Shown here: positions 1 to 64,000 of the stretch, one piece after another
Layout of the letters: every line of letters starts with the position of its first letter
Numbering within the stretch: position 1 is the first letter of the stretch
Origin: Flavobacteriaceae bacterium
GTDB lineage: Bacteria > Bacteroidota > Bacteroidia > Flavobacteriales > Flavobacteriaceae
Length of the DNA: 64,000 bases
Direction of reading: 5' to 3'
Assembly (NCBI GenBank): GCA_013001285.1
Contig: JABDMU010000044.1
Location: 1 to 64,000 of the forward strand
Notes under the pieces: generated by a model
The model's input: the letters and a program-made list of their open reading frames with translations, nothing else
What the model was told of the DNA's origin: nothing
Database searches by the model: none
Made by a program: the position numbers and the translations under genes

Positions 1-2009
1 ACATCTAATCCACATTGTAAAAATTCAGCATAATCATCTTCATTCGGTGTATAGCCTACAGGTTGGTTTAAAATTTCTTTCCCATCGGGACTTAACAAAA
101 CATAATATGGCTGTGAATTAGTTTTAAAGAACTGTGTTTGAAAATGCGCCCATTTATGACCGTAATTCTCTAATTGTCGTGTTCCCCCGTTAATTCTATT
201 GACAATAATTTGTTCATCCTTTGGAAGGTCTTCTTTGTCATCAACATATAAGGAGATTAGCACAAATTCATTTTCTAGATAATCTTTGATCTTTTCATCA
301 GGCCAAACATGTTCTTCCATTTTGCGGCAATTAACACAAGCATAACCAGTGAAATCAAGTATTATAGGTTTATTGACTTTTTGAGCAAATGCAATACCTT
401 CCTTTAGATCCTTAAAGCAATTAAAATTGTTCGGACAGTCATTCGGAAGGAAGAAACTATAGCCAACTGGCGGTGCAAGGCCGCTAAGTAATTTTAAGGA
501 ATGGTAGGTGTTGGTATCTGAATTGACTCTAAAACCAGAGGCTAAATAAACAACGAAAGCTGTGACCAATATTCCTGTTGAAATCCTCAGAAATGATAAT
601 TTTCTAATTGGTGAATCATGAGGAAACTTAATTTTAGCAAATATATAAAGTGCTAACCCAGCAAAAATAAGGATCCAGATTCCTAAAAACGCTTCTATTT
701 TTAAAATTCCCCAATGTTTGACAAGATCTGCATTTGATAAAAATTTAAATGCTAATGCCAATTCTAAAAATCCGAGTACCACTTTGGTTGTGTTTAACCA
801 TCCTCCAGATTTTGGCAATGAATTCAACCATCCCGGAAAGGCTGCAAATAAGGCGAAGGGCAAGCCAAGAGCAACTCCAAAGCCACCCATTCCCGCAGTA
901 AGCTGCCATGCACCACCATCAGCTGTAAGCGATCCGGCCAATAAAGAGCCTAAAATTGGACCTGTACATGAAAAGGAAACTATAGCTAGGGTAAGTGCCA
1001 TAAAAAAGACTCCTAAAACGCCCCCAATGTTCTCACCTTTTGTTGTTTTATTGGTCCAACTTGCAGGTAAGGTCAATTCATAATATCCAAAAAATGAAAA
1101 CGCAAAAAATACAAATATGATAAAGAAAAGCACATTTAACCACACATTGGTTGATATCTCATTAAGTATGTCAGGATTTACAGAATCAAGTAAATGAAAA
1201 GGAATGCTTAAAATCAAATACACCGCTAATATGAAAAAGCCATAAAGAATGGCTTTAGATAATCCAGAGCTTTTTTTTTGATCGTTTTTTTTTGTGAAAA
1301 AACTAACGGTTAAGGGAATCATTGGAAACACACAAGGTGTCAATAAGGCCAATAGGCCACCAAGAAATCCTAGTCCGAAAATACTCCATAAGGAGTTGTT
1401 CTTCTTTAGGGATTCTGCGCGACTTTCAATTTCATTTTCACAAAATCTATCAGTTTTAATAATCTCTTCAGGCGACATCCCATAGAGAGTTTGGTTGATC
1501 TTATCGCCATCAACCGTGACTGGAATAGAGGTGTCTTTAAGTCCTAATTTTAATACATTGTCGGCATATTTGAATTCAAAAGGGACATCAGTGGGCATTA
1601 AACATTTTTCATCATCACAGGCTTGATAAAGCAAGGAGCCTTTTATATTGGCACTATCAGATTTTAATTTGATGCGTTGTTTAAAAGTGGCTTTCTCATA
1701 AAATTTGGTGACGATCATGTCGAAAATAGGATCATGTCCTGTCTTTCGGTTCTCTTCAAGCTCTACAATATCACCAATAAGTTCAAAGTCGTCTGAGGAG
1801 TCAATGGTGAAAGATGTGGGGATTGGTCCACCTTCTTCAACATAAGGCGAATAAAGTGCCCATTTTTCGTCAAGTGTTGCAATAAATATAAGTTCGTATT
1901 CATTGTCACTGACCTTTTCTGTAGCAAATTCCCATTTTACAGGTTCAAGGATCTGTGCTTGACCTAAAAAACTAAAAACAAGTAGTATGCCTAAAATATA
2001 TCGTTTCAT
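1..2009 (-). CDS. dsbD: Thiol:disulfide interchange protein DsbD (partial, C-terminus beyond window)
   Basis: This inner-membrane reductase carries electrons from cytoplasmic thioredoxin to periplasmic thiol partners. Reading from ATG at 2007-2009, the frame stays open to the window edge (about 669 codons). It has a signal peptide (MKRYILGILLVFSFLGQAQ), an N-terminal DsbD-alpha-like domain with the pair ACDDEKC, a multi-TM core with the two redox Cys motifs TPCVFPMIP and SFSCTGP, and a C-terminal thioredoxin-like domain with CVNC (TGYACVNCRKM). All three redox modules of the family are present, and only the last residues are missing. It is transcribed away from the symporter gene at 2230. I checked that the three Cys motifs lie in one frame, so I see no frameshift. 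Confidence 0.93.
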   Translation of the reverse strand, partial: MKRYILGILLVFSFLGQAQILEPVKWEFATEKVSDNEYELIFIATLDEKWALYSPYVEEGGPIPTSFTIDSSDDFELIGDIVELEENRKTGHDPIFDMIVTKFYEKATFKQRIKLKSDSANIKGSLLYQACDDEKCLMPTDVPFEFKYADNVLKLGLKDTSIPVTVDGDKINQTLYGMSPEEIIKTDRFCENEIESRAESLKKNNSLWSIFGLGFLGGLLALLTPCVFPMIPLTVSFFTKKNDQKKSSGLSKAILYGFFILAVYLILSIPFHLLDSVNPDILNEISTNVWLNVLFFIIFVFFAFSFFGYYELTLPASWTNKTTKGENIGGVLGVFFMALTLAIVSFSCTGPILGSLLAGSLTADGGAWQLTAGMGGFGVALGLPFALFAAFPGWLNSLPKSGGWLNTTKVVLGFLELALAFKFLSNADLVKHWGILKIEAFLGIWILIFAGLALYIFAKIKFPHDSPIRKLSFLRISTGILVTAFVVYLASGFRVNSDTNTYHSLKLLSGLAPPVGYSFFLPNDCPNNFNCFKDLKEGIAFAQKVNKPIILDFTGYACVNCRKMEEHVWPDEKIKDYLENEFVLISLYVDDKEDLPKDEQIIVNRINGGTRQLENYGHKWAHFQTQFFKTNSQPYYVLLSPDGKEILNQPVGYTPNEDDYAEFLQCGLD

Positions 2010-2229
2010 TTCTCTGACTTAAAGCAATACAAATAAATAAAATATATATGACTTTAGTTTAAAGGTCTTGTTAATATTGTGAATTTTCAAACCTCATTAT
2101 CGCGTTTTTATCGGTCTATTTTTGGTTTTTTAAATTATGTCCTGTAGTAGATTTTCCTAACAAATTGAATTTTAGAATATATCTATCATTTAATCTATTA
2201 AATTAGTACCTCATCAATTCAAAATTTTT

Positions 2230-3879
2230 ATGATAGAAATTCTATCCTTCATAGGCTTCACTTTGCTTGTGGCAATAATTGCCTATTATGCAACACGTAA
2301 TACTGATGAGAATTCGTCTGATGGGTATTTTTTGGGTGGTAGAAGTTTAACCGCTGGCGTAATTGCAGGATCATTATTATTGACCAATTTGTCTACTGAA
2401 CAAATTGTAGGACTTAATGGTCAAGCATATACCGAAGGCTTGTTGGTAATGGCATGGGAGACGCTTGCTGCTATCGCCATGGTAGTAACAGCTATTTTTC
2501 TCCTACCACGTTATTTGAAAGGAGGTCTGACCACTGTGCCACAGTTTCTAGCAAGGCGATTTGATGTCAGTACCAAAACCATAACCTCATCCTTATTTTT
2601 AACGGGTTATGTGGTCGTTTTACTCCCTATAATCCTATATTCTGGCTCGGTCGCCATTAGTGGCATGTTCAACATTCCCGAATTACTTAATGTAAGTAAT
2701 ACTCAAGCCTTGTGGATCTGCGTATGGGGAATTGGAATCGTAGGTTCGATCTATGCTGTATTTGGGGGTTTGAAAGCGGTTGCCGTTTCTGATTCAATAA
2801 ACGCCATTGGTTTGCTTATTGGCGGTTTACTCATCCCTGTTTTCGGTCTCTTGTATATTGGCGATAATAGTATCCTAGACGGAATTTCAATACTGACCAA
2901 TGAGCACCCAGAAAAATTTGATTCGGTTGGAGGCCCTGCAAGTTCCATCCCAATAGCAACCATTTTTACTGGAATGATGTTAGTTCAATTATTTTATTGG
3001 GGTACAAATCAACAGATCATTCAACGCGCCTTAGGCGCCAAAAACTTAAAGGAAGGTCAAAAAGGGCTGATGTTAGGTGCTTTTATAAAAATATTGGGGC
3101 CGATCATTGTGGTATTACCTGGAATTATAGCGTATCATATTTTTCAAGGCAATCTTGAAAATCAAGATTTGGCTTACCCCTTATTAGTAAATAAAGTATT
3201 GCCACCTTCGTTACTCGGATTCTTTGCAGCGGTACTTTTTGGAGCAATTCTTAGCTCGTTCAATAGTGTTTTAAATAGTTCGATTACATTATTTGGCATT
3301 GATATTTATAAACAACATATTAATCAGGACGCCAATGAACGAATTGTCGTTAAATATGGAAAAATGTTTGGTGTTGTCTTAGCGATTTTCGCCATGTTCA
3401 TAGCGCCTTTTATTGCTAATGCAAGTAGCTTATTTGCTTATTTACAAGAAGTTAATGGCATTTACAGTATTCCTATATTGACAATAATTGTGGTTGGATA
3501 CCTTACGAAGCGTGTTCCCGCTATTGCCGCAAAAATTGGTGTGATCTCCGGATCAGTACTATACATTATTAGCCAATTCTTATTAAAAGGTCATTTTGTG
3601 GACACTGCACTTGACAAAGCAAGACACACAGGAATCACAAATAAAGAAACTTTAAAGTTAATCGAGGCAGAGGCATATCCGCATTTCCTGCATGTGATGG
3701 CCATTTTATTCGTCGTAAATATTGTTATCATGTTGGTGATTGGTAAATTCTGGCCTCGACCGGAACCATTCGCTCAAGAATACACAAAACAGGTAGATAT
3801 TTCACCTTGGAAATATGTCAAAAGCGCTGGAGTCCTTATTATAGTTATTGTAATCGGACTTTATTTCTATTTTTCATAA
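2230..3879 (+). CDS. SGLT-type sodium:solute symporter (SLC5/SSS family)
   Basis: A 549-residue integral membrane protein of the sodium:solute symporter family, probably importing a sugar with Na+. Its length and layout match bacterial SGLT transporters (about 14 TM helices). The early motif NLSTEQIVGLNGQAYTEG and the later YYWGTNQQIIQRALGAK-type segment (here FYWGTNQQIIQRALGAK) are close to those I know from Vibrio SGLT. It sits between dsbD and the regulator gene that precedes the glucan locus, so glucose or a related monosaccharide is a plausible substrate, but that is inference from context. The start ATG is directly followed by the first TM helix. Family call is firm; substrate is not. 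Confidence 0.9.
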   Translation: MIEILSFIGFTLLVAIIAYYATRNTDENSSDGYFLGGRSLTAGVIAGSLLLTNLSTEQIVGLNGQAYTEGLLVMAWETLAAIAMVVTAIFLLPRYLKGGLTTVPQFLARRFDVSTKTITSSLFLTGYVVVLLPIILYSGSVAISGMFNIPELLNVSNTQALWICVWGIGIVGSIYAVFGGLKAVAVSDSINAIGLLIGGLLIPVFGLLYIGDNSILDGISILTNEHPEKFDSVGGPASSIPIATIFTGMMLVQLFYWGTNQQIIQRALGAKNLKEGQKGLMLGAFIKILGPIIVVLPGIIAYHIFQGNLENQDLAYPLLVNKVLPPSLLGFFAAVLFGAILSSFNSVLNSSITLFGIDIYKQHINQDANERIVVKYGKMFGVVLAIFAMFIAPFIANASSLFAYLQEVNGIYSIPILTIIVVGYLTKRVPAIAAKIGVISGSVLYIISQFLLKGHFVDTALDKARHTGITNKETLKLIEAEAYPHFLHVMAILFVVNIVIMLVIGKFWPRPEPFAQEYTKQVDISPWKYVKSAGVLIIVIVIGLYFYFS

Positions 3880-3952
3880 TTGGCACTAGTCCACTTCAAC
3901 AGTTCTATCTAAATACACATCTGTATAGTTATTTTATTATGTTTATATTAGC

Positions 3953-3968
3953 TATACATTAATGTATA
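3953..3968. promoter_or_regulatory. Perfect 16-bp palindrome upstream of the sensor-regulator gene
   Basis: TATACATTAATGTATA reads the same on both strands and ends 32 bp before the ATG at 4001. There is no T-run after it, so a terminator is unlikely. It could be an operator, possibly for autoregulation, but an AT-only-rich palindrome can arise by chance in this base composition. Confidence 0.35.
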
Positions 3969-4000
3969 TCGTACAGCATTCTTCAATTATTTCTATTTAA

Positions 4001-6808
4001 ATGACAAGACAAAAATTTCTTATTGTTGTTGCCTTGTTGGGTTTGATACATGTGCAAATTCATGCACAAGAACAACCTCCCATTGAAATTTACACAGCTC
4101 AGGATTACTTAGCGGAAAATCAAAATTGGGCGATATCCCAAGCTGAAGATAAAACCATTTATATAGCCAATAATAAAGGCCTTTTGGAGTTCAATGGTGC
4201 GCGATGGCAATTGTATAATTCTCCGAATAACACTAATTTAAGGTCTGTAAAGGTTATAGATGATCGCATTTATACAGGCTGTTATATGGAATTTGGCTAT
4301 TGGATGCGAAATAATTTTGGCACTTTAACCTATACTTCTCTCTCGCAAAAATTGAATACACCCTTAATTGAAGATGAAGACTTCTGGAACATCATCGACC
4401 TTGACAATTGGGTGCTATTTCAATCGCTTGATCGCATATATATATACAGTACGACCGAGGATTCATTTGATATATTAGATTCAGAAACGACCATTACGAA
4501 AATGTTCAAAGCGAACGGAACACTTTTTTATCAAAAAATTAATGATGGTGTCTATAAGATCGAGAATGGTAATGAAGTTCTTGTGAGTGATGACCCTGTA
4601 TTTCAAACAAATTTTATAGTCAATATATTTTTTCACGACCGACAATTTTTAATTCAAACACAAGACAAAGGCTTTTTTATTCTCTATGAAGACACCATAG
4701 CTCCATGGAAAATAAATGCCGATGAGAGCTTATCAAATGTTAGCGTATATAATAGTATCCAAATGAAAAACGGTGGATTTGCCATTGGTACAATCTCCGA
4801 TGGCATCTATCAAATTGATCATGATGGCAATCTCGTATTTCATGTTAATCAATCTACTGGGTTAAGTAACAATACTGTGTTATCCTTATTTGAGGATTTC
4901 GATGAAGAACTGTGGCTTGGTCTAGACAACGGGATCAACTGTTTTAACATCAATTCTCCTTTCAAATTACATCGTGATGATAAAGGTATCCTAGGATCTG
5001 TTTATGCCTCAATAATTCACAAGGACAATTTATACTTAGGCACGAATCAAGGTTTGTTTTACCGACCTTTAAATTCAAAGGGGGAATTCAATTTTATTGA
5101 AGGTACTCAGGGTCAGGTTTGGTGTCTAGTTGAAGTAAAAGAGGCCTTATTCTGTGGACATAATTTCGGCACCTTTCTCATTGACAAAAATAAAGCTGAA
5201 AAAATTTCAAATATTCAGGGTACCTGGGATATTAAACCTATTGATGGTTCTCCCAATTTGCTTTTACAAGGAAATTATGATGGCTTAAACGTTCTAGAAA
5301 AAATCAATGGCTCTTGGCAGTTCAGAAATAAAATTGAAGGTTTTGATAGTTCCTCACGCTTTTTTGAGTTTTTAAATACTGAAGAGGTTTTTGTAAGTCA
5401 TGAATATAAAGGAATCTTTAAGATTAAACTAGACCCTGAACTTAAGAAAGCTATCAGAATAAATGTTGACTCCATAAAGAATGGCCTGAACTCCAGTCTA
5501 ATAAAATACAACAACGAGTTGCTTTACACCTATTCGGAAGGGATTTTTAAATATGATAGACAGAAGCAAGAATTTTTAAAAGACAGCACCCTCAGCAAGC
5601 TTTTTAATAAAAAAACCTTTATCACAGGTAAATTGGTTCCAATTGAAAAGGAAAAAAAGCTTTGGGGATTTTCGAAAAATGCAATTCATGAAATTACGCC
5701 AGGAAAATTAAGTAACGAGCCTAAGATCAATACTATTTCTTTACCACACTCCTTGAGAAATAGTGTCATAAGCTATGAAAATATCTCTCATTTGTACGAC
5801 CAAAATTATTTGTTAGGCACCTCATCAGGTTATATAATTATAGATTTAAATAAAATCCATAATAAATCTTACTCAATAGCATTGAACACGATTCGGGTAA
5901 GCGACATGAACAATGAATTTGAATATGTTGACAAAACTGAAGAGCCCCTTTTTAAAAATAAAAATAACAACATTGAATTTACCTACAGTGTTGCAGAATT
6001 TGACAAATATCTCAACCCTGAATATCAACATCAACTTCTTGGTTTTAATGATAACTGGAGCGACTGGTCTAACAAAACTTCTACAGTTTATAATAATCTA
6101 CCATTTGGCAGTTATACGTTTAAGGTAAGAGCTAAAGTTGGTGAAAATGATTTTACCGAAAGCGTTGCTTATAATTTTGAGGTTCAACGACCATGGACCT
6201 TATCAAACATTATGATAATCGTTTATATTTTAGTCCTATTAATAGTTTCGTTTTTAACGCATAATTTATATAAAAGATATTACCGAAAACAACGTGAGAG
6301 TCTGCTGCTTAAATCACAGAAAGAATTAGAACTTGAAAAACTTAAGAGTGAACAGCAACTCATGCTCTTCAAAAATGAAAGTCTAGAATTAGACATTGAA
6401 AGTAAAAATCGGGAGCTAGCTATTTCAACAATGAGCTTAATTAAAAAGAATGAGTTTTTAAACGATATCAAAAAAGAATTGAACAATGCAGAGAACGAAC
6501 AAAATATTAAATCTGTAGTTAAGATTATTGATAAAAATCTTAATAATACTGAAGATTGGAAAATGTTCGAACAAGCATTTAATAATGCCGATAAAGATTT
6601 CCTAAAAAAGATCAAATCAGAGCATTCTTCCTTAACTCCTAATGATCTAAAATTATGTGCTTATTTAAGGTTAAATTTATCCTCTAAGGAAATAGCACCA
6701 TTACTAAATATTTCACATCGAAGCGTCGAAGTTAAACGTTACCGTCTCCGTAAAAAGATGAATTTACCACATAAAGCCAGTTTAACGCATTATATTTTGG
6801 AAATATAA
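4001..6808 (+). CDS. Membrane-spanning regulator: periplasmic propeller + Y_Y_Y sensor, cytoplasmic LuxR-type HTH
   Basis: A 935-residue one-piece sensor and transcription factor. Domains in order: signal peptide (1-22), a long repeat-rich periplasmic region that looks like Reg_prop-type beta-propeller blades (about 35-640), a triple-tyrosine (Y_Y_Y) domain at about 656-730 with LLGFNDNWSDWS, one TM helix at about 733-755, a Lys/Glu-rich coiled coil, and a LuxR-type HTH at about 877-933 (LTPNDLKLCAYLRLNLSSKE). It lacks histidine-kinase and receiver domains, so it differs from classical hybrid two-component regulators. It lies just upstream of and co-oriented with susC, so it is the best candidate activator of the glucan locus, sensing oligosaccharide in the periplasm. 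Role is inferred; architecture is visible. Confidence 0.85.
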   Translation: MTRQKFLIVVALLGLIHVQIHAQEQPPIEIYTAQDYLAENQNWAISQAEDKTIYIANNKGLLEFNGARWQLYNSPNNTNLRSVKVIDDRIYTGCYMEFGYWMRNNFGTLTYTSLSQKLNTPLIEDEDFWNIIDLDNWVLFQSLDRIYIYSTTEDSFDILDSETTITKMFKANGTLFYQKINDGVYKIENGNEVLVSDDPVFQTNFIVNIFFHDRQFLIQTQDKGFFILYEDTIAPWKINADESLSNVSVYNSIQMKNGGFAIGTISDGIYQIDHDGNLVFHVNQSTGLSNNTVLSLFEDFDEELWLGLDNGINCFNINSPFKLHRDDKGILGSVYASIIHKDNLYLGTNQGLFYRPLNSKGEFNFIEGTQGQVWCLVEVKEALFCGHNFGTFLIDKNKAEKISNIQGTWDIKPIDGSPNLLLQGNYDGLNVLEKINGSWQFRNKIEGFDSSSRFFEFLNTEEVFVSHEYKGIFKIKLDPELKKAIRINVDSIKNGLNSSLIKYNNELLYTYSEGIFKYDRQKQEFLKDSTLSKLFNKKTFITGKLVPIEKEKKLWGFSKNAIHEITPGKLSNEPKINTISLPHSLRNSVISYENISHLYDQNYLLGTSSGYIIIDLNKIHNKSYSIALNTIRVSDMNNEFEYVDKTEEPLFKNKNNNIEFTYSVAEFDKYLNPEYQHQLLGFNDNWSDWSNKTSTVYNNLPFGSYTFKVRAKVGENDFTESVAYNFEVQRPWTLSNIMIIVYILVLLIVSFLTHNLYKRYYRKQRESLLLKSQKELELEKLKSEQQLMLFKNESLELDIESKNRELAISTMSLIKKNEFLNDIKKELNNAENEQNIKSVVKIIDKNLNNTEDWKMFEQAFNNADKDFLKKIKSEHSSLTPNDLKLCAYLRLNLSSKEIAPLLNISHRSVEVKRYRLRKKMNLPHKASLTHYILEI

Positions 6809-6828
6809 ACCACTACAATTTAATATTT

Positions 6829-6850
6829 ACCACAACATCACTACAACATA
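6829..6850 (+). promoter_or_regulatory. Candidate operator: 11-bp-spaced direct repeat upstream of susC
   Basis: Two half-sites, CCACAACAT at 6830-6838 and CTACAACAT at 6841-6849, start exactly 11 bp apart, about one helical turn. A further partial copy (CACTACAA) lies at 6811-6818. The same arrangement occurs at 26990-27010 upstream of the T9SS gene at 27226. It ends 196 bp before the susC ATG and about 60 bp before a possible -7 box. It is likely a regulator binding site; the regulator at 4001 is the nearest candidate. Confidence 0.6.
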
Positions 6851-6910
6851 GACCAAAAAGACCAAATTTCAGAAATGTTAATATTACGCTCTTATTTTTT
6901 CATTATTAGC

Positions 6911-6918
6911 TAATTTTG
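6911..6918 (+). promoter_or_regulatory. Possible -7 promoter box for the susC operon
   Basis: TAATTTTG fits the Bacteroidota -7 form TAnnTTTG. I see no good -33 TTG at the usual spacing, which would fit an activator-dependent promoter. It would give a 5' leader of about 120 nt before the ATG at 7047. Confidence 0.35.
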
Positions 6919-7046
6919 ACTTGAAAATTGCGATTTTCGAAATTAGAGACCTCTCTAAATAAGAATGTATACTTTTTATTGTGGCGAATTTTTGGCAAGA
7001 CTTAAAACTATACAGTAGATTTAACACAAATCAATTCTTTCAATCT

Positions 7047-10000
7047 ATGAAACATCAATTGTTAACCATATTATCGTTTTTAATGCTCTCGTTTGCTGGA
7101 GCTCAAAACTTAACAATTACCGGAGTTGTTACTGAAGCCGACACTGGTTTTCCCATTCCCGGAGTTAATATAATTTTAAAGAATACCTCAACAGGAACAG
7201 TTACAGATTTTGACGGTAACTTTTCTCTTGCAAACGTACCTTCGGGTTCAACCTTGGTATTTAGTTATGTGGGTTTTATTTCCCAGGAAGTTGTTGTTAC
7301 TTCTGCCGAACCTTTGGCCATTCAATTAGCAACCGATGTTGCTCAACTTGATGAAGTTGTCGTGATTGGATATGGTACTCAAAGAAAAAAGGAAGTAACA
7401 GGTGCCGTTGGAATTGTCTCAAGTGAAACTATCGAAGAACTGAAGCCAACTCGAATTGAACAAGCACTTCAGGGGCAAGTAGCTGGGGTACAGATTTCAT
7501 CAAATTCAGGTTCTCCTGGAAGTAGTTCGACAATTAGTATTCGAGGTATCTCAACAAATGGTGATAGCCGACCTCTTATTCTTGTAGACGGGAACGTCAT
7601 TGAAGATTTAAGTGTTATTAACCCTAATGATATTGAAACGGTCAATGTATTAAAAGATGCTACCGCTGGTATATATGGTGTTCGAGCGGCAAACGGTGTA
7701 ATATTAATTACTACCAAATCAGGTCGTAAGGAAATGCCTCTAACTATTGAATATAATGCATACGTTGGACTTCAAGAGACCACTCGGGAAATCCCAGCTT
7801 TAAATGCTACAGAATATGCGCTTTTAGTTAATGAAGCATTCGCGGCAAATGGGGAAAGCCTTCAATTTCCGAATGTATCAGAATTAGGACAAGGCACAAA
7901 TTGGCAGAATGAGGTGTTTCAAACTGCTCCTGTTTTCAATCACGCGATTACCGTTAAGGGCGGAAAGGAGAAATCAACTTATGCTTTCGGACAATCATTT
8001 CTAACTCAAGATGGAATTGTTGGATTAAAGAAAGCAAATTTTACACGTTTTACTAAACGTGGAAGCTACAGTTTAGATTTTCTGGATAACTTTAAATTTA
8101 ATGCAGGTTTAATCTTTACTAATACAAATAGAAGAGCACTTCCTGAATCTGGATTAGGTTCTGTGCTTTTTAACGCCTTAAATAATGACCCAACATTAAA
8201 TGTAAGGGAAAACGATGGAAGTTTTTCAATATCTGAAGGCTTAGGAAATGAAGTGATTAATCCAATTGCTCAAATTGATAATACTTTTAATCGATCTGTA
8301 GTGAATAAACTAAGTGGTAATGCAAGTTTATCTTATAACTTTCTTGATCATTTTACCGCACAATCGAATATTCAGTTCAATTATTCACATGTTAAATCAA
8401 CTACATTTAACCCGATAGCCTTTTTTGGTTCAGGAAAGGTGTTTAACCGGGATAGAAATGAATTGGTCATTTTTAACAATTATTTCAGAGATTATACCTT
8501 CGATGCCTTTTTAAAATATGAGCGCCTTTTTAATGACACTCATAATGTAAAAGTACTTTTGGGTACATCGGTGTTTAAAACCACAGGGGAATTTAGCGGG
8601 CGCGTAGGTCGTGATTTCGTAGGTAATTCTGTTGCCGAAGCTTCCTTAGATGGTGCGGGAGAAATCCAAAATATCTATCCTAATGGCAATGCCACATTTG
8701 ATTCCAGATTACTTTCATACTTCGCTAGAGTTCAATACGATTACAAAGGAAAGTATTTAATTTCTGGTGTCATTAGACGTGATGGATCTACGAAATTTGG
8801 GCCTGAGAATCAGTTTGGTTATTTCCCTTCAGGTTCTATTGGATGGGTTGCTTCAGACGAAAGCTTCCTTGAGGACAGTTCGGTTTTTAATTTCTTGAAA
8901 TTTAGATCGTCTTACGGAATCTTAGGAAATGATAGAATTGGAGATTATCGTTTCGTTTCTATACTTAATGGAGAAGGAACTTATGTTTTTGATGATGAAC
9001 TTTTCTTTGGAATAGCAACTGGTGTTATTTCCAATCCTGAAATACGCTGGGAAAAACAAAAAGCATTTGATGTTGGATTTGACGCTCGTTTCTTAAATAA
9101 CAAATTAGATGTAACTGCAGATTATTTTAAAAGAACAACTGAAGACTTATTGTTTAGTCCTCAAGTTTCAGGAATCCTAGGTGCTTCGTCCCCAGGGTCG
9201 GCCGCACCTACAATTAATGCAGGTACTGTTGAAAATAAAGGATTTGAATTTGCGATTGGTTATTCTGATCAAGTGAACGATAATTTTAAATTCAGTGTAA
9301 AATACAATCTAACCTCTATAGACAATGAGGTGCTTTTAGTTAGTGCTCAAGGTGGTTTTATCGCTGCAGGTGGATTTGGAGTTGGTCAAGATCCTCCAGC
9401 ACGAATGGAAGCTGGTTTCCCTATTGGTTATTTTCGAGGATTTAAAACTGATGGTATCTTTCAAAATCAAGCAGAAGTCGATAGTTACCCTACTTTAAAT
9501 AGTCAGGTACAGCCTGGAGACCTCCGTTTTGTTGATATCAATAATGACGGCGTTATTAATGATGACGATAAGACCAATATAGGTGATCCAATTCCTGATT
9601 TTACCATGGGACTAAATCTAACCTTTGATTATAAGAACTTCGATTTTGGGGCCTATGCTTTTGCTTCAGTAGGCAACGAAATTGTTCGCAATTATGAAAG
9701 AAATCAACCTTTGACCAATAGAAGTATTTATTATCTTGATAGATGGACTGGTGAAGGTACGAGCAATACTTTTCCAAGAGTAACTTCTGGAGCCAATTCG
9801 AATGGTTTATTTTCAGATTTCTTTGTTGAGGATGGCTCTTTCGTGAGACTTCAGAATGTACAATTAGGTTATTCTTTTTCGGAAAAGGCCTTAGAACGAA
9901 TGGGCTTCGATAAATTTAGAATTTATATTTCAGGCAGTAATTTATTTACCTTGACTGAATATAGAGGATATGATCCTACAACTTCTACTGGTGAAGCTAT

Positions 10001-10073
10001 TGGAGGTGGTATTGATTACGGTTTTTATCCAAACCCAAGAACATTTTTATTAGGTATTAATGTAAAACTTTAA
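7047..10073 (+). CDS. susC: SusC/RagA-type TonB-dependent outer-membrane transporter
   Basis: The energy-coupled outer-membrane importer of the glucan locus; with SusD it takes up oligosaccharides. I start it at ATG 7047 (1008 residues) because the protein then begins with a clean signal peptide (MKHQLLTILSFLMLSFAGAQ). An in-frame GTG at 6981 would put 22 unlikely residues in front. Order: signal peptide, carboxypeptidase-regulatory-like domain (about 24-100, GVVTEADTGFPIPGVNI), the SusC hallmark DEVVVIGYGTQRKKEVTGAV, a plug domain (about 105-220) with RPLILVDGNVIEDL, then a long beta-barrel ending in an aromatic-containing strand (PRTFLLGINVKL). It is 9 bp upstream of susD. The family is certain; laminarin as substrate follows from the downstream enzymes. 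Confidence 0.96.
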   Translation: MKHQLLTILSFLMLSFAGAQNLTITGVVTEADTGFPIPGVNIILKNTSTGTVTDFDGNFSLANVPSGSTLVFSYVGFISQEVVVTSAEPLAIQLATDVAQLDEVVVIGYGTQRKKEVTGAVGIVSSETIEELKPTRIEQALQGQVAGVQISSNSGSPGSSSTISIRGISTNGDSRPLILVDGNVIEDLSVINPNDIETVNVLKDATAGIYGVRAANGVILITTKSGRKEMPLTIEYNAYVGLQETTREIPALNATEYALLVNEAFAANGESLQFPNVSELGQGTNWQNEVFQTAPVFNHAITVKGGKEKSTYAFGQSFLTQDGIVGLKKANFTRFTKRGSYSLDFLDNFKFNAGLIFTNTNRRALPESGLGSVLFNALNNDPTLNVRENDGSFSISEGLGNEVINPIAQIDNTFNRSVVNKLSGNASLSYNFLDHFTAQSNIQFNYSHVKSTTFNPIAFFGSGKVFNRDRNELVIFNNYFRDYTFDAFLKYERLFNDTHNVKVLLGTSVFKTTGEFSGRVGRDFVGNSVAEASLDGAGEIQNIYPNGNATFDSRLLSYFARVQYDYKGKYLISGVIRRDGSTKFGPENQFGYFPSGSIGWVASDESFLEDSSVFNFLKFRSSYGILGNDRIGDYRFVSILNGEGTYVFDDELFFGIATGVISNPEIRWEKQKAFDVGFDARFLNNKLDVTADYFKRTTEDLLFSPQVSGILGASSPGSAAPTINAGTVENKGFEFAIGYSDQVNDNFKFSVKYNLTSIDNEVLLVSAQGGFIAAGGFGVGQDPPARMEAGFPIGYFRGFKTDGIFQNQAEVDSYPTLNSQVQPGDLRFVDINNDGVINDDDKTNIGDPIPDFTMGLNLTFDYKNFDFGAYAFASVGNEIVRNYERNQPLTNRSIYYLDRWTGEGTSNTFPRVTSGANSNGLFSDFFVEDGSFVRLQNVQLGYSFSEKALERMGFDKFRIYISGSNLFTLTEYRGYDPTTSTGEAIGGGIDYGFYPNPRTFLLGINVKL

Positions 10074-10082
10074 GACGTTACT

Positions 10083-11537
10083 ATGAAAAAATTAAATATT
10101 AAATTCTTCGCTATTTTATTACTGGTTGCATTCTCATGTAGTGATGATTTTGTAAACGTAGATTCTCCTTTCGAAAACTCTGAAGACTTCTTCAACTCAG
10201 AAGAAGATTATCAAAGTGCGCTGATAGGAGCCTATGATCCACTACAATCAACTTATCTTAATGTTCTGCTTGGTGAAATTGCATCAGACAACACCTTAGC
10301 TGGTGGTGAAAGTGCAATTGATGTGCCGGGAATTCAGGAAGTTGATGATATGATTCATACACCTATTAATCAACAATTACGTGATATTTGGAGTTGGATG
10401 TATGGCGGTGTCAATCGCACCAATTTCATCATGGAATTTAAGGATAAAACAGATTTTCCAAATAAGAATGCTGTTCTTGCTCAAACTCGTTTTTTAAGAG
10501 CTTATTATTATTTTGAACTTGTTAAATGGTTTGGTGATGTTCCTTTTAAAGTGGATGCCCGAATTCAATTTGGCGATCAATTTAGTATCCCAAGAACGCC
10601 AAAAGCAGAGGTATACGCACAAATAGAAGAAGATCTCATTTTTGCAGCAGCGAATTTACCTTACATCCAACCACAAACTGGTCGAATTACTAAAGGGGCT
10701 GCTCAAGCATTACTTGGAAAAGCATACCTCTATCAAAATAAATTTACACAAGCTGCGACCGTACTTGAAGATCTTATAAATAATGGACCACATGATTTGA
10801 TTGCTGATTACAGCACCATGTTCGAAAATGATAATGAAAATAATATTGAATCTGTTTTCGAAGTACAATATACCGATCTTGAAGGTGCAGGCTTTGGTTG
10901 CCTCCAATGTAGTGAAGGAAATGTTGCTGTAGGATTCAACGGAATAAGAAATTATACTGGACCACTATTTGAATCTGGCTTTAGTTTCAATGTGCCTACT
11001 CAAGAAGTAGTTGATGCCTTTGAACCTGGAGATGTTCGTTTAGAAACAGCTATTTTGGATATCGATCAATGGGCTGCAGATACTGGTGCAACTTTTAGTA
11101 TAGGTTTTGAACATACAGGATATTTCAACAGAAAATACATATCAAGACAAGGCGACCTGAATACAGGTGACGCCAATTTGACCAATCCAAATAATTACAG
11201 GTCAATTCGCTTTGCCGATGTGCTTCTTATGGCTGCTGAGGCCTTGAACAGAGGAGGAATAGATGATGGAAGAGCGCAACTGTATTTAAATAGAGTTAGA
11301 ACAAGAGCGATGTTGCCAGAGGTTATGGCAACTGGAACAACCTTAACCAATGCTATTTATCAAGAAAGACGTGTTGAATTGGTTGGTGAAGGACATCACT
11401 TTTTTGATCTTGTTAGAACAGGTCGTGCTGCTGCTGAGATCGATGGGTTTCAAGCAGGAAAACATGAATTATTCCCAATACCATCAATTGAAATTCAATT
11501 GGCCGGTAATCAATGGGAACAAAATCCAGGATATTAA
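10083..11537 (+). CDS. susD: SusD/RagB-type surface glycan-binding lipoprotein
   Basis: A 484-residue lipoprotein that forms the lid of the SusC transporter and binds glycan at the cell surface. The lipobox ends at Cys19 (LLLVAFSCSDD), followed by acidic residues that resemble the surface-export signal of Bacteroidota lipoproteins. Typical RagB/SusD features are the tetratricopeptide-like helical part (FLRAYYYFELVKWFGDVPF, about 138-157) and the C-terminal segment YQERRVELVGEGHHFFDLVR (about 427-446). It follows susC by 9 bp and precedes the modular lipoprotein by 10 bp, so the three are one operon. Confidence 0.96.
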   Translation: MKKLNIKFFAILLLVAFSCSDDFVNVDSPFENSEDFFNSEEDYQSALIGAYDPLQSTYLNVLLGEIASDNTLAGGESAIDVPGIQEVDDMIHTPINQQLRDIWSWMYGGVNRTNFIMEFKDKTDFPNKNAVLAQTRFLRAYYYFELVKWFGDVPFKVDARIQFGDQFSIPRTPKAEVYAQIEEDLIFAAANLPYIQPQTGRITKGAAQALLGKAYLYQNKFTQAATVLEDLINNGPHDLIADYSTMFENDNENNIESVFEVQYTDLEGAGFGCLQCSEGNVAVGFNGIRNYTGPLFESGFSFNVPTQEVVDAFEPGDVRLETAILDIDQWAADTGATFSIGFEHTGYFNRKYISRQGDLNTGDANLTNPNNYRSIRFADVLLMAAEALNRGGIDDGRAQLYLNRVRTRAMLPEVMATGTTLTNAIYQERRVELVGEGHHFFDLVRTGRAAAEIDGFQAGKHELFPIPSIEIQLAGNQWEQNPGY

Positions 11538-11547
11538 AATTTAGACT

Positions 11548-13578
11548 ATGAAAAGATTTTATCAATTAATAACGTGTTTTTTAGTACTCACTTTAATGGG
11601 ATGTACTGAAGACGATAGAGGAACGAACTTCGTTGATGAGGTTGCCGCTCCTGCAAATATTTCAATAACATTCGATATTACCCAAGATAATTCTGGTCTT
11701 GTTGCTATGACTCCAGGTGGAGAAGGTGCAACTGGATTTAGAGTTGCCTTTGGTGATGGATCAGGTAATCCCGTCGACTTAAATCCAGGCGAAAGCACAG
11801 AGCATACCTATGCTGAAGGCACATATAACGTAAAAGTTATCGCCACTGGAATAAACGGACTAACAACTGAGTTTATTCAACCTTTAACCGTTTCCTTTCA
11901 AGCACCTGAAAACCTAATGGTTACAATTTCACCTGTTATTGGTGATGTGTTTTCAGTTGATGTTTCTGCCACTGCAGATCTTGAAGCCTATTTCGAATTT
12001 TATCCAGGTGAATCAATGGAAGAAACACCTATTCAATTTATGGAAGGTGAAACAATAACGTATACCTATGCGGCAGTTGGTGATTATGAAGCTCGAGTGG
12101 TCGCGCTTTCTGGTGGTGCTGCAACAACTGAATATACCGAAACTATTTCAATTGTAAATCCGTTATTACTACCTATTGATTTTGAAGATCCAACATTAAA
12201 TTTCTCATTTGTAGATTTTGGAAATGTGTCTTCTTCAGTTGTTCCGAATCCAGATATGTCTGGAGAAAATACAAGTGCTACTGTTGGACAATCTGTAAAA
12301 CCAGCAGGTGCTGAAGTTTGGGCTGGAACATTCTTACAATTAGATGACCCTATCGATTTTTCTACTTTAAATAATATAAAAGTAAACGTCTGGTCTCCAG
12401 CAAGTGGCATAACGGTGAAATTAAAACTAGAGAATGCTACCGATGATACAATTGCTACAGAAGTTGATGTTACAAATACGGTATCAAACGCATGGGAAAC
12501 CTTAGTTTTTGATTTTAGTACATCTGACCTATCTCAGGACTATCAGAAAGTAGTTTTGTTTTTCGATTTCGGAAACCCTGGAAACGATAGCACTTATTAT
12601 TTTGATGATATTGATTTAACTCAATCTATTGCCGATGTTTTTGAGCTCTTCGAAAACTTTGAAGGAGCTACACCGCCATCGTTTATTGACTTTGGAAATA
12701 TTGGGGCAACACAAGTTGTTGCCAACCCAGCTCCAGACGGAAATAATGGAACGGCAAGCGTTGCGCAATTCACAAAAGCAAATGGCGCCGAAGTATGGGG
12801 AGGAACATTCTTTGAATTAAACAATCAAGCCATAGAGTTTGCGGCTACCAAGAAAATGCGATTCAAATCATGGTCTCCTACCGCTGGAACTGTGGTCAAA
12901 TTAAAAATAGAAAATGCTGACGCAAGTGTGACTCATGAAGTTGATGTCAATACAAGTGTTGCCAACGCGTGGGAAACCCTAACATACGATTTTATTGATG
13001 CTCCTGTTGCAACTTATGTGCGTGTGGTTGTGTTCTATAACTTCGGAACTCCAGGTGATGGCACCGTATACTATTTTGATGAAATGGAAGTTGGTGAAGA
13101 CGCATTGGTCTCAACCATTCCTCCATTGCCGGTTGAGGATTTCGAAGGAGCGCCTCCCGCATTTATTTCTTTTGGAAATATTGCAGATACTCAAGTAATC
13201 GCTAACCCTAACTCAAGTGGATTAAATACAACGGCTAATGTCGCCGAATTGTTTAAAACTGCTGGTTCTGAGGTTTGGGCTGGAACCTTCTTCGAAGTTG
13301 GAGCGCCTTTAGACCTCAATAACTATAGCAATATTAGAGTGCTTACACACTCCCCGACAGCAGGGATCGTCGTGAAGCTAAAATTAGAAAACGCAGACGC
13401 AAGTATAACTCATGAAGTAGATATTGTAAATTCCTTCGCCAATAATTGGGAAGAACTCGTTTATGATTTTAGTGAAGCACCTGCAGCCGACTATGTAAGA
13501 ATTGTTATTTTCTTCGATTTTGGAACTCCTGGAAATGACTCTTCATATTATTTTGATGAAATTCAATTGACAAATTAA
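11548..13578 (+). CDS. Modular surface glycan-binding lipoprotein: two PKD-like domains + three tandem CBM-like modules
   Basis: A 676-residue lipoprotein (Cys19 in LTLMGCTEDD) with no recognisable catalytic motif. After two PKD-like domains (about 30-200) it carries three tandem copies of a module of about 150 residues, at roughly 207-355, 364-512 and 528-676. Each starts with an acidic-aromatic entry such as PIDFEDPT or VEDFEGAPPAF, includes FGN, a variant of AEVWAGTF, VKLKLENA and AWETLVFDF, and ends with YYFDDIDL-like residues. The fold looks like a beta-sandwich carbohydrate-binding module. Its place directly after susD fits a surface glycan-binding protein (SGBP) that captures long laminarin chains. 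Function is inferred; the triplication is visible. Confidence 0.8.
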   Translation: MKRFYQLITCFLVLTLMGCTEDDRGTNFVDEVAAPANISITFDITQDNSGLVAMTPGGEGATGFRVAFGDGSGNPVDLNPGESTEHTYAEGTYNVKVIATGINGLTTEFIQPLTVSFQAPENLMVTISPVIGDVFSVDVSATADLEAYFEFYPGESMEETPIQFMEGETITYTYAAVGDYEARVVALSGGAATTEYTETISIVNPLLLPIDFEDPTLNFSFVDFGNVSSSVVPNPDMSGENTSATVGQSVKPAGAEVWAGTFLQLDDPIDFSTLNNIKVNVWSPASGITVKLKLENATDDTIATEVDVTNTVSNAWETLVFDFSTSDLSQDYQKVVLFFDFGNPGNDSTYYFDDIDLTQSIADVFELFENFEGATPPSFIDFGNIGATQVVANPAPDGNNGTASVAQFTKANGAEVWGGTFFELNNQAIEFAATKKMRFKSWSPTAGTVVKLKIENADASVTHEVDVNTSVANAWETLTYDFIDAPVATYVRVVVFYNFGTPGDGTVYYFDEMEVGEDALVSTIPPLPVEDFEGAPPAFISFGNIADTQVIANPNSSGLNTTANVAELFKTAGSEVWAGTFFEVGAPLDLNNYSNIRVLTHSPTAGIVVKLKLENADASITHEVDIVNSFANNWEELVYDFSEAPAADYVRIVIFFDFGTPGNDSSYYFDEIQLTN

Positions 13579-13583
13579 GAGCT

Positions 13584-15266
13584 ATGAAAAATTTTAAATA
13601 TTTAGTATTTGTATGTATGTTATCCTTAATTGCAGGTTTCTTTTTGACCTCATGTCAGGATGAAAATCAAACATTTGGTGATATTGTTGCACCTTCAAAC
13701 CTAAGCGTATCCTTTGATATTCAAGGTGTAGATGCCATGAATCCAAATGGTGATGGAACCGGATTTGTAAGTTTCACTGCTACAGCAGACAACGCTATTA
13801 CATATCGTTACGTTTTTGGTGACGACTCATCTAATGAGGTTGCGCCTTCTGGACAAGTGACGCATCGTTTTACGAACAATGGTTTAAATACATATACTGT
13901 AACCGTTATTGCTTCAGGTACAGGTGGTGTAACAACCTCAACATCTGTAAATGTTGAAGTGTTTAGCTCATTTAACCCAATTGAAATAAAGAACCTATTA
14001 ACAGGTGGGCCATCAAATTCGAAAACTTGGTATTGGAACGCACCAGTTCCGGGGCATTTAGGTGTAGGTCCTTTAGATGATGTTGAACCTATTTGGTATG
14101 CAGCTGTACCTTATGAAAAAGAAAGTGTTGGCTGTCTTTATGAAGATCAGTTGATCTTTTCACAAGACGATAGTGAAAATGTGAATTTTGAGTTGATAAA
14201 TAACGACAACACCTATTTTCATCGTTTTGAAGTTGAAGACGAATTAGGACAACCTAATCCTGGTGAAGATACATGCTATCCTTACGAAGACTTCGGAATG
14301 ACAAACGTTTCTTTTGCACCTTCTTCATCTGGAATTGATGAAACCATCTCAACGCAAACATCCTTTACTTTGCCAAATAACGGCTTCATGAGTTATTTCT
14401 TAGGAAATAATGATTATGAAATACTATCCATTTCAGCAACAGAAATGCATGTGAGAATCGTACAGACAGAACCAAGCGGATTTCAGGTGGCTTGGTATCA
14501 GAAATTCTCAACCCAAGATCCTTTAGGCGATAATGGCCTTGTTTCGATTTATGATAATTTAATTTGGTCTGATGAATTTGACACCGATGGTGCGCCAAAC
14601 CCAGCAAATTGGGTATATGATCTACAGGATGGATGCCAAATAGATCCGAATTTATGTGGTTGGGGTAATGGTGAAGAGCAATGGTATACTAATGACCCAG
14701 ACAATGTTATTGTAGAAGGTGGTATATTAAAAATAACGGCAATAAAAGAACCAACTGGAACTCGAGATTATTCTTCGGCACGAATAAAAACCCATGATTT
14801 ATTTGATTTTAATACAGGGCGTGTTGAATTTAGTGCAAAATTACCAGCAAGTGTAGGTACTTGGCCTGCGCTTTGGATGTTAGGCTCAAATAATGATGAA
14901 GTTGGTTGGCCAGCTTCAGGTGAGATCGATATTATGGAACATTCTCCGTTTTTTAATCCAAATGAAGTGGTTGGAACGGTGTATTGGGAAAATGAAGGAT
15001 CTGTAGCTTCATTTGGTGAATCAATTGATGTTTCAAATTTAAGTTCAGAGTTTCACACCTATACATTAGAATGGAGACCTGATGAAATTCTAATGGCAGT
15101 TGACGGCGAAATTTACTTTACTTTCGCTTATGACGATAGTTTACCATTTGTAGAAGACTTTTTCTTAATAATAAATTTAGCCATGGGCGGAGACTTTGGT
15201 GGGGATATTGACCCAGGCTTCACGCAAGATACATTCGAAGTTGATTATGTAAGGGTTTATCAATAA
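13584..15266 (+). CDS. GH16 endo-beta-1,3-glucanase (laminarinase), surface lipoprotein
   Basis: A 560-residue lipoprotein (Cys24 in FFLTSCQDE) that should cut internal beta-1,3 bonds of laminarin. It has an N-terminal PKD-like domain (about 40-130), a middle region similar to those found in SusE/SGBP-like proteins, and a GH16 domain (about 325-560). The catalytic motif GEIDIMEH gives nucleophile Glu447, Asp449 and acid/base Glu452; this form with the extra residue (ExDxxE) is that of the laminarinase/lichenase branch. Flanking conserved residues are WPALWMLG and a C-terminal FEVDYVRVYQ. It is 5 bp downstream of the modular lipoprotein. A strong hairpin terminator follows it. Confidence 0.93.
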   Translation: MKNFKYLVFVCMLSLIAGFFLTSCQDENQTFGDIVAPSNLSVSFDIQGVDAMNPNGDGTGFVSFTATADNAITYRYVFGDDSSNEVAPSGQVTHRFTNNGLNTYTVTVIASGTGGVTTSTSVNVEVFSSFNPIEIKNLLTGGPSNSKTWYWNAPVPGHLGVGPLDDVEPIWYAAVPYEKESVGCLYEDQLIFSQDDSENVNFELINNDNTYFHRFEVEDELGQPNPGEDTCYPYEDFGMTNVSFAPSSSGIDETISTQTSFTLPNNGFMSYFLGNNDYEILSISATEMHVRIVQTEPSGFQVAWYQKFSTQDPLGDNGLVSIYDNLIWSDEFDTDGAPNPANWVYDLQDGCQIDPNLCGWGNGEEQWYTNDPDNVIVEGGILKITAIKEPTGTRDYSSARIKTHDLFDFNTGRVEFSAKLPASVGTWPALWMLGSNNDEVGWPASGEIDIMEHSPFFNPNEVVGTVYWENEGSVASFGESIDVSNLSSEFHTYTLEWRPDEILMAVDGEIYFTFAYDDSLPFVEDFFLIINLAMGGDFGGDIDPGFTQDTFEVDYVRVYQ

Positions 15267-15280
15267 ATTATTAGTCTATT

Positions 15281-15319
15281 AAAGATCGGTTTATCTTGGA
15301 ATTAAACCGATCTTTTTTT
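15281..15319 (+). terminator. Rho-independent terminator inside the PUL
   Basis: Stem AAAGATCGGTTTA (15281-15293) pairs perfectly with TAAACCGATCTTT (15303-15315) around a 9-nt loop, and is followed by a T-run. It separates the susC-susD-SGBP-GH16 block from the phosphorylase and remaining enzymes. It is likely a partial terminator or an operon boundary. Confidence 0.85.
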
Positions 15320-15369
15320 ACAAAAGGATCTTATAAGACAACTTTAAAGTTTAGGCAAGATAAAATTAT

Positions 15370-18300
15370 ATGAGATCTAAAGCTATTCATCAAGATTTTG
15401 AGACAGTTCAAAAAGAAATGACCGATACATCAATTTATATAGGCAATTCAAAAGCAAATTTTTTAGAAAAAGAGGTCAAAGGCAAGTTGATTTCCATTGG
15501 AAATGAGCTCTATTATAAAATTTCTAATTACGATGCCATGCGCCCATTTTTTATGAGCATCGTAAGTGATTCTAATCATTGGATGTTTATCTCCAGTACA
15601 GGAGGCCTTTCCGCTGGTAGAAAAAATTCAGACTTTGCTCTATTTCCATATTACACCGATGACAAAATCACCGAATTCGCAGAAACCACAGGTAGTAAAA
15701 CGATAATTTTATGCCAAAGTGATGACAAAACGCAATTATGGGAGCCATTTTCCAATAATTATTTAGGTGTTTATAACATCTCAAGAAATCTTTACAAAAG
15801 TCGTTTTGGTAATAAACTCATTTTCGAAGAAATTAATAATGACCTTGGCTTAACTTTTAAATACGAATGGAATTCAAGTAACACTTATGGTTTTGTTAAA
15901 AAATCCACACTTATAAATTCAAATCCAAATGCTATAAAGCTTAAGGTGTTAGATGGACTTCAAAATATTTTACCTTGTGGTGTTGGAGCAACTTTACAGA
16001 ATGCCTATAGCAATTTAGTCGATGCTTATAAACGCAATGAACGTTTTGAAAATACGCCTATTGGGCTATTTACATTAAGTGCCATAATTGTTGATAAAGC
16101 AGAACCAAGTGAAGCATTAAAAGCAACTGTAGCTTGGTCTTTGGGCATGGATAATGTAAAGTATTTGATCTCATCAAGTCAGTTAGATCGATTTAGAAAA
16201 GGATATGAACTGAAAGAAGAATCAGATGTTAAAGCCGAAAAAGGAGCCTATTTTCTTAGCTCTCAAATAGGTCTTGATGCTGATTCAGAGAAAGAATGGA
16301 TAACAGTTGCTAATGTTAATCAGAATATGATTGATATATCTAAGCTCTCGAGGCAATTAAATGATCCTGAACGCCTCTATCAATCAGTCCTAGATGATAT
16401 CGATGTGGGTACAAAGCGATTACTTGAATTAAATGGTGCTTCTGATGGCATACAGGTATCAGTTAATGAATTAAGAAATACAAGACATTTCGCTAATACG
16501 CTATTCAATATCATGCGAGGTGGTATTTTTGACGATAATTATAATATTGAAAAGTCAGACTTTATCGCTTATATTCAAAAATCGAATATAAAAGTATATA
16601 AGAAAAAAGAAGCCATTTTATTTGAGCTTCCCGAACTCTTTTCTATTGAGTATTTAAGAACTCTTACCAATTCAAAATTAAGTGGCAATGAAGATAAAAA
16701 CTTCAAGCGCTTATGCTATGAATATATGCCATTAAAGTTCAGTAGAAGACATGGCGATCCAAGCAGGCCTTGGAATCATTTCTCGATCAATACCAGGAGC
16801 GAAATTGATGGGTCAAAAATTTTAGACTATCAAGGAAACTGGCGCGATATTTTTCAAAATTGGGAAGCTTTGGTGCACTCATATCCTGAGTTTATCGAAA
16901 GTATGATCCATAAGTTTTTAAACGCCTCAACATTCGATGGCTATAATCCGTATCGTGTCATGAAAAACGGTTTCGACTGGGAAACTATCGAGCCACACGA
17001 CCCTTGGTCATACATTGGTTATTGGGGTGACCATCAGATAATTTATTTGCTTAAATTTTTAGAGTTTATTGAAAATCATTATCCAAATAAACTGTCTGCC
17101 TATTTTGATCAAGATGTATTTGTTTATGCCAATATACCTTACAAAATAAAAAGCTATAATGACATTCTCAAAAATCCAAAAGACACCATTGAATTTGATG
17201 AGAAAGAAGAGCTTAAAATCCTTCAGAAACGAAAGGAATTAGGTGTTGATGGCGCTTTATTAAGGGATCAAAACTTCTTTATTTATAAAGTGAATCTTAT
17301 TGAGAAGTTATTGGCTACAGTACTTGCTAAATTGTCCAATTTTATTCCTGAAGGCGGTATTTGGATGAACACACAAAGACCAGAATGGAATGATGCCAAT
17401 AATGCACTAGTTGGCAATGGCGTATCTATGGTGACGCTATATTACTTAAGACGTTTTTTAAATTTCTTCCAAGGCATAGTTGAAAATTCCTCAGTTAATA
17501 CTGTAGAGATCTCCGTAGAATTGAAAGCATGCTTTAACCAGATTGTTGCCACCTTGGTTGATAATCAGTCCATGATTTCTGGAAAAGTTTCAGATGCAGA
17601 TAGAAAAAAAATAATGGATGGTTTAGGAAACGCGGGGAGTAATTATAGAAACAAAATTTATCAATCAAGTTTTAGCAGTCACCGTGAGGAATTATCAATG
17701 GGTGAAATTTCAGAACTTATTGAGGTTGCTTTAACCTATTTAGATCATTCTATTAAAGCAAATAAAAGGGCTGACAACTTGTATCATGCCTACAACTTAA
17801 TGACTATTAAAAATAATGATGAAGTTGCTCTTTCACATTTATCTGAGATGTTAGAAGGACAAGTTGCTGTTTTAAGTTCCGGGTGCATTTCTGGTGAAGA
17901 GGCTTTAAAGGTACTTGATGCATTAAAACAAAGCGCGCTCTTTAGACATGATCAATACAGTTATATTTTATATCCTAATAAAGAGTTATCCAAATTCAGT
18001 GAAAAAAATAAAATTCCGAAAAATAAGGTTGATGCTTCAGATTTATTGAAGCAGCTCCTTCATGACGATGACAATAGTATCATTGAGATGGACTGCAATG
18101 GAGATTATCATTTCAATAGCACTTTTAATAATGCCGAAAATTTAAAGGACGCTTTATCACATTTAGATGGCGACAAATATAAAGGTGTTTTAAACAAAGA
18201 ACGTCAATTGGTTCTTGACATTTTTGAAGATGTATTCGATCATAAATCTTTTACGGGTCGTTCTGGAACATTTTTCGGATATGAAGGCCTAGGATCGATC

Positions 18301-18906
18301 TATTGGCACATGGTATCCAAACTGCTTCTTAGCGTACAGGAAATTTGCTTATTGGCTATTGAAAATAATGAGAGTGATGAGATCATTGGGAGATTAATTG
18401 AGCACTACTATGAGATAAATGAAGGTATTGGTGTGCATAAATCACCTGAATTATATGGTGCATTCCCAACAGACCCATATTCGCATACTCCAGCTGGAAA
18501 AGGAGCACAACAACCGGGAATGACAGGACAGGTTAAAGAAGATATATTATGCCGATTTGGTGAATTAGGAATATCTATTAAAAATGGTGTGTTAATTTTT
18601 AACCCATGCTTGCTGAGAATAAGCGAATTTTTAGATGAGACTAAAAATTTCAACTATGTTGACCTTTCTAAAAATCACAAGAGCATTACCTTGAATAAAG
18701 ACACCCTGGCATTTACCTATTGTCAAATACCAATTATCTATGAATTGGGTAAAAAAAATAGGGTTACCGTATATAAGAATGACGATTCCAAAATTCTAAT
18801 AGATGGGCAGCATTTAAATGAAGACATCAGTACTCAAATCTTTAAAAGATCAGGAGTTGTTAAAATGCTCCATGTATCTATTGAAAAAAGCATATTAAAA
18901 AAATAA
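15370..18906 (+). CDS. Probable GH149 beta-1,3-oligoglucan phosphorylase (cytoplasmic)
   Basis: A very large protein (1178 residues) without signal peptide or TM helices, so cytoplasmic. It resembles the GH94/GH149 phosphorylase fold: a beta-sandwich-like N-terminal half and an (alpha/alpha)-barrel-like part with YIGYWGDHQIIYLLKFLE (about 556-573) and RPEWNDANNALVGNG, where Asp675 sits as the expected general acid, followed by a late motif KSPELYGAFPTDPYSHTP. Length and neighbours (GH16, GH17, GH30) fit GH149, whose characterised members phosphorolyse beta-1,3-gluco-oligosaccharides to glucose-1-phosphate. The family assignment is from motif memory and context, not from a search; an uncharacterised GH94-related family is the alternative. 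It comes 6 bp before the first GH17 gene. Confidence 0.75.
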   Translation: MRSKAIHQDFETVQKEMTDTSIYIGNSKANFLEKEVKGKLISIGNELYYKISNYDAMRPFFMSIVSDSNHWMFISSTGGLSAGRKNSDFALFPYYTDDKITEFAETTGSKTIILCQSDDKTQLWEPFSNNYLGVYNISRNLYKSRFGNKLIFEEINNDLGLTFKYEWNSSNTYGFVKKSTLINSNPNAIKLKVLDGLQNILPCGVGATLQNAYSNLVDAYKRNERFENTPIGLFTLSAIIVDKAEPSEALKATVAWSLGMDNVKYLISSSQLDRFRKGYELKEESDVKAEKGAYFLSSQIGLDADSEKEWITVANVNQNMIDISKLSRQLNDPERLYQSVLDDIDVGTKRLLELNGASDGIQVSVNELRNTRHFANTLFNIMRGGIFDDNYNIEKSDFIAYIQKSNIKVYKKKEAILFELPELFSIEYLRTLTNSKLSGNEDKNFKRLCYEYMPLKFSRRHGDPSRPWNHFSINTRSEIDGSKILDYQGNWRDIFQNWEALVHSYPEFIESMIHKFLNASTFDGYNPYRVMKNGFDWETIEPHDPWSYIGYWGDHQIIYLLKFLEFIENHYPNKLSAYFDQDVFVYANIPYKIKSYNDILKNPKDTIEFDEKEELKILQKRKELGVDGALLRDQNFFIYKVNLIEKLLATVLAKLSNFIPEGGIWMNTQRPEWNDANNALVGNGVSMVTLYYLRRFLNFFQGIVENSSVNTVEISVELKACFNQIVATLVDNQSMISGKVSDADRKKIMDGLGNAGSNYRNKIYQSSFSSHREELSMGEISELIEVALTYLDHSIKANKRADNLYHAYNLMTIKNNDEVALSHLSEMLEGQVAVLSSGCISGEEALKVLDALKQSALFRHDQYSYILYPNKELSKFSEKNKIPKNKVDASDLLKQLLHDDDNSIIEMDCNGDYHFNSTFNNAENLKDALSHLDGDKYKGVLNKERQLVLDIFEDVFDHKSFTGRSGTFFGYEGLGSIYWHMVSKLLLSVQEICLLAIENNESDEIIGRLIEHYYEINEGIGVHKSPELYGAFPTDPYSHTPAGKGAQQPGMTGQVKEDILCRFGELGISIKNGVLIFNPCLLRISEFLDETKNFNYVDLSKNHKSITLNKDTLAFTYCQIPIIYELGKKNRVTVYKNDDSKILIDGQHLNEDISTQIFKRSGVVKMLHVSIEKSILKK

Positions 18907-18912
18907 TGCACA

Positions 18913-20202
18913 ATGAATCTAAATTCAAACATAGCAGCATTTTACATATTGTTTTTGCTGCTTGTTTCGTGCAATCAAAAAAATAAAGATAAAAAGCCTA
19001 TGCAGCCTCAGAAGAAAATAACTGCTAAAGACATTTTAGGGAATCCTGAATATTTAGCGATTTCCTATGGTGGGTATCGAGAAAAAACCAGAGATATTCA
19101 ACCTACTATTCCTGAATTAAAGGAAGACCTTAAAATTTTAGCTGTGATGGGAATAAAAGTTTTACGCACCTATAATGTTCAACTCCCCCACGCTACTAAT
19201 ATTTTAAAAGCCATACGCGAACTAAAGGAACAAGATCCATCCTTTGAAATGTACGTGATGCTTGGAGCATGGATAGATTGTGAAAATGCATGGACAGATT
19301 TAGCTCCAAATCATGAAAATGAAAGTGAAAATAATGCCTCAGAAATTGAAAGAGCAGTGGGATTAGCTAATAAATATCCGGAGATCGTTAAGATCTTGGC
19401 CGTTGGGAATGAAGCTATGGTGAGATGGGCTACAAGCTATTATGTGCAGCCTAATGTGATTCTTAAATGGGTAAATTATTTGCAAGATCTCAAGAAAAAT
19501 AACGAACTTCCAAAAGATTTATGGATAACAAGTTCTGACGACTTTTCTTCCTGGGGAGGTGGAGATCCAAGTTACCATACCCCAGATCTGGAAGCATTGA
19601 TACATGCGGTTGATTACGTTTCAATGCACACTTACGCTATGCATAATTCACATTATAATCCTCAATTTTGGTTGGTACCACAAAACGAATGGGATCACAA
19701 TCCTTCCGACAAAATAGAAGCCGCAATGTTACGAGCAAGAGATTTTGCGGTTGCTCAATATCAAGGCGTTAAGAATTATGTTGAAAGTCTCGGTATTGAA
19801 AAAGATATCCATATCGGTGAAACCGGTTGGGCTACAGTATCCAATCAACAATATGGTGCCGATGGATCTAAAGCAGCTGATGAATTTAAATCGGGAAAAT
19901 ACTACCAACTCATAAGAGAATGGACCAAGGAGGCTAATATCTCCTGTTTTTATTTCGAGGCTTTTAATGAACCTTGGAAAGATGCATCTAACCCCTTAGG
20001 ATCTGAAAATCATTTTGGACTTTTCACCGTTGATGGTAAAGCTAAATATGCACTTTGGGATTTGGTTGACCAACAAACATTTAAAGGTCTCGGCAGAAAC
20101 GGAAAACAAGTTACTAAAACCTATAATGGTAACATAAATAAACTCATGGAGGATGTAAATCCTCCTCCTATTGAATATGATATGTTTGCATTTAATCGTT
20201 AA
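18913..20202 (+). CDS. GH17 beta-1,3-glucan hydrolase, lipoprotein (first of tandem pair)
   Basis: A 429-residue lipoprotein (Cys20 in LLLVSCNQK) of glycoside hydrolase family 17, a (beta/alpha)8 enzyme acting on beta-1,3-glucans. Catalytic residues are visible: acid/base Glu167 in AVGNEAM and nucleophile Glu303 in IHIGETGWAT. Other conserved parts are LRTYNVQ, SMHTYAMHN and FNEPWKD. The next gene is a clear paralogue, sharing AKDILGNP/AEDILGNP, SYGGYR and the whole barrel. Marine flavobacterial GH17 enzymes of this kind are known endo-laminarinases. It lies 6 bp after the phosphorylase gene and 6 bp before its paralogue. Confidence 0.92.
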   Translation: MNLNSNIAAFYILFLLLVSCNQKNKDKKPMQPQKKITAKDILGNPEYLAISYGGYREKTRDIQPTIPELKEDLKILAVMGIKVLRTYNVQLPHATNILKAIRELKEQDPSFEMYVMLGAWIDCENAWTDLAPNHENESENNASEIERAVGLANKYPEIVKILAVGNEAMVRWATSYYVQPNVILKWVNYLQDLKKNNELPKDLWITSSDDFSSWGGGDPSYHTPDLEALIHAVDYVSMHTYAMHNSHYNPQFWLVPQNEWDHNPSDKIEAAMLRARDFAVAQYQGVKNYVESLGIEKDIHIGETGWATVSNQQYGADGSKAADEFKSGKYYQLIREWTKEANISCFYFEAFNEPWKDASNPLGSENHFGLFTVDGKAKYALWDLVDQQTFKGLGRNGKQVTKTYNGNINKLMEDVNPPPIEYDMFAFNR

Positions 20203-20208
20203 GAGTTA

Positions 20209-22023
20209 ATGTTTAAAAATCTTAAAATATCTCTTTTAATACTAGTTTCACTTGTTCTTGGATGCACAGGAAATGATGGGTCAAGTGTGAACGCTGAGGA
20301 TATTTTAGGTAATCCCGATTATTTGGCGTTTTCTTACGGTGGTTATAGGCAAAATACCAGAGAAATTCAACCAACAATTGATGAGCTCAAAGATGATATG
20401 AAGATATTATCTGCAATGGGAGTAAAATTAATACGCACCTATAATACGAACGATTATCCTCAAGCGGCTAATCTGCTAAAAGCTATACATCAATTAAAGG
20501 AGGAAGATTCAAATTTTGAGATGTACGTTATGCTAGGCACTTGGATTGAATGTCAAGGTGCTGGTACAAATAATAAAGATCACAGGGTCGGCAATATTGA
20601 AAAAAATACAGGAGAAATTGAAGCCGCCATTGAAATGGCTAAGAAATATCCTGATATTGTAAAAATTATTGCCGTTGGAAATGAAGCTATGATACAATGG
20701 GCAGTAAAATACTTCGTTTACCCTAAAGTAATTTTAAAATGGGTGAATCATCTTCAAAATTTAAAAAAAGCTGGTGAATTGCCTTCAGATTTATGGATTA
20801 CAAGTTCAGATAATTTTGAGTCTTGGGGCGGAGGTTCTAAAAGCTATCAAACCGAAGATTTAGTAGCGTTAATAAAAGCTGTCGATTATATTTCGTTGCA
20901 TACATATCCTTTTCATGATACATTACACAATCCATATTTTTGGGGCACTCCAGAAGGAGAATCTAACAATTCTGATCTTGAAAAAGTGGAGTCAGCAATG
21001 CTAAGGGCAACCAACCACTCTATTACTCAATATCAAAATGTTGCAAATTATATTTCTGAATTAGGATTAGAAAAAAGTATTCATATTGGAGAAATAGGCT
21101 GGGCAACAGTTGATAATGTTTCCTTTGGAAAAAATGGGACCCATGCTGCTGATGAGTTAAAACAAAAGTTCTTTTATGATAACATTCGGGCATGGACAAA
21201 CAAAAATGGTATTACTTGTTTCTATTTTGAGATATTTGATGAAAAATGGAAAGATGCCATGAATCCCTTAGGTTCTGAAAATCATTTCGGATTAATCAAT
21301 CTAAAAGGACAAGCAAAGTTTGCCATCTGGAATTTGGTTGATCAAGGTGTTTTTAAAGGATTGACAAGAAACGGCGCTCCCATCTCTAAAACCTATGGCG
21401 GTGATAAGGCTGCAATGATGGCAGATGTTCACTTGCCACCGCTAAAAAGTGAACTGGGAATATTAGAAATAAAAACCATCAATACAAATTACACCACAGG
21501 TCAAATCATAAAAGAACATGATTATGTGATCCTACATGATACTTTTGATGCAAACAAATCTTCTAATATGACCTACCCTAGTGGTATATTGAAATTGAAT
21601 CCTTGGGAAGGGACCTGTAACATGAGCATGTCTGAAGATAAAACCATAAAAGTCGTCACTGGAGTTGGTGAATGGTGGGGCTGTGCTCTGGAAATACAAT
21701 CAGGGGCTATTGGTGAAAATTTGTCAAACTTTACTAATGGAACTTTAAATTTTGATATTAAAGGAACGACTAAATCTTCCTTTAATATTGGTTTTCAAAC
21801 AGGTTCAATTGCAACAGGTGATCAGATAAACAATTACATCACGTTCGGAAAAGATGACCCTTATAATATAAAAGATACATGGACGCGTTTTTCTATTCCT
21901 ATAACTGAGTTATCAGATAATGGAAAAATGGATAATATCAACAGTTTATTGTTTTTAAAAGGCGATAAAGATTTTGACGGTAAAGAGATTTTTATAAAAA
22001 ATGTTCACTATTCTCAAAAATAA
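20209..22023 (+). CDS. GH17 lipoprotein with C-terminal CBM-like domain (second of tandem pair)
   Basis: A 604-residue lipoprotein (Cys19 in LVLGCTGND) with a GH17 barrel at about 27-410, paralogous to the preceding gene. Acid/base is Glu159 (AVGNEAM) and nucleophile Glu295, in EIGWAT where its neighbour has ETGWAT. It has an extra C-terminal beta-rich region (about 440-604: VILHDTFDAN, WEGTCNMS, GTLNFDIKG, DTWTRFSIPI) that looks like a jelly-roll carbohydrate-binding domain; the preceding gene lacks it. The pair probably arose by tandem duplication and then one copy gained or the other lost the binding domain. Its end is 4 bp upstream of the next gene's ATG. Confidence 0.9.
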   Translation: MFKNLKISLLILVSLVLGCTGNDGSSVNAEDILGNPDYLAFSYGGYRQNTREIQPTIDELKDDMKILSAMGVKLIRTYNTNDYPQAANLLKAIHQLKEEDSNFEMYVMLGTWIECQGAGTNNKDHRVGNIEKNTGEIEAAIEMAKKYPDIVKIIAVGNEAMIQWAVKYFVYPKVILKWVNHLQNLKKAGELPSDLWITSSDNFESWGGGSKSYQTEDLVALIKAVDYISLHTYPFHDTLHNPYFWGTPEGESNNSDLEKVESAMLRATNHSITQYQNVANYISELGLEKSIHIGEIGWATVDNVSFGKNGTHAADELKQKFFYDNIRAWTNKNGITCFYFEIFDEKWKDAMNPLGSENHFGLINLKGQAKFAIWNLVDQGVFKGLTRNGAPISKTYGGDKAAMMADVHLPPLKSELGILEIKTINTNYTTGQIIKEHDYVILHDTFDANKSSNMTYPSGILKLNPWEGTCNMSMSEDKTIKVVTGVGEWWGCALEIQSGAIGENLSNFTNGTLNFDIKGTTKSSFNIGFQTGSIATGDQINNYITFGKDDPYNIKDTWTRFSIPITELSDNGKMDNINSLLFLKGDKDFDGKEIFIKNVHYSQK

Positions 22024-22027
22024 ACAA

Positions 22028-23044
22028 ATGAATAGCAAAATTTTATTCTACTTCTTGTTGTTTAGTATGACATTCATGTCATGTAAAAGTAGTTCAGAAA
22101 TTGATGACGTAAGCATTTCTGGAAGGCAATTATTGGTGAACGCCAAGCCCTATATTATAACTGGAATTTGTTATCATCCTGTGCCTGTCGGAAGCGATTT
22201 AAGAAGCTTTGAAACTATCGATGAAGACCTTGATCTAATGATCGAAGCTGGAATTAATACGATTAGAGTCTATGAGCCTATTCAAGATATCAACGTTCTC
22301 GATAAAATAGATGCTGCAGGCTTAAAAGTTATTATTGGATTTGGGTATAGTGATCCAAAAGACATATATAATATACATTCTGGAAATTTTATCAATTATG
22401 TTAATTCGTATAAAACCCACAATGCAATCCTCATGTGGGAATTAGGTAACGAATACAATTACCACCCGGAATATTTTGATGGTGATTTAAAAAATTGGTA
22501 TAAAGAAATGAATAATGCCGCAGCACTTATCCAAGAAGCAGATCCAAATCACCCCGTAGCAACTGCTCATGGTGATTTACCAGACGCATTGGCACTTTCT
22601 TTAAGTCCGAATATAGATGTTTGGGGAATGAACGTCTATCGCATGGTTGAACCAGAAACAATTTTTACACAATGGGAAGCCGTGAGTTCTAAACCAATGT
22701 ACTTATCGGAAGTAGGAGCAGATAGCTATATGGCGATACCAGCAGAGGGTTTTGAACAAGGCGAAAATCAAAAAGCTCAGGCACATGCCAATAAAATTAT
22801 TTTAGAAAAGACATTTAACAGCAATGGCATTTGTTTAGGCGCAACCTTATTCTCATTTACTGATGGTTGGTGGAAGGCAGGTGAGAATGATGTACAAGAT
22901 GTTGGAGGCTGGGCTCCTGAAGGGAGTGGCGTTCCATATGACAGGGTGCCAAATGAAGAATATTGGGGCATAGTTGATATTCATCGAAACAAAAAAGAAA
23001 CCTTTAATATAGTTAAAGACATTTATCTGAGACAAAAAAATTAA
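22028..23044 (+). CDS. Clan GH-A TIM-barrel glycoside hydrolase lipoprotein, family unclear
   Basis: A 338-residue lipoprotein. I start at ATG 22028, which gives a proper lipoprotein signal (Cys19 in MTFMSCKSS); an in-frame ATG at 22001 overlaps the previous gene and adds nine residues. The fold reads as a clan GH-A barrel: ITGICYHPVPVG, INTIRVYEP, then Glu142 in WELGNEYNY as probable acid/base and Glu228 in MYLSEVGADSY as probable nucleophile. It resembles the TIM-barrel part of GH2 and also fungal GH72 glucanosyltransferases, but it lacks the GH2 N-terminal sandwich domains. Possible roles are a beta-glucanase or transglycosylase acting on laminarin. I cannot assign the family by eye. Confidence 0.75.
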   Translation: MNSKILFYFLLFSMTFMSCKSSSEIDDVSISGRQLLVNAKPYIITGICYHPVPVGSDLRSFETIDEDLDLMIEAGINTIRVYEPIQDINVLDKIDAAGLKVIIGFGYSDPKDIYNIHSGNFINYVNSYKTHNAILMWELGNEYNYHPEYFDGDLKNWYKEMNNAAALIQEADPNHPVATAHGDLPDALALSLSPNIDVWGMNVYRMVEPETIFTQWEAVSSKPMYLSEVGADSYMAIPAEGFEQGENQKAQAHANKIILEKTFNSNGICLGATLFSFTDGWWKAGENDVQDVGGWAPEGSGVPYDRVPNEEYWGIVDIHRNKKETFNIVKDIYLRQKN

Positions 23045-23047
23045 CTA

Positions 23048-24544
23048 ATGAAAGCAAACATTTTTTATCTATCTTTTATTTTAATGGTGTTTATTATGAG
23101 TTGTAATGAAGAATCAAATCAGTTACAAGTTGAAGTTTATGAAACTTCTGCTGGTGGTAATAAGCTCAGCAAAGTTGAACCGTTTTTAAAGCCCAATGAA
23201 AATGATCTTGTGGTCATTAAACTTTTACCTGACGAAGAATTTCAAACCATAACTGGATTTGGAGGTTCATTTACAGAGTCTTCAGCTTATTTATTAAATA
23301 AACTCTCGGAAGAAAATAGAAATAAAGTTTTAGAAGCCTATTTCGGTGATGAAGGTGCACGCTATTCCTTGACCAGAACTCATATAAGTTCTTGTGATTT
23401 TTCATTGAATAATTATACCTATGCACCCGTTGAAGGTGATCTGGAATTAGAACATTTTTCTATCAAGGAAGACATGGATGATCTTGTTCCAATGATTAAA
23501 GACGCCATGAAGATCTCAAACGATGGCTTTAAAATTATTTCATCACCTTGGACTGCACCGCCTTGGATGAAAGACAACAAACACTGGGTTGGTGGAAAAT
23601 TATTACCCGAATTTTATGGGACCTTCGCCCTATTTTTCACGAAATATTTAGACGCTTATAAAGCCGAAGGTATTGACATATGGGGTTTGACTCCTGTTAA
23701 CGAACCTCATGGCAATGGTAATAACTGGGAAAGCATGCATTTTTCTCCTGAAGAAATGACGGATTTTGTACAAAATCATTTAGGCCCAAAATTAGAGGCT
23801 GAAGGAAAAGGAGGAGTTAATATCCTGGGTTATGATCAAAACAGAGCTGGAATTAAAGAATGGGTTGATGTGATGTTTAAAAATGAGGCATCATCAAAAT
23901 ATTATGCAGGAACGGCAATTCATTGGTACGAAAGTACTTTTGATTTTTTTCCTGAACAATTACAATATGGACATAACAAAGCGCCAGATAAGTATTTAAT
24001 TCAAACTGAGGCCTGTGTAGATTCTGAAGTGCCTAAATGGAAAGATGATGCTTGGTATTGGAGAAAAGAAGCTACTGATTGGGGCTGGGATTGGGCTCCA
24101 GAAGAGCAAAAGCATTTACATCCGAAATACGCACCTGTCAATCGATATGCCAGAGATATCATCGGTTGTTTAAATAATTGGGTAGATGGATGGGTAGACT
24201 GGAATATGGTCTTAGATAAACAAGGAGGTCCAAATTGGTTTGAAAACTGGTGTGTGGCTCCAGTAATTGTTGATCCCATAAATGACGACGTATATTTCAC
24301 TCCTATTTACTATACCTTATCACATTTTAGTAAATATATTAGACCAGGAGCAGTAATAATTGGGTTAGAGAATTCAGATGACAGTTTAATGGTCACAGCA
24401 GCTAGAAACCCTGATGGTTCCATAGCGGTAATTGTATTTAATCAGGATAACAAAGAAAAACACCTTTCCCTTGCATTTGGTGATAAATCAAAATATGTAA
24501 CAATCAGTTCCCAGGCGATTCAAACGATAATAATACCTGCATAA
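23048..24544 (+). CDS. GH30 family beta-glucosidase/beta-1,6-glucanase, lipoprotein
   Basis: A 498-residue lipoprotein (Cys19 in FIMSCNEES) of family GH30. It has the family's ITGFGGSFTESSAY entry, SPWTAPPWMKDN, acid/base Glu219 in TPVNEPHGN and nucleophile Glu321 in LIQTEACVDS, plus the C-terminal beta-sandwich shared by GH30 enzymes (IAVIVFNQDN region). In related marine laminarin loci, GH30 removes the beta-1,6-linked glucose side chains, so debranching is the likely role; GH30_1-like beta-glucosidase activity is the alternative. It is 3 bp downstream of the previous gene and 10 bp upstream of the symporter. Confidence 0.9.
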   Translation: MKANIFYLSFILMVFIMSCNEESNQLQVEVYETSAGGNKLSKVEPFLKPNENDLVVIKLLPDEEFQTITGFGGSFTESSAYLLNKLSEENRNKVLEAYFGDEGARYSLTRTHISSCDFSLNNYTYAPVEGDLELEHFSIKEDMDDLVPMIKDAMKISNDGFKIISSPWTAPPWMKDNKHWVGGKLLPEFYGTFALFFTKYLDAYKAEGIDIWGLTPVNEPHGNGNNWESMHFSPEEMTDFVQNHLGPKLEAEGKGGVNILGYDQNRAGIKEWVDVMFKNEASSKYYAGTAIHWYESTFDFFPEQLQYGHNKAPDKYLIQTEACVDSEVPKWKDDAWYWRKEATDWGWDWAPEEQKHLHPKYAPVNRYARDIIGCLNNWVDGWVDWNMVLDKQGGPNWFENWCVAPVIVDPINDDVYFTPIYYTLSHFSKYIRPGAVIIGLENSDDSLMVTAARNPDGSIAVIVFNQDNKEKHLSLAFGDKSKYVTISSQAIQTIIIPA

Positions 24545-24554
24545 AAAAAAACGT

Positions 24555-25985
24555 ATGTCACATTACAAAACAGCAGCAAAAGATAGAGTCCCTCTTAAAT
24601 CGAAAATGGCTTTTGGATCTGGTCAATTAGTACTCAATTTATTACCTGGAGCACTCGGTTTTTTCATGTTCTTTTTACTTACTGCTTTTGGAATGGATCC
24701 GTTTTTAGCTGGTTTATTAGGTGGACTACCGAGAATATTTGATGCACTTACCGACCCAATTATGGGCTTTATTTCTGATAATACCAAATCACGATGGGGC
24801 CGTAGAAGACCTTATATTTTTATTGGTGCCATTTTAAGTGGGATATTTTTTGCTCTTTTATGGCAACTTGACGAAAATAATTCTCAAACGTACAATTTTT
24901 GGTATTTTTTAATAATGTCTATGGTGTTTTTAATTGGAAATACCATGTTTGCAACGCCTTTGGTTGGACTGGGCTATGAAATGACTTCCGATTATAATGA
25001 ACGAACACGTTTAATGGCATTTGGAAATACAATGGGGCAAATCGCATGGATGATCGTGCCTTGGTTTTGGGTCATTATTGCAGACCCTGATATCTTTGAA
25101 AATCAGGCTCAAGGCGTTCGGCAATTGTCTTTATTTGTAGCAGGTGCTTGTATCATTCTCGGAATATTGCCAGCTATTTTCTGCAAAGGTATTGATGCTT
25201 CACATATGGAGAATAGAAAAAAGATTTCACTAAATACAATGTTTTCAAATTTAAAAGACCTATTTAAAGGGATTGTAGAAGTTTCAAAGAATAAACCTTT
25301 TATGAAACTTTGTGGAGCTACTTTTCTAGTCTTTAACGGCTTTCAAATGGTGGCTTCATTTAGTGTTTTTATCATCGTTTTTTATCTTTTTAATGGCGAT
25401 TATGGGGACGCTGGAACTTGGCCAGCATGGTTTTCTACTATAACCGCAGTATTAACAGCATTTATTGTGATACCCATAATATCCTGGATGGCTAATAAAT
25501 GGGGGAAACGAGAGGCGTTTATTATTTCTACCGTTTTATCCATCATTGGTTATATACTAAAATGGTGGGGTTTTAATCCTGAGAATCCTTGGCTCATGTT
25601 TATGCCCATTCCATTTATCGCTTTTGGATTAGGTGGCTTATTCACCTTAATGATGAGCATGACCGCTGATGTATGTGATTTAGATGAATTGAATAACGGA
25701 ATGCCACGTAAAGAAGGAACCTTTGGTGCAATTTATTGGTGGATGGTTAAACTTGGTCAGGCATTAGCTCTTGTATTAGGAGGTCTGGTCCTGAAACTAG
25801 TGGGCTTTATTTCGGATGCAGAAACACAAACCTTAGATACTATGACCAATTTACGGATAGCAGATATTGTTATACCATCTGTTACTGCCGCATTGGCCAT
25901 ATTGGTCATGTGGAAGTATAACCTATCTGAAGATAGAGCCAAAGAGATAAAAGAAAAATTAATTGAACGAAGAGGTGAATTGTAA
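24555..25985 (+). CDS. GPH-family (MelB-like) sugar:cation symporter
   Basis: A 476-residue, 12-TM major-facilitator protein of the glycoside-pentoside-hexuronide:cation symporter family. The diagnostic cytoplasmic signature is present near residues 58-83 (DALTDPIMGFISD followed by SRWGRRRPYI). It should move laminari-oligosaccharides or glucose from periplasm to cytoplasm, feeding the cytoplasmic phosphorylase and GH17 encoded on either side. It is 10 bp after GH30 and 28 bp before the cytoplasmic GH17. Confidence 0.9.
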   Translation: MSHYKTAAKDRVPLKSKMAFGSGQLVLNLLPGALGFFMFFLLTAFGMDPFLAGLLGGLPRIFDALTDPIMGFISDNTKSRWGRRRPYIFIGAILSGIFFALLWQLDENNSQTYNFWYFLIMSMVFLIGNTMFATPLVGLGYEMTSDYNERTRLMAFGNTMGQIAWMIVPWFWVIIADPDIFENQAQGVRQLSLFVAGACIILGILPAIFCKGIDASHMENRKKISLNTMFSNLKDLFKGIVEVSKNKPFMKLCGATFLVFNGFQMVASFSVFIIVFYLFNGDYGDAGTWPAWFSTITAVLTAFIVIPIISWMANKWGKREAFIISTVLSIIGYILKWWGFNPENPWLMFMPIPFIAFGLGGLFTLMMSMTADVCDLDELNNGMPRKEGTFGAIYWWMVKLGQALALVLGGLVLKLVGFISDAETQTLDTMTNLRIADIVIPSVTAALAILVMWKYNLSEDRAKEIKEKLIERRGEL

Positions 25986-26013
25986 TTATAACACATTTAA
26001 TAGATAAGAAAGT

Positions 26014-26898
26014 ATGTCAATAAGAGGAGAAAAAATAATGGCTCTTTCGGGTATTGATTTTGCCAATAAAACCGAAATAGGAATAAAAAATTTATTCAAG
26101 CGATTGTTAAAAAACGGTATGCATGGTTTATGCTTTAGCCCCTATTTAGAGGGTCAAGAGCCTCAATCACAACTAACGGATGAACAAATTAGACGCCGGA
26201 TGAAAATCATAAAACCTTATACCAAATGGATCCGTTCTTTTTCATGTACCGATGGCAATGAGAATATCCCTCGTATCGCTCATGAATTTGGTATAAAAAC
26301 CTTAGTCGGAGCTTGGTTAGGTGATGATCCAGATATTAATAAGCGAGAAATACATAACTTGATTCAATTAGCTAAAGAAGGTTATGTTGATATTGCTGCT
26401 GTTGGAAATGAGGTCATGTACAGAGGCGATTTAACCGAAAATGAGCTTTTAGATTTTATGTATGAAGTAAAAAAGGCCATCCCAGATGTTCCAGTTGGCT
26501 ATGTAGATGCCTATTATGAATTTACCGACCGTCCAAGAATTACTGATGCTTGCGACGTGATCCTAGCAAATTGTTATCCGTATTGGGAAGGTTGCCCACT
26601 TGAATATTCTTTGGTATATATGAAAGAAATGTATAACCAGGCCGTTAAGGCTGCCAATGGAAAAAAAGTGATCATTTCAGAAACAGGATGGCCAAACCTT
26701 GGAAGTGCTTTTGAAGGTTCGATACCTTCATTTGAGAATGCTATAAAATATTTTATCAACACACAACTATGGTCTAAAGAAGATGATATAGATGTTTTTT
26801 ATTTTTCCTCGTTCGATGAACCTTGGAAGGTAGGTGATGAAGGTGATGTTGGAGCGTATTGGGGGTTATGGGATAAAAACGAAAACCTAAAATATTAA
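26014..26898 (+). CDS. Cytoplasmic GH17-family glycosidase
   Basis: A 294-residue GH17 protein that, unlike the two GH17 lipoproteins, has no signal peptide. Catalytic residues: Glu133 in AVGNEVMY (acid/base) and Glu223 in IISETGWPN (nucleophile); FSSFDEPWK near the end is also typical. Without a signal it probably works in the cytoplasm on imported short beta-1,3-glucosides, next to the GPH symporter. ATG 26038 (MALSGID) is an alternative start with the same conclusion. It is the last gene of the plus-strand PUL run; a 327-bp gap follows. Confidence 0.85.
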   Translation: MSIRGEKIMALSGIDFANKTEIGIKNLFKRLLKNGMHGLCFSPYLEGQEPQSQLTDEQIRRRMKIIKPYTKWIRSFSCTDGNENIPRIAHEFGIKTLVGAWLGDDPDINKREIHNLIQLAKEGYVDIAAVGNEVMYRGDLTENELLDFMYEVKKAIPDVPVGYVDAYYEFTDRPRITDACDVILANCYPYWEGCPLEYSLVYMKEMYNQAVKAANGKKVIISETGWPNLGSAFEGSIPSFENAIKYFINTQLWSKEDDIDVFYFSSFDEPWKVGDEGDVGAYWGLWDKNENLKY

Positions 26899-27225
26899 TA
26901 AATAGAGCCTTAACTAAAATGATGGCATTAAATAAAGTTGAACTCTTTTTGTAACAATAATGTTAATTAGCCATACGTACTATTTTTTTCCACAACATTA
27001 CCACAACATACATGTTCATCGATTAATTAATACAGCTATTAGCCCTATAAGTTTTGCTTAAAATGCCCCTAAATTAATCTCGTTTTTATCTTATATGTAT
27101 AAAAACAGCAACTTTTATAGGCTTGTATGCCTTTTGTTGCATTAAAATTAACTTATATGTAAAAATTAACCCTTATTTTTACGAAGTTAATAATCCTTCT
27201 ATTAAAAAACTAAATTTTACAGATT
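26899..27225. other. 327-bp intergenic region: regulatory, non-coding
   Basis: No open frame of note. It contains the 11-bp-spaced direct repeat at 26990-27010, then AT-rich DNA with a near-promoter sequence (TAAGTTTTG at 27048-27056, one base off the usual spacing) and a leader of roughly 150 nt. ATTAGC followed by TTTTG and CTT is shared with the susC upstream region (6905-6918 and 27038-27056), though with different spacing to the repeat. Confidence 0.5.
26990..27010 (+). promoter_or_regulatory. Candidate operator: 11-bp-spaced direct repeat, second copy
   Basis: Half-sites CCACAACAT at 26990-26998 and CCACAACAT at 27001-27009 are identical and start 11 bp apart. They match the pair upstream of susC and lie 215 bp before the ATG at 27226, similar to the 196 bp seen there. 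The two secreted proteins downstream are therefore probably co-regulated with the glucan locus. Confidence 0.6.
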
Positions 27226-28149
27226 ATGAAAAAAATTACTTTATTATTTACACTATTGATTTTTACTTTCGCATTTTCTCCTTTGAGTGCGCAAGACATT
27301 AATTTTGACCCTACTGCTACTGACGGTACTGGCTGGGTTGGATTTATGAATGTATTTGAATTGCCATCAAATGGCGGCGGCTATGTATTTGGATCAGGTT
27401 GGGGTACTGCCGATCTTGTTGCCCAAGATAATTTGGATGGAACGGTTTCTTTAAAACCGAACAGAATTAATGATCCCGCGTTAGAATGGCAAGGAACTGC
27501 TCCAGTAGGAGATCCAACAGGAAACAGAATAATGGAAGCGGCTTATTATGTAGAGAATGACGCTTTAGCAGGAACAGCCTTTACATTTAATGGAGAAGTC
27601 CTAAGCAATACACTTAATGACTTAGGGTTGAGTGAACCAATTACTTATCAAGTCTTTATCAAAGTTTTTGCGTCAGATTACAGCTCATTTGTGCTTGTTG
27701 ACTCTTACAATTTAGCTGCAGGCAATTTTACGCTATCTGCTTTAGCAGGGGATTCAGCCATAGGAGACCATGTTCAATATGGTTTTAATGTTGTTGGTCC
27801 TAATATTAGACTAGATACTGATGTGGCACCTAATCCAGGTTATTACACTGATGACTATAATGCTCTGGGTAGTATTGATGTTGGTCCTAATATGACCTTA
27901 TCAACCAATAATTTTGATGCTTCTGAATTTAAAGCTTATCCAAATCCAACGAATTCAGAATGGACCATTACTTCTAATAATCAAATCCAAAGTATAGAGG
28001 TTTATGATATTCTTGGAAAACTGGTTATCACACAAGAACCTAATGATATCAATGCTACAATAAACGCAGCCTTACTTTCAAATGGTGTTTATATTGCAAA
28101 AATTAACGCCGCTAATGGCGAAACGAACATAAGACTGATTAAAGAATAA
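27226..28149 (+). CDS. T9SS-secreted protein of unknown function (glycan-locus associated)
   Basis: A 307-residue exported protein: signal peptide (1-23, ending LSAQ), a central domain of about 190 residues and a T9SS type A C-terminal sorting domain (about 230-307; FKAYPNPTNSEWTI, VYDILGKLV, LLSNGVYIAKI, RLIKE). The central domain begins with GWVGFMNVFELP and GSGWGTADL; I recall similar Trp/Gly-rich entries in other secreted proteins of polysaccharide degraders but cannot name the family. No catalytic residues are evident. The shared upstream repeat with susC suggests induction by the same glucan. Glycan binding at the surface is a guess. Confidence 0.8.
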   Translation: MKKITLLFTLLIFTFAFSPLSAQDINFDPTATDGTGWVGFMNVFELPSNGGGYVFGSGWGTADLVAQDNLDGTVSLKPNRINDPALEWQGTAPVGDPTGNRIMEAAYYVENDALAGTAFTFNGEVLSNTLNDLGLSEPITYQVFIKVFASDYSSFVLVDSYNLAAGNFTLSALAGDSAIGDHVQYGFNVVGPNIRLDTDVAPNPGYYTDDYNALGSIDVGPNMTLSTNNFDASEFKAYPNPTNSEWTITSNNQIQSIEVYDILGKLVITQEPNDINATINAALLSNGVYIAKINAANGETNIRLIKE

Positions 28150-28176
28150 GTTTTTGTTATAATTAACTTTGAACTT

Positions 28177-28213
28177 AAGCCATGTTGAGTTTATCAATAT
28201 GGCTTATTTTTTT
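28177..28213 (+). terminator. Rho-independent terminator after the first T9SS gene
   Basis: Stem AAGCCATGTTGA (28177-28188) pairs with TCAATATGGCTT (28194-28205) with one G-T pair, followed by a seven-T run. It begins 28 bp after the stop codon at 28149. Confidence 0.8.
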
Positions 28214-28242
28214 ATAAGATCTAAACCATAAAGTAACGCATT

Positions 28243-29619
28243 ATGAAAAAAATTACATTGCTCATATTATTACTAGCTGTTTCATTCGGGTTTGCCCAAC
28301 AGCAAATTTATAACCTAACGTTCGAACCGGGAACTGACGGCAGCAACCCAGCCTATTGGAATGTATTTGAATCTGATACGCCAGCGGTTGAAGTCGTGAC
28401 CAATCCTGATCCCGATGGTGTGAATAACGACCCAAGTACCAATGTGTTAAAACTCAATGTACTGACTGCCAATGCTTGTTATGCCGGTGCCGAAACCCAG
28501 CATGCCACAATTGGAACCTGGTATCTTGAAACAGGCGTCATGAGTAATGAAACCATTAGTTTGATGATCAATAAATCATCAATTGGTCGCATTGGCGTGA
28601 AATTCGTAAATGCCACAAATGGTACAATTTTCGAATTAACCTCACAAACCAACACCCTCATTAACGAATGGGAATTGATGACTTGGGACATCTCAGCATT
28701 TATTGGAAGTGCAGAAAATAACAATATAGATCAATTGGTACTTTTTTCTGATTTCACCTGTGGCGATCCAGATCGCACTAGTGATACAGTTACTTATATT
28801 GATAATATTACTTGGGGTGCTTTTAAAACCGCCGATCCAGTGCTTCCCACCTGTTCAGATGGCATACAAAACGGTGACGAAACAGGCGTAGATTGTGGTG
28901 GATCTTCATGTTCACCTTGTGAAACATTCCCTTTCGATTTTGAAACACCAACACCTTTTGTCGGGGCTGACGGAGCTAGCTTTAGTATTATAGATGATGT
29001 GGGCAATATGGTTGGACAACTTGAAGCTGTGAATGCTCAAAACTATTCGAATGCTCAAATTATCACTGAGTCTTTAGATTTTAGTGGTACCCCTAAGGGC
29101 TTCTCAATGCGTGTCAAAGGCGATAGAGCCATCCCAATTTTATTTAAAGTAGAACAAAATGGGAATCCGAGTGTGTCTTATGAGAATAGTCAAAATTACA
29201 CCAATGTAGGTGCATGGGAAACCCTTATTTTCGACTTTACGGGTGAGACTAGTACAGGCGTACTTAATAAAACCGTGTTGTTTTTTGATATTTTAGGAGC
29301 AGCCAGCGGCTTACCTTCTGACGACATTTTCCTTTTTGATGATATCATCTTTGGTGACCTAGGAACGCTTGGTATTGCTACTTTTGAGATAAATGAATTT
29401 AAAGTGTTTCCAAATCCAACGCAACACATTTGGAATGTACGCTCTGTTCAAAACATTGAAGACATTCAAATTTTCGATATGTTAGGAAAGCAAGTCATGA
29501 TGTTACAGCCAAATTCTAGTGAAGTCGAAATCAATTCATCGCTTTTGCCTGGTGGCATTTACTTTGCAAGAATAAGAAGTGTAAATGGAACATCAATTAT
29601 GAAGTTAGTCAAGGAATAA
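28243..29619 (+). CDS. T9SS-secreted protein with two CBM-like domains
   Basis: A 458-residue exported protein: signal peptide (1-18, MKKITLLILLLAVSFGFA), a first beta-rich domain (about 20-195, LTFEPGTDG, YWNVFES, TVTYIDNITWGAF), a short Cys-rich linker with TCSDGIQNGDETGVDCGG, a second beta-rich domain (about 230-375, FDFETPTPF, WETLIFDFTGE, DDIFLFDDIIFGD) and a T9SS type A sorting domain (about 385-458, FKVFPNPTQHIWNV). The second domain's WETLIFDF and FLFDDI elements recall the triplicated modules of the lipoprotein at 11548, supporting a carbohydrate-binding role. There is no visible catalytic motif. Confidence 0.8.
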   Translation: MKKITLLILLLAVSFGFAQQQIYNLTFEPGTDGSNPAYWNVFESDTPAVEVVTNPDPDGVNNDPSTNVLKLNVLTANACYAGAETQHATIGTWYLETGVMSNETISLMINKSSIGRIGVKFVNATNGTIFELTSQTNTLINEWELMTWDISAFIGSAENNNIDQLVLFSDFTCGDPDRTSDTVTYIDNITWGAFKTADPVLPTCSDGIQNGDETGVDCGGSSCSPCETFPFDFETPTPFVGADGASFSIIDDVGNMVGQLEAVNAQNYSNAQIITESLDFSGTPKGFSMRVKGDRAIPILFKVEQNGNPSVSYENSQNYTNVGAWETLIFDFTGETSTGVLNKTVLFFDILGAASGLPSDDIFLFDDIIFGDLGTLGIATFEINEFKVFPNPTQHIWNVRSVQNIEDIQIFDMLGKQVMMLQPNSSEVEINSSLLPGGIYFARIRSVNGTSIMKLVKE

Positions 29620-29645
29620 ATTGACTTTTTTAACCATAAAATATG

Positions 29646-29671
29646 AAGCCACTTTTTCAAGTGGCTTTTTT
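29646..29671 (+). terminator. Rho-independent terminator after the second T9SS gene
   Basis: AAGCCACTT (29646-29654), loop TTTC, AAGTGGCTT (29659-29667), then a T-run. It separates the T9SS gene from the LacI regulator 34 bp further on. Confidence 0.85.
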
Positions 29672-29704
29672 ATTTGTATTTTAGATAACCTAAATTTTAG
29701 CTAG

Positions 29705-30712
29705 ATGATCACACAAAAAGAACTTGCTAAAAAATTGAACATCTCAATTTCTACGGTTTCAAAAGCGCTAAATAATAGCCCTGAAATTGGAAAGGAAACT
29801 ATTGAGCGTGTTCATGCATTAGCAAAGTTTTACAAGTATCAGCCAAACCAAAATGCTGTAAATCTAAAAAAACGTGAAACAAAAACCATTGGCGTGATCG
29901 TTCCAAATATCACGAACCGATTTTTTGCAAAGGTGCTTTTTAGTATTCAAGAGGAAGCTTCAAATTTAGGTTATAATATCATCATTTGTAATTCGAATGA
30001 ATCCCTCCAAAAGGAAAAAGATAGTCTTAAGGTATTATCAAATGGAAGTGTAGATGGATTCATAGTAGCTGTTTCTGAAGAAACTCAACTAACCAAAAAT
30101 TATTCCCATTTTGAGGGCCTCGTAAATGAAGAAATCCCATTGATCATGTTTGATCGTGTTCTTGATAAAATTAATTGCGATAAAGTCATCATCGATGACG
30201 CTGATGCATCGAAAAAAGCAATGAATGCACTCATCGAAAAAGGAAGAGAACAGATCGCATTTGTAAGTACAATATTCGATTTGAATGTTGGAAAATTACG
30301 TGAGCATAGCTATGAAGAAGCCATCAAATTTAATTTTAATAATAAGAAAAAGCCCCTGATTTTACACATTACGCCAGAAAAAGATTCACAAAGTCAGATT
30401 AGATCGTTTTTAGAAAATAATCCGAAAATAGATGGGGTAATTTCTGCAGATAATATCTCTGGGACACAAACATTAAATGTAGCCATTTCAATGGGATACA
30501 AAATTCCTGAAGCCATTTCAATTATTGGTTTTGCCGATGATGCCATTTCGAAGCTCAGCGTTCCGAAACTATCCATACTAGATCAAAATGCCACCAAAAT
30601 GGGTGAAGCAACGGTTCACCTCCTTATGAAAAGATTAAAAAATAAAGCAGATGAAATGCCAAAGTCCACCCAAATCATTCCAACAGTTCTCAATAATGCG
30701 GGATCACTCTAG
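29705..30712 (+). CDS. LacI/GalR-family transcriptional regulator
   Basis: A 335-residue regulator with an N-terminal LacI HTH (ITQKELAKKLNISISTVSKA, residues 2-21, then hinge region to about 55) and a periplasmic-binding-protein-like effector domain (about 60-335, TIGVIVPNITNRFFAKV; DGVISADNISGTQT; IIGFADDAIS). The effector is likely a sugar or sugar phosphate. Its position at the end of the glucan locus suggests control of part of it or of the following OMP genes, but I found no clear palindromic LacI operator nearby. Confidence 0.92.
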   Translation: MITQKELAKKLNISISTVSKALNNSPEIGKETIERVHALAKFYKYQPNQNAVNLKKRETKTIGVIVPNITNRFFAKVLFSIQEEASNLGYNIIICNSNESLQKEKDSLKVLSNGSVDGFIVAVSEETQLTKNYSHFEGLVNEEIPLIMFDRVLDKINCDKVIIDDADASKKAMNALIEKGREQIAFVSTIFDLNVGKLREHSYEEAIKFNFNNKKKPLILHITPEKDSQSQIRSFLENNPKIDGVISADNISGTQTLNVAISMGYKIPEAISIIGFADDAISKLSVPKLSILDQNATKMGEATVHLLMKRLKNKADEMPKSTQIIPTVLNNAGSL

Positions 30713-30764
30713 AATATTGAGATTAATTATTTAAATTTATACTATAACCAACCAATCAAATAGA

Positions 30765-31553
30765 ATGAATAGACCATTCCTTTTTATACTATTTGCCCTA
30801 TTTTTTCTTGAATTCTCCTACAGCCAAGTGGTCAATATCGAATCTCGACGATTAAAAACCGATAGCGTTTTTGTTTTTCTCGGTAACCTATCGCTTAGTT
30901 TTAATGATAATAATGGAAGCCAGGTTTTTCAATTTGGCTCTGGACTGACTTCACAACTAAAACCCAAGGGTTCAAAAAACATTTATTTACTCCTAGGTGA
31001 TTATGCGCTTATAAGAGCCAATGGTGTCGATTTTAATAATTCCTGGTTTTTACACTTTCGATTCCGACATAAATTTTCAGATCTCATAAGATTCGAATCT
31101 TATGTGCAAAGTCAACATGACGGCCTGTTAGATGTCAATTACAGAAATTTAATTGGTGCCGGACTTCGATTAAAATTAGTAGGTGTTGAACCTGACGACA
31201 ATAGCGAAGAGCAATCCACATTTAAATTATATTTAGGGAATGCTTATATGTACGAAGAAGAAAAAAGCGATGCCTTTAATAAGCGCTTTAGTAATCACAG
31301 ACACAGTTCATATTTGGCATTAACTTACAATGCTGGAAATGGTAAGGTCAGCATTTTAAATGTACTTTATTATCAACCGCTTTATTCTAATTTTAACGAC
31401 TTCAGGCTACTCGAACAACTTAAAATAGAGATCCCAATTAGTGAAACATTAGATTTCACTACCACCTTTAATTATTACATCGATAGCATCACCCCAAAGG
31501 ATCGAAAACAGTATTCATCAAAGGTCTATTTTGGTTTCAACATTGAGTTATGA
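30765..31553 (+). CDS. DUF481-like outer-membrane beta-barrel protein
   Basis: A 262-residue exported protein (signal peptide 1-20, ending SYSQ). It shows alternating beta strands rich in Phe/Tyr (FLHFRFRHKF, RFESYVQSQHDGLL, NLIGAGLRLKLV) and ends in an aromatic strand (KVYFGFNIEL), typical of small outer-membrane barrels of the DUF481 type. Specific function unknown. It is 52 bp after the LacI gene and could be co-transcribed with it. Confidence 0.7.
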   Translation: MNRPFLFILFALFFLEFSYSQVVNIESRRLKTDSVFVFLGNLSLSFNDNNGSQVFQFGSGLTSQLKPKGSKNIYLLLGDYALIRANGVDFNNSWFLHFRFRHKFSDLIRFESYVQSQHDGLLDVNYRNLIGAGLRLKLVGVEPDDNSEEQSTFKLYLGNAYMYEEEKSDAFNKRFSNHRHSSYLALTYNAGNGKVSILNVLYYQPLYSNFNDFRLLEQLKIEIPISETLDFTTTFNYYIDSITPKDRKQYSSKVYFGFNIEL

Positions 31554-31664
31554 CCTAAGAAAATAAATTAGGAAATTACCATCTAGGTAGTTTTTAATAA
31601 TTAAAATTGTAATCCAATTTTGGTATATTGTTGTTGATTTCTTATCAAAACCAACTAACAATTT

Positions 31665-33887
31665 ATGAAAATCAGCGCCTATCTTATCTTTACTATTTCT
31701 GTCATTTCCGTTTTATTTTCTCCAGTATGCGCTCAAGAACAATCTTCGAATGCACAATCTATAGTTGAAGCCGTAGCTGTTGAAACAGATCCCATTATCG
31801 ATGGAAATATTATAACAGATAAGGTTTGGCAATCCATCACTCCATTAAGTACAATGATTCAAATTCGGCCAAAATTTGGGGAAGCAGCGTCAGAAAAAAC
31901 AGAGATTCGAGTAGCCTATTCTAAAAACACATTTTATGTTGCTGTGATCTGCTATGATACTGATCCAAATGCGATCGTTGTATCAGATTCTAGACGTGAC
32001 GCCGATCTTAGCGATGAAGATAGTTTTCTCTTCATTTTAGACACTTATAATGATCAGCAAAATGGATTTCTCTTCGGAACAAATTCAAATGGCATGGAAT
32101 ATGACGCTCAAATTGATAATGAAGGAAAAGGTAATTTCAATCAAAATAGACAGCAACAAGGAGGCGTAATTGGTGGTACCAATTTAAATTGGGACGCCTC
32201 GTGGCAAGTCAAAACTGAAACAGGAGATTATGGATGGAGTGCAGAATTCGCCATTCCATTAAGATCTTTACGATTTAGTAGTGGTGATGATCAAACTTGG
32301 GGTATTAATTTTCAACGAAATATCAGTAAAACTTCTGAGGTGGCCTATTGGGCTCCACTTCCATTAGGGTTTGATATTAAACGCCTGTCTCTTGCAGGAA
32401 AAATAACAGGATTGAGCTTAAAAAATCCTGGAAATCTAAAGGTTATTCCATATGTTCTTATGCAATCTTCAAAAGATAAAGGAGTTGATCCTAATAAAAG
32501 TAACACTGAATTTGATGCCGGACTTGACGTAAAATTCAGCGTTACGCCTAGTTTGACACTTGACCTTACCTATAATACCGATTTTGCTCAAGTTGAAGTA
32601 GATGATCAGCAGGTCAATCTAGATCGATTTAACCTCTTTTTCCCTGAAAAAAGACCATTTTTTTTAGAGAATGCAGGGCAGTTTTCTGTAGGAAGTCCAG
32701 GTGAAGTCGATCTCTTTTTTAGTCGTCGAATAGGGATAGGAAATGATGGGGCTTTGGTACCCATTATTGGTGGTGCACGTCTATCTGGAAAAATGGGGCA
32801 AACCAATGTCGGACTTTTAACCATGTTCACCGATGAGGTAAATGAATCTGGAATTCAAAAGAATAATTTTTCAGTGGCACGCATCAATCAAGATTTTCCC
32901 AGGAGTCGTTCATCTATAGGTGGCGTTTTTATTAATCGCTCTGGACTGGGTGACCTTCCGCAAGATCACAACAGTGTTTATGCTATAGATGGAAAATGGG
33001 GCATCGGTCAAAAATTTACCATTACCGGATTTGCAGCAAAAAGTGAAACGCCAGAGATATCAAAAGATGAGCATGCCTTTAAAATTGGTGGCGAATATAA
33101 TTGGGATGGTTGGCTACTTAGTGCAGCATATACCGAGGTTGGGGAAGGTTTTAATCCTGAAGTTGGATTTTTACAACGTTCGGCCTTTAAAAAGCCTGAA
33201 TTTCTAATCTTTAAAACACATCGGTTAAAAAATTGGGGGAATATGCTTGAATTACGACCGCACGTCTCCTACCGAGGATACTGGAACTTTGAGGGTGAGC
33301 AAATAACAGGATTTTTACACGTCGATAACCATTGGGTCTGGAATAGTGGATTCGAAATACATACAGGAATTAATTTCACCACCGAAGGCGTTCAACAAAC
33401 CTTTGATCTTTCCGGAGTGACTATTCCTGCAGATACCTACAAACATGCCGAAATGCAATTGGTACTGACCACCAACCCAAATAAAATGATCTCTTTAAAC
33501 AGCAGGACTTTAATCGGTGGTTATTTTGGAGGAGATCGCATTTCAAATAGTGGTACTGTTAACTTTAGAATGGGTGATAAATTCAATTCGTCATTGACCT
33601 TTAGCCATAACATCTTAAATCTTCCAAATGGTGATCTCACAGCATTTGTAAGTGGATTACGGCTTACTTATTCTTTTACCCCAAGAATGTTTGTGCAAAG
33701 TTTACTACAACATAATAATGTGTCTAATATTACGTCTATTAACGCTCGCTTTGGTTGGTTGCAAAATGCCAATACCGGTTTGTTTGTAGTTGTAAATTTG
33801 GTAAAAGATACGGACGACTTCGACATGTTAAATAATCAGAGTTTGACCATTAAATATACCCATCGATTTGATTTGATGCGGAATTAA
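31665..33887 (+). CDS. CBM9-like + DUF5916 outer-membrane protein
   Basis: A 740-residue exported protein (signal peptide 1-24). An N-terminal CBM9-like sugar-binding domain (about 38-215; DPIIDGNIITDKVWQSI, IRVAYSKNTFYVAVICYD, WSAEFAIPLRSLRF) is followed by a DUF5916-type beta-barrel (about 240-740) with the conserved NLFFPEKRPFFLENAG and a C-terminal strand ending HRFDLMRN. Such proteins are common in Bacteroidota and poorly characterised. Its stop codon overlaps the end of the convergent gene at 33884 by 4 bp. A link to glucan use is only positional. Confidence 0.85.
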   Translation: MKISAYLIFTISVISVLFSPVCAQEQSSNAQSIVEAVAVETDPIIDGNIITDKVWQSITPLSTMIQIRPKFGEAASEKTEIRVAYSKNTFYVAVICYDTDPNAIVVSDSRRDADLSDEDSFLFILDTYNDQQNGFLFGTNSNGMEYDAQIDNEGKGNFNQNRQQQGGVIGGTNLNWDASWQVKTETGDYGWSAEFAIPLRSLRFSSGDDQTWGINFQRNISKTSEVAYWAPLPLGFDIKRLSLAGKITGLSLKNPGNLKVIPYVLMQSSKDKGVDPNKSNTEFDAGLDVKFSVTPSLTLDLTYNTDFAQVEVDDQQVNLDRFNLFFPEKRPFFLENAGQFSVGSPGEVDLFFSRRIGIGNDGALVPIIGGARLSGKMGQTNVGLLTMFTDEVNESGIQKNNFSVARINQDFPRSRSSIGGVFINRSGLGDLPQDHNSVYAIDGKWGIGQKFTITGFAAKSETPEISKDEHAFKIGGEYNWDGWLLSAAYTEVGEGFNPEVGFLQRSAFKKPEFLIFKTHRLKNWGNMLELRPHVSYRGYWNFEGEQITGFLHVDNHWVWNSGFEIHTGINFTTEGVQQTFDLSGVTIPADTYKHAEMQLVLTTNPNKMISLNSRTLIGGYFGGDRISNSGTVNFRMGDKFNSSLTFSHNILNLPNGDLTAFVSGLRLTYSFTPRMFVQSLLQHNNVSNITSINARFGWLQNANTGLFVVVNLVKDTDDFDMLNNQSLTIKYTHRFDLMRN

Positions 33888-34891
33888 TGGGGAATAACTT
33901 TTATCACCTTTTTTTTGTTTGAACTCTCAACGACAATAAACTGCAGTTGGTCTTTTAATAATTCGATTGGAATTTTGGCATAGCCACTTATTTGCTGTGT
34001 AATTTTGGAAACATTTCTGCCCAAGAGATCATATACATTAATTGTAACTTCGTCATTTACACCATTAATTTGCAGTCTATTATTAACAAAGGTCGCATCA
34101 ATAATGTTGCCGTCATTTTCATCAATACTTAAGGCCGTTGTTCTGCATCCAACTTGATCTGAGGAAAAGGCACGAAAACCTGAAAAGAAAACGGCATCAG
34201 CACCTTGGGTTCCCGGCCAGATACCATCACCATAGCCTTCATCAAAGGTATACCCGTCATGACCAACATACATAGCAACAATTAAAAGTTCATCTTGAGG
34301 TGAGATTCCTATATCAGAATACAAAATACTAATGTCAAAATGGGATTGGGTATTAGAAGTTAAAGTAGAATTCACTGAAGTAATATAATTAAGATCACCA
34401 TTTCCAATATTTCCTGTACTTGGAATTGCATATAACCCTCCTGAATTAGAGTCGATGGCGATGGCATAGGAGGCTTCAAATCCATCTGGAAAAGTAACTG
34501 TGCTTCCAAATCCAAATGCATTACTATTAGTTATCGCTATTCTATAAGGATCATCAGAATCATCAACCGTTTGATCTAAAATTGTCCTGCCCGGCCCACC
34601 GGTATCCATATATATGACTAAAACAGCGTCAAAATTACCGCCATCCGTTGGCGAATAGAAATGCAGATTTAGAAAATCTTCATCATCGAAATGTAAAAAA
34701 TGACCATTTCCAATGACGCCTCCAGCTCCTGTATTATCATTCGCATAACATGGTGGCGGTGGAATTCTGTTTTGGGAAAAAACAAAACAAGAAGTCAACA
34801 GGGCTAAAATGGTTATGTTGCTTTTCCTTCTTGTTATAAAATTAACCTGAGATCGTAGTTGCTGGAGTATTTTTCTGAAGAATTTTTGCAT
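33884..34891 (-). CDS. T9SS-targeted secreted protein of unknown function
   Basis: A 335-residue protein with a rather long basic N-region followed by a hydrophobic segment ending CFVFSQ (about residue 40), a beta-rich body of about 220 residues (GNGHFLHFDDEDFLNLHFYS; YVGHDGYTFDEGYGDG) and a T9SS-like C-terminal domain (about 265-335; INVYDLLGRNVSK, KVIKVIPH). The N-terminal ATG may be too far upstream, but no internal Met precedes the signal core. The body is unrecognised. It converges on the DUF5916 gene with a 4-bp stop-stop overlap. Confidence 0.7.
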   Translation of the reverse strand: MQKFFRKILQQLRSQVNFITRRKSNITILALLTSCFVFSQNRIPPPPCYANDNTGAGGVIGNGHFLHFDDEDFLNLHFYSPTDGGNFDAVLVIYMDTGGPGRTILDQTVDDSDDPYRIAITNSNAFGFGSTVTFPDGFEASYAIAIDSNSGGLYAIPSTGNIGNGDLNYITSVNSTLTSNTQSHFDISILYSDIGISPQDELLIVAMYVGHDGYTFDEGYGDGIWPGTQGADAVFFSGFRAFSSDQVGCRTTALSIDENDGNIIDATFVNNRLQINGVNDEVTINVYDLLGRNVSKITQQISGYAKIPIELLKDQLQFIVVESSNKKKVIKVIPH

Positions 34892-34948
34892 TAAAAGTTC
34901 GTTGGTTTTTTAAAGATACGGTATTTTGAATTCTTGAGTATACTGAAT

Positions 34949-34979
34949 AAAAAAAACCACTTAATTTCTTAAGTGGTTT
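34949..34979 (-). terminator. Rho-independent terminator of the tRNA-Asn gene
   Basis: On the minus strand AAACCACTTAA and its complement form an 11-bp perfect stem (34954-34964 with 34969-34979) around a 4-nt loop, followed by a run of eight T's. It begins 11 bp after the tRNA 3' end and faces the correct way for it. Confidence 0.85.
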
Positions 34980-34990
34980 CTTCTTCATCG

Positions 34991-35064
34991 CTCCTCCTCA
35001 AAGACTCGAACTTTGGACCCTCTGATTAACAGTCAGATGCTCTAACCAACTGAGCTAAGGAGGA
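34991..35064 (-). tRNA. tRNA-Asn (anticodon GTT)
   Basis: A 74-nt cloverleaf on the minus strand: acceptor TCCTCCT pairs with AGGAGGA, D-arm GCTCAGTTGGTTAGAGC, anticodon arm CTGACTGTTAATCAG with GTT, T-arm with GTTCGAGTC, discriminator G. No CCA is encoded. A -7 promoter box lies upstream at 35088-35095 and a terminator follows. Confidence 0.95.
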
Positions 35065-35087
35065 ATGGTTTTTCGCTTTTGCGAGCG

Positions 35088-35095
35088 CAAATATA
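35088..35095 (-). promoter_or_regulatory. -7 promoter box for tRNA-Asn
   Basis: TATATTTG on the minus strand fits TAnnTTTG and lies 23 bp upstream of the mature tRNA 5' end. Confidence 0.5.
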
Positions 35096-35136
35096 TATAT
35101 TTTTTAATCTAATACAATACAAATAATAAAAATTCT

Positions 35137-36477
35137 TTAATTGAAAATAGCCTTGAATATGTCATTACCATTAGCAAAGAGCACCAAGGCGATCAAAATA
35201 AAGAACCCAACCATTTGAGCAATTTCCATAAAACGGTCGCTTGGCTTTCTACCAGATATCATTTCATATAGCAAGAACATGACATGACCACCATCTAATG
35301 CTGGTATTGGTAATAGATTCAAAACGGCTAGCATGATCGATAAAAATGCCGTCAAACTCCAGAATCCAGGCCAATTCCATGTCCCAGGGAATATGTCATA
35401 AATGGCTTTAAAGCCACCTACACCTTTATATGCTCCGGTTTCAGGACTAAAGATCACAGCGAGTTGATCCCAATATGAGACTACGGTTTCCTTGAACTTT
35501 ACGGCACCTGCTCCCCAACTTTCAAAGAAGGAGTAATCTCGTTGTGTGATCTCGAAATATCCCAGTTCAGCAGCTCGTTCTTTATGATCGGCTGGATAAA
35601 TCCCGAATGTGCCATCGTCACTTACCTTTAATTCTTTGGTTATTGTTTCATCACCACGTAGCACTTCCGTGGTCACAGTTTGGCCTTTATACTGCTCCAA
35701 AATTCCTTTTAATTCATCAAAATACCTTAAAGGTTCATCATTTATTTTAGTGATGATATCACCTTCCTTCAGATCGGCATCTTTGTTAGGAGAGGCTTCA
35801 TCTACCTGACCTACCATAAACGGTATCCTTAACATGAATAAAGATCTTGCTTTTCTTGAAGATAATTGACCCAAAAAGTCTGTTGGTAACTCAATAGTTT
35901 GCTCTTTCCCGTCGCGTTCAATCAAGAAAGATTCAGCTGTTATAATGTTCTTTTTGATATCAGAAAAAGCACTAACCTTCACATCATTCACCATCAAGAT
36001 CTGGTCTCCTGTTTGAAATCCTAGCTCCTGCAAAAGCTCGTTTTCTATCCAATAACCATCTTTTAAACTTTCTGCTTTAAAATCGGTGTCGCCATAAGCC
36101 AATGATAAAAAGACATAGATCACGTAGGCCAAAATAAAGTTTACGGTAACGCCACCAAGCATGATGATCAAACGTTGCCATGCTGGTTTCGATCGAAATT
36201 CCCAAGGCTCTGGTGGTTTTGCCATTTGCTCCTTGTCCATACTCTCATCTATCATGCCGGCAATTTTCACATACCCCCCAAGTGGCAACCAACCAATTCC
36301 GTATACGGTTTCGCCTATTTTCTTTTTAAAAAGAGAGTATTTTATATCAAAAAATAAGTAGAATTTTTCAACTTTAGTTTTGAAGAGCTTCGCAGGGATA
36401 AAATGACCGAGTTCATGCAAAACGATTAATAGAGAAAGACTCAATAAAAATTGAGATATTTTTATTACAAATTCCAT
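35137..36477 (-). CDS. rseP: RIP zinc metalloprotease RseP (site-2 protease)
   Basis: An inner-membrane protease that cuts single-pass membrane proteins such as anti-sigma factors. The zinc motif HELGH (His21, Glu22, His25) lies in the first TM helix and the partner motif NLLPIPALDGGH is near the C-terminus. Between them are two PDZ-like regions (about 130-215 and 220-290; GDIITKINDEPLRYF). Length (446) and topology match the family. A -7 box at 36507-36514 lies 30 bp upstream. The tRNA-Asn gene follows on the same strand. Confidence 0.95.
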   Translation of the reverse strand: MEFVIKISQFLLSLSLLIVLHELGHFIPAKLFKTKVEKFYLFFDIKYSLFKKKIGETVYGIGWLPLGGYVKIAGMIDESMDKEQMAKPPEPWEFRSKPAWQRLIIMLGGVTVNFILAYVIYVFLSLAYGDTDFKAESLKDGYWIENELLQELGFQTGDQILMVNDVKVSAFSDIKKNIITAESFLIERDGKEQTIELPTDFLGQLSSRKARSLFMLRIPFMVGQVDEASPNKDADLKEGDIITKINDEPLRYFDELKGILEQYKGQTVTTEVLRGDETITKELKVSDDGTFGIYPADHKERAAELGYFEITQRDYSFFESWGAGAVKFKETVVSYWDQLAVIFSPETGAYKGVGGFKAIYDIFPGTWNWPGFWSLTAFLSIMLAVLNLLPIPALDGGHVMFLLYEMISGRKPSDRFMEIAQMVGFFILIALVLFANGNDIFKAIFN

Positions 36478-36506
36478 TTATGCTATTGTCAAATTTATTA
36501 AACGCA

Positions 36507-36514
36507 CAAAAGTA
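36507..36514 (-). promoter_or_regulatory. -7 promoter box for rseP
   Basis: TACTTTTG on the minus strand, 29 bp before the rseP ATG. No convincing -33 box seen. Confidence 0.45.
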
Positions 36515-36553
36515 TGCTTTTCGCGCTACATAAGAAAACGAATTAAGGTTTCC

Positions 36554-38488
36554 TTAATTTTTTATAACCGATTTATAAATGTTGCCTTGATTGGTTTCAA
36601 ATCTAAAAAAGTGAACACCAGATGATAAGTGGTCAATTCTGATAACATCAGAAAATGTTTGTTGTGAGATCAATTGCCCAAGAGTATTGAATATTAGAAC
36701 TTTTGAGATCTCCATAGTTGAAGGTTTTCTTATGTGAACTGTAGTTTCTGCAGGATTCGGAAAGACCATAAATTCAGAATCTATAATAAACTCCTCATCG
36801 CTTAGAAGCACTTGGTTGTCTTTAGAGATGACATCAAATTCGGGATCGAACTCAACAGAAGCTATTGTGAAATTAACATCCCTAAAAAATTGCTCACCGT
36901 TTTGAGTATGATCTAAGCTATAATTCATGACTTGCCCTTCGGTTCCAATAACTCTAATGGGCAACAACGCTTCGAAGAAGCTTACCGTTTCATGACTTTG
37001 AGTTTGCTCAACGTCAAACATCACTTGAGTGGGGCTGATTTGATTCCAGGTGATTGTAAAACTAGGATAGCCTTCATTATAGATCCAATCATCAAAGAAT
37101 TCGGTGAGATCCAAGCCACTTGCCTGCTCCATGATTGCTATATAATCTTCGGTTTTGGCATAGCCATAAGCATGATCTGGATGGCTCAAATAATCTTTCA
37201 TCCCTTGGAAAAAATTGGTGTCACCTAACTTCTTTCTTAACATATGTAAAACCATGGCGCCTTTATTATAGGAAAGTCGGCCATTGAAAATTCTACTCAC
37301 GTTGGTAGTGTCAGAATCAGTTAAATAAACATGTCCAACAGGATGGGAAGTAATGTGATTAATTCGACCTTCCTTCCATGCAGTAAAGTCCGAATTTTCG
37401 TCAAAATCTTCAATAACCAACCCGGATAAGTAGGTTGCAAAGCCTTCATTCAACCAAATATCTTTCCAACTTCCGCAGGTGATCTTATTCCCAAACCATT
37501 GATGAGCAAGTTCATGAGCGATCAAATTCCTCGAAAAATTCCCCATAAAGGATACTGTGGTATGTTCCATGCCACCGCCCCACCCAAATTGGGCATGACC
37601 ATATTTTTCATCTGCAAATGGATATTCCTCAAAAAGATCGGTAAACAAATTCATAATATCGACTGTAATTTCCGTATCGATCTGAGCTTCCGCAAGTGTT
37701 TCAGGAAAAACATAATTCACAATATCAAAAGGATTACCATTATTAGGAACCTGTTGAGTAAAGATGTCATAATTAGTCACTGCAATTGCGATCAAATAAG
37801 CTGGGATAGCATATTGATGTCTGAAGTGCGTTGTTTTGAAATTTCCATTGATTGTTTGGCTCTGTTCCACACCATTACTGACTGCGATATAGGTTTCATT
37901 TGTTGGGTTCAACAGTGGAGTCGTGAGAAACACATCAATACTGTCAATCTTATCATTGAGATCCTGTTTACAAGGCCACCAAGCTTTGGCGCCATAGGGT
38001 TCAGATAAGGTCCAAATAATAGGATCATTGTTATGTGTTGTCTGTTCAAAGGAGCCAAACCCTGAACTTACAGGATTACCGGAGTAGCTCACCGTTAAGC
38101 TATCTAAAATGCCTTGATTTTGAACTTGAGGTAAGGTAATAATCAGCTCATCATCACTGTTTTGAACGAAGCTCAAAGCACTACCGCGTTGCATGACCTG
38201 AGAAACCGTTAAATTATCATCCAGATCAAAAGTCACTTCAGACAGGTCTTCTTTTGCAATAAAATATGAAGTGATATCGCCAGATATATAGGCTACAGAA
38301 GGGTCTATATCAAATTCAAGCCTATGATATGTAAGATTGTAATTTCCAGTATTAGCATTTGCTCTAAAACTGTGAATGACTTGTGCTGATTTTGCTTCCG
38401 ATTCAGCAATTTCGTCTATGCTAAAATCTGTTTGAGCACCTATGCCCATAGTAAACAATAAACAAACACAGAGTAGATTTGTTTTCAT
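36554..38488 (-). CDS. Secreted M1-family zinc aminopeptidase with T9SS sorting domain
   Basis: A 644-residue secreted peptidase. Signal peptide 1-18 (ending GIGAQ), M1 N-terminal beta domain, catalytic domain with zinc motif HELAHQWFGN and NEGFATYLSG (about residues 325-350), and a T9SS type A C-terminal domain (about 570-644; FMVFPNPAETTVHI, IFNTLGQLIS, KSVIKN). The exopeptidase motif usually written GAMEN appears as GGMEHTT, a variant that may alter N-terminus recognition. It would remove N-terminal residues from extracellular peptides. No clear terminator: a short hairpin overlaps the stop codon but has no T-run on this strand. Confidence 0.92.
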   Translation of the reverse strand: MKTNLLCVCLLFTMGIGAQTDFSIDEIAESEAKSAQVIHSFRANANTGNYNLTYHRLEFDIDPSVAYISGDITSYFIAKEDLSEVTFDLDDNLTVSQVMQRGSALSFVQNSDDELIITLPQVQNQGILDSLTVSYSGNPVSSGFGSFEQTTHNNDPIIWTLSEPYGAKAWWPCKQDLNDKIDSIDVFLTTPLLNPTNETYIAVSNGVEQSQTINGNFKTTHFRHQYAIPAYLIAIAVTNYDIFTQQVPNNGNPFDIVNYVFPETLAEAQIDTEITVDIMNLFTDLFEEYPFADEKYGHAQFGWGGGMEHTTVSFMGNFSRNLIAHELAHQWFGNKITCGSWKDIWLNEGFATYLSGLVIEDFDENSDFTAWKEGRINHITSHPVGHVYLTDSDTTNVSRIFNGRLSYNKGAMVLHMLRKKLGDTNFFQGMKDYLSHPDHAYGYAKTEDYIAIMEQASGLDLTEFFDDWIYNEGYPSFTITWNQISPTQVMFDVEQTQSHETVSFFEALLPIRVIGTEGQVMNYSLDHTQNGEQFFRDVNFTIASVEFDPEFDVISKDNQVLLSDEEFIIDSEFMVFPNPAETTVHIRKPSTMEISKVLIFNTLGQLISQQTFSDVIRIDHLSSGVHFFRFETNQGNIYKSVIKN

Positions 38489-38582
38489 AGCATTTTTTTC
38501 TCAGTTAAAAATAAGCATTTTAAACCAATTCTGTTGTATTTTTATGGTCTCACTTACAAATAGAACCCTCTAAATACTTCAA

Positions 38583-39257
38583 ATGATTTCATTTTTTAAA
38601 AAGTATAAATTCTTCGGAATTACCCTTTTAATCTTATCAATTATAATCATGGCTGCTATGTATAACATTTTAAATACAGAACAACCATTGCCAATATTTC
38701 AGCCTGCAAGTGTTAATAATGAGTTGGTTGATAGTACGGTTCAACACGTTCGACAATATCATAAGATAGCCGATTTTAGTTTAATCAATCAAAATGGTGA
38801 CACCATATCACAGAATTCTTATAAAGACAAGATCTATGTGGCTGATTTCTTTTTTACAACTTGTCAAACCATTTGCCCTATAATGACAGACCATATGATC
38901 GAAATCCAAAACAAGATCATGGATGATGAGGAGGTGTTATTGCTTTCTCATACAGTAACTCCAGATATTGATGACGTCGCACAACTCAATCGCTATGCCA
39001 AAATAAAAGGAGTTAATGCTTCAAAGTGGAATTTAGTGACAGGCGAAAAAAAACAGATCTATGATCTGGCACGTCAATCGTATATGGCCGTGAAGGATAA
39101 CGGTGACGGTGGCCCCTTCGATATGATACATACCGAAAACTTTATGCTCATCGATAAAGAGCGTCAAATACGTGGTTATTACGACGGTACAGATCCCGAG
39201 GAAATCGATAGACTATTAGAGGATATAAAAATTCTAAAAGCCTCCTACAAAGATTAA
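38583..39257 (+). CDS. SCO1/SenC/PrrC-family copper-chaperone-like thioredoxin-fold protein
   Basis: A 224-residue protein anchored by an N-terminal TM helix (about 10-28) with a thioredoxin-like domain outside the membrane. The SCO metal motif is complete: Cys94 and Cys98 in FTTCQTICPIM and His183 in IHTENFM. SCO proteins insert copper into cytochrome oxidase CuA sites or act as thiol reductases. It is 43 bp upstream of feoA on the same strand; no terminator separates them, but a -7 box for feoA lies in the gap. Confidence 0.92.
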   Translation: MISFFKKYKFFGITLLILSIIIMAAMYNILNTEQPLPIFQPASVNNELVDSTVQHVRQYHKIADFSLINQNGDTISQNSYKDKIYVADFFFTTCQTICPIMTDHMIEIQNKIMDDEEVLLLSHTVTPDIDDVAQLNRYAKIKGVNASKWNLVTGEKKQIYDLARQSYMAVKDNGDGGPFDMIHTENFMLIDKERQIRGYYDGTDPEEIDRLLEDIKILKASYKD

Positions 39258-39266
39258 TCTTTTTAT

Positions 39267-39274
39267 TACTTTTG
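39267..39274 (+). promoter_or_regulatory. -7 promoter box for feoAB
   Basis: TACTTTTG fits TAnnTTTG, 26 bp before the GTG start of feoA. No -33 box or Fur-like palindrome is evident. Confidence 0.4.
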
Positions 39275-39300
39275 CTTCTTTAAAATCAATCTAAATAAGG

Positions 39301-39528
39301 GTGACTGTAGCCGATCTAAAGAAGGGAGAAACTGGAATCATAACTGATAGTTCTTCGGGTGATATTCCATTAAAATTACTAGAAATGGGATGCCTTCCTG
39401 GAAACACCGTTCAGCTATTGCAATTAGCGCCTTTTTCAGATCCCATGTACTTAAATATTAACGGAAGCCACCTTGCGATTAGAAAGAAAACCGCTGCTTT
39501 AATACTAATTAAACTAACACATGAGTAA
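39301..39528 (+). CDS. feoA: Ferrous iron transport protein FeoA
   Basis: A 75-residue SH3-like protein that supports FeoB. Typical sequence: LKKGETGIITD, LLEMGCLPGNTVQLL, then NGSHLAIRKKTAALI. The start is GTG at 39301, the only suitable start between the SCO stop codon and the conserved domain. It overlaps feoB by 8 bp, so the two are translationally coupled. Confidence 0.93.
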   Translation: MTVADLKKGETGIITDSSSGDIPLKLLEMGCLPGNTVQLLQLAPFSDPMYLNINGSHLAIRKKTAALILIKLTHE

Positions 39529-41617
39529 ACAGATCAATGTTGCTTTAATTGGTAACCCCAATACCGGAAAAACCTCTGTGTTCAATGCACTAACAGGATT
39601 AAATCAAAAAGTTGGTAACTATCCAGGCATTACAGTTGAAAAAAAAGAAGGTATTTGCAAACTTCCTCGTGGCGTTAAAGCACACATCCTTGACCTTCCC
39701 GGGACTTACAGTTTAAATGCGTCTTCCTTAGATGAGAATGTTGTGATCGAACTATTATTGAATAAGAATGATAAAGACTTTCCTGATGTCGCTTTGATCA
39801 TAACCGATGTCGAAAATTTAAAGCGAAATCTCCTTTTATTTACTCAAATTAAAGATTTAAAAATTCCAACCATTCTCGCTATAAATATGGCTGATAGAAT
39901 GAATAGAAAGGGCATAAAACTGGATCTTGAAATTTTGGAAAGGCGTTTGAATACTAAAATCGCTCTTTTAAGTACTAGAAAAAATACCGGAATCGACACG
40001 CTTAAGGATTTGATCAATAATTATAAGACGATATCAACCGAGCCTTGTTTGGATACGTCAACCATTGATACCGAATATTTTCAAAACTTAAAAAAGGCCT
40101 TCCCAAATCAAGACCTCTACAAATTATGGGTTGTGATCACTCAAGACGTCAATTTTGGTAAAATCGATCGAAACGAGCTTGCAATCGAAAAATTCAAAAC
40201 AAAATCAAAATCTGAGCTAAAGCGCCTTCAGCAAAAAGAAACCATAAAACGGTACCAATTTATAAACGATGTATTAAAAGAAGGACAAACCATAGATACA
40301 GCCAATGCAAGAGATCTTAGAAGTAAATTAGATCGCATTTTAACGCATAAGGTCTTTGGTTACCTCATTTTCTTTATCATCCTTTTGACGATCTTTCAGG
40401 CCATTTATGACTGGGCCAGTGTGCCCATGGATTTCATCGATGGTGCTTTTGCCTCTTTATCACATTGGCTCAAAGGGGTGCTGCCATCTGGAGTTTTTAC
40501 CGATTTATTAGCCGAAGGAATTATTCCGGGATTAGGCGGGATTGTCATATTTATACCACAAATTGCCTTTTTATTTTTATTCATTGCCGTCTTGGAAGAA
40601 AGTGGCTATATGAGTCGTGTTGTGTTTTTAATGGATCGTGTTATGCGTCGCTTCGGATTGAGCGGCAAAAGTGTTGTCCCTCTTATTTCAGGTACCGCTT
40701 GTGCTATTCCAGCGATCATGGCCACACGTAATATTGAAAATTGGAAAGAACGTTTGATCACCATTTTAGTGACACCATTCACAACCTGCTCGGCACGATT
40801 GCCTGTTTATTTGATCATTATTGCTCTGGTCATTCCCGAAGGTCGTTTTATTGGACTGAGCTATCAAGCTCTATCTTTGATGTTACTATACCTTATTGGA
40901 TTTGGAGCGGCAATTATTTCAGCGTATATTTTAGATCGCACCTTGAAAATCAGACGAAAGACCTTTTTCGTGATCGAGATGCCCAATTATAAATTGCCAT
41001 TGCTTAAAAATGTGGTTTTTACGGTCATTGAAAAAACCAAGTCCTTTGTTTTAGGTGCTGGAAAGATCATTTTGGCAATTTCAATCATTTTATGGTTTTT
41101 GGCTTCTTTTGGACCTGGAGACCAATTTAATGAAGCTGACCGTATCGTAAAAACTGAATTTGCTAATCAACAAATGGACGAAAGCGAATTGCAACAAAAA
41201 ATTGCTGCTCACAAATTAGAACATTCCTACATCGGATTGACTGGACGTGCTATCGAACCAATAATAGAACCCTTAGGATATGATTGGAAAATTGGTATTG
41301 CAATCGTTTGCTCCTTCGCCGCACGAGAAGTTTTTGTTGGAACCCTAGCCACTATTTATAGCGTAGGTAATGATGATGAAGAAACCATAAAAAGTAGAAT
41401 GTCTAAGGAGATCAATCCTGTGTTGGGAGTCCCTTTATTTAATTTTGCCTCAGGCATATCCTTACTTCTTTTTTATGCCTTTGCTATGCAATGTATGAGT
41501 ACACTTGCTATTGTAAAACGAGAAACCAATAGCTGGAAATGGCCTATTTTGCAACTCGTACTTATGAGTGCATTTGCATATGTTGTTGCATTAATTGCTT
41601 ATCAATTATTAAAATAA
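39521..41617 (+). CDS. feoB: Ferrous iron transporter FeoB
   Basis: A 698-residue Fe(II) transporter of the inner membrane. The cytoplasmic N-terminal G domain shows G1 GNPNTGKTS (10-18), G2/T region VGNYPGITVEKKEG, G3 DLPGTYSLN and G4 NMADRM; a helical domain follows to about 260, then the membrane part with two Gate motifs (SGTACAIPAIMATRN and CSFAAREVFVGTLATIYS regions). Length is at the short end but complete. It is followed by a 45-residue Cys-rich protein. Confidence 0.96.
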   Translation: MSKQINVALIGNPNTGKTSVFNALTGLNQKVGNYPGITVEKKEGICKLPRGVKAHILDLPGTYSLNASSLDENVVIELLLNKNDKDFPDVALIITDVENLKRNLLLFTQIKDLKIPTILAINMADRMNRKGIKLDLEILERRLNTKIALLSTRKNTGIDTLKDLINNYKTISTEPCLDTSTIDTEYFQNLKKAFPNQDLYKLWVVITQDVNFGKIDRNELAIEKFKTKSKSELKRLQQKETIKRYQFINDVLKEGQTIDTANARDLRSKLDRILTHKVFGYLIFFIILLTIFQAIYDWASVPMDFIDGAFASLSHWLKGVLPSGVFTDLLAEGIIPGLGGIVIFIPQIAFLFLFIAVLEESGYMSRVVFLMDRVMRRFGLSGKSVVPLISGTACAIPAIMATRNIENWKERLITILVTPFTTCSARLPVYLIIIALVIPEGRFIGLSYQALSLMLLYLIGFGAAIISAYILDRTLKIRRKTFFVIEMPNYKLPLLKNVVFTVIEKTKSFVLGAGKIILAISIILWFLASFGPGDQFNEADRIVKTEFANQQMDESELQQKIAAHKLEHSYIGLTGRAIEPIIEPLGYDWKIGIAIVCSFAAREVFVGTLATIYSVGNDDEETIKSRMSKEINPVLGVPLFNFASGISLLLFYAFAMQCMSTLAIVKRETNSWKWPILQLVLMSAFAYVVALIAYQLLK

Positions 41618-41653
41618 TGTAATTTTGTTGTTCCACTGAAGACTAAGAATAAA

Positions 41654-41791
41654 ATGAACTCATTAATTCAAAACATTCTGATTTTTTCTGCTTTGATCCT
41701 TTCCATTGGATTTCTAGTAAGAAAATATATTTGGATTCCTAAAAAGAAAAAGGCCAACAAAGCTTGTGGTCAGGATGGTTGTGGCTGTTAG
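41654..41791 (+). CDS. FeoB-associated Cys-rich membrane protein (45 residues)
   Basis: A small ORF 36 bp after feoB: start MNSLIQNILIFSALILSIGF (one TM helix at about 5-22), a basic stretch IPKKKKANKA, and a Cys cluster CGQDGCGC at the very end. This is the layout of the FeoB-associated Cys-rich proteins that replace FeoC in many bacteria and may help iron handling. It overlaps the stop of the convergent gene at 41788 by 4 bp. Confidence 0.85.
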   Translation: MNSLIQNILIFSALILSIGFLVRKYIWIPKKKKANKACGQDGCGC

Positions 41792-42189
41792 TTGATCTTT
41801 ATTTCAAGCGTATAAGCGTCATGCGGTATCTTATCTGCAGTCTCTGGATAAGGGTAAAGTGAAACACCAAGTATTCGATAATCAGCATTTGAAAAAAGCA
41901 GGTTTGCATCATGATCAACAAGACCAGAAGCTTCAAATATTAATTCTTTTATCTCTACCAATATGTCGCTTCTATAAATGGCTACCTTAATTTTGGCTTC
42001 TCCTGCACGAACACAAGTGACACTTTTGGGACATCTCGAATCTGAGGTTACTTCTATGAATTCAATACGAATATCTTCATGCTGAAAACTAGCCTTAAAA
42101 CTAATTTCCGTTAAATAACTGATATAATTTTGAGCACTGATCGCGTTTAATCCAAAAATAAGCGTCGCGATAATTAGAAGTCGTTTCAT
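41788..42189 (-). CDS. Exported hypothetical protein with paired-Cys motif
   Basis: A protein of 133 residues from the ATG at 42189 (an in-frame ATG at 42198 adds three residues). It has a signal peptide (MKRLLIIATLIFGLNAISAQ) and a small beta-rich domain with SDSRCPKSVTCVRAGEAKI, two Cys six residues apart. I recall this Cys-containing motif in many small secreted Bacteroidota proteins without assigned function. Its stop overlaps the FeoB-associated gene tail to tail. Confidence 0.7.
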   Translation of the reverse strand: MKRLLIIATLIFGLNAISAQNYISYLTEISFKASFQHEDIRIEFIEVTSDSRCPKSVTCVRAGEAKIKVAIYRSDILVEIKELIFEASGLVDHDANLLFSNADYRILGVSLYPYPETADKIPHDAYTLEIKIN

Positions 42190-42290
42190 AAATAACATTT
42201 CTTTTTTTACTTCCTAAACCATGCCAAAGTACTTTTTTCTTACGAAAACCACTAATTTATATCATTACAGAGGAATTTAATATTTTTAAT

Positions 42291-42298
42291 TATATTTG
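42291..42298 (+). promoter_or_regulatory. -7 promoter box of the DtxR/manganese operon
   Basis: TATATTTG fits TAnnTTTG. Transcription would start near 42305, just where the palindromic candidate operator lies, 40 bp before the ATG. Confidence 0.5.
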
Positions 42299-42306
42299 AA
42301 TAATTA

Positions 42307-42322
42307 TTTAAGCTTACTTAAA
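42307..42322. promoter_or_regulatory. Candidate DtxR/MntR-type operator
   Basis: TTTAAG and CTTAAA form an inverted repeat separated by four bases, located right after the -7 box and over the expected transcription start. That is the usual place for a metal-dependent repressor to block its own operon. The half-site is AT-rich, so chance cannot be excluded. Confidence 0.45.
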
Positions 42323-42343
42323 TTTAATTTAAAGTATTTAAAA

Positions 42344-43003
42344 ATGTCTATTGCAGTTGAAAATTTTGTCAAGGCCATATACAAAAATGATAAAAATGAC
42401 TCTAATGATACACGGCCCGGAAACATTGCCAAAAAATTAGGCATTTCAAATGCCGCGGCAACCGATATGGCCAAAAAACTGGCCGCAAAAGACTTGCTCC
42501 ACTACGAAAAGTATCAGCAGTTGCAGTTAACCGAAAAAGGGACCAAAATGGCCTTGAACGTTGTTAGAAAACACCGTTTATGGGAAGCCTTTTTGTTTCG
42601 ACTTTTCGACATGTCGCTTCATGATATTCATAGAGAAGCTGAGCTTTTAGAGCATCAGACTTCAGACCTACTTGCCGATAAAATCAGTGCTTATTTAGGT
42701 CATCCGAAATTTGATCCTCATGGTGATCCAATTCCTAATGCTGAAGGAGAAATTACCACAAACCAAACGTCTGTTGCGCTTTCAAAAACCGAAGCTGGTA
42801 AATCCTATGTCATTTCTCGATTGATGAGTGATGATAAAGAATTTTTTGATTTTTGCGCACAAAACGGATTGAAATTTGGAAACACCCTAGTCGTTACCAA
42901 ACAATTTCAAAAAAACAATATGACCCAGATCCTGATCAACGAACAAACCATATTACTAAATGAAGATTTTACATCAATTATTTATGTCAATGAAACCAAC
43001 TAA
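42344..43003 (+). CDS. DtxR/MntR-family metal-dependent transcriptional regulator
   Basis: A 219-residue regulator counted from ATG 42344; an in-frame TTG at 42296 would include the promoter and operator region and is unlikely. Domains: N-terminal winged helix (RPGNIAKKLGISNAAATDMAKKL), metal-binding dimerisation domain with HRLWEAFLF, HREAELLEH and LGHPKFDPHGDPIP, and a C-terminal SH3-like FeoA-type domain. It sits first in an operon with an outer-membrane protein and a TroABCD-like transporter, so repression by Mn(II) (or Fe(II)) of that transporter is likely. It overlaps the next gene slightly. Confidence 0.92.
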   Translation: MSIAVENFVKAIYKNDKNDSNDTRPGNIAKKLGISNAAATDMAKKLAAKDLLHYEKYQQLQLTEKGTKMALNVVRKHRLWEAFLFRLFDMSLHDIHREAELLEHQTSDLLADKISAYLGHPKFDPHGDPIPNAEGEITTNQTSVALSKTEAGKSYVISRLMSDDKEFFDFCAQNGLKFGNTLVVTKQFQKNNMTQILINEQTILLNEDFTSIIYVNETN

Positions 43004-43892
43004 GACCATACTTTTAACAGCTTCTGAATGCAATCTTAAGAACGCCTGTCGATCAAAGCTAAGGCGGTGTCGAAATGTCACATTTTCCTTAATGTTATGC
43101 TTTTTATGCTTTAATTCTTTTGCCCAAACAGATAACAATTCAGTTCAAAGTCAAAAACAGGATAATAAATCAGCTGAACCCTTGATCACGGATCGGCCAG
43201 ATGCCACTGAAGCATCATCGGTTGTGGGGAAAGGAACACTTCAAATTGAAACAGGTGGCTGGTACGAATCTTTCGAAGAAAACGCTATAACAACCGAGAA
43301 TTACACCTATAATACAACCTTAGTTCGTTATGGTGTTTTAGACAATTTAGAATTTCGCCTAGGATGGGATTTCACTGAAGGCATTACTAAGATTAACGGT
43401 ACAAAACAGGATAACGTGACGAGCGGATTTTCTCCTTTACTGTTAGGGGTTAAAATTGCTATTGCTGAAGAAAATGGCGCCATGCCTGAAATTGCACTCA
43501 TCGGACATATTTTTCCTGTATTTAGTGCTTCTGAAGATTATCGCCCAGAAACTACAGGCATTGATTTCAGATTTTCCATGTCACACACCCTAAGTGATAG
43601 ATCCAGTATTGGCTATAATATTGGCGGGCAATGGGGAAATGATTCGCCTGAAGCAGCAGCAATATATACCATTGCTTATGGCTATAGCATTACAAATAAG
43701 TTTGGTGCATATGCTGAATTATACGGTGATCTGCCTGAAGATAGTTCTGCTAATCACTACTGGGATGCAGGCTTGACCTATCTCGTATCGAACGATCTAC
43801 AATTAGATACGTATATCGGAACCAGTATTACCGAAGGTCAGGATTTATTAGTTGGGCTGGGATTAAGCTATAGATTACCAAAAAAAGAGTAG
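42990..43892 (+). CDS. Outer-membrane beta-barrel protein in the manganese operon
   Basis: About 300 residues from ATG 42990 (ATG 42984 and ATG 42960 are also in frame; all overlap the regulator gene). After a basic N-region the signal core MLCFLCFNSFAQ is followed by an Asn/Gln-rich linker and a barrel of the 'MetA-pathway'/transporter type (LITDRPDATEAS, GTLQIETGGWYES, LEFRLGWDFTEG, ending GLSYRLPKKE). Being translationally coupled with the metal regulator and 4 bp before the metal-binding protein gene, it may be an outer-membrane channel for the same metal. That role is inference. Confidence 0.75.
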   Translation: MKPTKTILLTASECNLKNACRSKLRRCRNVTFSLMLCFLCFNSFAQTDNNSVQSQKQDNKSAEPLITDRPDATEASSVVGKGTLQIETGGWYESFEENAITTENYTYNTTLVRYGVLDNLEFRLGWDFTEGITKINGTKQDNVTSGFSPLLLGVKIAIAEENGAMPEIALIGHIFPVFSASEDYRPETTGIDFRFSMSHTLSDRSSIGYNIGGQWGNDSPEAAAIYTIAYGYSITNKFGAYAELYGDLPEDSSANHYWDAGLTYLVSNDLQLDTYIGTSITEGQDLLVGLGLSYRLPKKE

Positions 43893-43896
43893 ACAT

Positions 43897-44805
43897 ATGA
43901 AAAAAGGAATGTTATTTATTTTAATCACCTTGTTTTTTTGCTGCAAAAGCGAAAAAAAAGAGGATGGCAAACTCAATGTCGTTACAACAACTTCAATGAT
44001 CACTGATCTCGTTTCGAATATTGGAGGTGATCGCATTCATCTACAAGGCCTTATGGGAAGTGGCGTCGATCCGCATTTGTATAAAGCTAGTGAAGGCGAT
44101 GTCTCAAAACTTTCTAATGCCGATCTCATTTTTTATAACGGATTACATCTTGAAGGTAAGCTGGTTGAGGTATTCGAAAAAATGCAGAGTCAAAACATCA
44201 CGACAATTGCATTGGCAGAACATATAGACAAAAGCCGATTGATTGGCTCTGATTATTTTGCTTCAAACTACGATCCACATGTCTGGTTTGATATTGAATA
44301 TTTCAAAGAATTCGCGCAACAGGTAGCATATACCTTAATTCAGAATGATCCAGAAAATGAGCAATATTACAGCGATAATAGATCCGCATATCATAAAAAG
44401 TTAGACGTATTGCATGAGAAATTAAAATCTAAAATAGAAACCATACCAATAGAAAAACGCATATTAGTAACAGCACATGACGCGTTTAATTACTTCGGAA
44501 AGGCTTTCGGATTTGAAGTTGTTGGTTTACAAGGCCTTTCTACGGCAACCGAAGCTGGCGTACAAGATGTTCAGAAGTTAGCGGCTTTTATTATCGAAAA
44601 AAATATCAAGGCTATTTTTGTTGAAAGTTCAGTGCCTAAACGCACTATTGAAGCACTTCAGGCGGCTGTCAATTCTAAAGGCCATAATGTTCAAATTGGC
44701 GGAACTTTATACTCAGATGCTTTAGGTAATGCTGGAACTATTGAAGGGACCTATCTAGGTATGTTCGAGTATAATGTCAATACAATAATTAATGCGTTAC
44801 AATAA
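43897..44805 (+). CDS. Mn/Zn ABC transporter, substrate-binding lipoprotein (TroA-like)
   Basis: A 302-residue cluster-9 metal-binding protein, lipoprotein signal with Cys15-Cys16 ([10 protein letters not shown]). Metal ligands expected from TroA are present: His in [10 protein letters not shown], His in YDPHVWFD, His in [10 protein letters not shown] and Asp in TLYSDALG. The third ligand is His as in TroA/ZnuA rather than Glu as in PsaA-like Mn proteins, so sequence alone leaves Mn or Zn open; the DtxR-type regulator favours Mn. Its stop overlaps the ATPase start by 1 bp (TAATG). Confidence 0.92.
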
Positions 44806-45539
44806 TGAATAAGATAGCTGTACAAGTTGATGATCTTACTGTAGCTTATAACTATAAGCCTGTACTTTGGGATATTGATCTTGAGATCCCAGAGGGCGTC
44901 CTTATGGCTATTGTTGGACCAAATGGCGCTGGGAAATCTACACTTATAAAAGCAATATTAGGAATCTTAAATCCCATAGCGGGAAGCATCAGGATCTATG
45001 GAAAACCATATACAAAACAACGCGATCTTGTGGCTTATGTTCCTCAGAAAGGAAGTGTAGATTGGGATTTTCCAACAACTGCTTTAGATGTAGTAACCAT
45101 GGGAACCTATGGTAGTTTAGGTTGGATCAAACGTCCACGTCAAAAGGAAAAAAAAGCGGCACTTGAAGCTTTAGAAAAAGTTGGCATGTTGCCATTTAAA
45201 AATCGCCAAATAAGTCAGCTTTCGGGTGGACAGCAACAACGTATTTTCTTGGCGAGAGCTTTGGTTCAAAATGCATCTATTTATTTTATGGACGAGCCTT
45301 TTCAAGGTGTTGATGCAACGACAGAAATAGCTATTATCAATATTTTAAAAGAACTAAGAAAAGCTGGCAAAACAGTTATCGTAGTTCATCATGATTTGCA
45401 AACAGTACCCGAATATTTCGATTGGGTTACATTTTTAAATGTAAAGAAAATTGCCACTGGTCCGGTAAAAGACATTTTTAATGATGACAATTTAACCAAG
45501 ACCTATGGTATTAATTATAAAGTTAGTATTCAAGAATAA
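44805..45539 (+). CDS. Mn/Zn ABC transporter, ATP-binding protein (TroB-like)
   Basis: A 244-residue ABC ATPase: Walker [10 protein letters not shown] (about 39-47), Q-loop [12 protein letters not shown], signature LSGGQQQR, Walker B IYFMDEP and switch VHHDL. The phrase [12 protein letters not shown] is typical of the manganese/zinc cluster-9 ATPases. It overlaps both neighbours by a single base (TAATG junctions), showing tight coupling in the operon. Confidence 0.94.
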
Positions 45540-46666
45540 TGGATCTACAAGAGTATTTTTCATTAGTGTTTAGTGATTATACCTTGCGTACAATTACCCT
45601 GGGAACAGCCATATTAGGAGCTGTTTGTGGCATGTTAGGAAGTTTTGCGGTATTAAGAAAACAAAGCTTGCTAGGTGATGCTATATCTCATGCTGCACTT
45701 CCTGGAATTGCCATTGCTTTTCTGCTAACAGGTGCAAAAGAAAGTAACGTACTCTTAATTGGTGCTCTTATTAGTGGACTCATCGGCACCTTTTGGATTA
45801 GAGGGATCATCACCAAAACCCATTTAAAATCAGATACCGCACTTGGGTTGATCCTTTCGCTCTTTTTTGGGGTTGGCATGTTGCTCCTTACCTTTATTCA
45901 AAAACAACCAAATGCCAATCAAGCGGGGCTTGACAAATACCTTTTTGGACAAGCTGCAACCTTGGTTGAAAGCGATGTCTGGCTTATGGCATTTGTAACT
46001 GGAATTTGCTTGATCATCTTATTGCTTTTTTGGAAAGAATTTAAACTGCTTTTATTTGATGCAGATTTCACAAAGACTTTAGGTTTCAATACTAAATTCA
46101 TTGATATATTGATCACTTCTTTTATAGTTTTAGCTATTGTTCTTGGGTTACAAACCGTAGGTGTTGTACTCATGAGTGCCATGCTTTTAGCGCCCGCTGC
46201 CGCTGCAAGACAGTGGACCAACAGTTTAGGAGTTATGGTGTTGCTTGCTGCTTTCTTTGGTGCCTTTTCAGGGGTTCTAGGGACTGCTATCAGTGCCAGT
46301 CAAAATAATCTTTCAACAGGACCGGTCATAGTTCTGGTTGCTGGTGTATTTGTGCTGTTCTCATTTATTTTTTCACCCAGCAGAGGTCTTCTATTTAGAC
46401 AGCTAAGATTTCTTAAGAATAGACGTGATCTGGAATTGCATAAAACCTTAGCGTTTATGTATCAAATTGCTGAAACGCATGAAAATATTTCGCATCCGCA
46501 TGCCATAAAGATCCTGAACAATTTCCACGGCTTTACCCGTTCAACGCTCCAAAAGCTAGTTAAGAAAAATTTGGTCAGCTTAGAAGGCAATATGTGGAGT
46601 CTTACCGAAGATGGTTTTAAAACGGCTTCAAATTTGTATAATCAACAAACAAAAGAGGATGAGTAA
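45539..46666 (+). CDS. Mn/Zn ABC transporter permease (TroC-like) with C-terminal winged-helix tail
   Basis: A 375-residue permease of the ABC-3 family: about eight TM helices (1-285; MLGSFAVLRKQSLLGDAISH, SAMLLAPAAAARQW). It then carries a cytoplasmic tail of about 85 residues (HKTLAFMYQIAETHENISH, NNFHGFTRSTLQKLVKKNLV, WSLTEDGFKTA) that reads as a DtxR-like winged helix. Such tails occur in some TroC homologues; they might sense metal or partner with the DtxR protein, but whether they bind DNA is unknown. Overlaps the next permease by 8 bp. Confidence 0.9.
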   Translation: MDLQEYFSLVFSDYTLRTITLGTAILGAVCGMLGSFAVLRKQSLLGDAISHAALPGIAIAFLLTGAKESNVLLIGALISGLIGTFWIRGIITKTHLKSDTALGLILSLFFGVGMLLLTFIQKQPNANQAGLDKYLFGQAATLVESDVWLMAFVTGICLIILLLFWKEFKLLLFDADFTKTLGFNTKFIDILITSFIVLAIVLGLQTVGVVLMSAMLLAPAAAARQWTNSLGVMVLLAAFFGAFSGVLGTAISASQNNLSTGPVIVLVAGVFVLFSFIFSPSRGLLFRQLRFLKNRRDLELHKTLAFMYQIAETHENISHPHAIKILNNFHGFTRSTLQKLVKKNLVSLEGNMWSLTEDGFKTASNLYNQQTKEDE

Positions 46667-47819
46667 TGCTCAAATAGAAATACAACTTATAGCTAGTCTC
46701 GTGGCTATTGCATGTGCTATTCCTGGCACCTTCCTCGTGCTTCGAAAAATGGCCATGATCAGTGATGCCATTAGTCACTCGATTTTGCCTGGAATTGTGA
46801 TTGGGTTTTTTATTACCCATGATCTTAATTCTCCGATATTGATATTGCTCGCAGCTCTTACTGGGATCATTACAGTAGTACTGGTGGAATACATTCAAAA
46901 AACCGGATTGGTAAAGGAGGATACGGCCATTGGATTGGTCTTCCCGGCACTTTTTAGTATAGGCGTTATCTTAATTGCGAAAAACGCCAATGATGTGCAC
47001 TTAGATGTTGATGCAGTACTTCTTGGGGAATTAGCCTTTGCTCCCTTCGATAGATTAATGATAATGGGTGCAGATGTTGGTCCGAAATCACTTTGGATCA
47101 TAAGTGTTGTGTTGACCATTACTATTCTTTTATTATTTGCATTTTTCAAAGAATTAAAAGTAAGCACTTTTGATGCTGGATTGTCAGCCTCTCTCGGGTT
47201 TTCACCTGTGCTTATTCATTATGGCTTAATGTCGGTATCATCAGTAACCACAGTTGTGGCCTTCGATGCTGTTGGTGCTATTCTGGTTGTTGCTTTAATG
47301 ATCGCTCCAGCTGCATCGGCATATTTACTGACCACAGATCTGAAAAAAATGCTAGGACTTTCTATCATTTTTGGTGTCTTTTCAGCTATTTCTGGCTATT
47401 GGTTAGCACATTGGCTTGATGCTTCAATTGCTGGCTCCATCACAACCATGTTGGGTTTGTTATTTTTATCGGTGTATTTATTCGCACCAAATAAAGGTTT
47501 AATCTCAGTCATGTATAGAGAAAAACAACAACGAACAGAAGTTTCACTTTTAACGTTTTTATTGCATTTAAAAAATCATTCTGATGAAAATGAACGTCAT
47601 GTCAATCATTTAAATGAGCATATCAACTGGCAAAAAGTGCAATCACAAACTGTTTTAGATCTCGCCTTGAAAAACAATATGATCCTAATTGACAACAATA
47701 TTGTTTCCTTAACTCAAAAAGGAGATGAATTTACTTCGAAAGCTATAGATTACATCATCACAAATGAAGATTCCCAAATTGAAGATATGAAGGACGATTT
47801 CTTTCTATTTCGTGGATAA
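46659..47819 (+). CDS. Mn/Zn ABC transporter permease (TroD-like) with degenerate winged-helix tail
   Basis: A 386-residue ABC-3 permease counted from ATG 46659 inside ATGAGTAA, the junction with the previous gene; an in-frame ATG at 46611 lies inside that gene. The core (about 1-280; LVLRKMAMISDAISHSILPG, ALMIAPAASAYLLTTDLKK) matches TroC at 45539. The C-terminal 90 residues (VSLLTFLLHLKNHSDENE, NWQKVQSQTVLDLALKNNMI, VSLTQKGDEFTSKA) again look like a winged helix with a wing ending in a TxKG turn, less well conserved. It ends by overlapping the convergent gene at 47805. Confidence 0.9.
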   Translation: MSNAQIEIQLIASLVAIACAIPGTFLVLRKMAMISDAISHSILPGIVIGFFITHDLNSPILILLAALTGIITVVLVEYIQKTGLVKEDTAIGLVFPALFSIGVILIAKNANDVHLDVDAVLLGELAFAPFDRLMIMGADVGPKSLWIISVVLTITILLLFAFFKELKVSTFDAGLSASLGFSPVLIHYGLMSVSSVTTVVAFDAVGAILVVALMIAPAASAYLLTTDLKKMLGLSIIFGVFSAISGYWLAHWLDASIAGSITTMLGLLFLSVYLFAPNKGLISVMYREKQQRTEVSLLTFLLHLKNHSDENERHVNHLNEHINWQKVQSQTVLDLALKNNMILIDNNIVSLTQKGDEFTSKAIDYIITNEDSQIEDMKDDFFLFRG

Positions 47820-48440
47820 AGAGTCCTTCTTTTTTAATTGAAATGCCGTAGTGACGATCCACAATAAAATCGAGCCTTCTGTAAGTCGTTGAAAAATTCC
47901 AATATAATTTGCATTTGGATCAGTCGTTAATCCAAACATCCCTACAAATGCCAAGATGCCACAGCCAAGAGTTAAATATGGGTAGCTCGATGCCATTTTC
48001 CAACTCATTGATTTAATCCCGATGATAACAATTGACACTGGAACAAACATGTAAGTAAGTGCACCTGTTAAATTATGTATGATCTGTGATAAACTTGGGT
48101 CTATAAATTCCCTATTACATCCAAAATCACATGGAAAAAAACTGACTATTATGGTTCCCAAACCATAAAACAATGCAAAGGCCCAGAACGCTATTTTTAA
48201 AAGTTTGGAATTTGGTAAATACTTAGGTGCCAGGATCGCAAAAACAAAAAAACAAATACCGCTAGGTAAATATCCGTAAAATCGCAAGGCATTTCCATAC
48301 TCAGTTCCTGTAGCGTAGCTTTCGCTAATAAACTGACTGATATGGCTATAATTTTCATATACGGCACCACCAATAATTGCTGATCCAGTAAATAGAAGAA
48401 CACCTAAAATTCCTGAAAAAAAAGCTATCGATCTCAACAT
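47805..48440 (-). CDS. DUF998-family integral membrane protein
   Basis: A 211-residue protein with about six TM helices and the family look of DUF998 (SHISQFISESYATGTEYG; FPCDFGCNREFIDPSLSQI, HNLTGALTYMF). Function unknown. Its ATG overlaps the stop of the upstream DnaJ-like gene by one base (TAATG), so the two are co-translated. The 3' end overlaps the manganese permease by 15 bp, tail to tail. Confidence 0.8.
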   Translation of the reverse strand: MLRSIAFFSGILGVLLFTGSAIIGGAVYENYSHISQFISESYATGTEYGNALRFYGYLPSGICFFVFAILAPKYLPNSKLLKIAFWAFALFYGLGTIIVSFFPCDFGCNREFIDPSLSQIIHNLTGALTYMFVPVSIVIIGIKSMSWKMASSYPYLTLGCGILAFVGMFGLTTDPNANYIGIFQRLTEGSILLWIVTTAFQLKKKDSLSTK

Positions 48441-49213
48441 TAAAATCCGCGTTCTTTTTGAATTCGTTCATAGGCTTCTTGAACCTGCCTAAATTTTTCT
48501 TCTGCTCCTTTTTGATGTTCCTTTCCTAAATGGATGACCTTATCTGGGTGGTATTTTTTTGCCATTCTTCGATAGGCTTTCTTGACCTCATCATCTGTGG
48601 CGCTTTTTGGGATCTCCAGTATTTTATACGCATTTTCACGACTACTATAGAACATGGCTTTAATACTTTCGAAATCCTTACTACTAATCCCTAAATATCC
48701 GGAAATGGTATAGATCTGTTTGATCTCATTTTCGGTAACAAGAGTATCTGCTTTTGCTATTCCAAAGAGAAAATGTAAGAGTTGTAACCGTGATGGATGG
48801 TCCATCATTTGCTTGATCTGTGTACACACCTGGCGCGTATTGATGTGCTGCTTGCTAATGTTTTTAAACAATTTGAAGGCATGGTTTGCACGTTCCTTAC
48901 CATACATACTTAGAAATTGCTTCTGAACAAAATCCAATTCTCGCTGATCTTGTTTGCCATCGGCTTTAATTATGATTGAAGCCAAAATCAATAAACTTAC
49001 TTCAAAATCACCCGATTGAGTTTGAGGGCGTGCTTGACGTCTACCTTGAGTCGTTCGTCGCTGTCTTCTGGGCTGCCCCTGGCCTAGAAATGGCGCACTA
49101 TTCCCGCCAGCCATGGCATCAACAATACTTCCTAATGCGAGTCCGATGATTGCGCCTATGGGTCCACCAACCGACCATCCAATTGAAGCGCCAATCCATT
49201 TTGAAATACTCAT
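48440..49213 (-). CDS. TerB-like/DnaJ-domain co-chaperone (DjlA-like)
   Basis: A 257-residue protein: Gly-rich hydrophobic N-terminus (WIGASIGWSVGGPIGAIIGL, likely membrane-associated), a Gln/Arg-rich linker, a TerB-like helical domain (about 70-180, LLILASIIIKADGKQDQREL) and a C-terminal J domain (about 190-257) with the HPD motif in AYRRMAKKYHPDKV. This order is that of DjlA-type membrane co-chaperones which stimulate DnaK. It is upstream of and coupled to the DUF998 gene. Confidence 0.9.
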   Translation of the reverse strand: MSISKWIGASIGWSVGGPIGAIIGLALGSIVDAMAGGNSAPFLGQGQPRRQRRTTQGRRQARPQTQSGDFEVSLLILASIIIKADGKQDQRELDFVQKQFLSMYGKERANHAFKLFKNISKQHINTRQVCTQIKQMMDHPSRLQLLHFLFGIAKADTLVTENEIKQIYTISGYLGISSKDFESIKAMFYSSRENAYKILEIPKSATDDEVKKAYRRMAKKYHPDKVIHLGKEHQKGAEEKFRQVQEAYERIQKERGF

Positions 49214-49290
49214 TTCTGGTATAAATTTTGTTTATGGGTAAATATAATATTTGTTAGTTGATTGTAATCCTTAAATGTTACACAATTGCT

Positions 49291-49298
49291 TATCTTTG
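49291..49298 (+). promoter_or_regulatory. -7 promoter box for the bacilliredoxin gene
   Basis: TATCTTTG fits TAnnTTTG and lies 33 bp before the ATG at 49332. A TTG at 49262-49264 could serve as -33, with spacing at the long end. Confidence 0.5.
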
Positions 49299-49331
49299 TA
49301 CTTTAATATCATTAATAAAAACATTCGAAAT

Positions 49332-49742
49332 ATGTACCCAGCAGAATTAGTAAAACCAATGAGAGAAGATCTAACTAAGGTTGGATTTGAAGAATTGCAC
49401 ACCGTTGAAGCCGTAGATACCGCGCTCGCAAAAAAAGGCACAACTTTGGTTGTGGTTAATTCAGTATGTGGCTGTGCTGCAGCAAATGCACGCCCTGGAG
49501 CAAGAATGAGTTTACAGAATGCAAAACGTCCTGATCATTTGGTGACCGTTTTTGCAGGGGTAGATAAGGAAGCAACTGATAAGGCAAGAACCTATATGTT
49601 CCCGTTTCCTCCTAGCTCTCCATGTATGGCATTGTTTAAAGATGGTGAATTGGTTCATATGCTGGAACGTCATCATATTGAAGGGCGTCCTGCCGAATTG
49701 ATCTCAGAAAACTTAATGGATGCCTTTAACGAGCATTGCTAA
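49332..49742 (+). CDS. BrxA/BrxB-family bacilliredoxin
   Basis: A 136-residue thioredoxin-fold protein counted from ATG 49332 (MYPAELVKPMREDL), which matches the family's N-terminus and length; an in-frame ATG at 49275 would include the promoter. The active site CGC (Cys46-Gly-Cys48 in NSVCGCAAANARPG) is the bacilliredoxin signature; in Firmicutes it removes bacillithiol from oxidised proteins. Flavobacteria also carry it. A terminator follows. Confidence 0.93.
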   Translation: MYPAELVKPMREDLTKVGFEELHTVEAVDTALAKKGTTLVVVNSVCGCAAANARPGARMSLQNAKRPDHLVTVFAGVDKEATDKARTYMFPFPPSSPCMALFKDGELVHMLERHHIEGRPAELISENLMDAFNEHC

Positions 49743-49764
49743 ATGAGAATTTAGAAAAAATTTG

Positions 49765-49792
49765 AACCACACTTTTTAGTGTGGTTTTTTTT
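49765..49792 (+). terminator. Rho-independent terminator after the bacilliredoxin gene
   Basis: AACCACACT (49765-49773), loop TTTT, AGTGTGGTT (49778-49786), followed by a T-run. Confidence 0.88.
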
Positions 49793-49821
49793 ATTCTTAA
49801 TTTTATAAAGAAGTGAACACT

Positions 49822-50559
49822 ATGATCAAACTAATTGCCTATCCTTTAACCTGTATTTATCTTAGTTGCTTCAGTGCTATTTTACTGATCTTTCATCCCA
49901 TACAATGGCTTTGTCTAAATACATTTGGTTACCACGCTCATAAAAAAAGTGTAGATTATTTAAATTGTTGTTTGGTGAGATGCCTGCATTTGCTTGGTGT
50001 TCGATATACATTTTCAAATCCTCATCAAATACCAACCGATAGACCCACTATAATTGTGTCTAATCATCAAAGCATGAATGATATTCCGCCAATTATCTGG
50101 TTCCTCCGGAAGCAGCATCCCAAATTTATAAGCAAAAAAGAATTGGGAAAAGGCATTCCAAGTGTGTCTTTTAATCTTCGGCATGGTGGATCAGTGCTAA
50201 TTGACAGAAAACAAGCTGTAAAATCCATAAAAGACATTGAAGAATTTGCACAACGTGTTCAAAAAAACAATTGGGCCGCAGTAATTTTTCCAGAAGGGAC
50301 ACGAAGTCGTGATGGCAATCCCAAGCCTTTTAAAACCAAGGGTTTGCTTACCTTAATGCATCATATTCCTAATGCTCTTGTTATTCCAATATCGATTAAT
50401 AATTCTTGGAAGACCTTAAAATATGGTAAATTCCCCATGGGTATTGGAGCCCATTTGAAATTTTTAGTGCATAAACCTCATGACCTATCGCAACATGACC
50501 CAAATGCACTTATAGTTACTATTGAAAAGCAGATAAAAGACCATATTTATAATGACTGA
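49822..50559 (+). CDS. 1-acyl-glycerol-3-phosphate acyltransferase (PlsC-like)
   Basis: A 245-residue membrane-associated acyltransferase of phospholipid synthesis. Motif I is SNHQSMNDIPP (HX4D), motif III is FPEGTRSRDG, and one or two N-terminal TM segments (ISLYLTCIYL-like region, about 5-30) anchor it. I start at ATG 49822; an in-frame GTG at 49813 is possible. It overlaps the HD hydrolase gene by 8 bp. Confidence 0.9.
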   Translation: MIKLIAYPLTCIYLSCFSAILLIFHPIQWLCLNTFGYHAHKKSVDYLNCCLVRCLHLLGVRYTFSNPHQIPTDRPTIIVSNHQSMNDIPPIIWFLRKQHPKFISKKELGKGIPSVSFNLRHGGSVLIDRKQAVKSIKDIEEFAQRVQKNNWAAVIFPEGTRSRDGNPKPFKTKGLLTLMHHIPNALVIPISINNSWKTLKYGKFPMGIGAHLKFLVHKPHDLSQHDPNALIVTIEKQIKDHIYND

Positions 50560-51208
50560 TTCTGAGTTGATAAAAACAACCAAGGCCTTTGTAAGGTCTA
50601 CCTTAACCAACGCCGAAGGTGGACATGATTGGTTTCATACCTTAAGGGTATATAACAATGCGCTTCAAATTGCAAAAAACGAAAACGTAAATATTGAGAT
50701 CGTAGTGCTCGGTGCACTACTTCACGATATAGCCGATAGCAAATTTCATGATGGCGATGAAACAGTTGGACCGAAAATGGCTCGGGAATTTTTATTTAAA
50801 AATAATGTTGATAGCAGTATTATTGAACATGTTGTCAAGATCATAGAGAACATTTCATATAAAAAGAGTTTAGAAGGCCATCAAAGGTTTAACTCTTCAG
50901 AATTAATGGTAGTTCAAGATGCAGACCGGCTTGATGCTATTGGTGCGATTGGAATAGCACGATGTTTTAATTATGGTGGATTTAAAAATCGGAAGCTTTT
51001 CGATCCAGCTATAAAACCTAAGCTGCAAATGACGAAAGATGAATACAAATCTTCTCAAGCTCCCACGATCAATCATTTCTATGAAAAACTCTTGCTGTTA
51101 AAAGATAAAATGAATACAAAAACTGGAAAACGAATTGCTGAAAAAAGACATCAATATATGTTGAATTTTTTAGATCAGTTCTATGCTGAATGGGATGGAG
51201 AGCGCTAA
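50552..51208 (+). CDS. HD-domain phosphohydrolase
   Basis: A 218-residue HD-superfamily protein of the YpgQ type. The metal ligands are visible: His in GGHDWFHTLRVYN, HD in LGALLHDIADSKFHDGDE and Asp in VVQDADRLDAIGAIG. Members hydrolyse nucleotides or pyrophosphate; substrate unknown here. It overlaps the acyltransferase gene (8 bp) and the acetyltransferase gene (26 bp), forming a three-gene operon. Confidence 0.9.
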   Translation: MTDSELIKTTKAFVRSTLTNAEGGHDWFHTLRVYNNALQIAKNENVNIEIVVLGALLHDIADSKFHDGDETVGPKMAREFLFKNNVDSSIIEHVVKIIENISYKKSLEGHQRFNSSELMVVQDADRLDAIGAIGIARCFNYGGFKNRKLFDPAIKPKLQMTKDEYKSSQAPTINHFYEKLLLLKDKMNTKTGKRIAEKRHQYMLNFLDQFYAEWDGER

Positions 51209-51653
51209 TATTATATATCAATCTTTTGAAGGACCTCCACATGCAACCTTACTAAATGATCTTAGAAATTTGTATCAATCACTTTTTGAAGACGCCGATT
51301 TAAAGTTTTTCGAACATCGATTAAACACACAGCAAGATGTGCTTATTGTTTGTGGGTATTCGAGCTCAAAACTCATAGGATTTAAAATTGGTTATCGTTA
51401 TGATAACCTTACATTCTACAGTTGGGTAGGCGGTGTAAATATCAATTTTAGAAAGCAAGGCATTGCCACAAAACTAGCAATGCTCCAAGAAGAATGGGTA
51501 AAAACTAATGGCTATCAAAAAATTCGTACCAAATCGATGAACCGGTTTAAACCTATGATGGCTCTTAATCTTAAAAATGGGTTTGATATTACAAAAATCT
51601 ATACCAATACTAAAGGGCAGACTAAAATCGTCTTTGAAAAACATATAAATTAA
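51183..51653 (+). CDS. GNAT-family N-acetyltransferase
   Basis: A 156-residue acetyltransferase; the acetyl-CoA binding segment is VNINFRKQGIATKLAMLQEEW (motif R/QxxGxG/A as RKQGIA), followed by GYQKIRTKSMNRFKPMMALN. Substrate not recognisable. The start lies inside the end of the HD gene; ATG 51195 is an alternative that shortens the overlap. Confidence 0.85.
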   Translation: MLNGMESANIIYQSFEGPPHATLLNDLRNLYQSLFEDADLKFFEHRLNTQQDVLIVCGYSSSKLIGFKIGYRYDNLTFYSWVGGVNINFRKQGIATKLAMLQEEWVKTNGYQKIRTKSMNRFKPMMALNLKNGFDITKIYTNTKGQTKIVFEKHIN

Positions 51654-51670
51654 AATAAATAAATGTTTCT

Positions 51671-51844
51671 CTATGATAGCTTTGCTATTTCTAGTGCTGT
51701 AATTTTAAATTCTAGGATTTCCAATTGACCTCCTTTATCTATTATTTCGTCTGATGTCAACTTGTTATTACTATTGACAAAGTCCATTTTTTCCCTTCTT
51801 TTCAATAAATAATATGCAAGAGTCTGATCAATTTTTTGATTCAT
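51671..51844 (-). CDS. Small ORF (57 residues) directly downstream of the AraC regulator gene
   Basis: Starting with MNQKIDQTLAYYLLKRREKM and ending LEILEFKITALEIAKLS, it is hydrophilic and probably helical, without signal or TM segment. Its ATG is 7 bp after the regulator's stop codon and it fills the gap to the convergent acetyltransferase gene. Spacing and an uninterrupted frame suggest a real co-transcribed gene, but I do not recognise it. Confidence 0.5.
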   Translation of the reverse strand: MNQKIDQTLAYYLLKRREKMDFVNSNNKLTSDEIIDKGGQLEILEFKITALEIAKLS

Positions 51845-51851
51845 GTTGCTC

Positions 51852-52724
51852 TTATTGAATTATTCGTCTCATTTCCTTTCTATATTTCAAAGCGGTTTTT
51901 CCCGTAAACTCTTTGAACAATTTATTAAAATGAGAAAAATTATTGAATCCACATTCATAACAAATATCGGTTATGTTGTTACTGCTTTCAGATAATAATT
52001 TAGTTGCATGAACCACCCTATATTCATTGACTAATTTTGTGAATGTTTTTCCTGTTGCATTTTTGAAATACCTACAAAAACCAGGAATGGTCATACTTGC
52101 AATATCTGATATCTCTTCTAAGCTTATCTGTCGTTGAAAATTTGAATTGATATGTTTATAGATCATGTCAATCTTTGCACTATCTTCTGGTTCAGTTTCG
52201 AAAGCAAAGCCGTTAACATTGAGTAAAGTATAGTCTTTGGTTGTAGCCAAATCATTTAATATCTCTAATAGTTTTAAAACTCGAGTCACTCCTTCATATT
52301 CTATAAGCTTTTCAATTTTAGGACCAACATGGGATTTTATAATTGGTTTATAAATAATGCCCTTTTTTGCACGTTCAAAAAGATTGATTATTTCCCGAAA
52401 CTCTGGTAAACCATTAAATGAATTGTTAAATATATCTGGTTTAAACTGAATTAATGTTTCTTTTCCTTTTGGAGTTAATCGATCTGTAAATCCATTATGA
52501 GGAAGATTAGATCCAATTAAAATTAACTGGCTATTATTAAAATAGGACAGATGATTCCCAATATGTCTTTTACCTTTACCTTTATTAACATAAACCAATT
52601 CAATTTCAGGATGCACATGCCAGGAAGCAGTGTAATTCAATTTTGATTTTACATGTTGCTTTACCAGAATTGACTCTCCAAAATCTGGATTAACTTTCTC
52701 ATATGTAGGTTTCTTATGTATCAT
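51852..52724 (-). CDS. AraC-family transcriptional regulator with cupin-type sensor
   Basis: A 290-residue regulator: N-terminal cupin-like ligand domain (about 15-110; SWHVHPEIELVYVNKGKGKR, LIGSNLPHNGF) and a C-terminal pair of AraC HTHs (about 190-288; ISLEEISDIASMTIPGFCRY, ITDICYECGFNNFSHFNKLF). Such cupin-AraC proteins usually sense sugars or related small molecules. It is transcribed divergently from the secreted protein at 52930 and upstream of a 57-residue ORF. A -7 box is at 52788-52795. Confidence 0.92.
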   Translation of the reverse strand: MIHKKPTYEKVNPDFGESILVKQHVKSKLNYTASWHVHPEIELVYVNKGKGKRHIGNHLSYFNNSQLILIGSNLPHNGFTDRLTPKGKETLIQFKPDIFNNSFNGLPEFREIINLFERAKKGIIYKPIIKSHVGPKIEKLIEYEGVTRVLKLLEILNDLATTKDYTLLNVNGFAFETEPEDSAKIDMIYKHINSNFQRQISLEEISDIASMTIPGFCRYFKNATGKTFTKLVNEYRVVHATKLLSESSNNITDICYECGFNNFSHFNKLFKEFTGKTALKYRKEMRRIIQ

Positions 52725-52787
52725 TTTTTACGATAGTATATACAATATTACTACATAATCTTATTCAATAACTGTGTTTTCTTAACA

Positions 52788-52795
52788 CAAAAGTA
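52788..52795 (-). promoter_or_regulatory. -7 promoter box for the AraC regulator gene
   Basis: TACTTTTG on the minus strand, 63 bp before the ATG. The segment GTGTTTTCTTAACAC at 52774-52788 next to it contains a GTGTT/AACAC inverted repeat that could be an operator. Confidence 0.4.
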
Positions 52796-52866
52796 TGCTA
52801 TATTAACTTAACATTCCATTAACTTAAATTTTACAGTTAATTTTGTTCATATATTAGTTAAAATAG

Positions 52867-52900
52867 TTGTTTTCTACAGTTTCCTTCTGCCTTAAATTTG
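52867..52900 (+). promoter_or_regulatory. Promoter of the secreted-protein gene at 52930
   Basis: TTG at 52867-52869 and TAAATTTG at 52893-52900, 23 bp apart, fit the Bacteroidota -33/-7 form. The ATG follows 29 bp later. Confidence 0.5.
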
Positions 52901-52929
52901 TCTTATAATTTTCATTAAAAAACCAAATC

Positions 52930-53502
52930 ATGAAAAAAGTATTAAAAAATGTAACGTTTCTTGTACTCACACTTATTACAGTAAATGTGTACTCAGCGAA
53001 ATTAGAACTAGAGAAATTTAATTCAGGAATTGATCCTGAAATTGAACTTAAAACAACTAAAGTTGTTGTTAAGAATAAAAAAGGTAGGATCATTCAACAA
53101 GCAATGATTAATTTATCGGAAACACTTCTTGAAGATCTAGAATTATCTTCTTTACCTAATGGATTCTATTCATTTGAAATAGATAAGTATTCTGAAATTA
53201 AGATAACTCCGTTTGTGGTGATATCAAATCAAGTGGTAATAGATCAGAAAAATTCACAAATAATTTTCAAGCCTGTTCTTCGAGTAAATGGTATGTTCGT
53301 TTACTTAACTCAATTGAATTTAGAAAAAAAACATATGCAAGTGGAGATTTATGATATAGATAAAAATCGCATATATACAGAGGTGCTAAAAGACGATATA
53401 AAGCTTGAACGTATCTATGATTTTTCAAAATATAAGGGCATGAAAGTTCAAATAAAATTAAAATCACAAAACCGAACATTTGTACATAACCTTGAATTTT
53501 AA
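52930..53502 (+). CDS. Exported hypothetical protein, beta-rich
   Basis: A 190-residue protein with signal peptide (MKKVLKNVTFLVLTLITVNVYSA split at about residue 23). The rest is predicted beta strands with two repeats of the kind seen in T9SS sorting domains (SLPNGFYSFEIDKYSEI; VEIYDIDKNRIYTEVL), but it lacks the PNP start of a sorting domain. Similar small proteins occur in flavobacteria without known role. It is divergent from the AraC gene, and ends at a strong terminator. Confidence 0.7.
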   Translation: MKKVLKNVTFLVLTLITVNVYSAKLELEKFNSGIDPEIELKTTKVVVKNKKGRIIQQAMINLSETLLEDLELSSLPNGFYSFEIDKYSEIKITPFVVISNQVVIDQKNSQIIFKPVLRVNGMFVYLTQLNLEKKHMQVEIYDIDKNRIYTEVLKDDIKLERIYDFSKYKGMKVQIKLKSQNRTFVHNLEF

Positions 53503-53552
53503 ATTAGTGGTGGAACATTAATTTGGTTTCCTATTAATTAGTTTAGTTTGTT

Positions 53553-53579
53553 AAAGGAGGGTTGATTACCCTCCTTTTT
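53553..53579 (+). terminator. Rho-independent terminator between convergent genes
   Basis: AAAGGAGGGT (53553-53562), loop TGATT, ACCCTCCTTT (53568-53577), followed by T's. It serves the gene ending at 53502. The opposing gene's stop codon (53578-53580) adjoins it, so it may act in both directions. Confidence 0.85.
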
Positions 53580-54645
53580 AAAATAAGGTCATCTGACCGT
53601 CTTTGAATTGCCGATGCAATGTTGTGTTTAGAGTTGGCATTTTTCTATTTGGAAAATATTTTCTCTTCCCGAGTTTTATCAAATTATGAATTTGTTCTGC
53701 GATTTTACCTTCACCATGCATACGAGTCCCAAATCGACTGTCATTTAAATTTCCGCCATGACAAGCCTCAATTTGTCGCATGACCTTATCGGCGCGATCA
53801 GGCATAGTTTTCTTGATCCAGTCGTAAAAAATAAGTCCAATTGCGCCATTCAATCTCACTATAGTATGTCCCATGGTAAGTGCTCCCGCTTCAGAAACAG
53901 CTTTCGCTAAAGCAAGGATCTCATGACTATTAATGGAAGGAATAATCGGTGCCATCATCACATTTACCGGAACTCCGTAATCACTTAATATTTTAATGGT
54001 TTCAAGCCTTTTTTTAATTGTTGCCGTTCTTGGTTCAAGAACTCGTCTTATTTTTTCTGAAAGTGACGTCACCGACATATGAACTGCGATAAGGTTATCT
54101 TTTTGTAATTCGGTTAAAATATCTAAATCACGTAGAATAAACGCATTTTTTGTTATAATGCCAACGGGATGCTTATACTTCAAAAATACTTCTAAACAAC
54201 GTCTTGTGATCTCATATTTACGCTCGGCAGGTTGGTAACAGTCTGTATTCCCGGAAAGTACTATGGTATGCGCATTCCAGGATTTCTTTTTGATGAATTT
54301 TTCTAATAAAATGGGAGCCTCTTTTTTTATCAAAATGCGTCTTTCAAAATCAAGTCCCGCACTATAACCCCAGAATTCATGGCTATTTCTGGCATAACAA
54401 TACACGCAACCATGTTCGCAACCCTGATACGGATTTAGAGAATAGTTCATGCCAACATCAGGACTATTGATCTTATTGACAATAGATTTTGGAAACACTT
54501 CAAGATATTGTGTGTTTTTGTTTTCAACGTCTTCGCCTTCAATATTGCAGTAGTTTAAAAAGTCGTTTCTTAATTCATGATTAAGTTCAAAAAAACGGTT
54601 ATGAACGTTGCGTTGTGCACCACGTCCTTTATGAGTTGCTTTCAA
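53578..54645 (-). CDS. PA0069/Rv2578c-family radical SAM protein
   Basis: A 355-residue radical SAM enzyme related to spore photoproduct lyase (SplB). The cluster motif is GCEHGCVYCYARNSHEFW (CxxxCxxC), preceded by SLNPYQG; other segments typical of this group are VLSGNTDCYQPAE and GITKNAFILRDLDIL. Substrate unknown; DNA-repair-like roles have been suggested for relatives. It is a stand-alone gene with -7 boxes just upstream. Confidence 0.9.
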   Translation of the reverse strand: MKATHKGRGAQRNVHNRFFELNHELRNDFLNYCNIEGEDVENKNTQYLEVFPKSIVNKINSPDVGMNYSLNPYQGCEHGCVYCYARNSHEFWGYSAGLDFERRILIKKEAPILLEKFIKKKSWNAHTIVLSGNTDCYQPAERKYEITRRCLEVFLKYKHPVGIITKNAFILRDLDILTELQKDNLIAVHMSVTSLSEKIRRVLEPRTATIKKRLETIKILSDYGVPVNVMMAPIIPSINSHEILALAKAVSEAGALTMGHTIVRLNGAIGLIFYDWIKKTMPDRADKVMRQIEACHGGNLNDSRFGTRMHGEGKIAEQIHNLIKLGKRKYFPNRKMPTLNTTLHRQFKDGQMTLF

Positions 54646-54676
54646 TGCTTTTAAAAATAAATGTGAAACTTTGGCC

Positions 54677-54684
54677 CAAAACTA
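54677..54684 (-). promoter_or_regulatory. -7 promoter box for the radical SAM gene
   Basis: TAGTTTTG on the minus strand, 31 bp before the ATG. A second match (TAATTTTG) lies at 54699-54706. Confidence 0.4.
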
Positions 54685-54779
54685 GAGTGAGCTTCGAACA
54701 AAATTAGGTTCAAAAAGTATAATTGATGGCTACAGAATGTAGTTTATGGTCAATTCAAAGATAGGTTTAAATGATATTA

Positions 54780-55559
54780 TTATCCTGGAAAGTTAGCTTT
54801 GCGTTTTTCCAAAAATGCCGAAGTCCCTTCTTCAAAATCAGCTGTACCAAAGCATTTACCAAACTGATCGATCTCAACTTTAAATCCATTAACTCCTGAT
54901 TCATAATTAGCATTTACTGCTTTTATAGCTGCTGAAATCGCCACTGAAGAATTTCGCATGATCTTCGATCCAATTTTTTCACACATGGGCAAAAGATCTT
55001 CAAGCTTAACAACATGATTGACTAGGCCAAAATCTAAGGCTTGTTGTGCGTCAATCATTCCAGCGGTCATAATCATTTCCATTGCTCTTCCCTTTCCTAC
55101 AAGTTGTGGTAATCTCTGCGTTCCACCATAACCTGGTATGACCCCAAGTGAAACTTCAGGTAAGCCCATTTTTGCATTGTCGCTGGCCACTCTAAAATGA
55201 CAGGACATAGCCAATTCAAGGCCTCCGCCTAAGGCAAATCCGTTAATGGCTGCAATAACTGGCGTATTAAGATTTTCAACCAGGTCAAATAACAAGCGTT
55301 GACCTTGAGCAGCTAGTTCACTCCCTTCTTCAACGTTAAAATCGGCGAATTCACTGATATCAGCACCAGCAACAAAAGCCTTTTCTCCGCTTCCTGTGAT
55401 GATGATCACTTTTACAGAATTAGCGTCATCAGCTTCTAAAAGTGCACCGTGAAGTTCTTGAATTGTTTTCCTGTTCAAGGCATTTAATTTGGCTGGTCTG
55501 TTGATGGTAATGGTACATATTCCATCATTTTTTTCTGAAAGTATATTCGAGTAACTCAT
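54780..55559 (-). CDS. Enoyl-CoA hydratase (crotonase family)
   Basis: A 259-residue crotonase-fold enzyme that hydrates 2-enoyl-CoA in fatty-acid or butanoate metabolism. Oxyanion-hole and catalytic regions: AFVAGADISEF, GFALGGGLELAMSCHFRVAS and GLPEVSLGVIPGYGGTQRL, in which the catalytic Glu pair is intact. Length is typical. It is 33 bp downstream of the histidine kinase gene on the same strand, so the two may be co-transcribed. Confidence 0.92.
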   Translation of the reverse strand: MSYSNILSEKNDGICTITINRPAKLNALNRKTIQELHGALLEADDANSVKVIIITGSGEKAFVAGADISEFADFNVEEGSELAAQGQRLLFDLVENLNTPVIAAINGFALGGGLELAMSCHFRVASDNAKMGLPEVSLGVIPGYGGTQRLPQLVGKGRAMEMIMTAGMIDAQQALDFGLVNHVVKLEDLLPMCEKIGSKIMRNSSVAISAAIKAVNANYESGVNGFKVEIDQFGKCFGTADFEEGTSAFLEKRKANFPG

Positions 55560-55592
55560 GGCTATTCAAGTCTGTTTTTAAATTATTGAAGT

Positions 55593-57044
55593 TTATTCCT
55601 TCGGAAAAGAAACCGTAAATGTGGTTCCTTTACCTTCGTTTGATGTAAAGGTAATATTTCCATTATAGGTTTCAATAATATTTTTGATCATTGGCAATCC
55701 AAGACCCATACCACTTGATTTGGTGGTAAATTTCGGTTCGAAGATCTTTGCAGTGTTCTCTTCGGAAATACCCAAGCCATTATCGGAAACGGAAATATGA
55801 ACATTCTCACCTGATTCTGAAACGGCTACATCAATTATTGGCACTATGTCTTTTGGAACCGATTGGATGGCGTTTTTAACAAGATTGGTGACTACCCGAA
55901 TTAACTGAGTACGATCAAATTTTGCGATAATTTGTTTCTTTTCGGCAACAAAATTGATTTTATTCTCGGAGAAAATATCTAAAGCCAGATCAATGACCTC
56001 AACCACATTAAGCATTTCATTTTTTTGAGCAGGCATTTTAGCAAAATTTGAGAAAGCCGAAGCAATTGAACTCAATGTATCTATTTGCTGTATCAAAGTT
56101 TTACTGAATTCCTCTACCTTTTGATCAGCTTTAGGATCAGAAGGATCAAATTTTCTCTGAAAGCTTTGCACACTTAAACGCATAGGTGTTAATGGATTTT
56201 TGATCTCATGAGCCACCTGTTTAGCCATTTCCCTCCAGGCCTGTTCTCTTTCACTCGTTGCTAATTGAACGGCACTCTCCTCGAGCTCATCAATCATGCT
56301 ATTATAAGATTCTACCAATAACGACACTTCCTGGCTTGCGCCTTTCAATTCTATCTTTTTATTGTGTTTTTCTAATCTGGTTTCATTCATTTTATCACTG
56401 ATGGTCTTAAGTGATCGGGTGATGAATTTTGAAACGAAATAAGCAAATGCAATGGCCACCAGTAACATAAAAAGATAGGTATAACCGAGTCGTTTTAAAA
56501 ACTCTTTTAATTCCGCTTCATTGAAGGAATCGTCTTCGAAATAGGGCACATTTAAAATACCCAGAGGTTTCGCTTTAAAATCAGTGAAAACAATATACGA
56601 CGATTGGTAGTCGGCACCTAATTGTTCATTTTTAGCAACATAGCGTTTATCAACACTTTGGAATAAATTATTCAGTGTTTCTGCAGAAATACAATTATTA
56701 ATACTGTCATTTTCAAGCCTTGGTTGGGAGCTTTTGAGTAAGGTTCCCTGAAGGTCATACAGATTGAATTCTATATTCTGAATGTTGGAGATCTCATAGA
56801 TCTTATCTTTAAAGATCAGGCTGAGATTTTCAGTGGTAACAGGATAGGTTGTTTGTCTTAATACATAATTTATCCTTGAAAGTAATTGAGATTCCTTTCG
56901 CTCAAGTCGTTGTTTATGATAGTCTCTTGATTGCTCATTGTATTGATAGATCGTAACAGCAGCTATAAGTATCGATGCCACAATTACCAAAAGGATCATA
57001 TAGACAAAAATACGCGAGCGTAAAGACAAACTATTAGACTTCAT
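55593..57044 (-). CDS. NtrY-like sensor histidine kinase
   Basis: A 483-residue membrane kinase: TM1 (about 11-31), an extracytoplasmic sensor region (about 32-185), TM2 (about 190-210), HAMP (about 211-262) and catalytic core with phospho-accepting His279 (VAHEIKNPLTPMRLSVQSF), N box NLVKNAIQSVP, G1 DNGLGISEE and G2 GMGLGLPM. The H-box variant with LTPMRLS is typical of NtrY/PAS-type kinases in Bacteroidota. No response regulator gene adjoins it, so its partner is elsewhere. Confidence 0.92.
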   Translation of the reverse strand: MKSNSLSLRSRIFVYMILLVIVASILIAAVTIYQYNEQSRDYHKQRLERKESQLLSRINYVLRQTTYPVTTENLSLIFKDKIYEISNIQNIEFNLYDLQGTLLKSSQPRLENDSINNCISAETLNNLFQSVDKRYVAKNEQLGADYQSSYIVFTDFKAKPLGILNVPYFEDDSFNEAELKEFLKRLGYTYLFMLLVAIAFAYFVSKFITRSLKTISDKMNETRLEKHNKKIELKGASQEVSLLVESYNSMIDELEESAVQLATSEREQAWREMAKQVAHEIKNPLTPMRLSVQSFQRKFDPSDPKADQKVEEFSKTLIQQIDTLSSIASAFSNFAKMPAQKNEMLNVVEVIDLALDIFSENKINFVAEKKQIIAKFDRTQLIRVVTNLVKNAIQSVPKDIVPIIDVAVSESGENVHISVSDNGLGISEENTAKIFEPKFTTKSSGMGLGLPMIKNIIETYNGNITFTSNEGKGTTFTVSFPKE

Positions 57045-57060
57045 AAATTAATTTATGTGT

Positions 57061-57068
57061 CAAATATA
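57061..57068 (-). promoter_or_regulatory. -7 promoter box for the histidine kinase gene
   Basis: TATATTTG on the minus strand, 16 bp before the ATG at 57044, giving a very short leader. Confidence 0.4.
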
Positions 57069-57101
57069 GCAATAATCACGCCAGAGCAAACCGTTTGAAA
57101 A

Positions 57102-60100
57102 CTAATCTTCAATAAACAAATAGTTTAAATTTTTGCTGTTAAAGGCTGCGTTGAAGGTTTTAATTTCATTATCGACTAAATTGTTAAATGCGCCCAATTG
57201 TTGATTGATCTTCTGGGTCAATTCGTCCTTTACCGCGACATCTTGTTCGGTTGGCGGGAAATCACCCATACTAACTAGCGAATTTAAATGTCCAAGTTTA
57301 TTGGTCAACCTAATTGGAAAATTAAGGGGGTCTTGGCCACTTCTATTTTTCGTTTGATATAAGGCTTTTTCTATTTCCGAAAATTTCTCTTTTAATTCCT
57401 TGGCTTTGTCCACAAGATCTTTTACATTTTCATCATCTTTATATTGTGTTTCAAATGCCCCTAATTGCTCATTGATCTTTCTGATCTTTTTAATAGACTT
57501 GTGCGCCTTATCCATAGTTTCATTCACGTCTTGAATAAACGAAAATTGCACTTTCATATCAGCTAAAGTGCTTTCAGATCTAGGATCGGCCACGATACTG
57601 AATGGTTGCGATTTCGTTTCACCATTTACATTTAAACTCACCTTATAGTCTCCCGGAATTGCTCTAGGTCCATTTAAACTAGCCCACCACAAAATCATAC
57701 CTGGCAGACGTTCGGCGCCATCATAGGTCATATTCCAAACAAACTGGTTGGCACCTTTCTTTACAGTAAGTTTATTCTTTTTATCTGTTGTACTGTAAGT
57801 CTTTATAGTATCTCCTTTTGTATCAAAATAGGTCAAGGAAACTTCATCCTTATCCTGAAAATCATTTAAATAGAAATAGGTCATGACACCATTGGGATGG
57901 TTTTGACCAGTCGTTTTACTTCCTGAACGACTTCTTCCGCGCATACGATAAGTGTCTTTGGGTTTGAATAAAATAGTTCCACTTTTATCTGCATTATATA
58001 ATTGATGAATTACCGAAAGATCATCGATCATCCAAAGCGAACGACCTTGAGTTGCAACAATTAAATTATTGTCTTTGAGCGTTAAATCGGTAACCGGTAC
58101 AATGGGAAGATTTAATTGAAAAGGCTTCCAGCTTTTCCCATCATTAAACGAAATGTACATCCCCGTTTCTGTACCTGCATATAAGAGCCCTTTTCGTTTT
58201 GGGTCTTCTCTTAATACTCGAGTAAAATGCTCAGGATTTATACCGTTGGTGATCTTGGTCCATGTGGCACCGTAATCATTGGTTTTATAAAGATAAGGTG
58301 CGAAATCGCCAGTTTTATATTTAGTGCCAGCGATATAACAAGTCGCTGGGTCGAATGCACTTGGTTCAATACTATTGATCATCATCCATTCTGGCATTCC
58401 TTTTGGCGTAACGTTGGTCCAGTTTTGACCCCCATCCTTGGTAATATGCACTAAACCATCATCACTACCAACCCATAATAGGCCTTCTTTCAATGCAGAT
58501 TCCTGAGCTGCGAAAATGGTGCAATAATATTCTACTGAGGTATTATCCTGCGTGATAGGTCCCCCTGAAGATTTCAATTTCTCAGGATCATTTCTAGTGA
58601 GGTCAGGGCTAATTATTTTCCAGGATTGGCCTTCGTTCTCAGTAACATGTACATGTTGTGAAAAAGTGTAAAGTTTATCAGGATTGTGCTTCGAAAATAT
58701 AATAGGGAAATTCCATTGAAACCTGTATTTCATACCCTCGGCACCATGACCCATAGGATTGTCTGGCCAGACATTTATAGCTCGAACCGTACCTGTTTTA
58801 TGATTTACACGAGTTAAGAATCCATCATAACTTCCACCATATACGATATCGTTATCTTCAGGGTCGATAGCAATATGAGCCGATTCACCTCCGGCTGTAC
58901 TTTCCCAATCATCTTCATCAATACTAGCCCCATCAGTTCTATGAGGGATCCTTATGGTAGAATTGTCTTGTTGGGCCACATAAATTCGATACGGAAAATG
59001 ATTATCTGTGGTCACCCTATAAAATTGTGAAGTGGGTTGGTTATGATAGGTACTCCATGTTTCGCCTCCATCATAAGTCACCTGGGCGCCACCGTCATCT
59101 CCAATCACCATACGGTTAGGATCTTCTGGTGCGATCCAAAGATCATGATGATCACCATGAGGGGCGTTATAGGTACTAAAGGTTTTTCCTCCATCGGTAC
59201 TTCTATGATATCTAACATTTAAAACATAGACTTTATCAACGTCTTTGGTGTCGGCATAGACTCTGGTATAATACCATGCTCTTTGACGCAATTTTCGTTC
59301 ACTATTGACTTGATTCCAAGTTTCGCCTCCATCTTCACTTCTATATAATCCACCTTTATCTTTATTTTCTACTATTGCCCAAACACGTTGATTATTCACT
59401 GGTGAAACCGTGACTCCTATTATTCCCAAAGTATCTGTTGGAAAGCCTTTGTTTTTTGAAATTTCAGTCCAAGTTTCCCCTTCATCCGTACTTTTCCAAA
59501 GTGCAGAACCATCACCTCCCGAACTCAAACTATATGGTGTTCTTTGCACACGCCAAGTTGACGCATAAAGTATCCTTGGATTGGTTGGATCTATAAGCAA
59601 ATCAACAACACCCGCTTGATCATTAGAGAACAATACCTTTCGCCATGACTTACCACCATCTACACTTTTATAAACCCCTCGATCCTGTGTAGGTTTATAA
59701 ATATTCCCTAAGACGCCAGCATAAACAACATTATAATTTGTGGGATGGACTGCAATGCGAGGCACATGTCTTGAATTCTTTAGCCCTGAGGCCGTCCAGG
59801 TTTTTCCGGCATCAACACTTTTCCAGATACCATATCCAGAAGATACATTACCTCTAACTGTTTTTTCTCCACCACCAACATAGATCACATTGGGATCACT
59901 TTTAGCAACAGAGATCGCACCGATACTTCCGCCAAAAAAGCCATCAGAAATGTTTTCCCATTCTCGACCACCATTTGTTGTTTTCCAAATACCTCCTCCT
60001 GTTGATCCGAAATAAAACAGATTAGGTTGATTAGGCACTCCGGTAACAGCTGCACTTCTACCACCTCTAAATGGGCCAAGAAGTCGATATTCAAGAGCTT

Positions 60101-60191
60101 CATAATGCTTTTCGTCAAAATCTTGAGCTTGAATGGAGGAAATACTAAATAGTGATAGCAGAAATGCTATAATTAAAACTGATAATCGCAT
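57102..60191 (-). CDS. Secreted Asp-box beta-propeller protein (VPS10/sortilin-like, 'BNR' glycosyl-hydrolase-like)
   Basis: A 1029-residue exported protein (signal peptide 1-22, ending SIQAQ). The first 740 residues form sialidase-like propeller blades with at least nine Asp boxes, e.g. TTNGGREW, SVDAGKTW, SVDGGKSW, STDEGETW, SEDGGETW, STDGGKTF, TYDGGETW, TKDGGQNW, TNDYGATW. The C-terminal part is a beta-sandwich followed by a helical stretch (about 880-1000, rich in Lys/Glu). Annotators often call these glycosyl hydrolases, but Asp boxes are structural and I see no catalytic set. Extracellular binding or protein processing is possible. Follows the MATE gene by 45 bp on the same strand. Confidence 0.85.
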   Translation of the reverse strand: MRLSVLIIAFLLSLFSISSIQAQDFDEKHYEALEYRLLGPFRGGRSAAVTGVPNQPNLFYFGSTGGGIWKTTNGGREWENISDGFFGGSIGAISVAKSDPNVIYVGGGEKTVRGNVSSGYGIWKSVDAGKTWTASGLKNSRHVPRIAVHPTNYNVVYAGVLGNIYKPTQDRGVYKSVDGGKSWRKVLFSNDQAGVVDLLIDPTNPRILYASTWRVQRTPYSLSSGGDGSALWKSTDEGETWTEISKNKGFPTDTLGIIGVTVSPVNNQRVWAIVENKDKGGLYRSEDGGETWNQVNSERKLRQRAWYYTRVYADTKDVDKVYVLNVRYHRSTDGGKTFSTYNAPHGDHHDLWIAPEDPNRMVIGDDGGAQVTYDGGETWSTYHNQPTSQFYRVTTDNHFPYRIYVAQQDNSTIRIPHRTDGASIDEDDWESTAGGESAHIAIDPEDNDIVYGGSYDGFLTRVNHKTGTVRAINVWPDNPMGHGAEGMKYRFQWNFPIIFSKHNPDKLYTFSQHVHVTENEGQSWKIISPDLTRNDPEKLKSSGGPITQDNTSVEYYCTIFAAQESALKEGLLWVGSDDGLVHITKDGGQNWTNVTPKGMPEWMMINSIEPSAFDPATCYIAGTKYKTGDFAPYLYKTNDYGATWTKITNGINPEHFTRVLREDPKRKGLLYAGTETGMYISFNDGKSWKPFQLNLPIVPVTDLTLKDNNLIVATQGRSLWMIDDLSVIHQLYNADKSGTILFKPKDTYRMRGRSRSGSKTTGQNHPNGVMTYFYLNDFQDKDEVSLTYFDTKGDTIKTYSTTDKKNKLTVKKGANQFVWNMTYDGAERLPGMILWWASLNGPRAIPGDYKVSLNVNGETKSQPFSIVADPRSESTLADMKVQFSFIQDVNETMDKAHKSIKKIRKINEQLGAFETQYKDDENVKDLVDKAKELKEKFSEIEKALYQTKNRSGQDPLNFPIRLTNKLGHLNSLVSMGDFPPTEQDVAVKDELTQKINQQLGAFNNLVDNEIKTFNAAFNSKNLNYLFIED

Positions 60192-60236
60192 GACGTTAGT
60201 TGGTTTGGTTAGAAAAACTAAATTAAGAATTAATCA

Positions 60237-61592
60237 TTAATCTTCGGCCGTAGAAAGTAAATTTAACTTTACTTCTTTGTTTAAGAAATAGGCAGTCACT
60301 AAAGTTGATAATACATCTGAAATTGGAAAAGCCATCCAAACACCAATTTCTCCATAAAATTTTGGTAAGATAAAGATGAGAGGAATAAAGAAAAACCCCT
60401 GTCGTGTTAAGGTTAACAATAACGCGGGAATTGCCTTTCCAACCGCTTGAAAATAGGCGGCGCCAATAAGTTGGATCGCAATTATTGGCGTTGCTGCAAA
60501 TACCCATCGCATGGCTGGCGGGGTTTCCATGAGAACCTCAACATCCTGGGTAAATAATCCAGTAATAAATTCTGGAAATACCATTAATAAGACAAATATT
60601 ATCGTTGCTAGGGCTGCTGCGTACTTTATGGCTGTTGCAATACTTTGCCGCACCCTGAAGTACTTTTGGGCGCCATAATTAAATCCGGCAATAGGTAAAA
60701 AGCCTTGGGTAATACCATAGACTGGAAATAAGGCAAACATAAGCATGCGTCCTACAATGGCGTAGGCAGTTACAGATGATTCTCCACCAAGATCAAAAAG
60801 AATATTATTCATGAGTAAATAAGTAACACTCACAATGGCTTGTCTAGACAAGGTTACAAACCCCAAAGAAGAAATTTCTGAAACAATTTTTTTGTTTAAC
60901 CCAAAATGATAAAAGTTAAGTTTTAATTCTGATCTATTGGAAAGAAAAAACCAAAGAATATATAAAAAACACAAGGCATAGGAGCTTGTTGTTGCCCAAG
61001 CTGCACCTTGCATTCCAAGATCAAAAAACTTAATGAGAATAACATCCAACACCAAATTTCCTACTGATGGAATTAGCATGGCGTACATGGCAAATTTTGG
61101 CTTGCCTTCAGCTCTTATGACGGTATTCCCCATCATACAAAGTGCTAATAAAGGTATCCCATATAAAACTATGCGATAGTAAATTTTTGCCGGTTCAAAA
61201 ATAGCGCCTTTCCCACCAAAAGCTGGAATAAGGTCATCTATATAAATCAACCCAAATACCACAAGAATGGTTGTTAATGAAACCGTTAAAGTAAGTTGAT
61301 TGCCAAATGTTTTTAAGGCCTTTTCATTTTGGTTTGCACCAAGGGCTCTGGAAATGATTGACGATCCTCCTACGCCTATTGACATCCCTAATGCCGCGAT
61401 AAAAAAGGAAACAGGTAAGACAACATTAATGGCGGCAATGGCAACCGATCCTATCCAATTACCAACAAAAATTGTATCGACTAAAATATTTAAGGACATC
61501 ACCAAAATACCAATGGAAGCAGGGACAGCTTGTTTTACGAGAAGTTTTCCAATGGGCTCGGTCCCTAATTCTTGCGCTGATACTTTAGCCAT
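60237..61592 (-). CDS. MATE-family multidrug/cation antiporter
   Basis: A 451-residue, 12-TM exporter of the MATE family (two homologous halves). Typical segments: LGTEPIGKLLVKQAVPASIG, DTIFVGNWIGSVAIAAINVV, GVGGSSIISRALGANQNEKA and GFLPIAGFNYGAQKYFRVRQ. It probably expels drugs or metabolites by Na+ or H+ exchange. The upstream gap to the divergent serine hydrolase gene is 80 bp. Confidence 0.93.
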   Translation of the reverse strand: MAKVSAQELGTEPIGKLLVKQAVPASIGILVMSLNILVDTIFVGNWIGSVAIAAINVVLPVSFFIAALGMSIGVGGSSIISRALGANQNEKALKTFGNQLTLTVSLTTILVVFGLIYIDDLIPAFGGKGAIFEPAKIYYRIVLYGIPLLALCMMGNTVIRAEGKPKFAMYAMLIPSVGNLVLDVILIKFFDLGMQGAAWATTSSYALCFLYILWFFLSNRSELKLNFYHFGLNKKIVSEISSLGFVTLSRQAIVSVTYLLMNNILFDLGGESSVTAYAIVGRMLMFALFPVYGITQGFLPIAGFNYGAQKYFRVRQSIATAIKYAAALATIIFVLLMVFPEFITGLFTQDVEVLMETPPAMRWVFAATPIIAIQLIGAAYFQAVGKAIPALLLTLTRQGFFFIPLIFILPKFYGEIGVWMAFPISDVLSTLVTAYFLNKEVKLNLLSTAED

Positions 61593-61672
61593 TAACTCGT
61601 AGTTGATTTTAGATTTTTGAAAGATAGCTATTTTATAGGATTTGTTACTTTTATACTTTAAGCGTTCTTTAT

Positions 61673-62965
61673 ATGTATCATAATAGTGCCAACCGTATAT
61701 TAATTTTTTGTGTTTTTTTCTTTATTGTCAATTCATCATTCGCACAAGAAACTGATGTTTCAGATTTGGATCTTACTACTATTGAAATCAAGGCCGACTC
61801 CATTATGAAAGCCGGCATCAAACAAAAGGCCTTCCCTGGAGCCCAACTTATGGTCATTAAAAAAGGCGTCACGGTGTTCCATAAAACCTACGGCTTTCAC
61901 ACCTATGATAGTTTGGTAAAAGTTAAAAAAGATGACATTTATGATATGGCCTCGGTCACAAAAGTTGCAGGCCCTTTATTGGCAATAATGAAATTATATG
62001 ATGACGGGGAAATTGATCTTGATCGGCCTTTCAGCAACTATTGGAAGCCATGGAAACGGCAGAAAGACAAAAAAGACTTAACACTTCGGGAGTTGCTTGC
62101 ACATCAAGCCGGTATGGAACCATATATTGTTTTTTTGAGCGAAGTACAAAATAAAAATAGATTTAAACGAAGATTCATTCGAAATAAAAAATCAAAGCGA
62201 TTCTCCAGAAAGGTTTATGATTCGCTTTATGTAAAAAATGGGTTTGAAAGAAAGATTTTTAGAATCATAAGTCGGTCTAAAGTTCAAAATGAAAAAACAT
62301 ATTTGTACTCTGGATTAGCTTCATTGATCTATCCTAAGCTCATTGAAGATCTAACTGGACAAACTTATGAGACCTACATGCAAAATACATTTTATAAGCC
62401 ATTAGGGTGTTTGACTTTTGGTTATAATCCATTGGAAAAAGGGTTAACTCAAATCGTCCCAACCGAGGTTGACACCCTATTTAGAAAAACCTTGGTCAAA
62501 GGTTATGTGCATGATGAAAATGCAGCTCTTTTTGGAGGTGTTTCTGGAAATGCTGGACTTTTCGGTACCGCTTCAGATCTTTCACATATCCTGCAAATGC
62601 TACTTCAAAAAGGAACTTACAATGGTCAAACTTATTTTTCAGAAGCCACGGTTAATGAATTTATAAAAGTTCAATATCCAGAAAACGGCAATCGAAGAGC
62701 GCTCGGATTTGACAAACCACTGATTGGCAATGATACCTTAGATTTGAAAGATGCCTACCCAGCTCCAGAAGTAAGTAGAAGCAGCTTTGGACACTCAGGA
62801 TTCACAGGAACATTTGCTTGGGCCGACCCAGAAGAAGATCTAGTCTTTATCTTTTTATCGAATAGGGTTTACCCAAATAGAAGCCATAGAAACATCTATA
62901 ATTTGAATATTAGGCCATCTTTGCAAAGGCTATTCTATGTCTATAAAAATTCTAAAAATAATTAG
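61673..62965 (+). CDS. Exported beta-lactamase-family serine hydrolase
   Basis: A 430-residue protein of the class C beta-lactamase/esterase superfamily with signal peptide (1-25, ending SSFAQ). Catalytic motifs: Ser94 and Lys97 in MASVTKVAG, Tyr in TYLYSGLASLIYP, and HSGFTGTF as the third motif. A long basic insertion (RFKRRFIRNKKSKRFSRK) follows the first motif. It may be a peptidase, esterase or cell-wall enzyme; true beta-lactamase activity is not implied. Confidence 0.9.
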   Translation: MYHNSANRILIFCVFFFIVNSSFAQETDVSDLDLTTIEIKADSIMKAGIKQKAFPGAQLMVIKKGVTVFHKTYGFHTYDSLVKVKKDDIYDMASVTKVAGPLLAIMKLYDDGEIDLDRPFSNYWKPWKRQKDKKDLTLRELLAHQAGMEPYIVFLSEVQNKNRFKRRFIRNKKSKRFSRKVYDSLYVKNGFERKIFRIISRSKVQNEKTYLYSGLASLIYPKLIEDLTGQTYETYMQNTFYKPLGCLTFGYNPLEKGLTQIVPTEVDTLFRKTLVKGYVHDENAALFGGVSGNAGLFGTASDLSHILQMLLQKGTYNGQTYFSEATVNEFIKVQYPENGNRRALGFDKPLIGNDTLDLKDAYPAPEVSRSSFGHSGFTGTFAWADPEEDLVFIFLSNRVYPNRSHRNIYNLNIRPSLQRLFYVYKNSKNN

Positions 62966-62973
62966 TACTTTTG
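62966..62973 (+). promoter_or_regulatory. -7 promoter box for the CNNM/CorC gene
   Basis: TACTTTTG, 17 bp before the ATG at 62991, overlapping the end of the previous gene's stop region. Confidence 0.4.
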
Positions 62974-62990
62974 GTCTTTAAAAATGCTTT

Positions 62991-64000
62991 ATGAGCTTAC
63001 TGATATTTTACGGATTAATTTCAATATTTTTTTCCTTCCTATGCTCAATTCTAGAAGCTGTTTTACTAAGTGTAACACCAACATTTATCAACCTAAAAAA
63101 AAGTGAAGGAAAAAGCTATGCTTTGACTTTGGAGTCTCTTAAAAAAGATGTTGATAAACCGTTAATTGCAATTCTAACCTTGAATACAATTGCCCATACT
63201 GTTGGGGCTATTTTAGTAGGTGTTCAAGCCAAAGTTGCTTATGCTGAACTTTATGGGAGTCAGACAAGAACCATTTTTGGATTAGAATTTACAGAGGACG
63301 TCATGGTTGGCGTTGTATCTACAATTATGACCGTATTAATTCTTGTAACTTCCGAAATCATACCAAAAACCATTGGAGCCACCTATTGGAAACAGCTTGC
63401 GAATTTTACGACGAAAGCACTAAAGATATTGATATGGCCTTTAAAATGGACTGGATTGTTGTGGTTGCTTCAGTTGACCACTAGATTAATTGGCGGCGAT
63501 GGTCATGGGAGTGTTCTTAGTCGGGAAGGCTTTATCGCAATGACAGATATCGCTCATGAAGAAGGGGTTTTTGAAGAAAATGAAAGTAAAGTGATAAAAA
63601 ATTTATTGTCCTTTAAACAAGTTCCGGTTAAAGATATAATGACGCCTCGAACGGTTATGAAAATTGAAGACGAATCCCGAACGATAGCCGATTTTTTTAA
63701 TGAGAATAGCAATTTACGCTTCTCACGAATTCCAGTTTATAGAGATCGTCCAGATCATATTGTTGGACTTGTTTTGAAAGATGATATCTTCAAAGAAATG
63801 GCGTTTAATAATGGCGATAAAAAATTGGCGGAAATCAGACGCGACATTCTTGTTACTGATAGAAATACTATGATTCCCGTATTATTTGAAGAATTGGTGC
63901 GCAACAGAAATCACATGGCATTAGTTGTAGATAATTATGGAACTGTTAGTGGTTTGGTTACTATGGAGGATGTTATTGAAACCTTACTTGGTTTTGAAAT
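62991..64000 (+). CDS. CNNM/CorC (HlyC)-family membrane protein with CBS pair (partial, 3' end beyond window)
   Basis: The first 336 codons of a 'hemolysin-like' CNNM transporter: a DUF21 membrane domain of about four TM helices (1-190; SILEAVLLSVTPTFINLKK, LVTSEIIPKTIGATYW), then a CBS-domain pair (about 205-336; KDIMTPRTVMKIED, RIPVYRDRPDHIVGLVL, VVDNYGTVSGLVTMEDV). The C-terminal CorC-HlyC domain is expected past 64000 if present. Relatives handle Mg2+/Co2+. Start ATG 62991 opens directly with the first TM helix. Confidence 0.93.
   Translation, partial: MSLLIFYGLISIFFSFLCSILEAVLLSVTPTFINLKKSEGKSYALTLESLKKDVDKPLIAILTLNTIAHTVGAILVGVQAKVAYAELYGSQTRTIFGLEFTEDVMVGVVSTIMTVLILVTSEIIPKTIGATYWKQLANFTTKALKILIWPLKWTGLLWLLQLTTRLIGGDGHGSVLSREGFIAMTDIAHEEGVFEENESKVIKNLLSFKQVPVKDIMTPRTVMKIEDESRTIADFFNENSNLRFSRIPVYRDRPDHIVGLVLKDDIFKEMAFNNGDKKLAEIRRDILVTDRNTMIPVLFEELVRNRNHMALVVDNYGTVSGLVTMEDVIETLLGFE

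Follow-up and report, generated by a model that had tools for sequence, protein, structure and literature searches.

Laminarin is a major pool of fixed carbon, and its turnover is driven by the polysaccharide loci of marine Flavobacteriia. The window analysed here, a stretch of 64,000 nucleotides from a Flavobacteriaceae contig, carries such a locus next to a sensor-regulator gene (4001), followed by two genes for T9SS-secreted proteins. The first-pass annotation had noticed the same direct repeat upstream of susC and of the T9SS gene pair, and had read it as the site of a dimeric activator that places both in one regulon. Is this repeat a shared operator, and if so, which protein would bind it, and how?

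Two copies of one repeat and the genes behind them

The two copies and the genes concerned are as follows.

6830–6849, + strand: copy A, direct tandem CCACAACAT-CA-CTACAACAT (full sequence CCACAACATCACTACAACAT)
26990–27009, + strand: copy B, direct tandem CCACAACAT-TA-CCACAACAT (full sequence CCACAACATTACCACAACAT)
4001–6808, + strand: sensor-regulator, the putative binder (Pfam Y_Y_Y and GerE only)
7047–10073, + strand: susC (TIGR04056, SusC/RagA), ATG at 7047
10083–26898, + strand: rest of the laminarin locus (Pfam, NCBIfam)
27226–28149, + strand: T9SS-secreted protein, first gene after operator B (TIGR04183, PF18962)
28176–28206, + strand: intrinsic-terminator-like hairpin between the two T9SS genes
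28243–29619, + strand: T9SS-secreted protein with two binding-module-like domains (TIGR04183)

Both copies lie exactly where they had been annotated, with half-site starts 11 bp apart in each, and the distances given to the start codons (197 bp to the ATG at 7047 and 216 bp to that at 27226) are borne out. The annotation had found the repeat in no other intergenic region that it read; these are indeed the sole matches in the window even at up to 3 mismatches, and both have 0 mismatches. When the 2.88 Mb genome was scanned for CYACAACAT-N2-CYACAACAT, the same two sites and no others were returned at 0–1 mismatch, the next-best matches having 2; with two sites only, the genome does not hold many random hits. 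A generic tandem search of the genome gave no further site above control. A solo half-site stands at 33705 in the window, without a partner.

Besides susC, the laminarin locus encodes susD, a PKD surface protein (11548), GH16, GH149, GH17s, a GH2-like protein, GH30 and an MFS transporter. The frame at 15370–18906 has no Pfam match and is identified by NCBIfam as a GH149 1,3-beta-glucan phosphorylase (1778 bits). The products of 27226 and 28243 are T9SS cargo, scoring 54.9 and 53 bits for the type A sorting domain (TIGR04183) against a cut-off of 23. The PKD surface protein 11548 has a domain repeated three times, to which both domains of 28243 are related, as they are to PDB 8qx6, a PKD domain-containing protein; a secreted glycan-binding role would fit these relationships. 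The kinship with a protein of the laminarin locus also speaks for the two-promoter operator proposed below.

Conservation and anatomy of the putative operator

At up to one mismatch, the tandem is present in 52 of 397 genomes of the family, clearly above a reversed-pattern control. In other genomes 29 loci were read, and almost every one shows one of two contexts: the tandem is flanked by a 4001 homologue and susC, or lies upstream of a T9SS-type protein, often just after a homologue of the GH17 gene at 26014. It thus recurs in the same two places as in the window and is not absent from orthologous loci. That T9SS promoters of other genera carry the site too supports the annotated claim of a shared activator. 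All nine named family loci inspected have the tandem (9/9; Psychroserpens, Olleya, Kriegella, Eudoraea, Urechidicola, Winogradskyella, Oceanihabitans and others), and it was not found in two Sphingobacteriia homologues of about 30% identity.

We located the tandem, using the generic half-site form CCNNNACA, in the regions downstream of 160 regulator homologues, a first set of 110 and a second set of 50 that was read afterwards as a check on the first. It starts 10–45 nt past the regulator stop codon in 100/110 regions of the first set (44 at offset 22); in the second it lies at offset 19–33 in 44/50 and within 45 nt in 46/50. Over both sets, the tandem is no more than 60 nt from the stop codon in 149/160, typically at 20–26 nt, leaving about 7% of the homologues without a tandem near the regulator. 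The full strict architecture is found in 112/160. At susC, the closest relatives mostly have CCTATACA plus CCACAACA rather than CCACAACAT twice; what is conserved is the architecture, not the exact letters. One relative (locus L020, 1501–1531) has three consecutive half-sites at 11-bp spacing before susC, not two.

Among lags from 7 to 35, lag 11 is the best in the core family (z=16) and lag 32 the second, because a third direct half-site sits 21 bp upstream of the tandem. A CCNNNACA element at this position (−21; −20 in the window) is found at a score of at least 4/5 in 99/149 loci, and in the homologue loci it usually lies 1–3 nt past the regulator stop codon. Another apparent element, at −52, lies inside the regulator coding sequence and was attributed to protein conservation.

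Downstream of the tandem there is a second group of sites in the opposite orientation. Inverted half-sites TGTNNNGG were observed 131 times against 11.7 expected, at offsets of 124–127, 131–139, 145–151 and 156–161 with few beyond, and the gaps between these ranges are near-empty; the clusters, at about 125, 137, 148 and 160, are helical steps, and the typical distance is about 137 bp. Alignment of the loci on these half-sites reveals an inverted tandem with the consensus TGTAT-N6-TGTTGNGG / TGTATRTTTTTTGTTGNGGT. In 120 aligned loci, TAnnTTTA, which we take to be the −7 box of Bacteroidota promoters, is conserved 39 bp past the start of the second inverted half-site. The corresponding elements in the window are:

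6809–6817, + strand: third (distal) direct half-site ACCACTACA, 20 bp before the tandem and directly past the regulator stop
6966–6984, + strand: promoter-proximal inverted tandem TGTATACTTTTTATTGTGG, 11 bp apart, the second half-site with one core mismatch
7016–7023, + strand: −7 box TAGATTTA (TAnnTTTA), at +39 when counted from where the second inverted half-site starts
27124–27142, + strand: promoter-proximal inverted tandem TGTATGCCTTTTGTTGCAT, the second half-site having lost GG
27174–27181, + strand: −7 box TATTTTTA, again at +39 when counted in this way

As called mechanically, the susC open reading frame would start at 6981, before the −7 box is reached. Searched for in the genome with a pattern learned from relatives, the composite of inverted tandem and −7 box gave two sites and no more (controls 0): 6966–7023 before susC and 27124–27181 before 27226. 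These are the same two genes that the tandem precedes, and so the two promoters share two separately recognised elements. A class-wide search for the strict composite gave 6 matches, 4 of them with the typical sequence and from the same family as the window; T9SS-type promoters have the inverted tandem and −7 spacing in 21/23 cases. The inverted half-site without GG makes operator B weak at this point, and no clear third half-site was found there.

The repeat is therefore one arm of a larger, conserved operator. Of the dimeric activator site first proposed, an activator-type site shared by both genes has held up; the simple dimer has not, since a complete promoter carries some five half-sites, divided between a direct set and an inverted one close to the promoter. 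Coregulation of 27226 with susC is well supported by these shared elements, and algal laminarin would probably switch on the susC operon and 27226 jointly. The annotation had placed both T9SS genes in the laminarin regulon, which is less certain for 28243 because the terminator-like hairpin at 28176–28206 separates it from 27226. A second such hairpin follows 28243 at 29645–29668; both stems are of the AAGCCA...TGGCTT type.

The sensor-regulator as the likely binder

The regulator at 4001 consists of a signal peptide, a propeller-type sensor, Y_Y_Y, one hydrophobic stretch, which we read as a membrane helix, and a GerE/LuxR-type HTH (28.7 bits for GerE against a curated cut-off of 23.5). Pfam finds in it neither a histidine kinase nor a receiver or AraC domain. 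It is the only full-length homologue of its kind in the genome; apart from it, the sensor has just one partial relative there, a 1300-aa frame (G000:C64:56265-58700) that is probably a hybrid two-component protein.

The annotation had named 4001 as the nearest candidate binder, a suggestion that is strengthened by the position of the tandem behind 149/160 homologues and by its covariation with the recognition helix. Where the helix has R, base 5 of CCACnACA is A in 73 cases and T in 5; where it has K, the base is A in 1, T in 12 and G in 2 (Fisher 1e-11). In short, R goes with A in 73/78 and K with T or G in 14/15, and this covariation was replicated in the second homologue set. A second helix position behaves similarly, T in VE-x-KRY occurring with G at base 5 in 4/6 cases against 0/143 otherwise. 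Because relatives are not independent, we controlled for kinship with trees built from the regulator protein without its HTH. The best tree yields 9 independent contrasts, of which 7 go in the predicted direction and 0 in the opposite one; well supported branches carry only 2–3 of the independent changes. One genome (G044) offers a single example in trans: its regulator (L109) has helix K, and a T9SS promoter about 18 kb away (L158) has TGTAGTGG, that is, the K-type half-site CCACTACA.

A divergent paralogue clade (L247–L266; 30–37% identity) keeps the 11-bp tandem (lag-11 z=13, again the best of lags 7 to 35) with a different half-site, TACGTCA or TACATCA. Here, too, the half-site follows the helix: TACGTCA goes with T in 9/9, and TACATCA/CACATCA with I/L in 7/7. 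These paralogues also have an inverted copy about 100 bp downstream, at a near-fixed distance, which changes in step with the half-site. An extra direct half-site is seen at +66 in 9/16.

Given the helix covariation and the matching changes in the paralogue clade, the protein that binds these sites is, with high probability, the 4001 product. Two other explanations for the repeat deserve consideration. Short repeats can arise by chance or from low complexity in AT-rich intergenic DNA, and at a tolerance of 3 mismatches, 3 of 100 shuffles of the window did give two or more matches; the real pair shows no mismatch at all, however, and conservation, phasing and covariation all speak against such an origin, which the orthologous loci already refute, so that we consider it practically negligible. 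Another regulator might instead bind the repeat, with the adjacency to 4001 being incidental, and the LacI gene at 29705 is indeed close to operator B. Yet the site trails a 4001-type gene in 149/160 homologues, and its bases track the 4001-type recognition helix in two clades. The half-sites, in direct and inverted tandems, do not resemble a palindromic LacI operator, in line with the doubts that the annotation had about LacI, and with just two occurrences per genome a global factor is unlikely. Binding by a different regulator is thus highly improbable.

A proposed two-arm operator and its relation to known systems

How might 4001 act from here? We propose that it is a single-chain transmembrane sensor-regulator whose periplasmic part would sense laminarin oligosaccharides and whose cytoplasmic LuxR/GerE-type HTH would bind half-sites of the form CCNNNACA. 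Each target promoter would offer 2–3 half-sites that point downstream, with some 200 bp between the tandem and the start codon, and, immediately before the core promoter, two inverted ones at 11-bp spacing, 39 bp ahead of TAnnTTTA. Ligand binding in the periplasm would let the HTH domains of one oligomer bind both arms, and the resulting DNA loop would position them beside RNA polymerase. As only the promoters of susC (the laminarin operon) and 27226 have the two-arm design in this genome, they would form one regulon. What the DNA and protein sequences show directly is the elements themselves, how they are conserved and phased, and how they covary with the helix; binding, activation, ligand and looping we infer from this. 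Overall, it is very probable that the repeat is the distal operator arm for 4001 at two promoters of a single regulon.

Within this proposal, the loop is the simplest reading of arms that lie at helical steps, and paired arms in helical phase are indeed what we see; 4001 thus probably acts through a loop. It might also bind the two arms independently, the distal one as an accessory and the proximal one as the activator site. The helical phasing may also reflect face-specific contacts with RNA polymerase. Against independent binding stand the inter-arm distances, which fall in helical steps with near-empty gaps, and the paralogue clade, whose inverted copy stays almost constantly some 100 bp away. 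Independent binding is a serious possibility, though we judge it the less likely one.

A broader reading, which we hold to be somewhat likely, is that a family of kinase-less propeller/LuxR sensor-regulators in the Flavobacteriaceae acts through an operator whose two phased arms form a loop, and follows a readable protein–DNA code in which two helix positions set base 5 of a half-site spaced at 11 bp. If this is true, genome sequence could be enough to predict polysaccharide regulons, and with them T9SS cargo encoded away from the main operon. A conserved operator with a partial recognition code would make the regulons of LuxR-annotated head regulators predictable, tie T9SS-secreted proteins of unknown role to laminarin use, and allow activation through a helically phased loop to be tested at promoters of Bacteroidota.

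With the NarL/LuxR (GerE) family, 4001 has the GerE-type HTH in common. NarL-type sites are usually described as inverted heptamers, whereas here a direct tandem is combined with a distant inverted tandem. The covarying VE-x position would align with a base-contacting valine of NarL; a sequence search with the HTH of 4001 found no structurally solved relative, and none of NarL type.

In the open-access papers searched, we found no description of a 4001-type operator, and its novelty is provisional; a literature search for CTACAACAT returned unrelated papers only. LuxR is often the first gene of the cluster in laminarin loci of marine Flavobacteriia, according to one report (PMC13188888), and the passages searched in the laminarin papers mention no operator, target promoter or regulon.

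The sensor part of 4001 is of the same propeller/Y_Y_Y periplasmic kind as that of the HTCS regulators of Bacteroidota, being similar to the HTCS sensor structures 3v9f and 4a2l. Unlike an HTCS, 4001 has no histidine kinase, receiver or AraC domain, and it does not belong to that class. HTCS motifs are described as direct repeats with sites of 12–16 bp and spacers of 5–9 bp (PMC3878776).

A further close parallel is offered by the SusR-like regulators of Bacteroides (SusR BT3705, SusR2-4), for which direct repeats with boxes 67 or 77 bp apart have been predicted (Ravcheev et al. 2013, PMC3878776). The two systems have in common a membrane sensor, a C-terminal HTH, the lack of a kinase, a gene beside susC/susD and activation (proposed for 4001), as well as operators built from direct repeats whose half-sites share one face of the DNA (PMC3878776). 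In this broad sense 4001 is SusR-like, a one-chain sensor with an HTH and no kinase that adjoins susC/susD. Compared by architecture, the operators differ: here an 11-bp tandem is joined to an inverted promoter-proximal pair in place of boxes 67 or 77 bp apart. The SusR-type spacing was not found in the core family, which repeats mainly at 11 bp; the extra half-site at +66 is confined to the paralogue clade and may be a link to the 67-bp spacing of SusR. By analogy, 4001 would work like SusR, and we do not file it as an orthologue of B. thetaiotaomicron SusR (BT3705).
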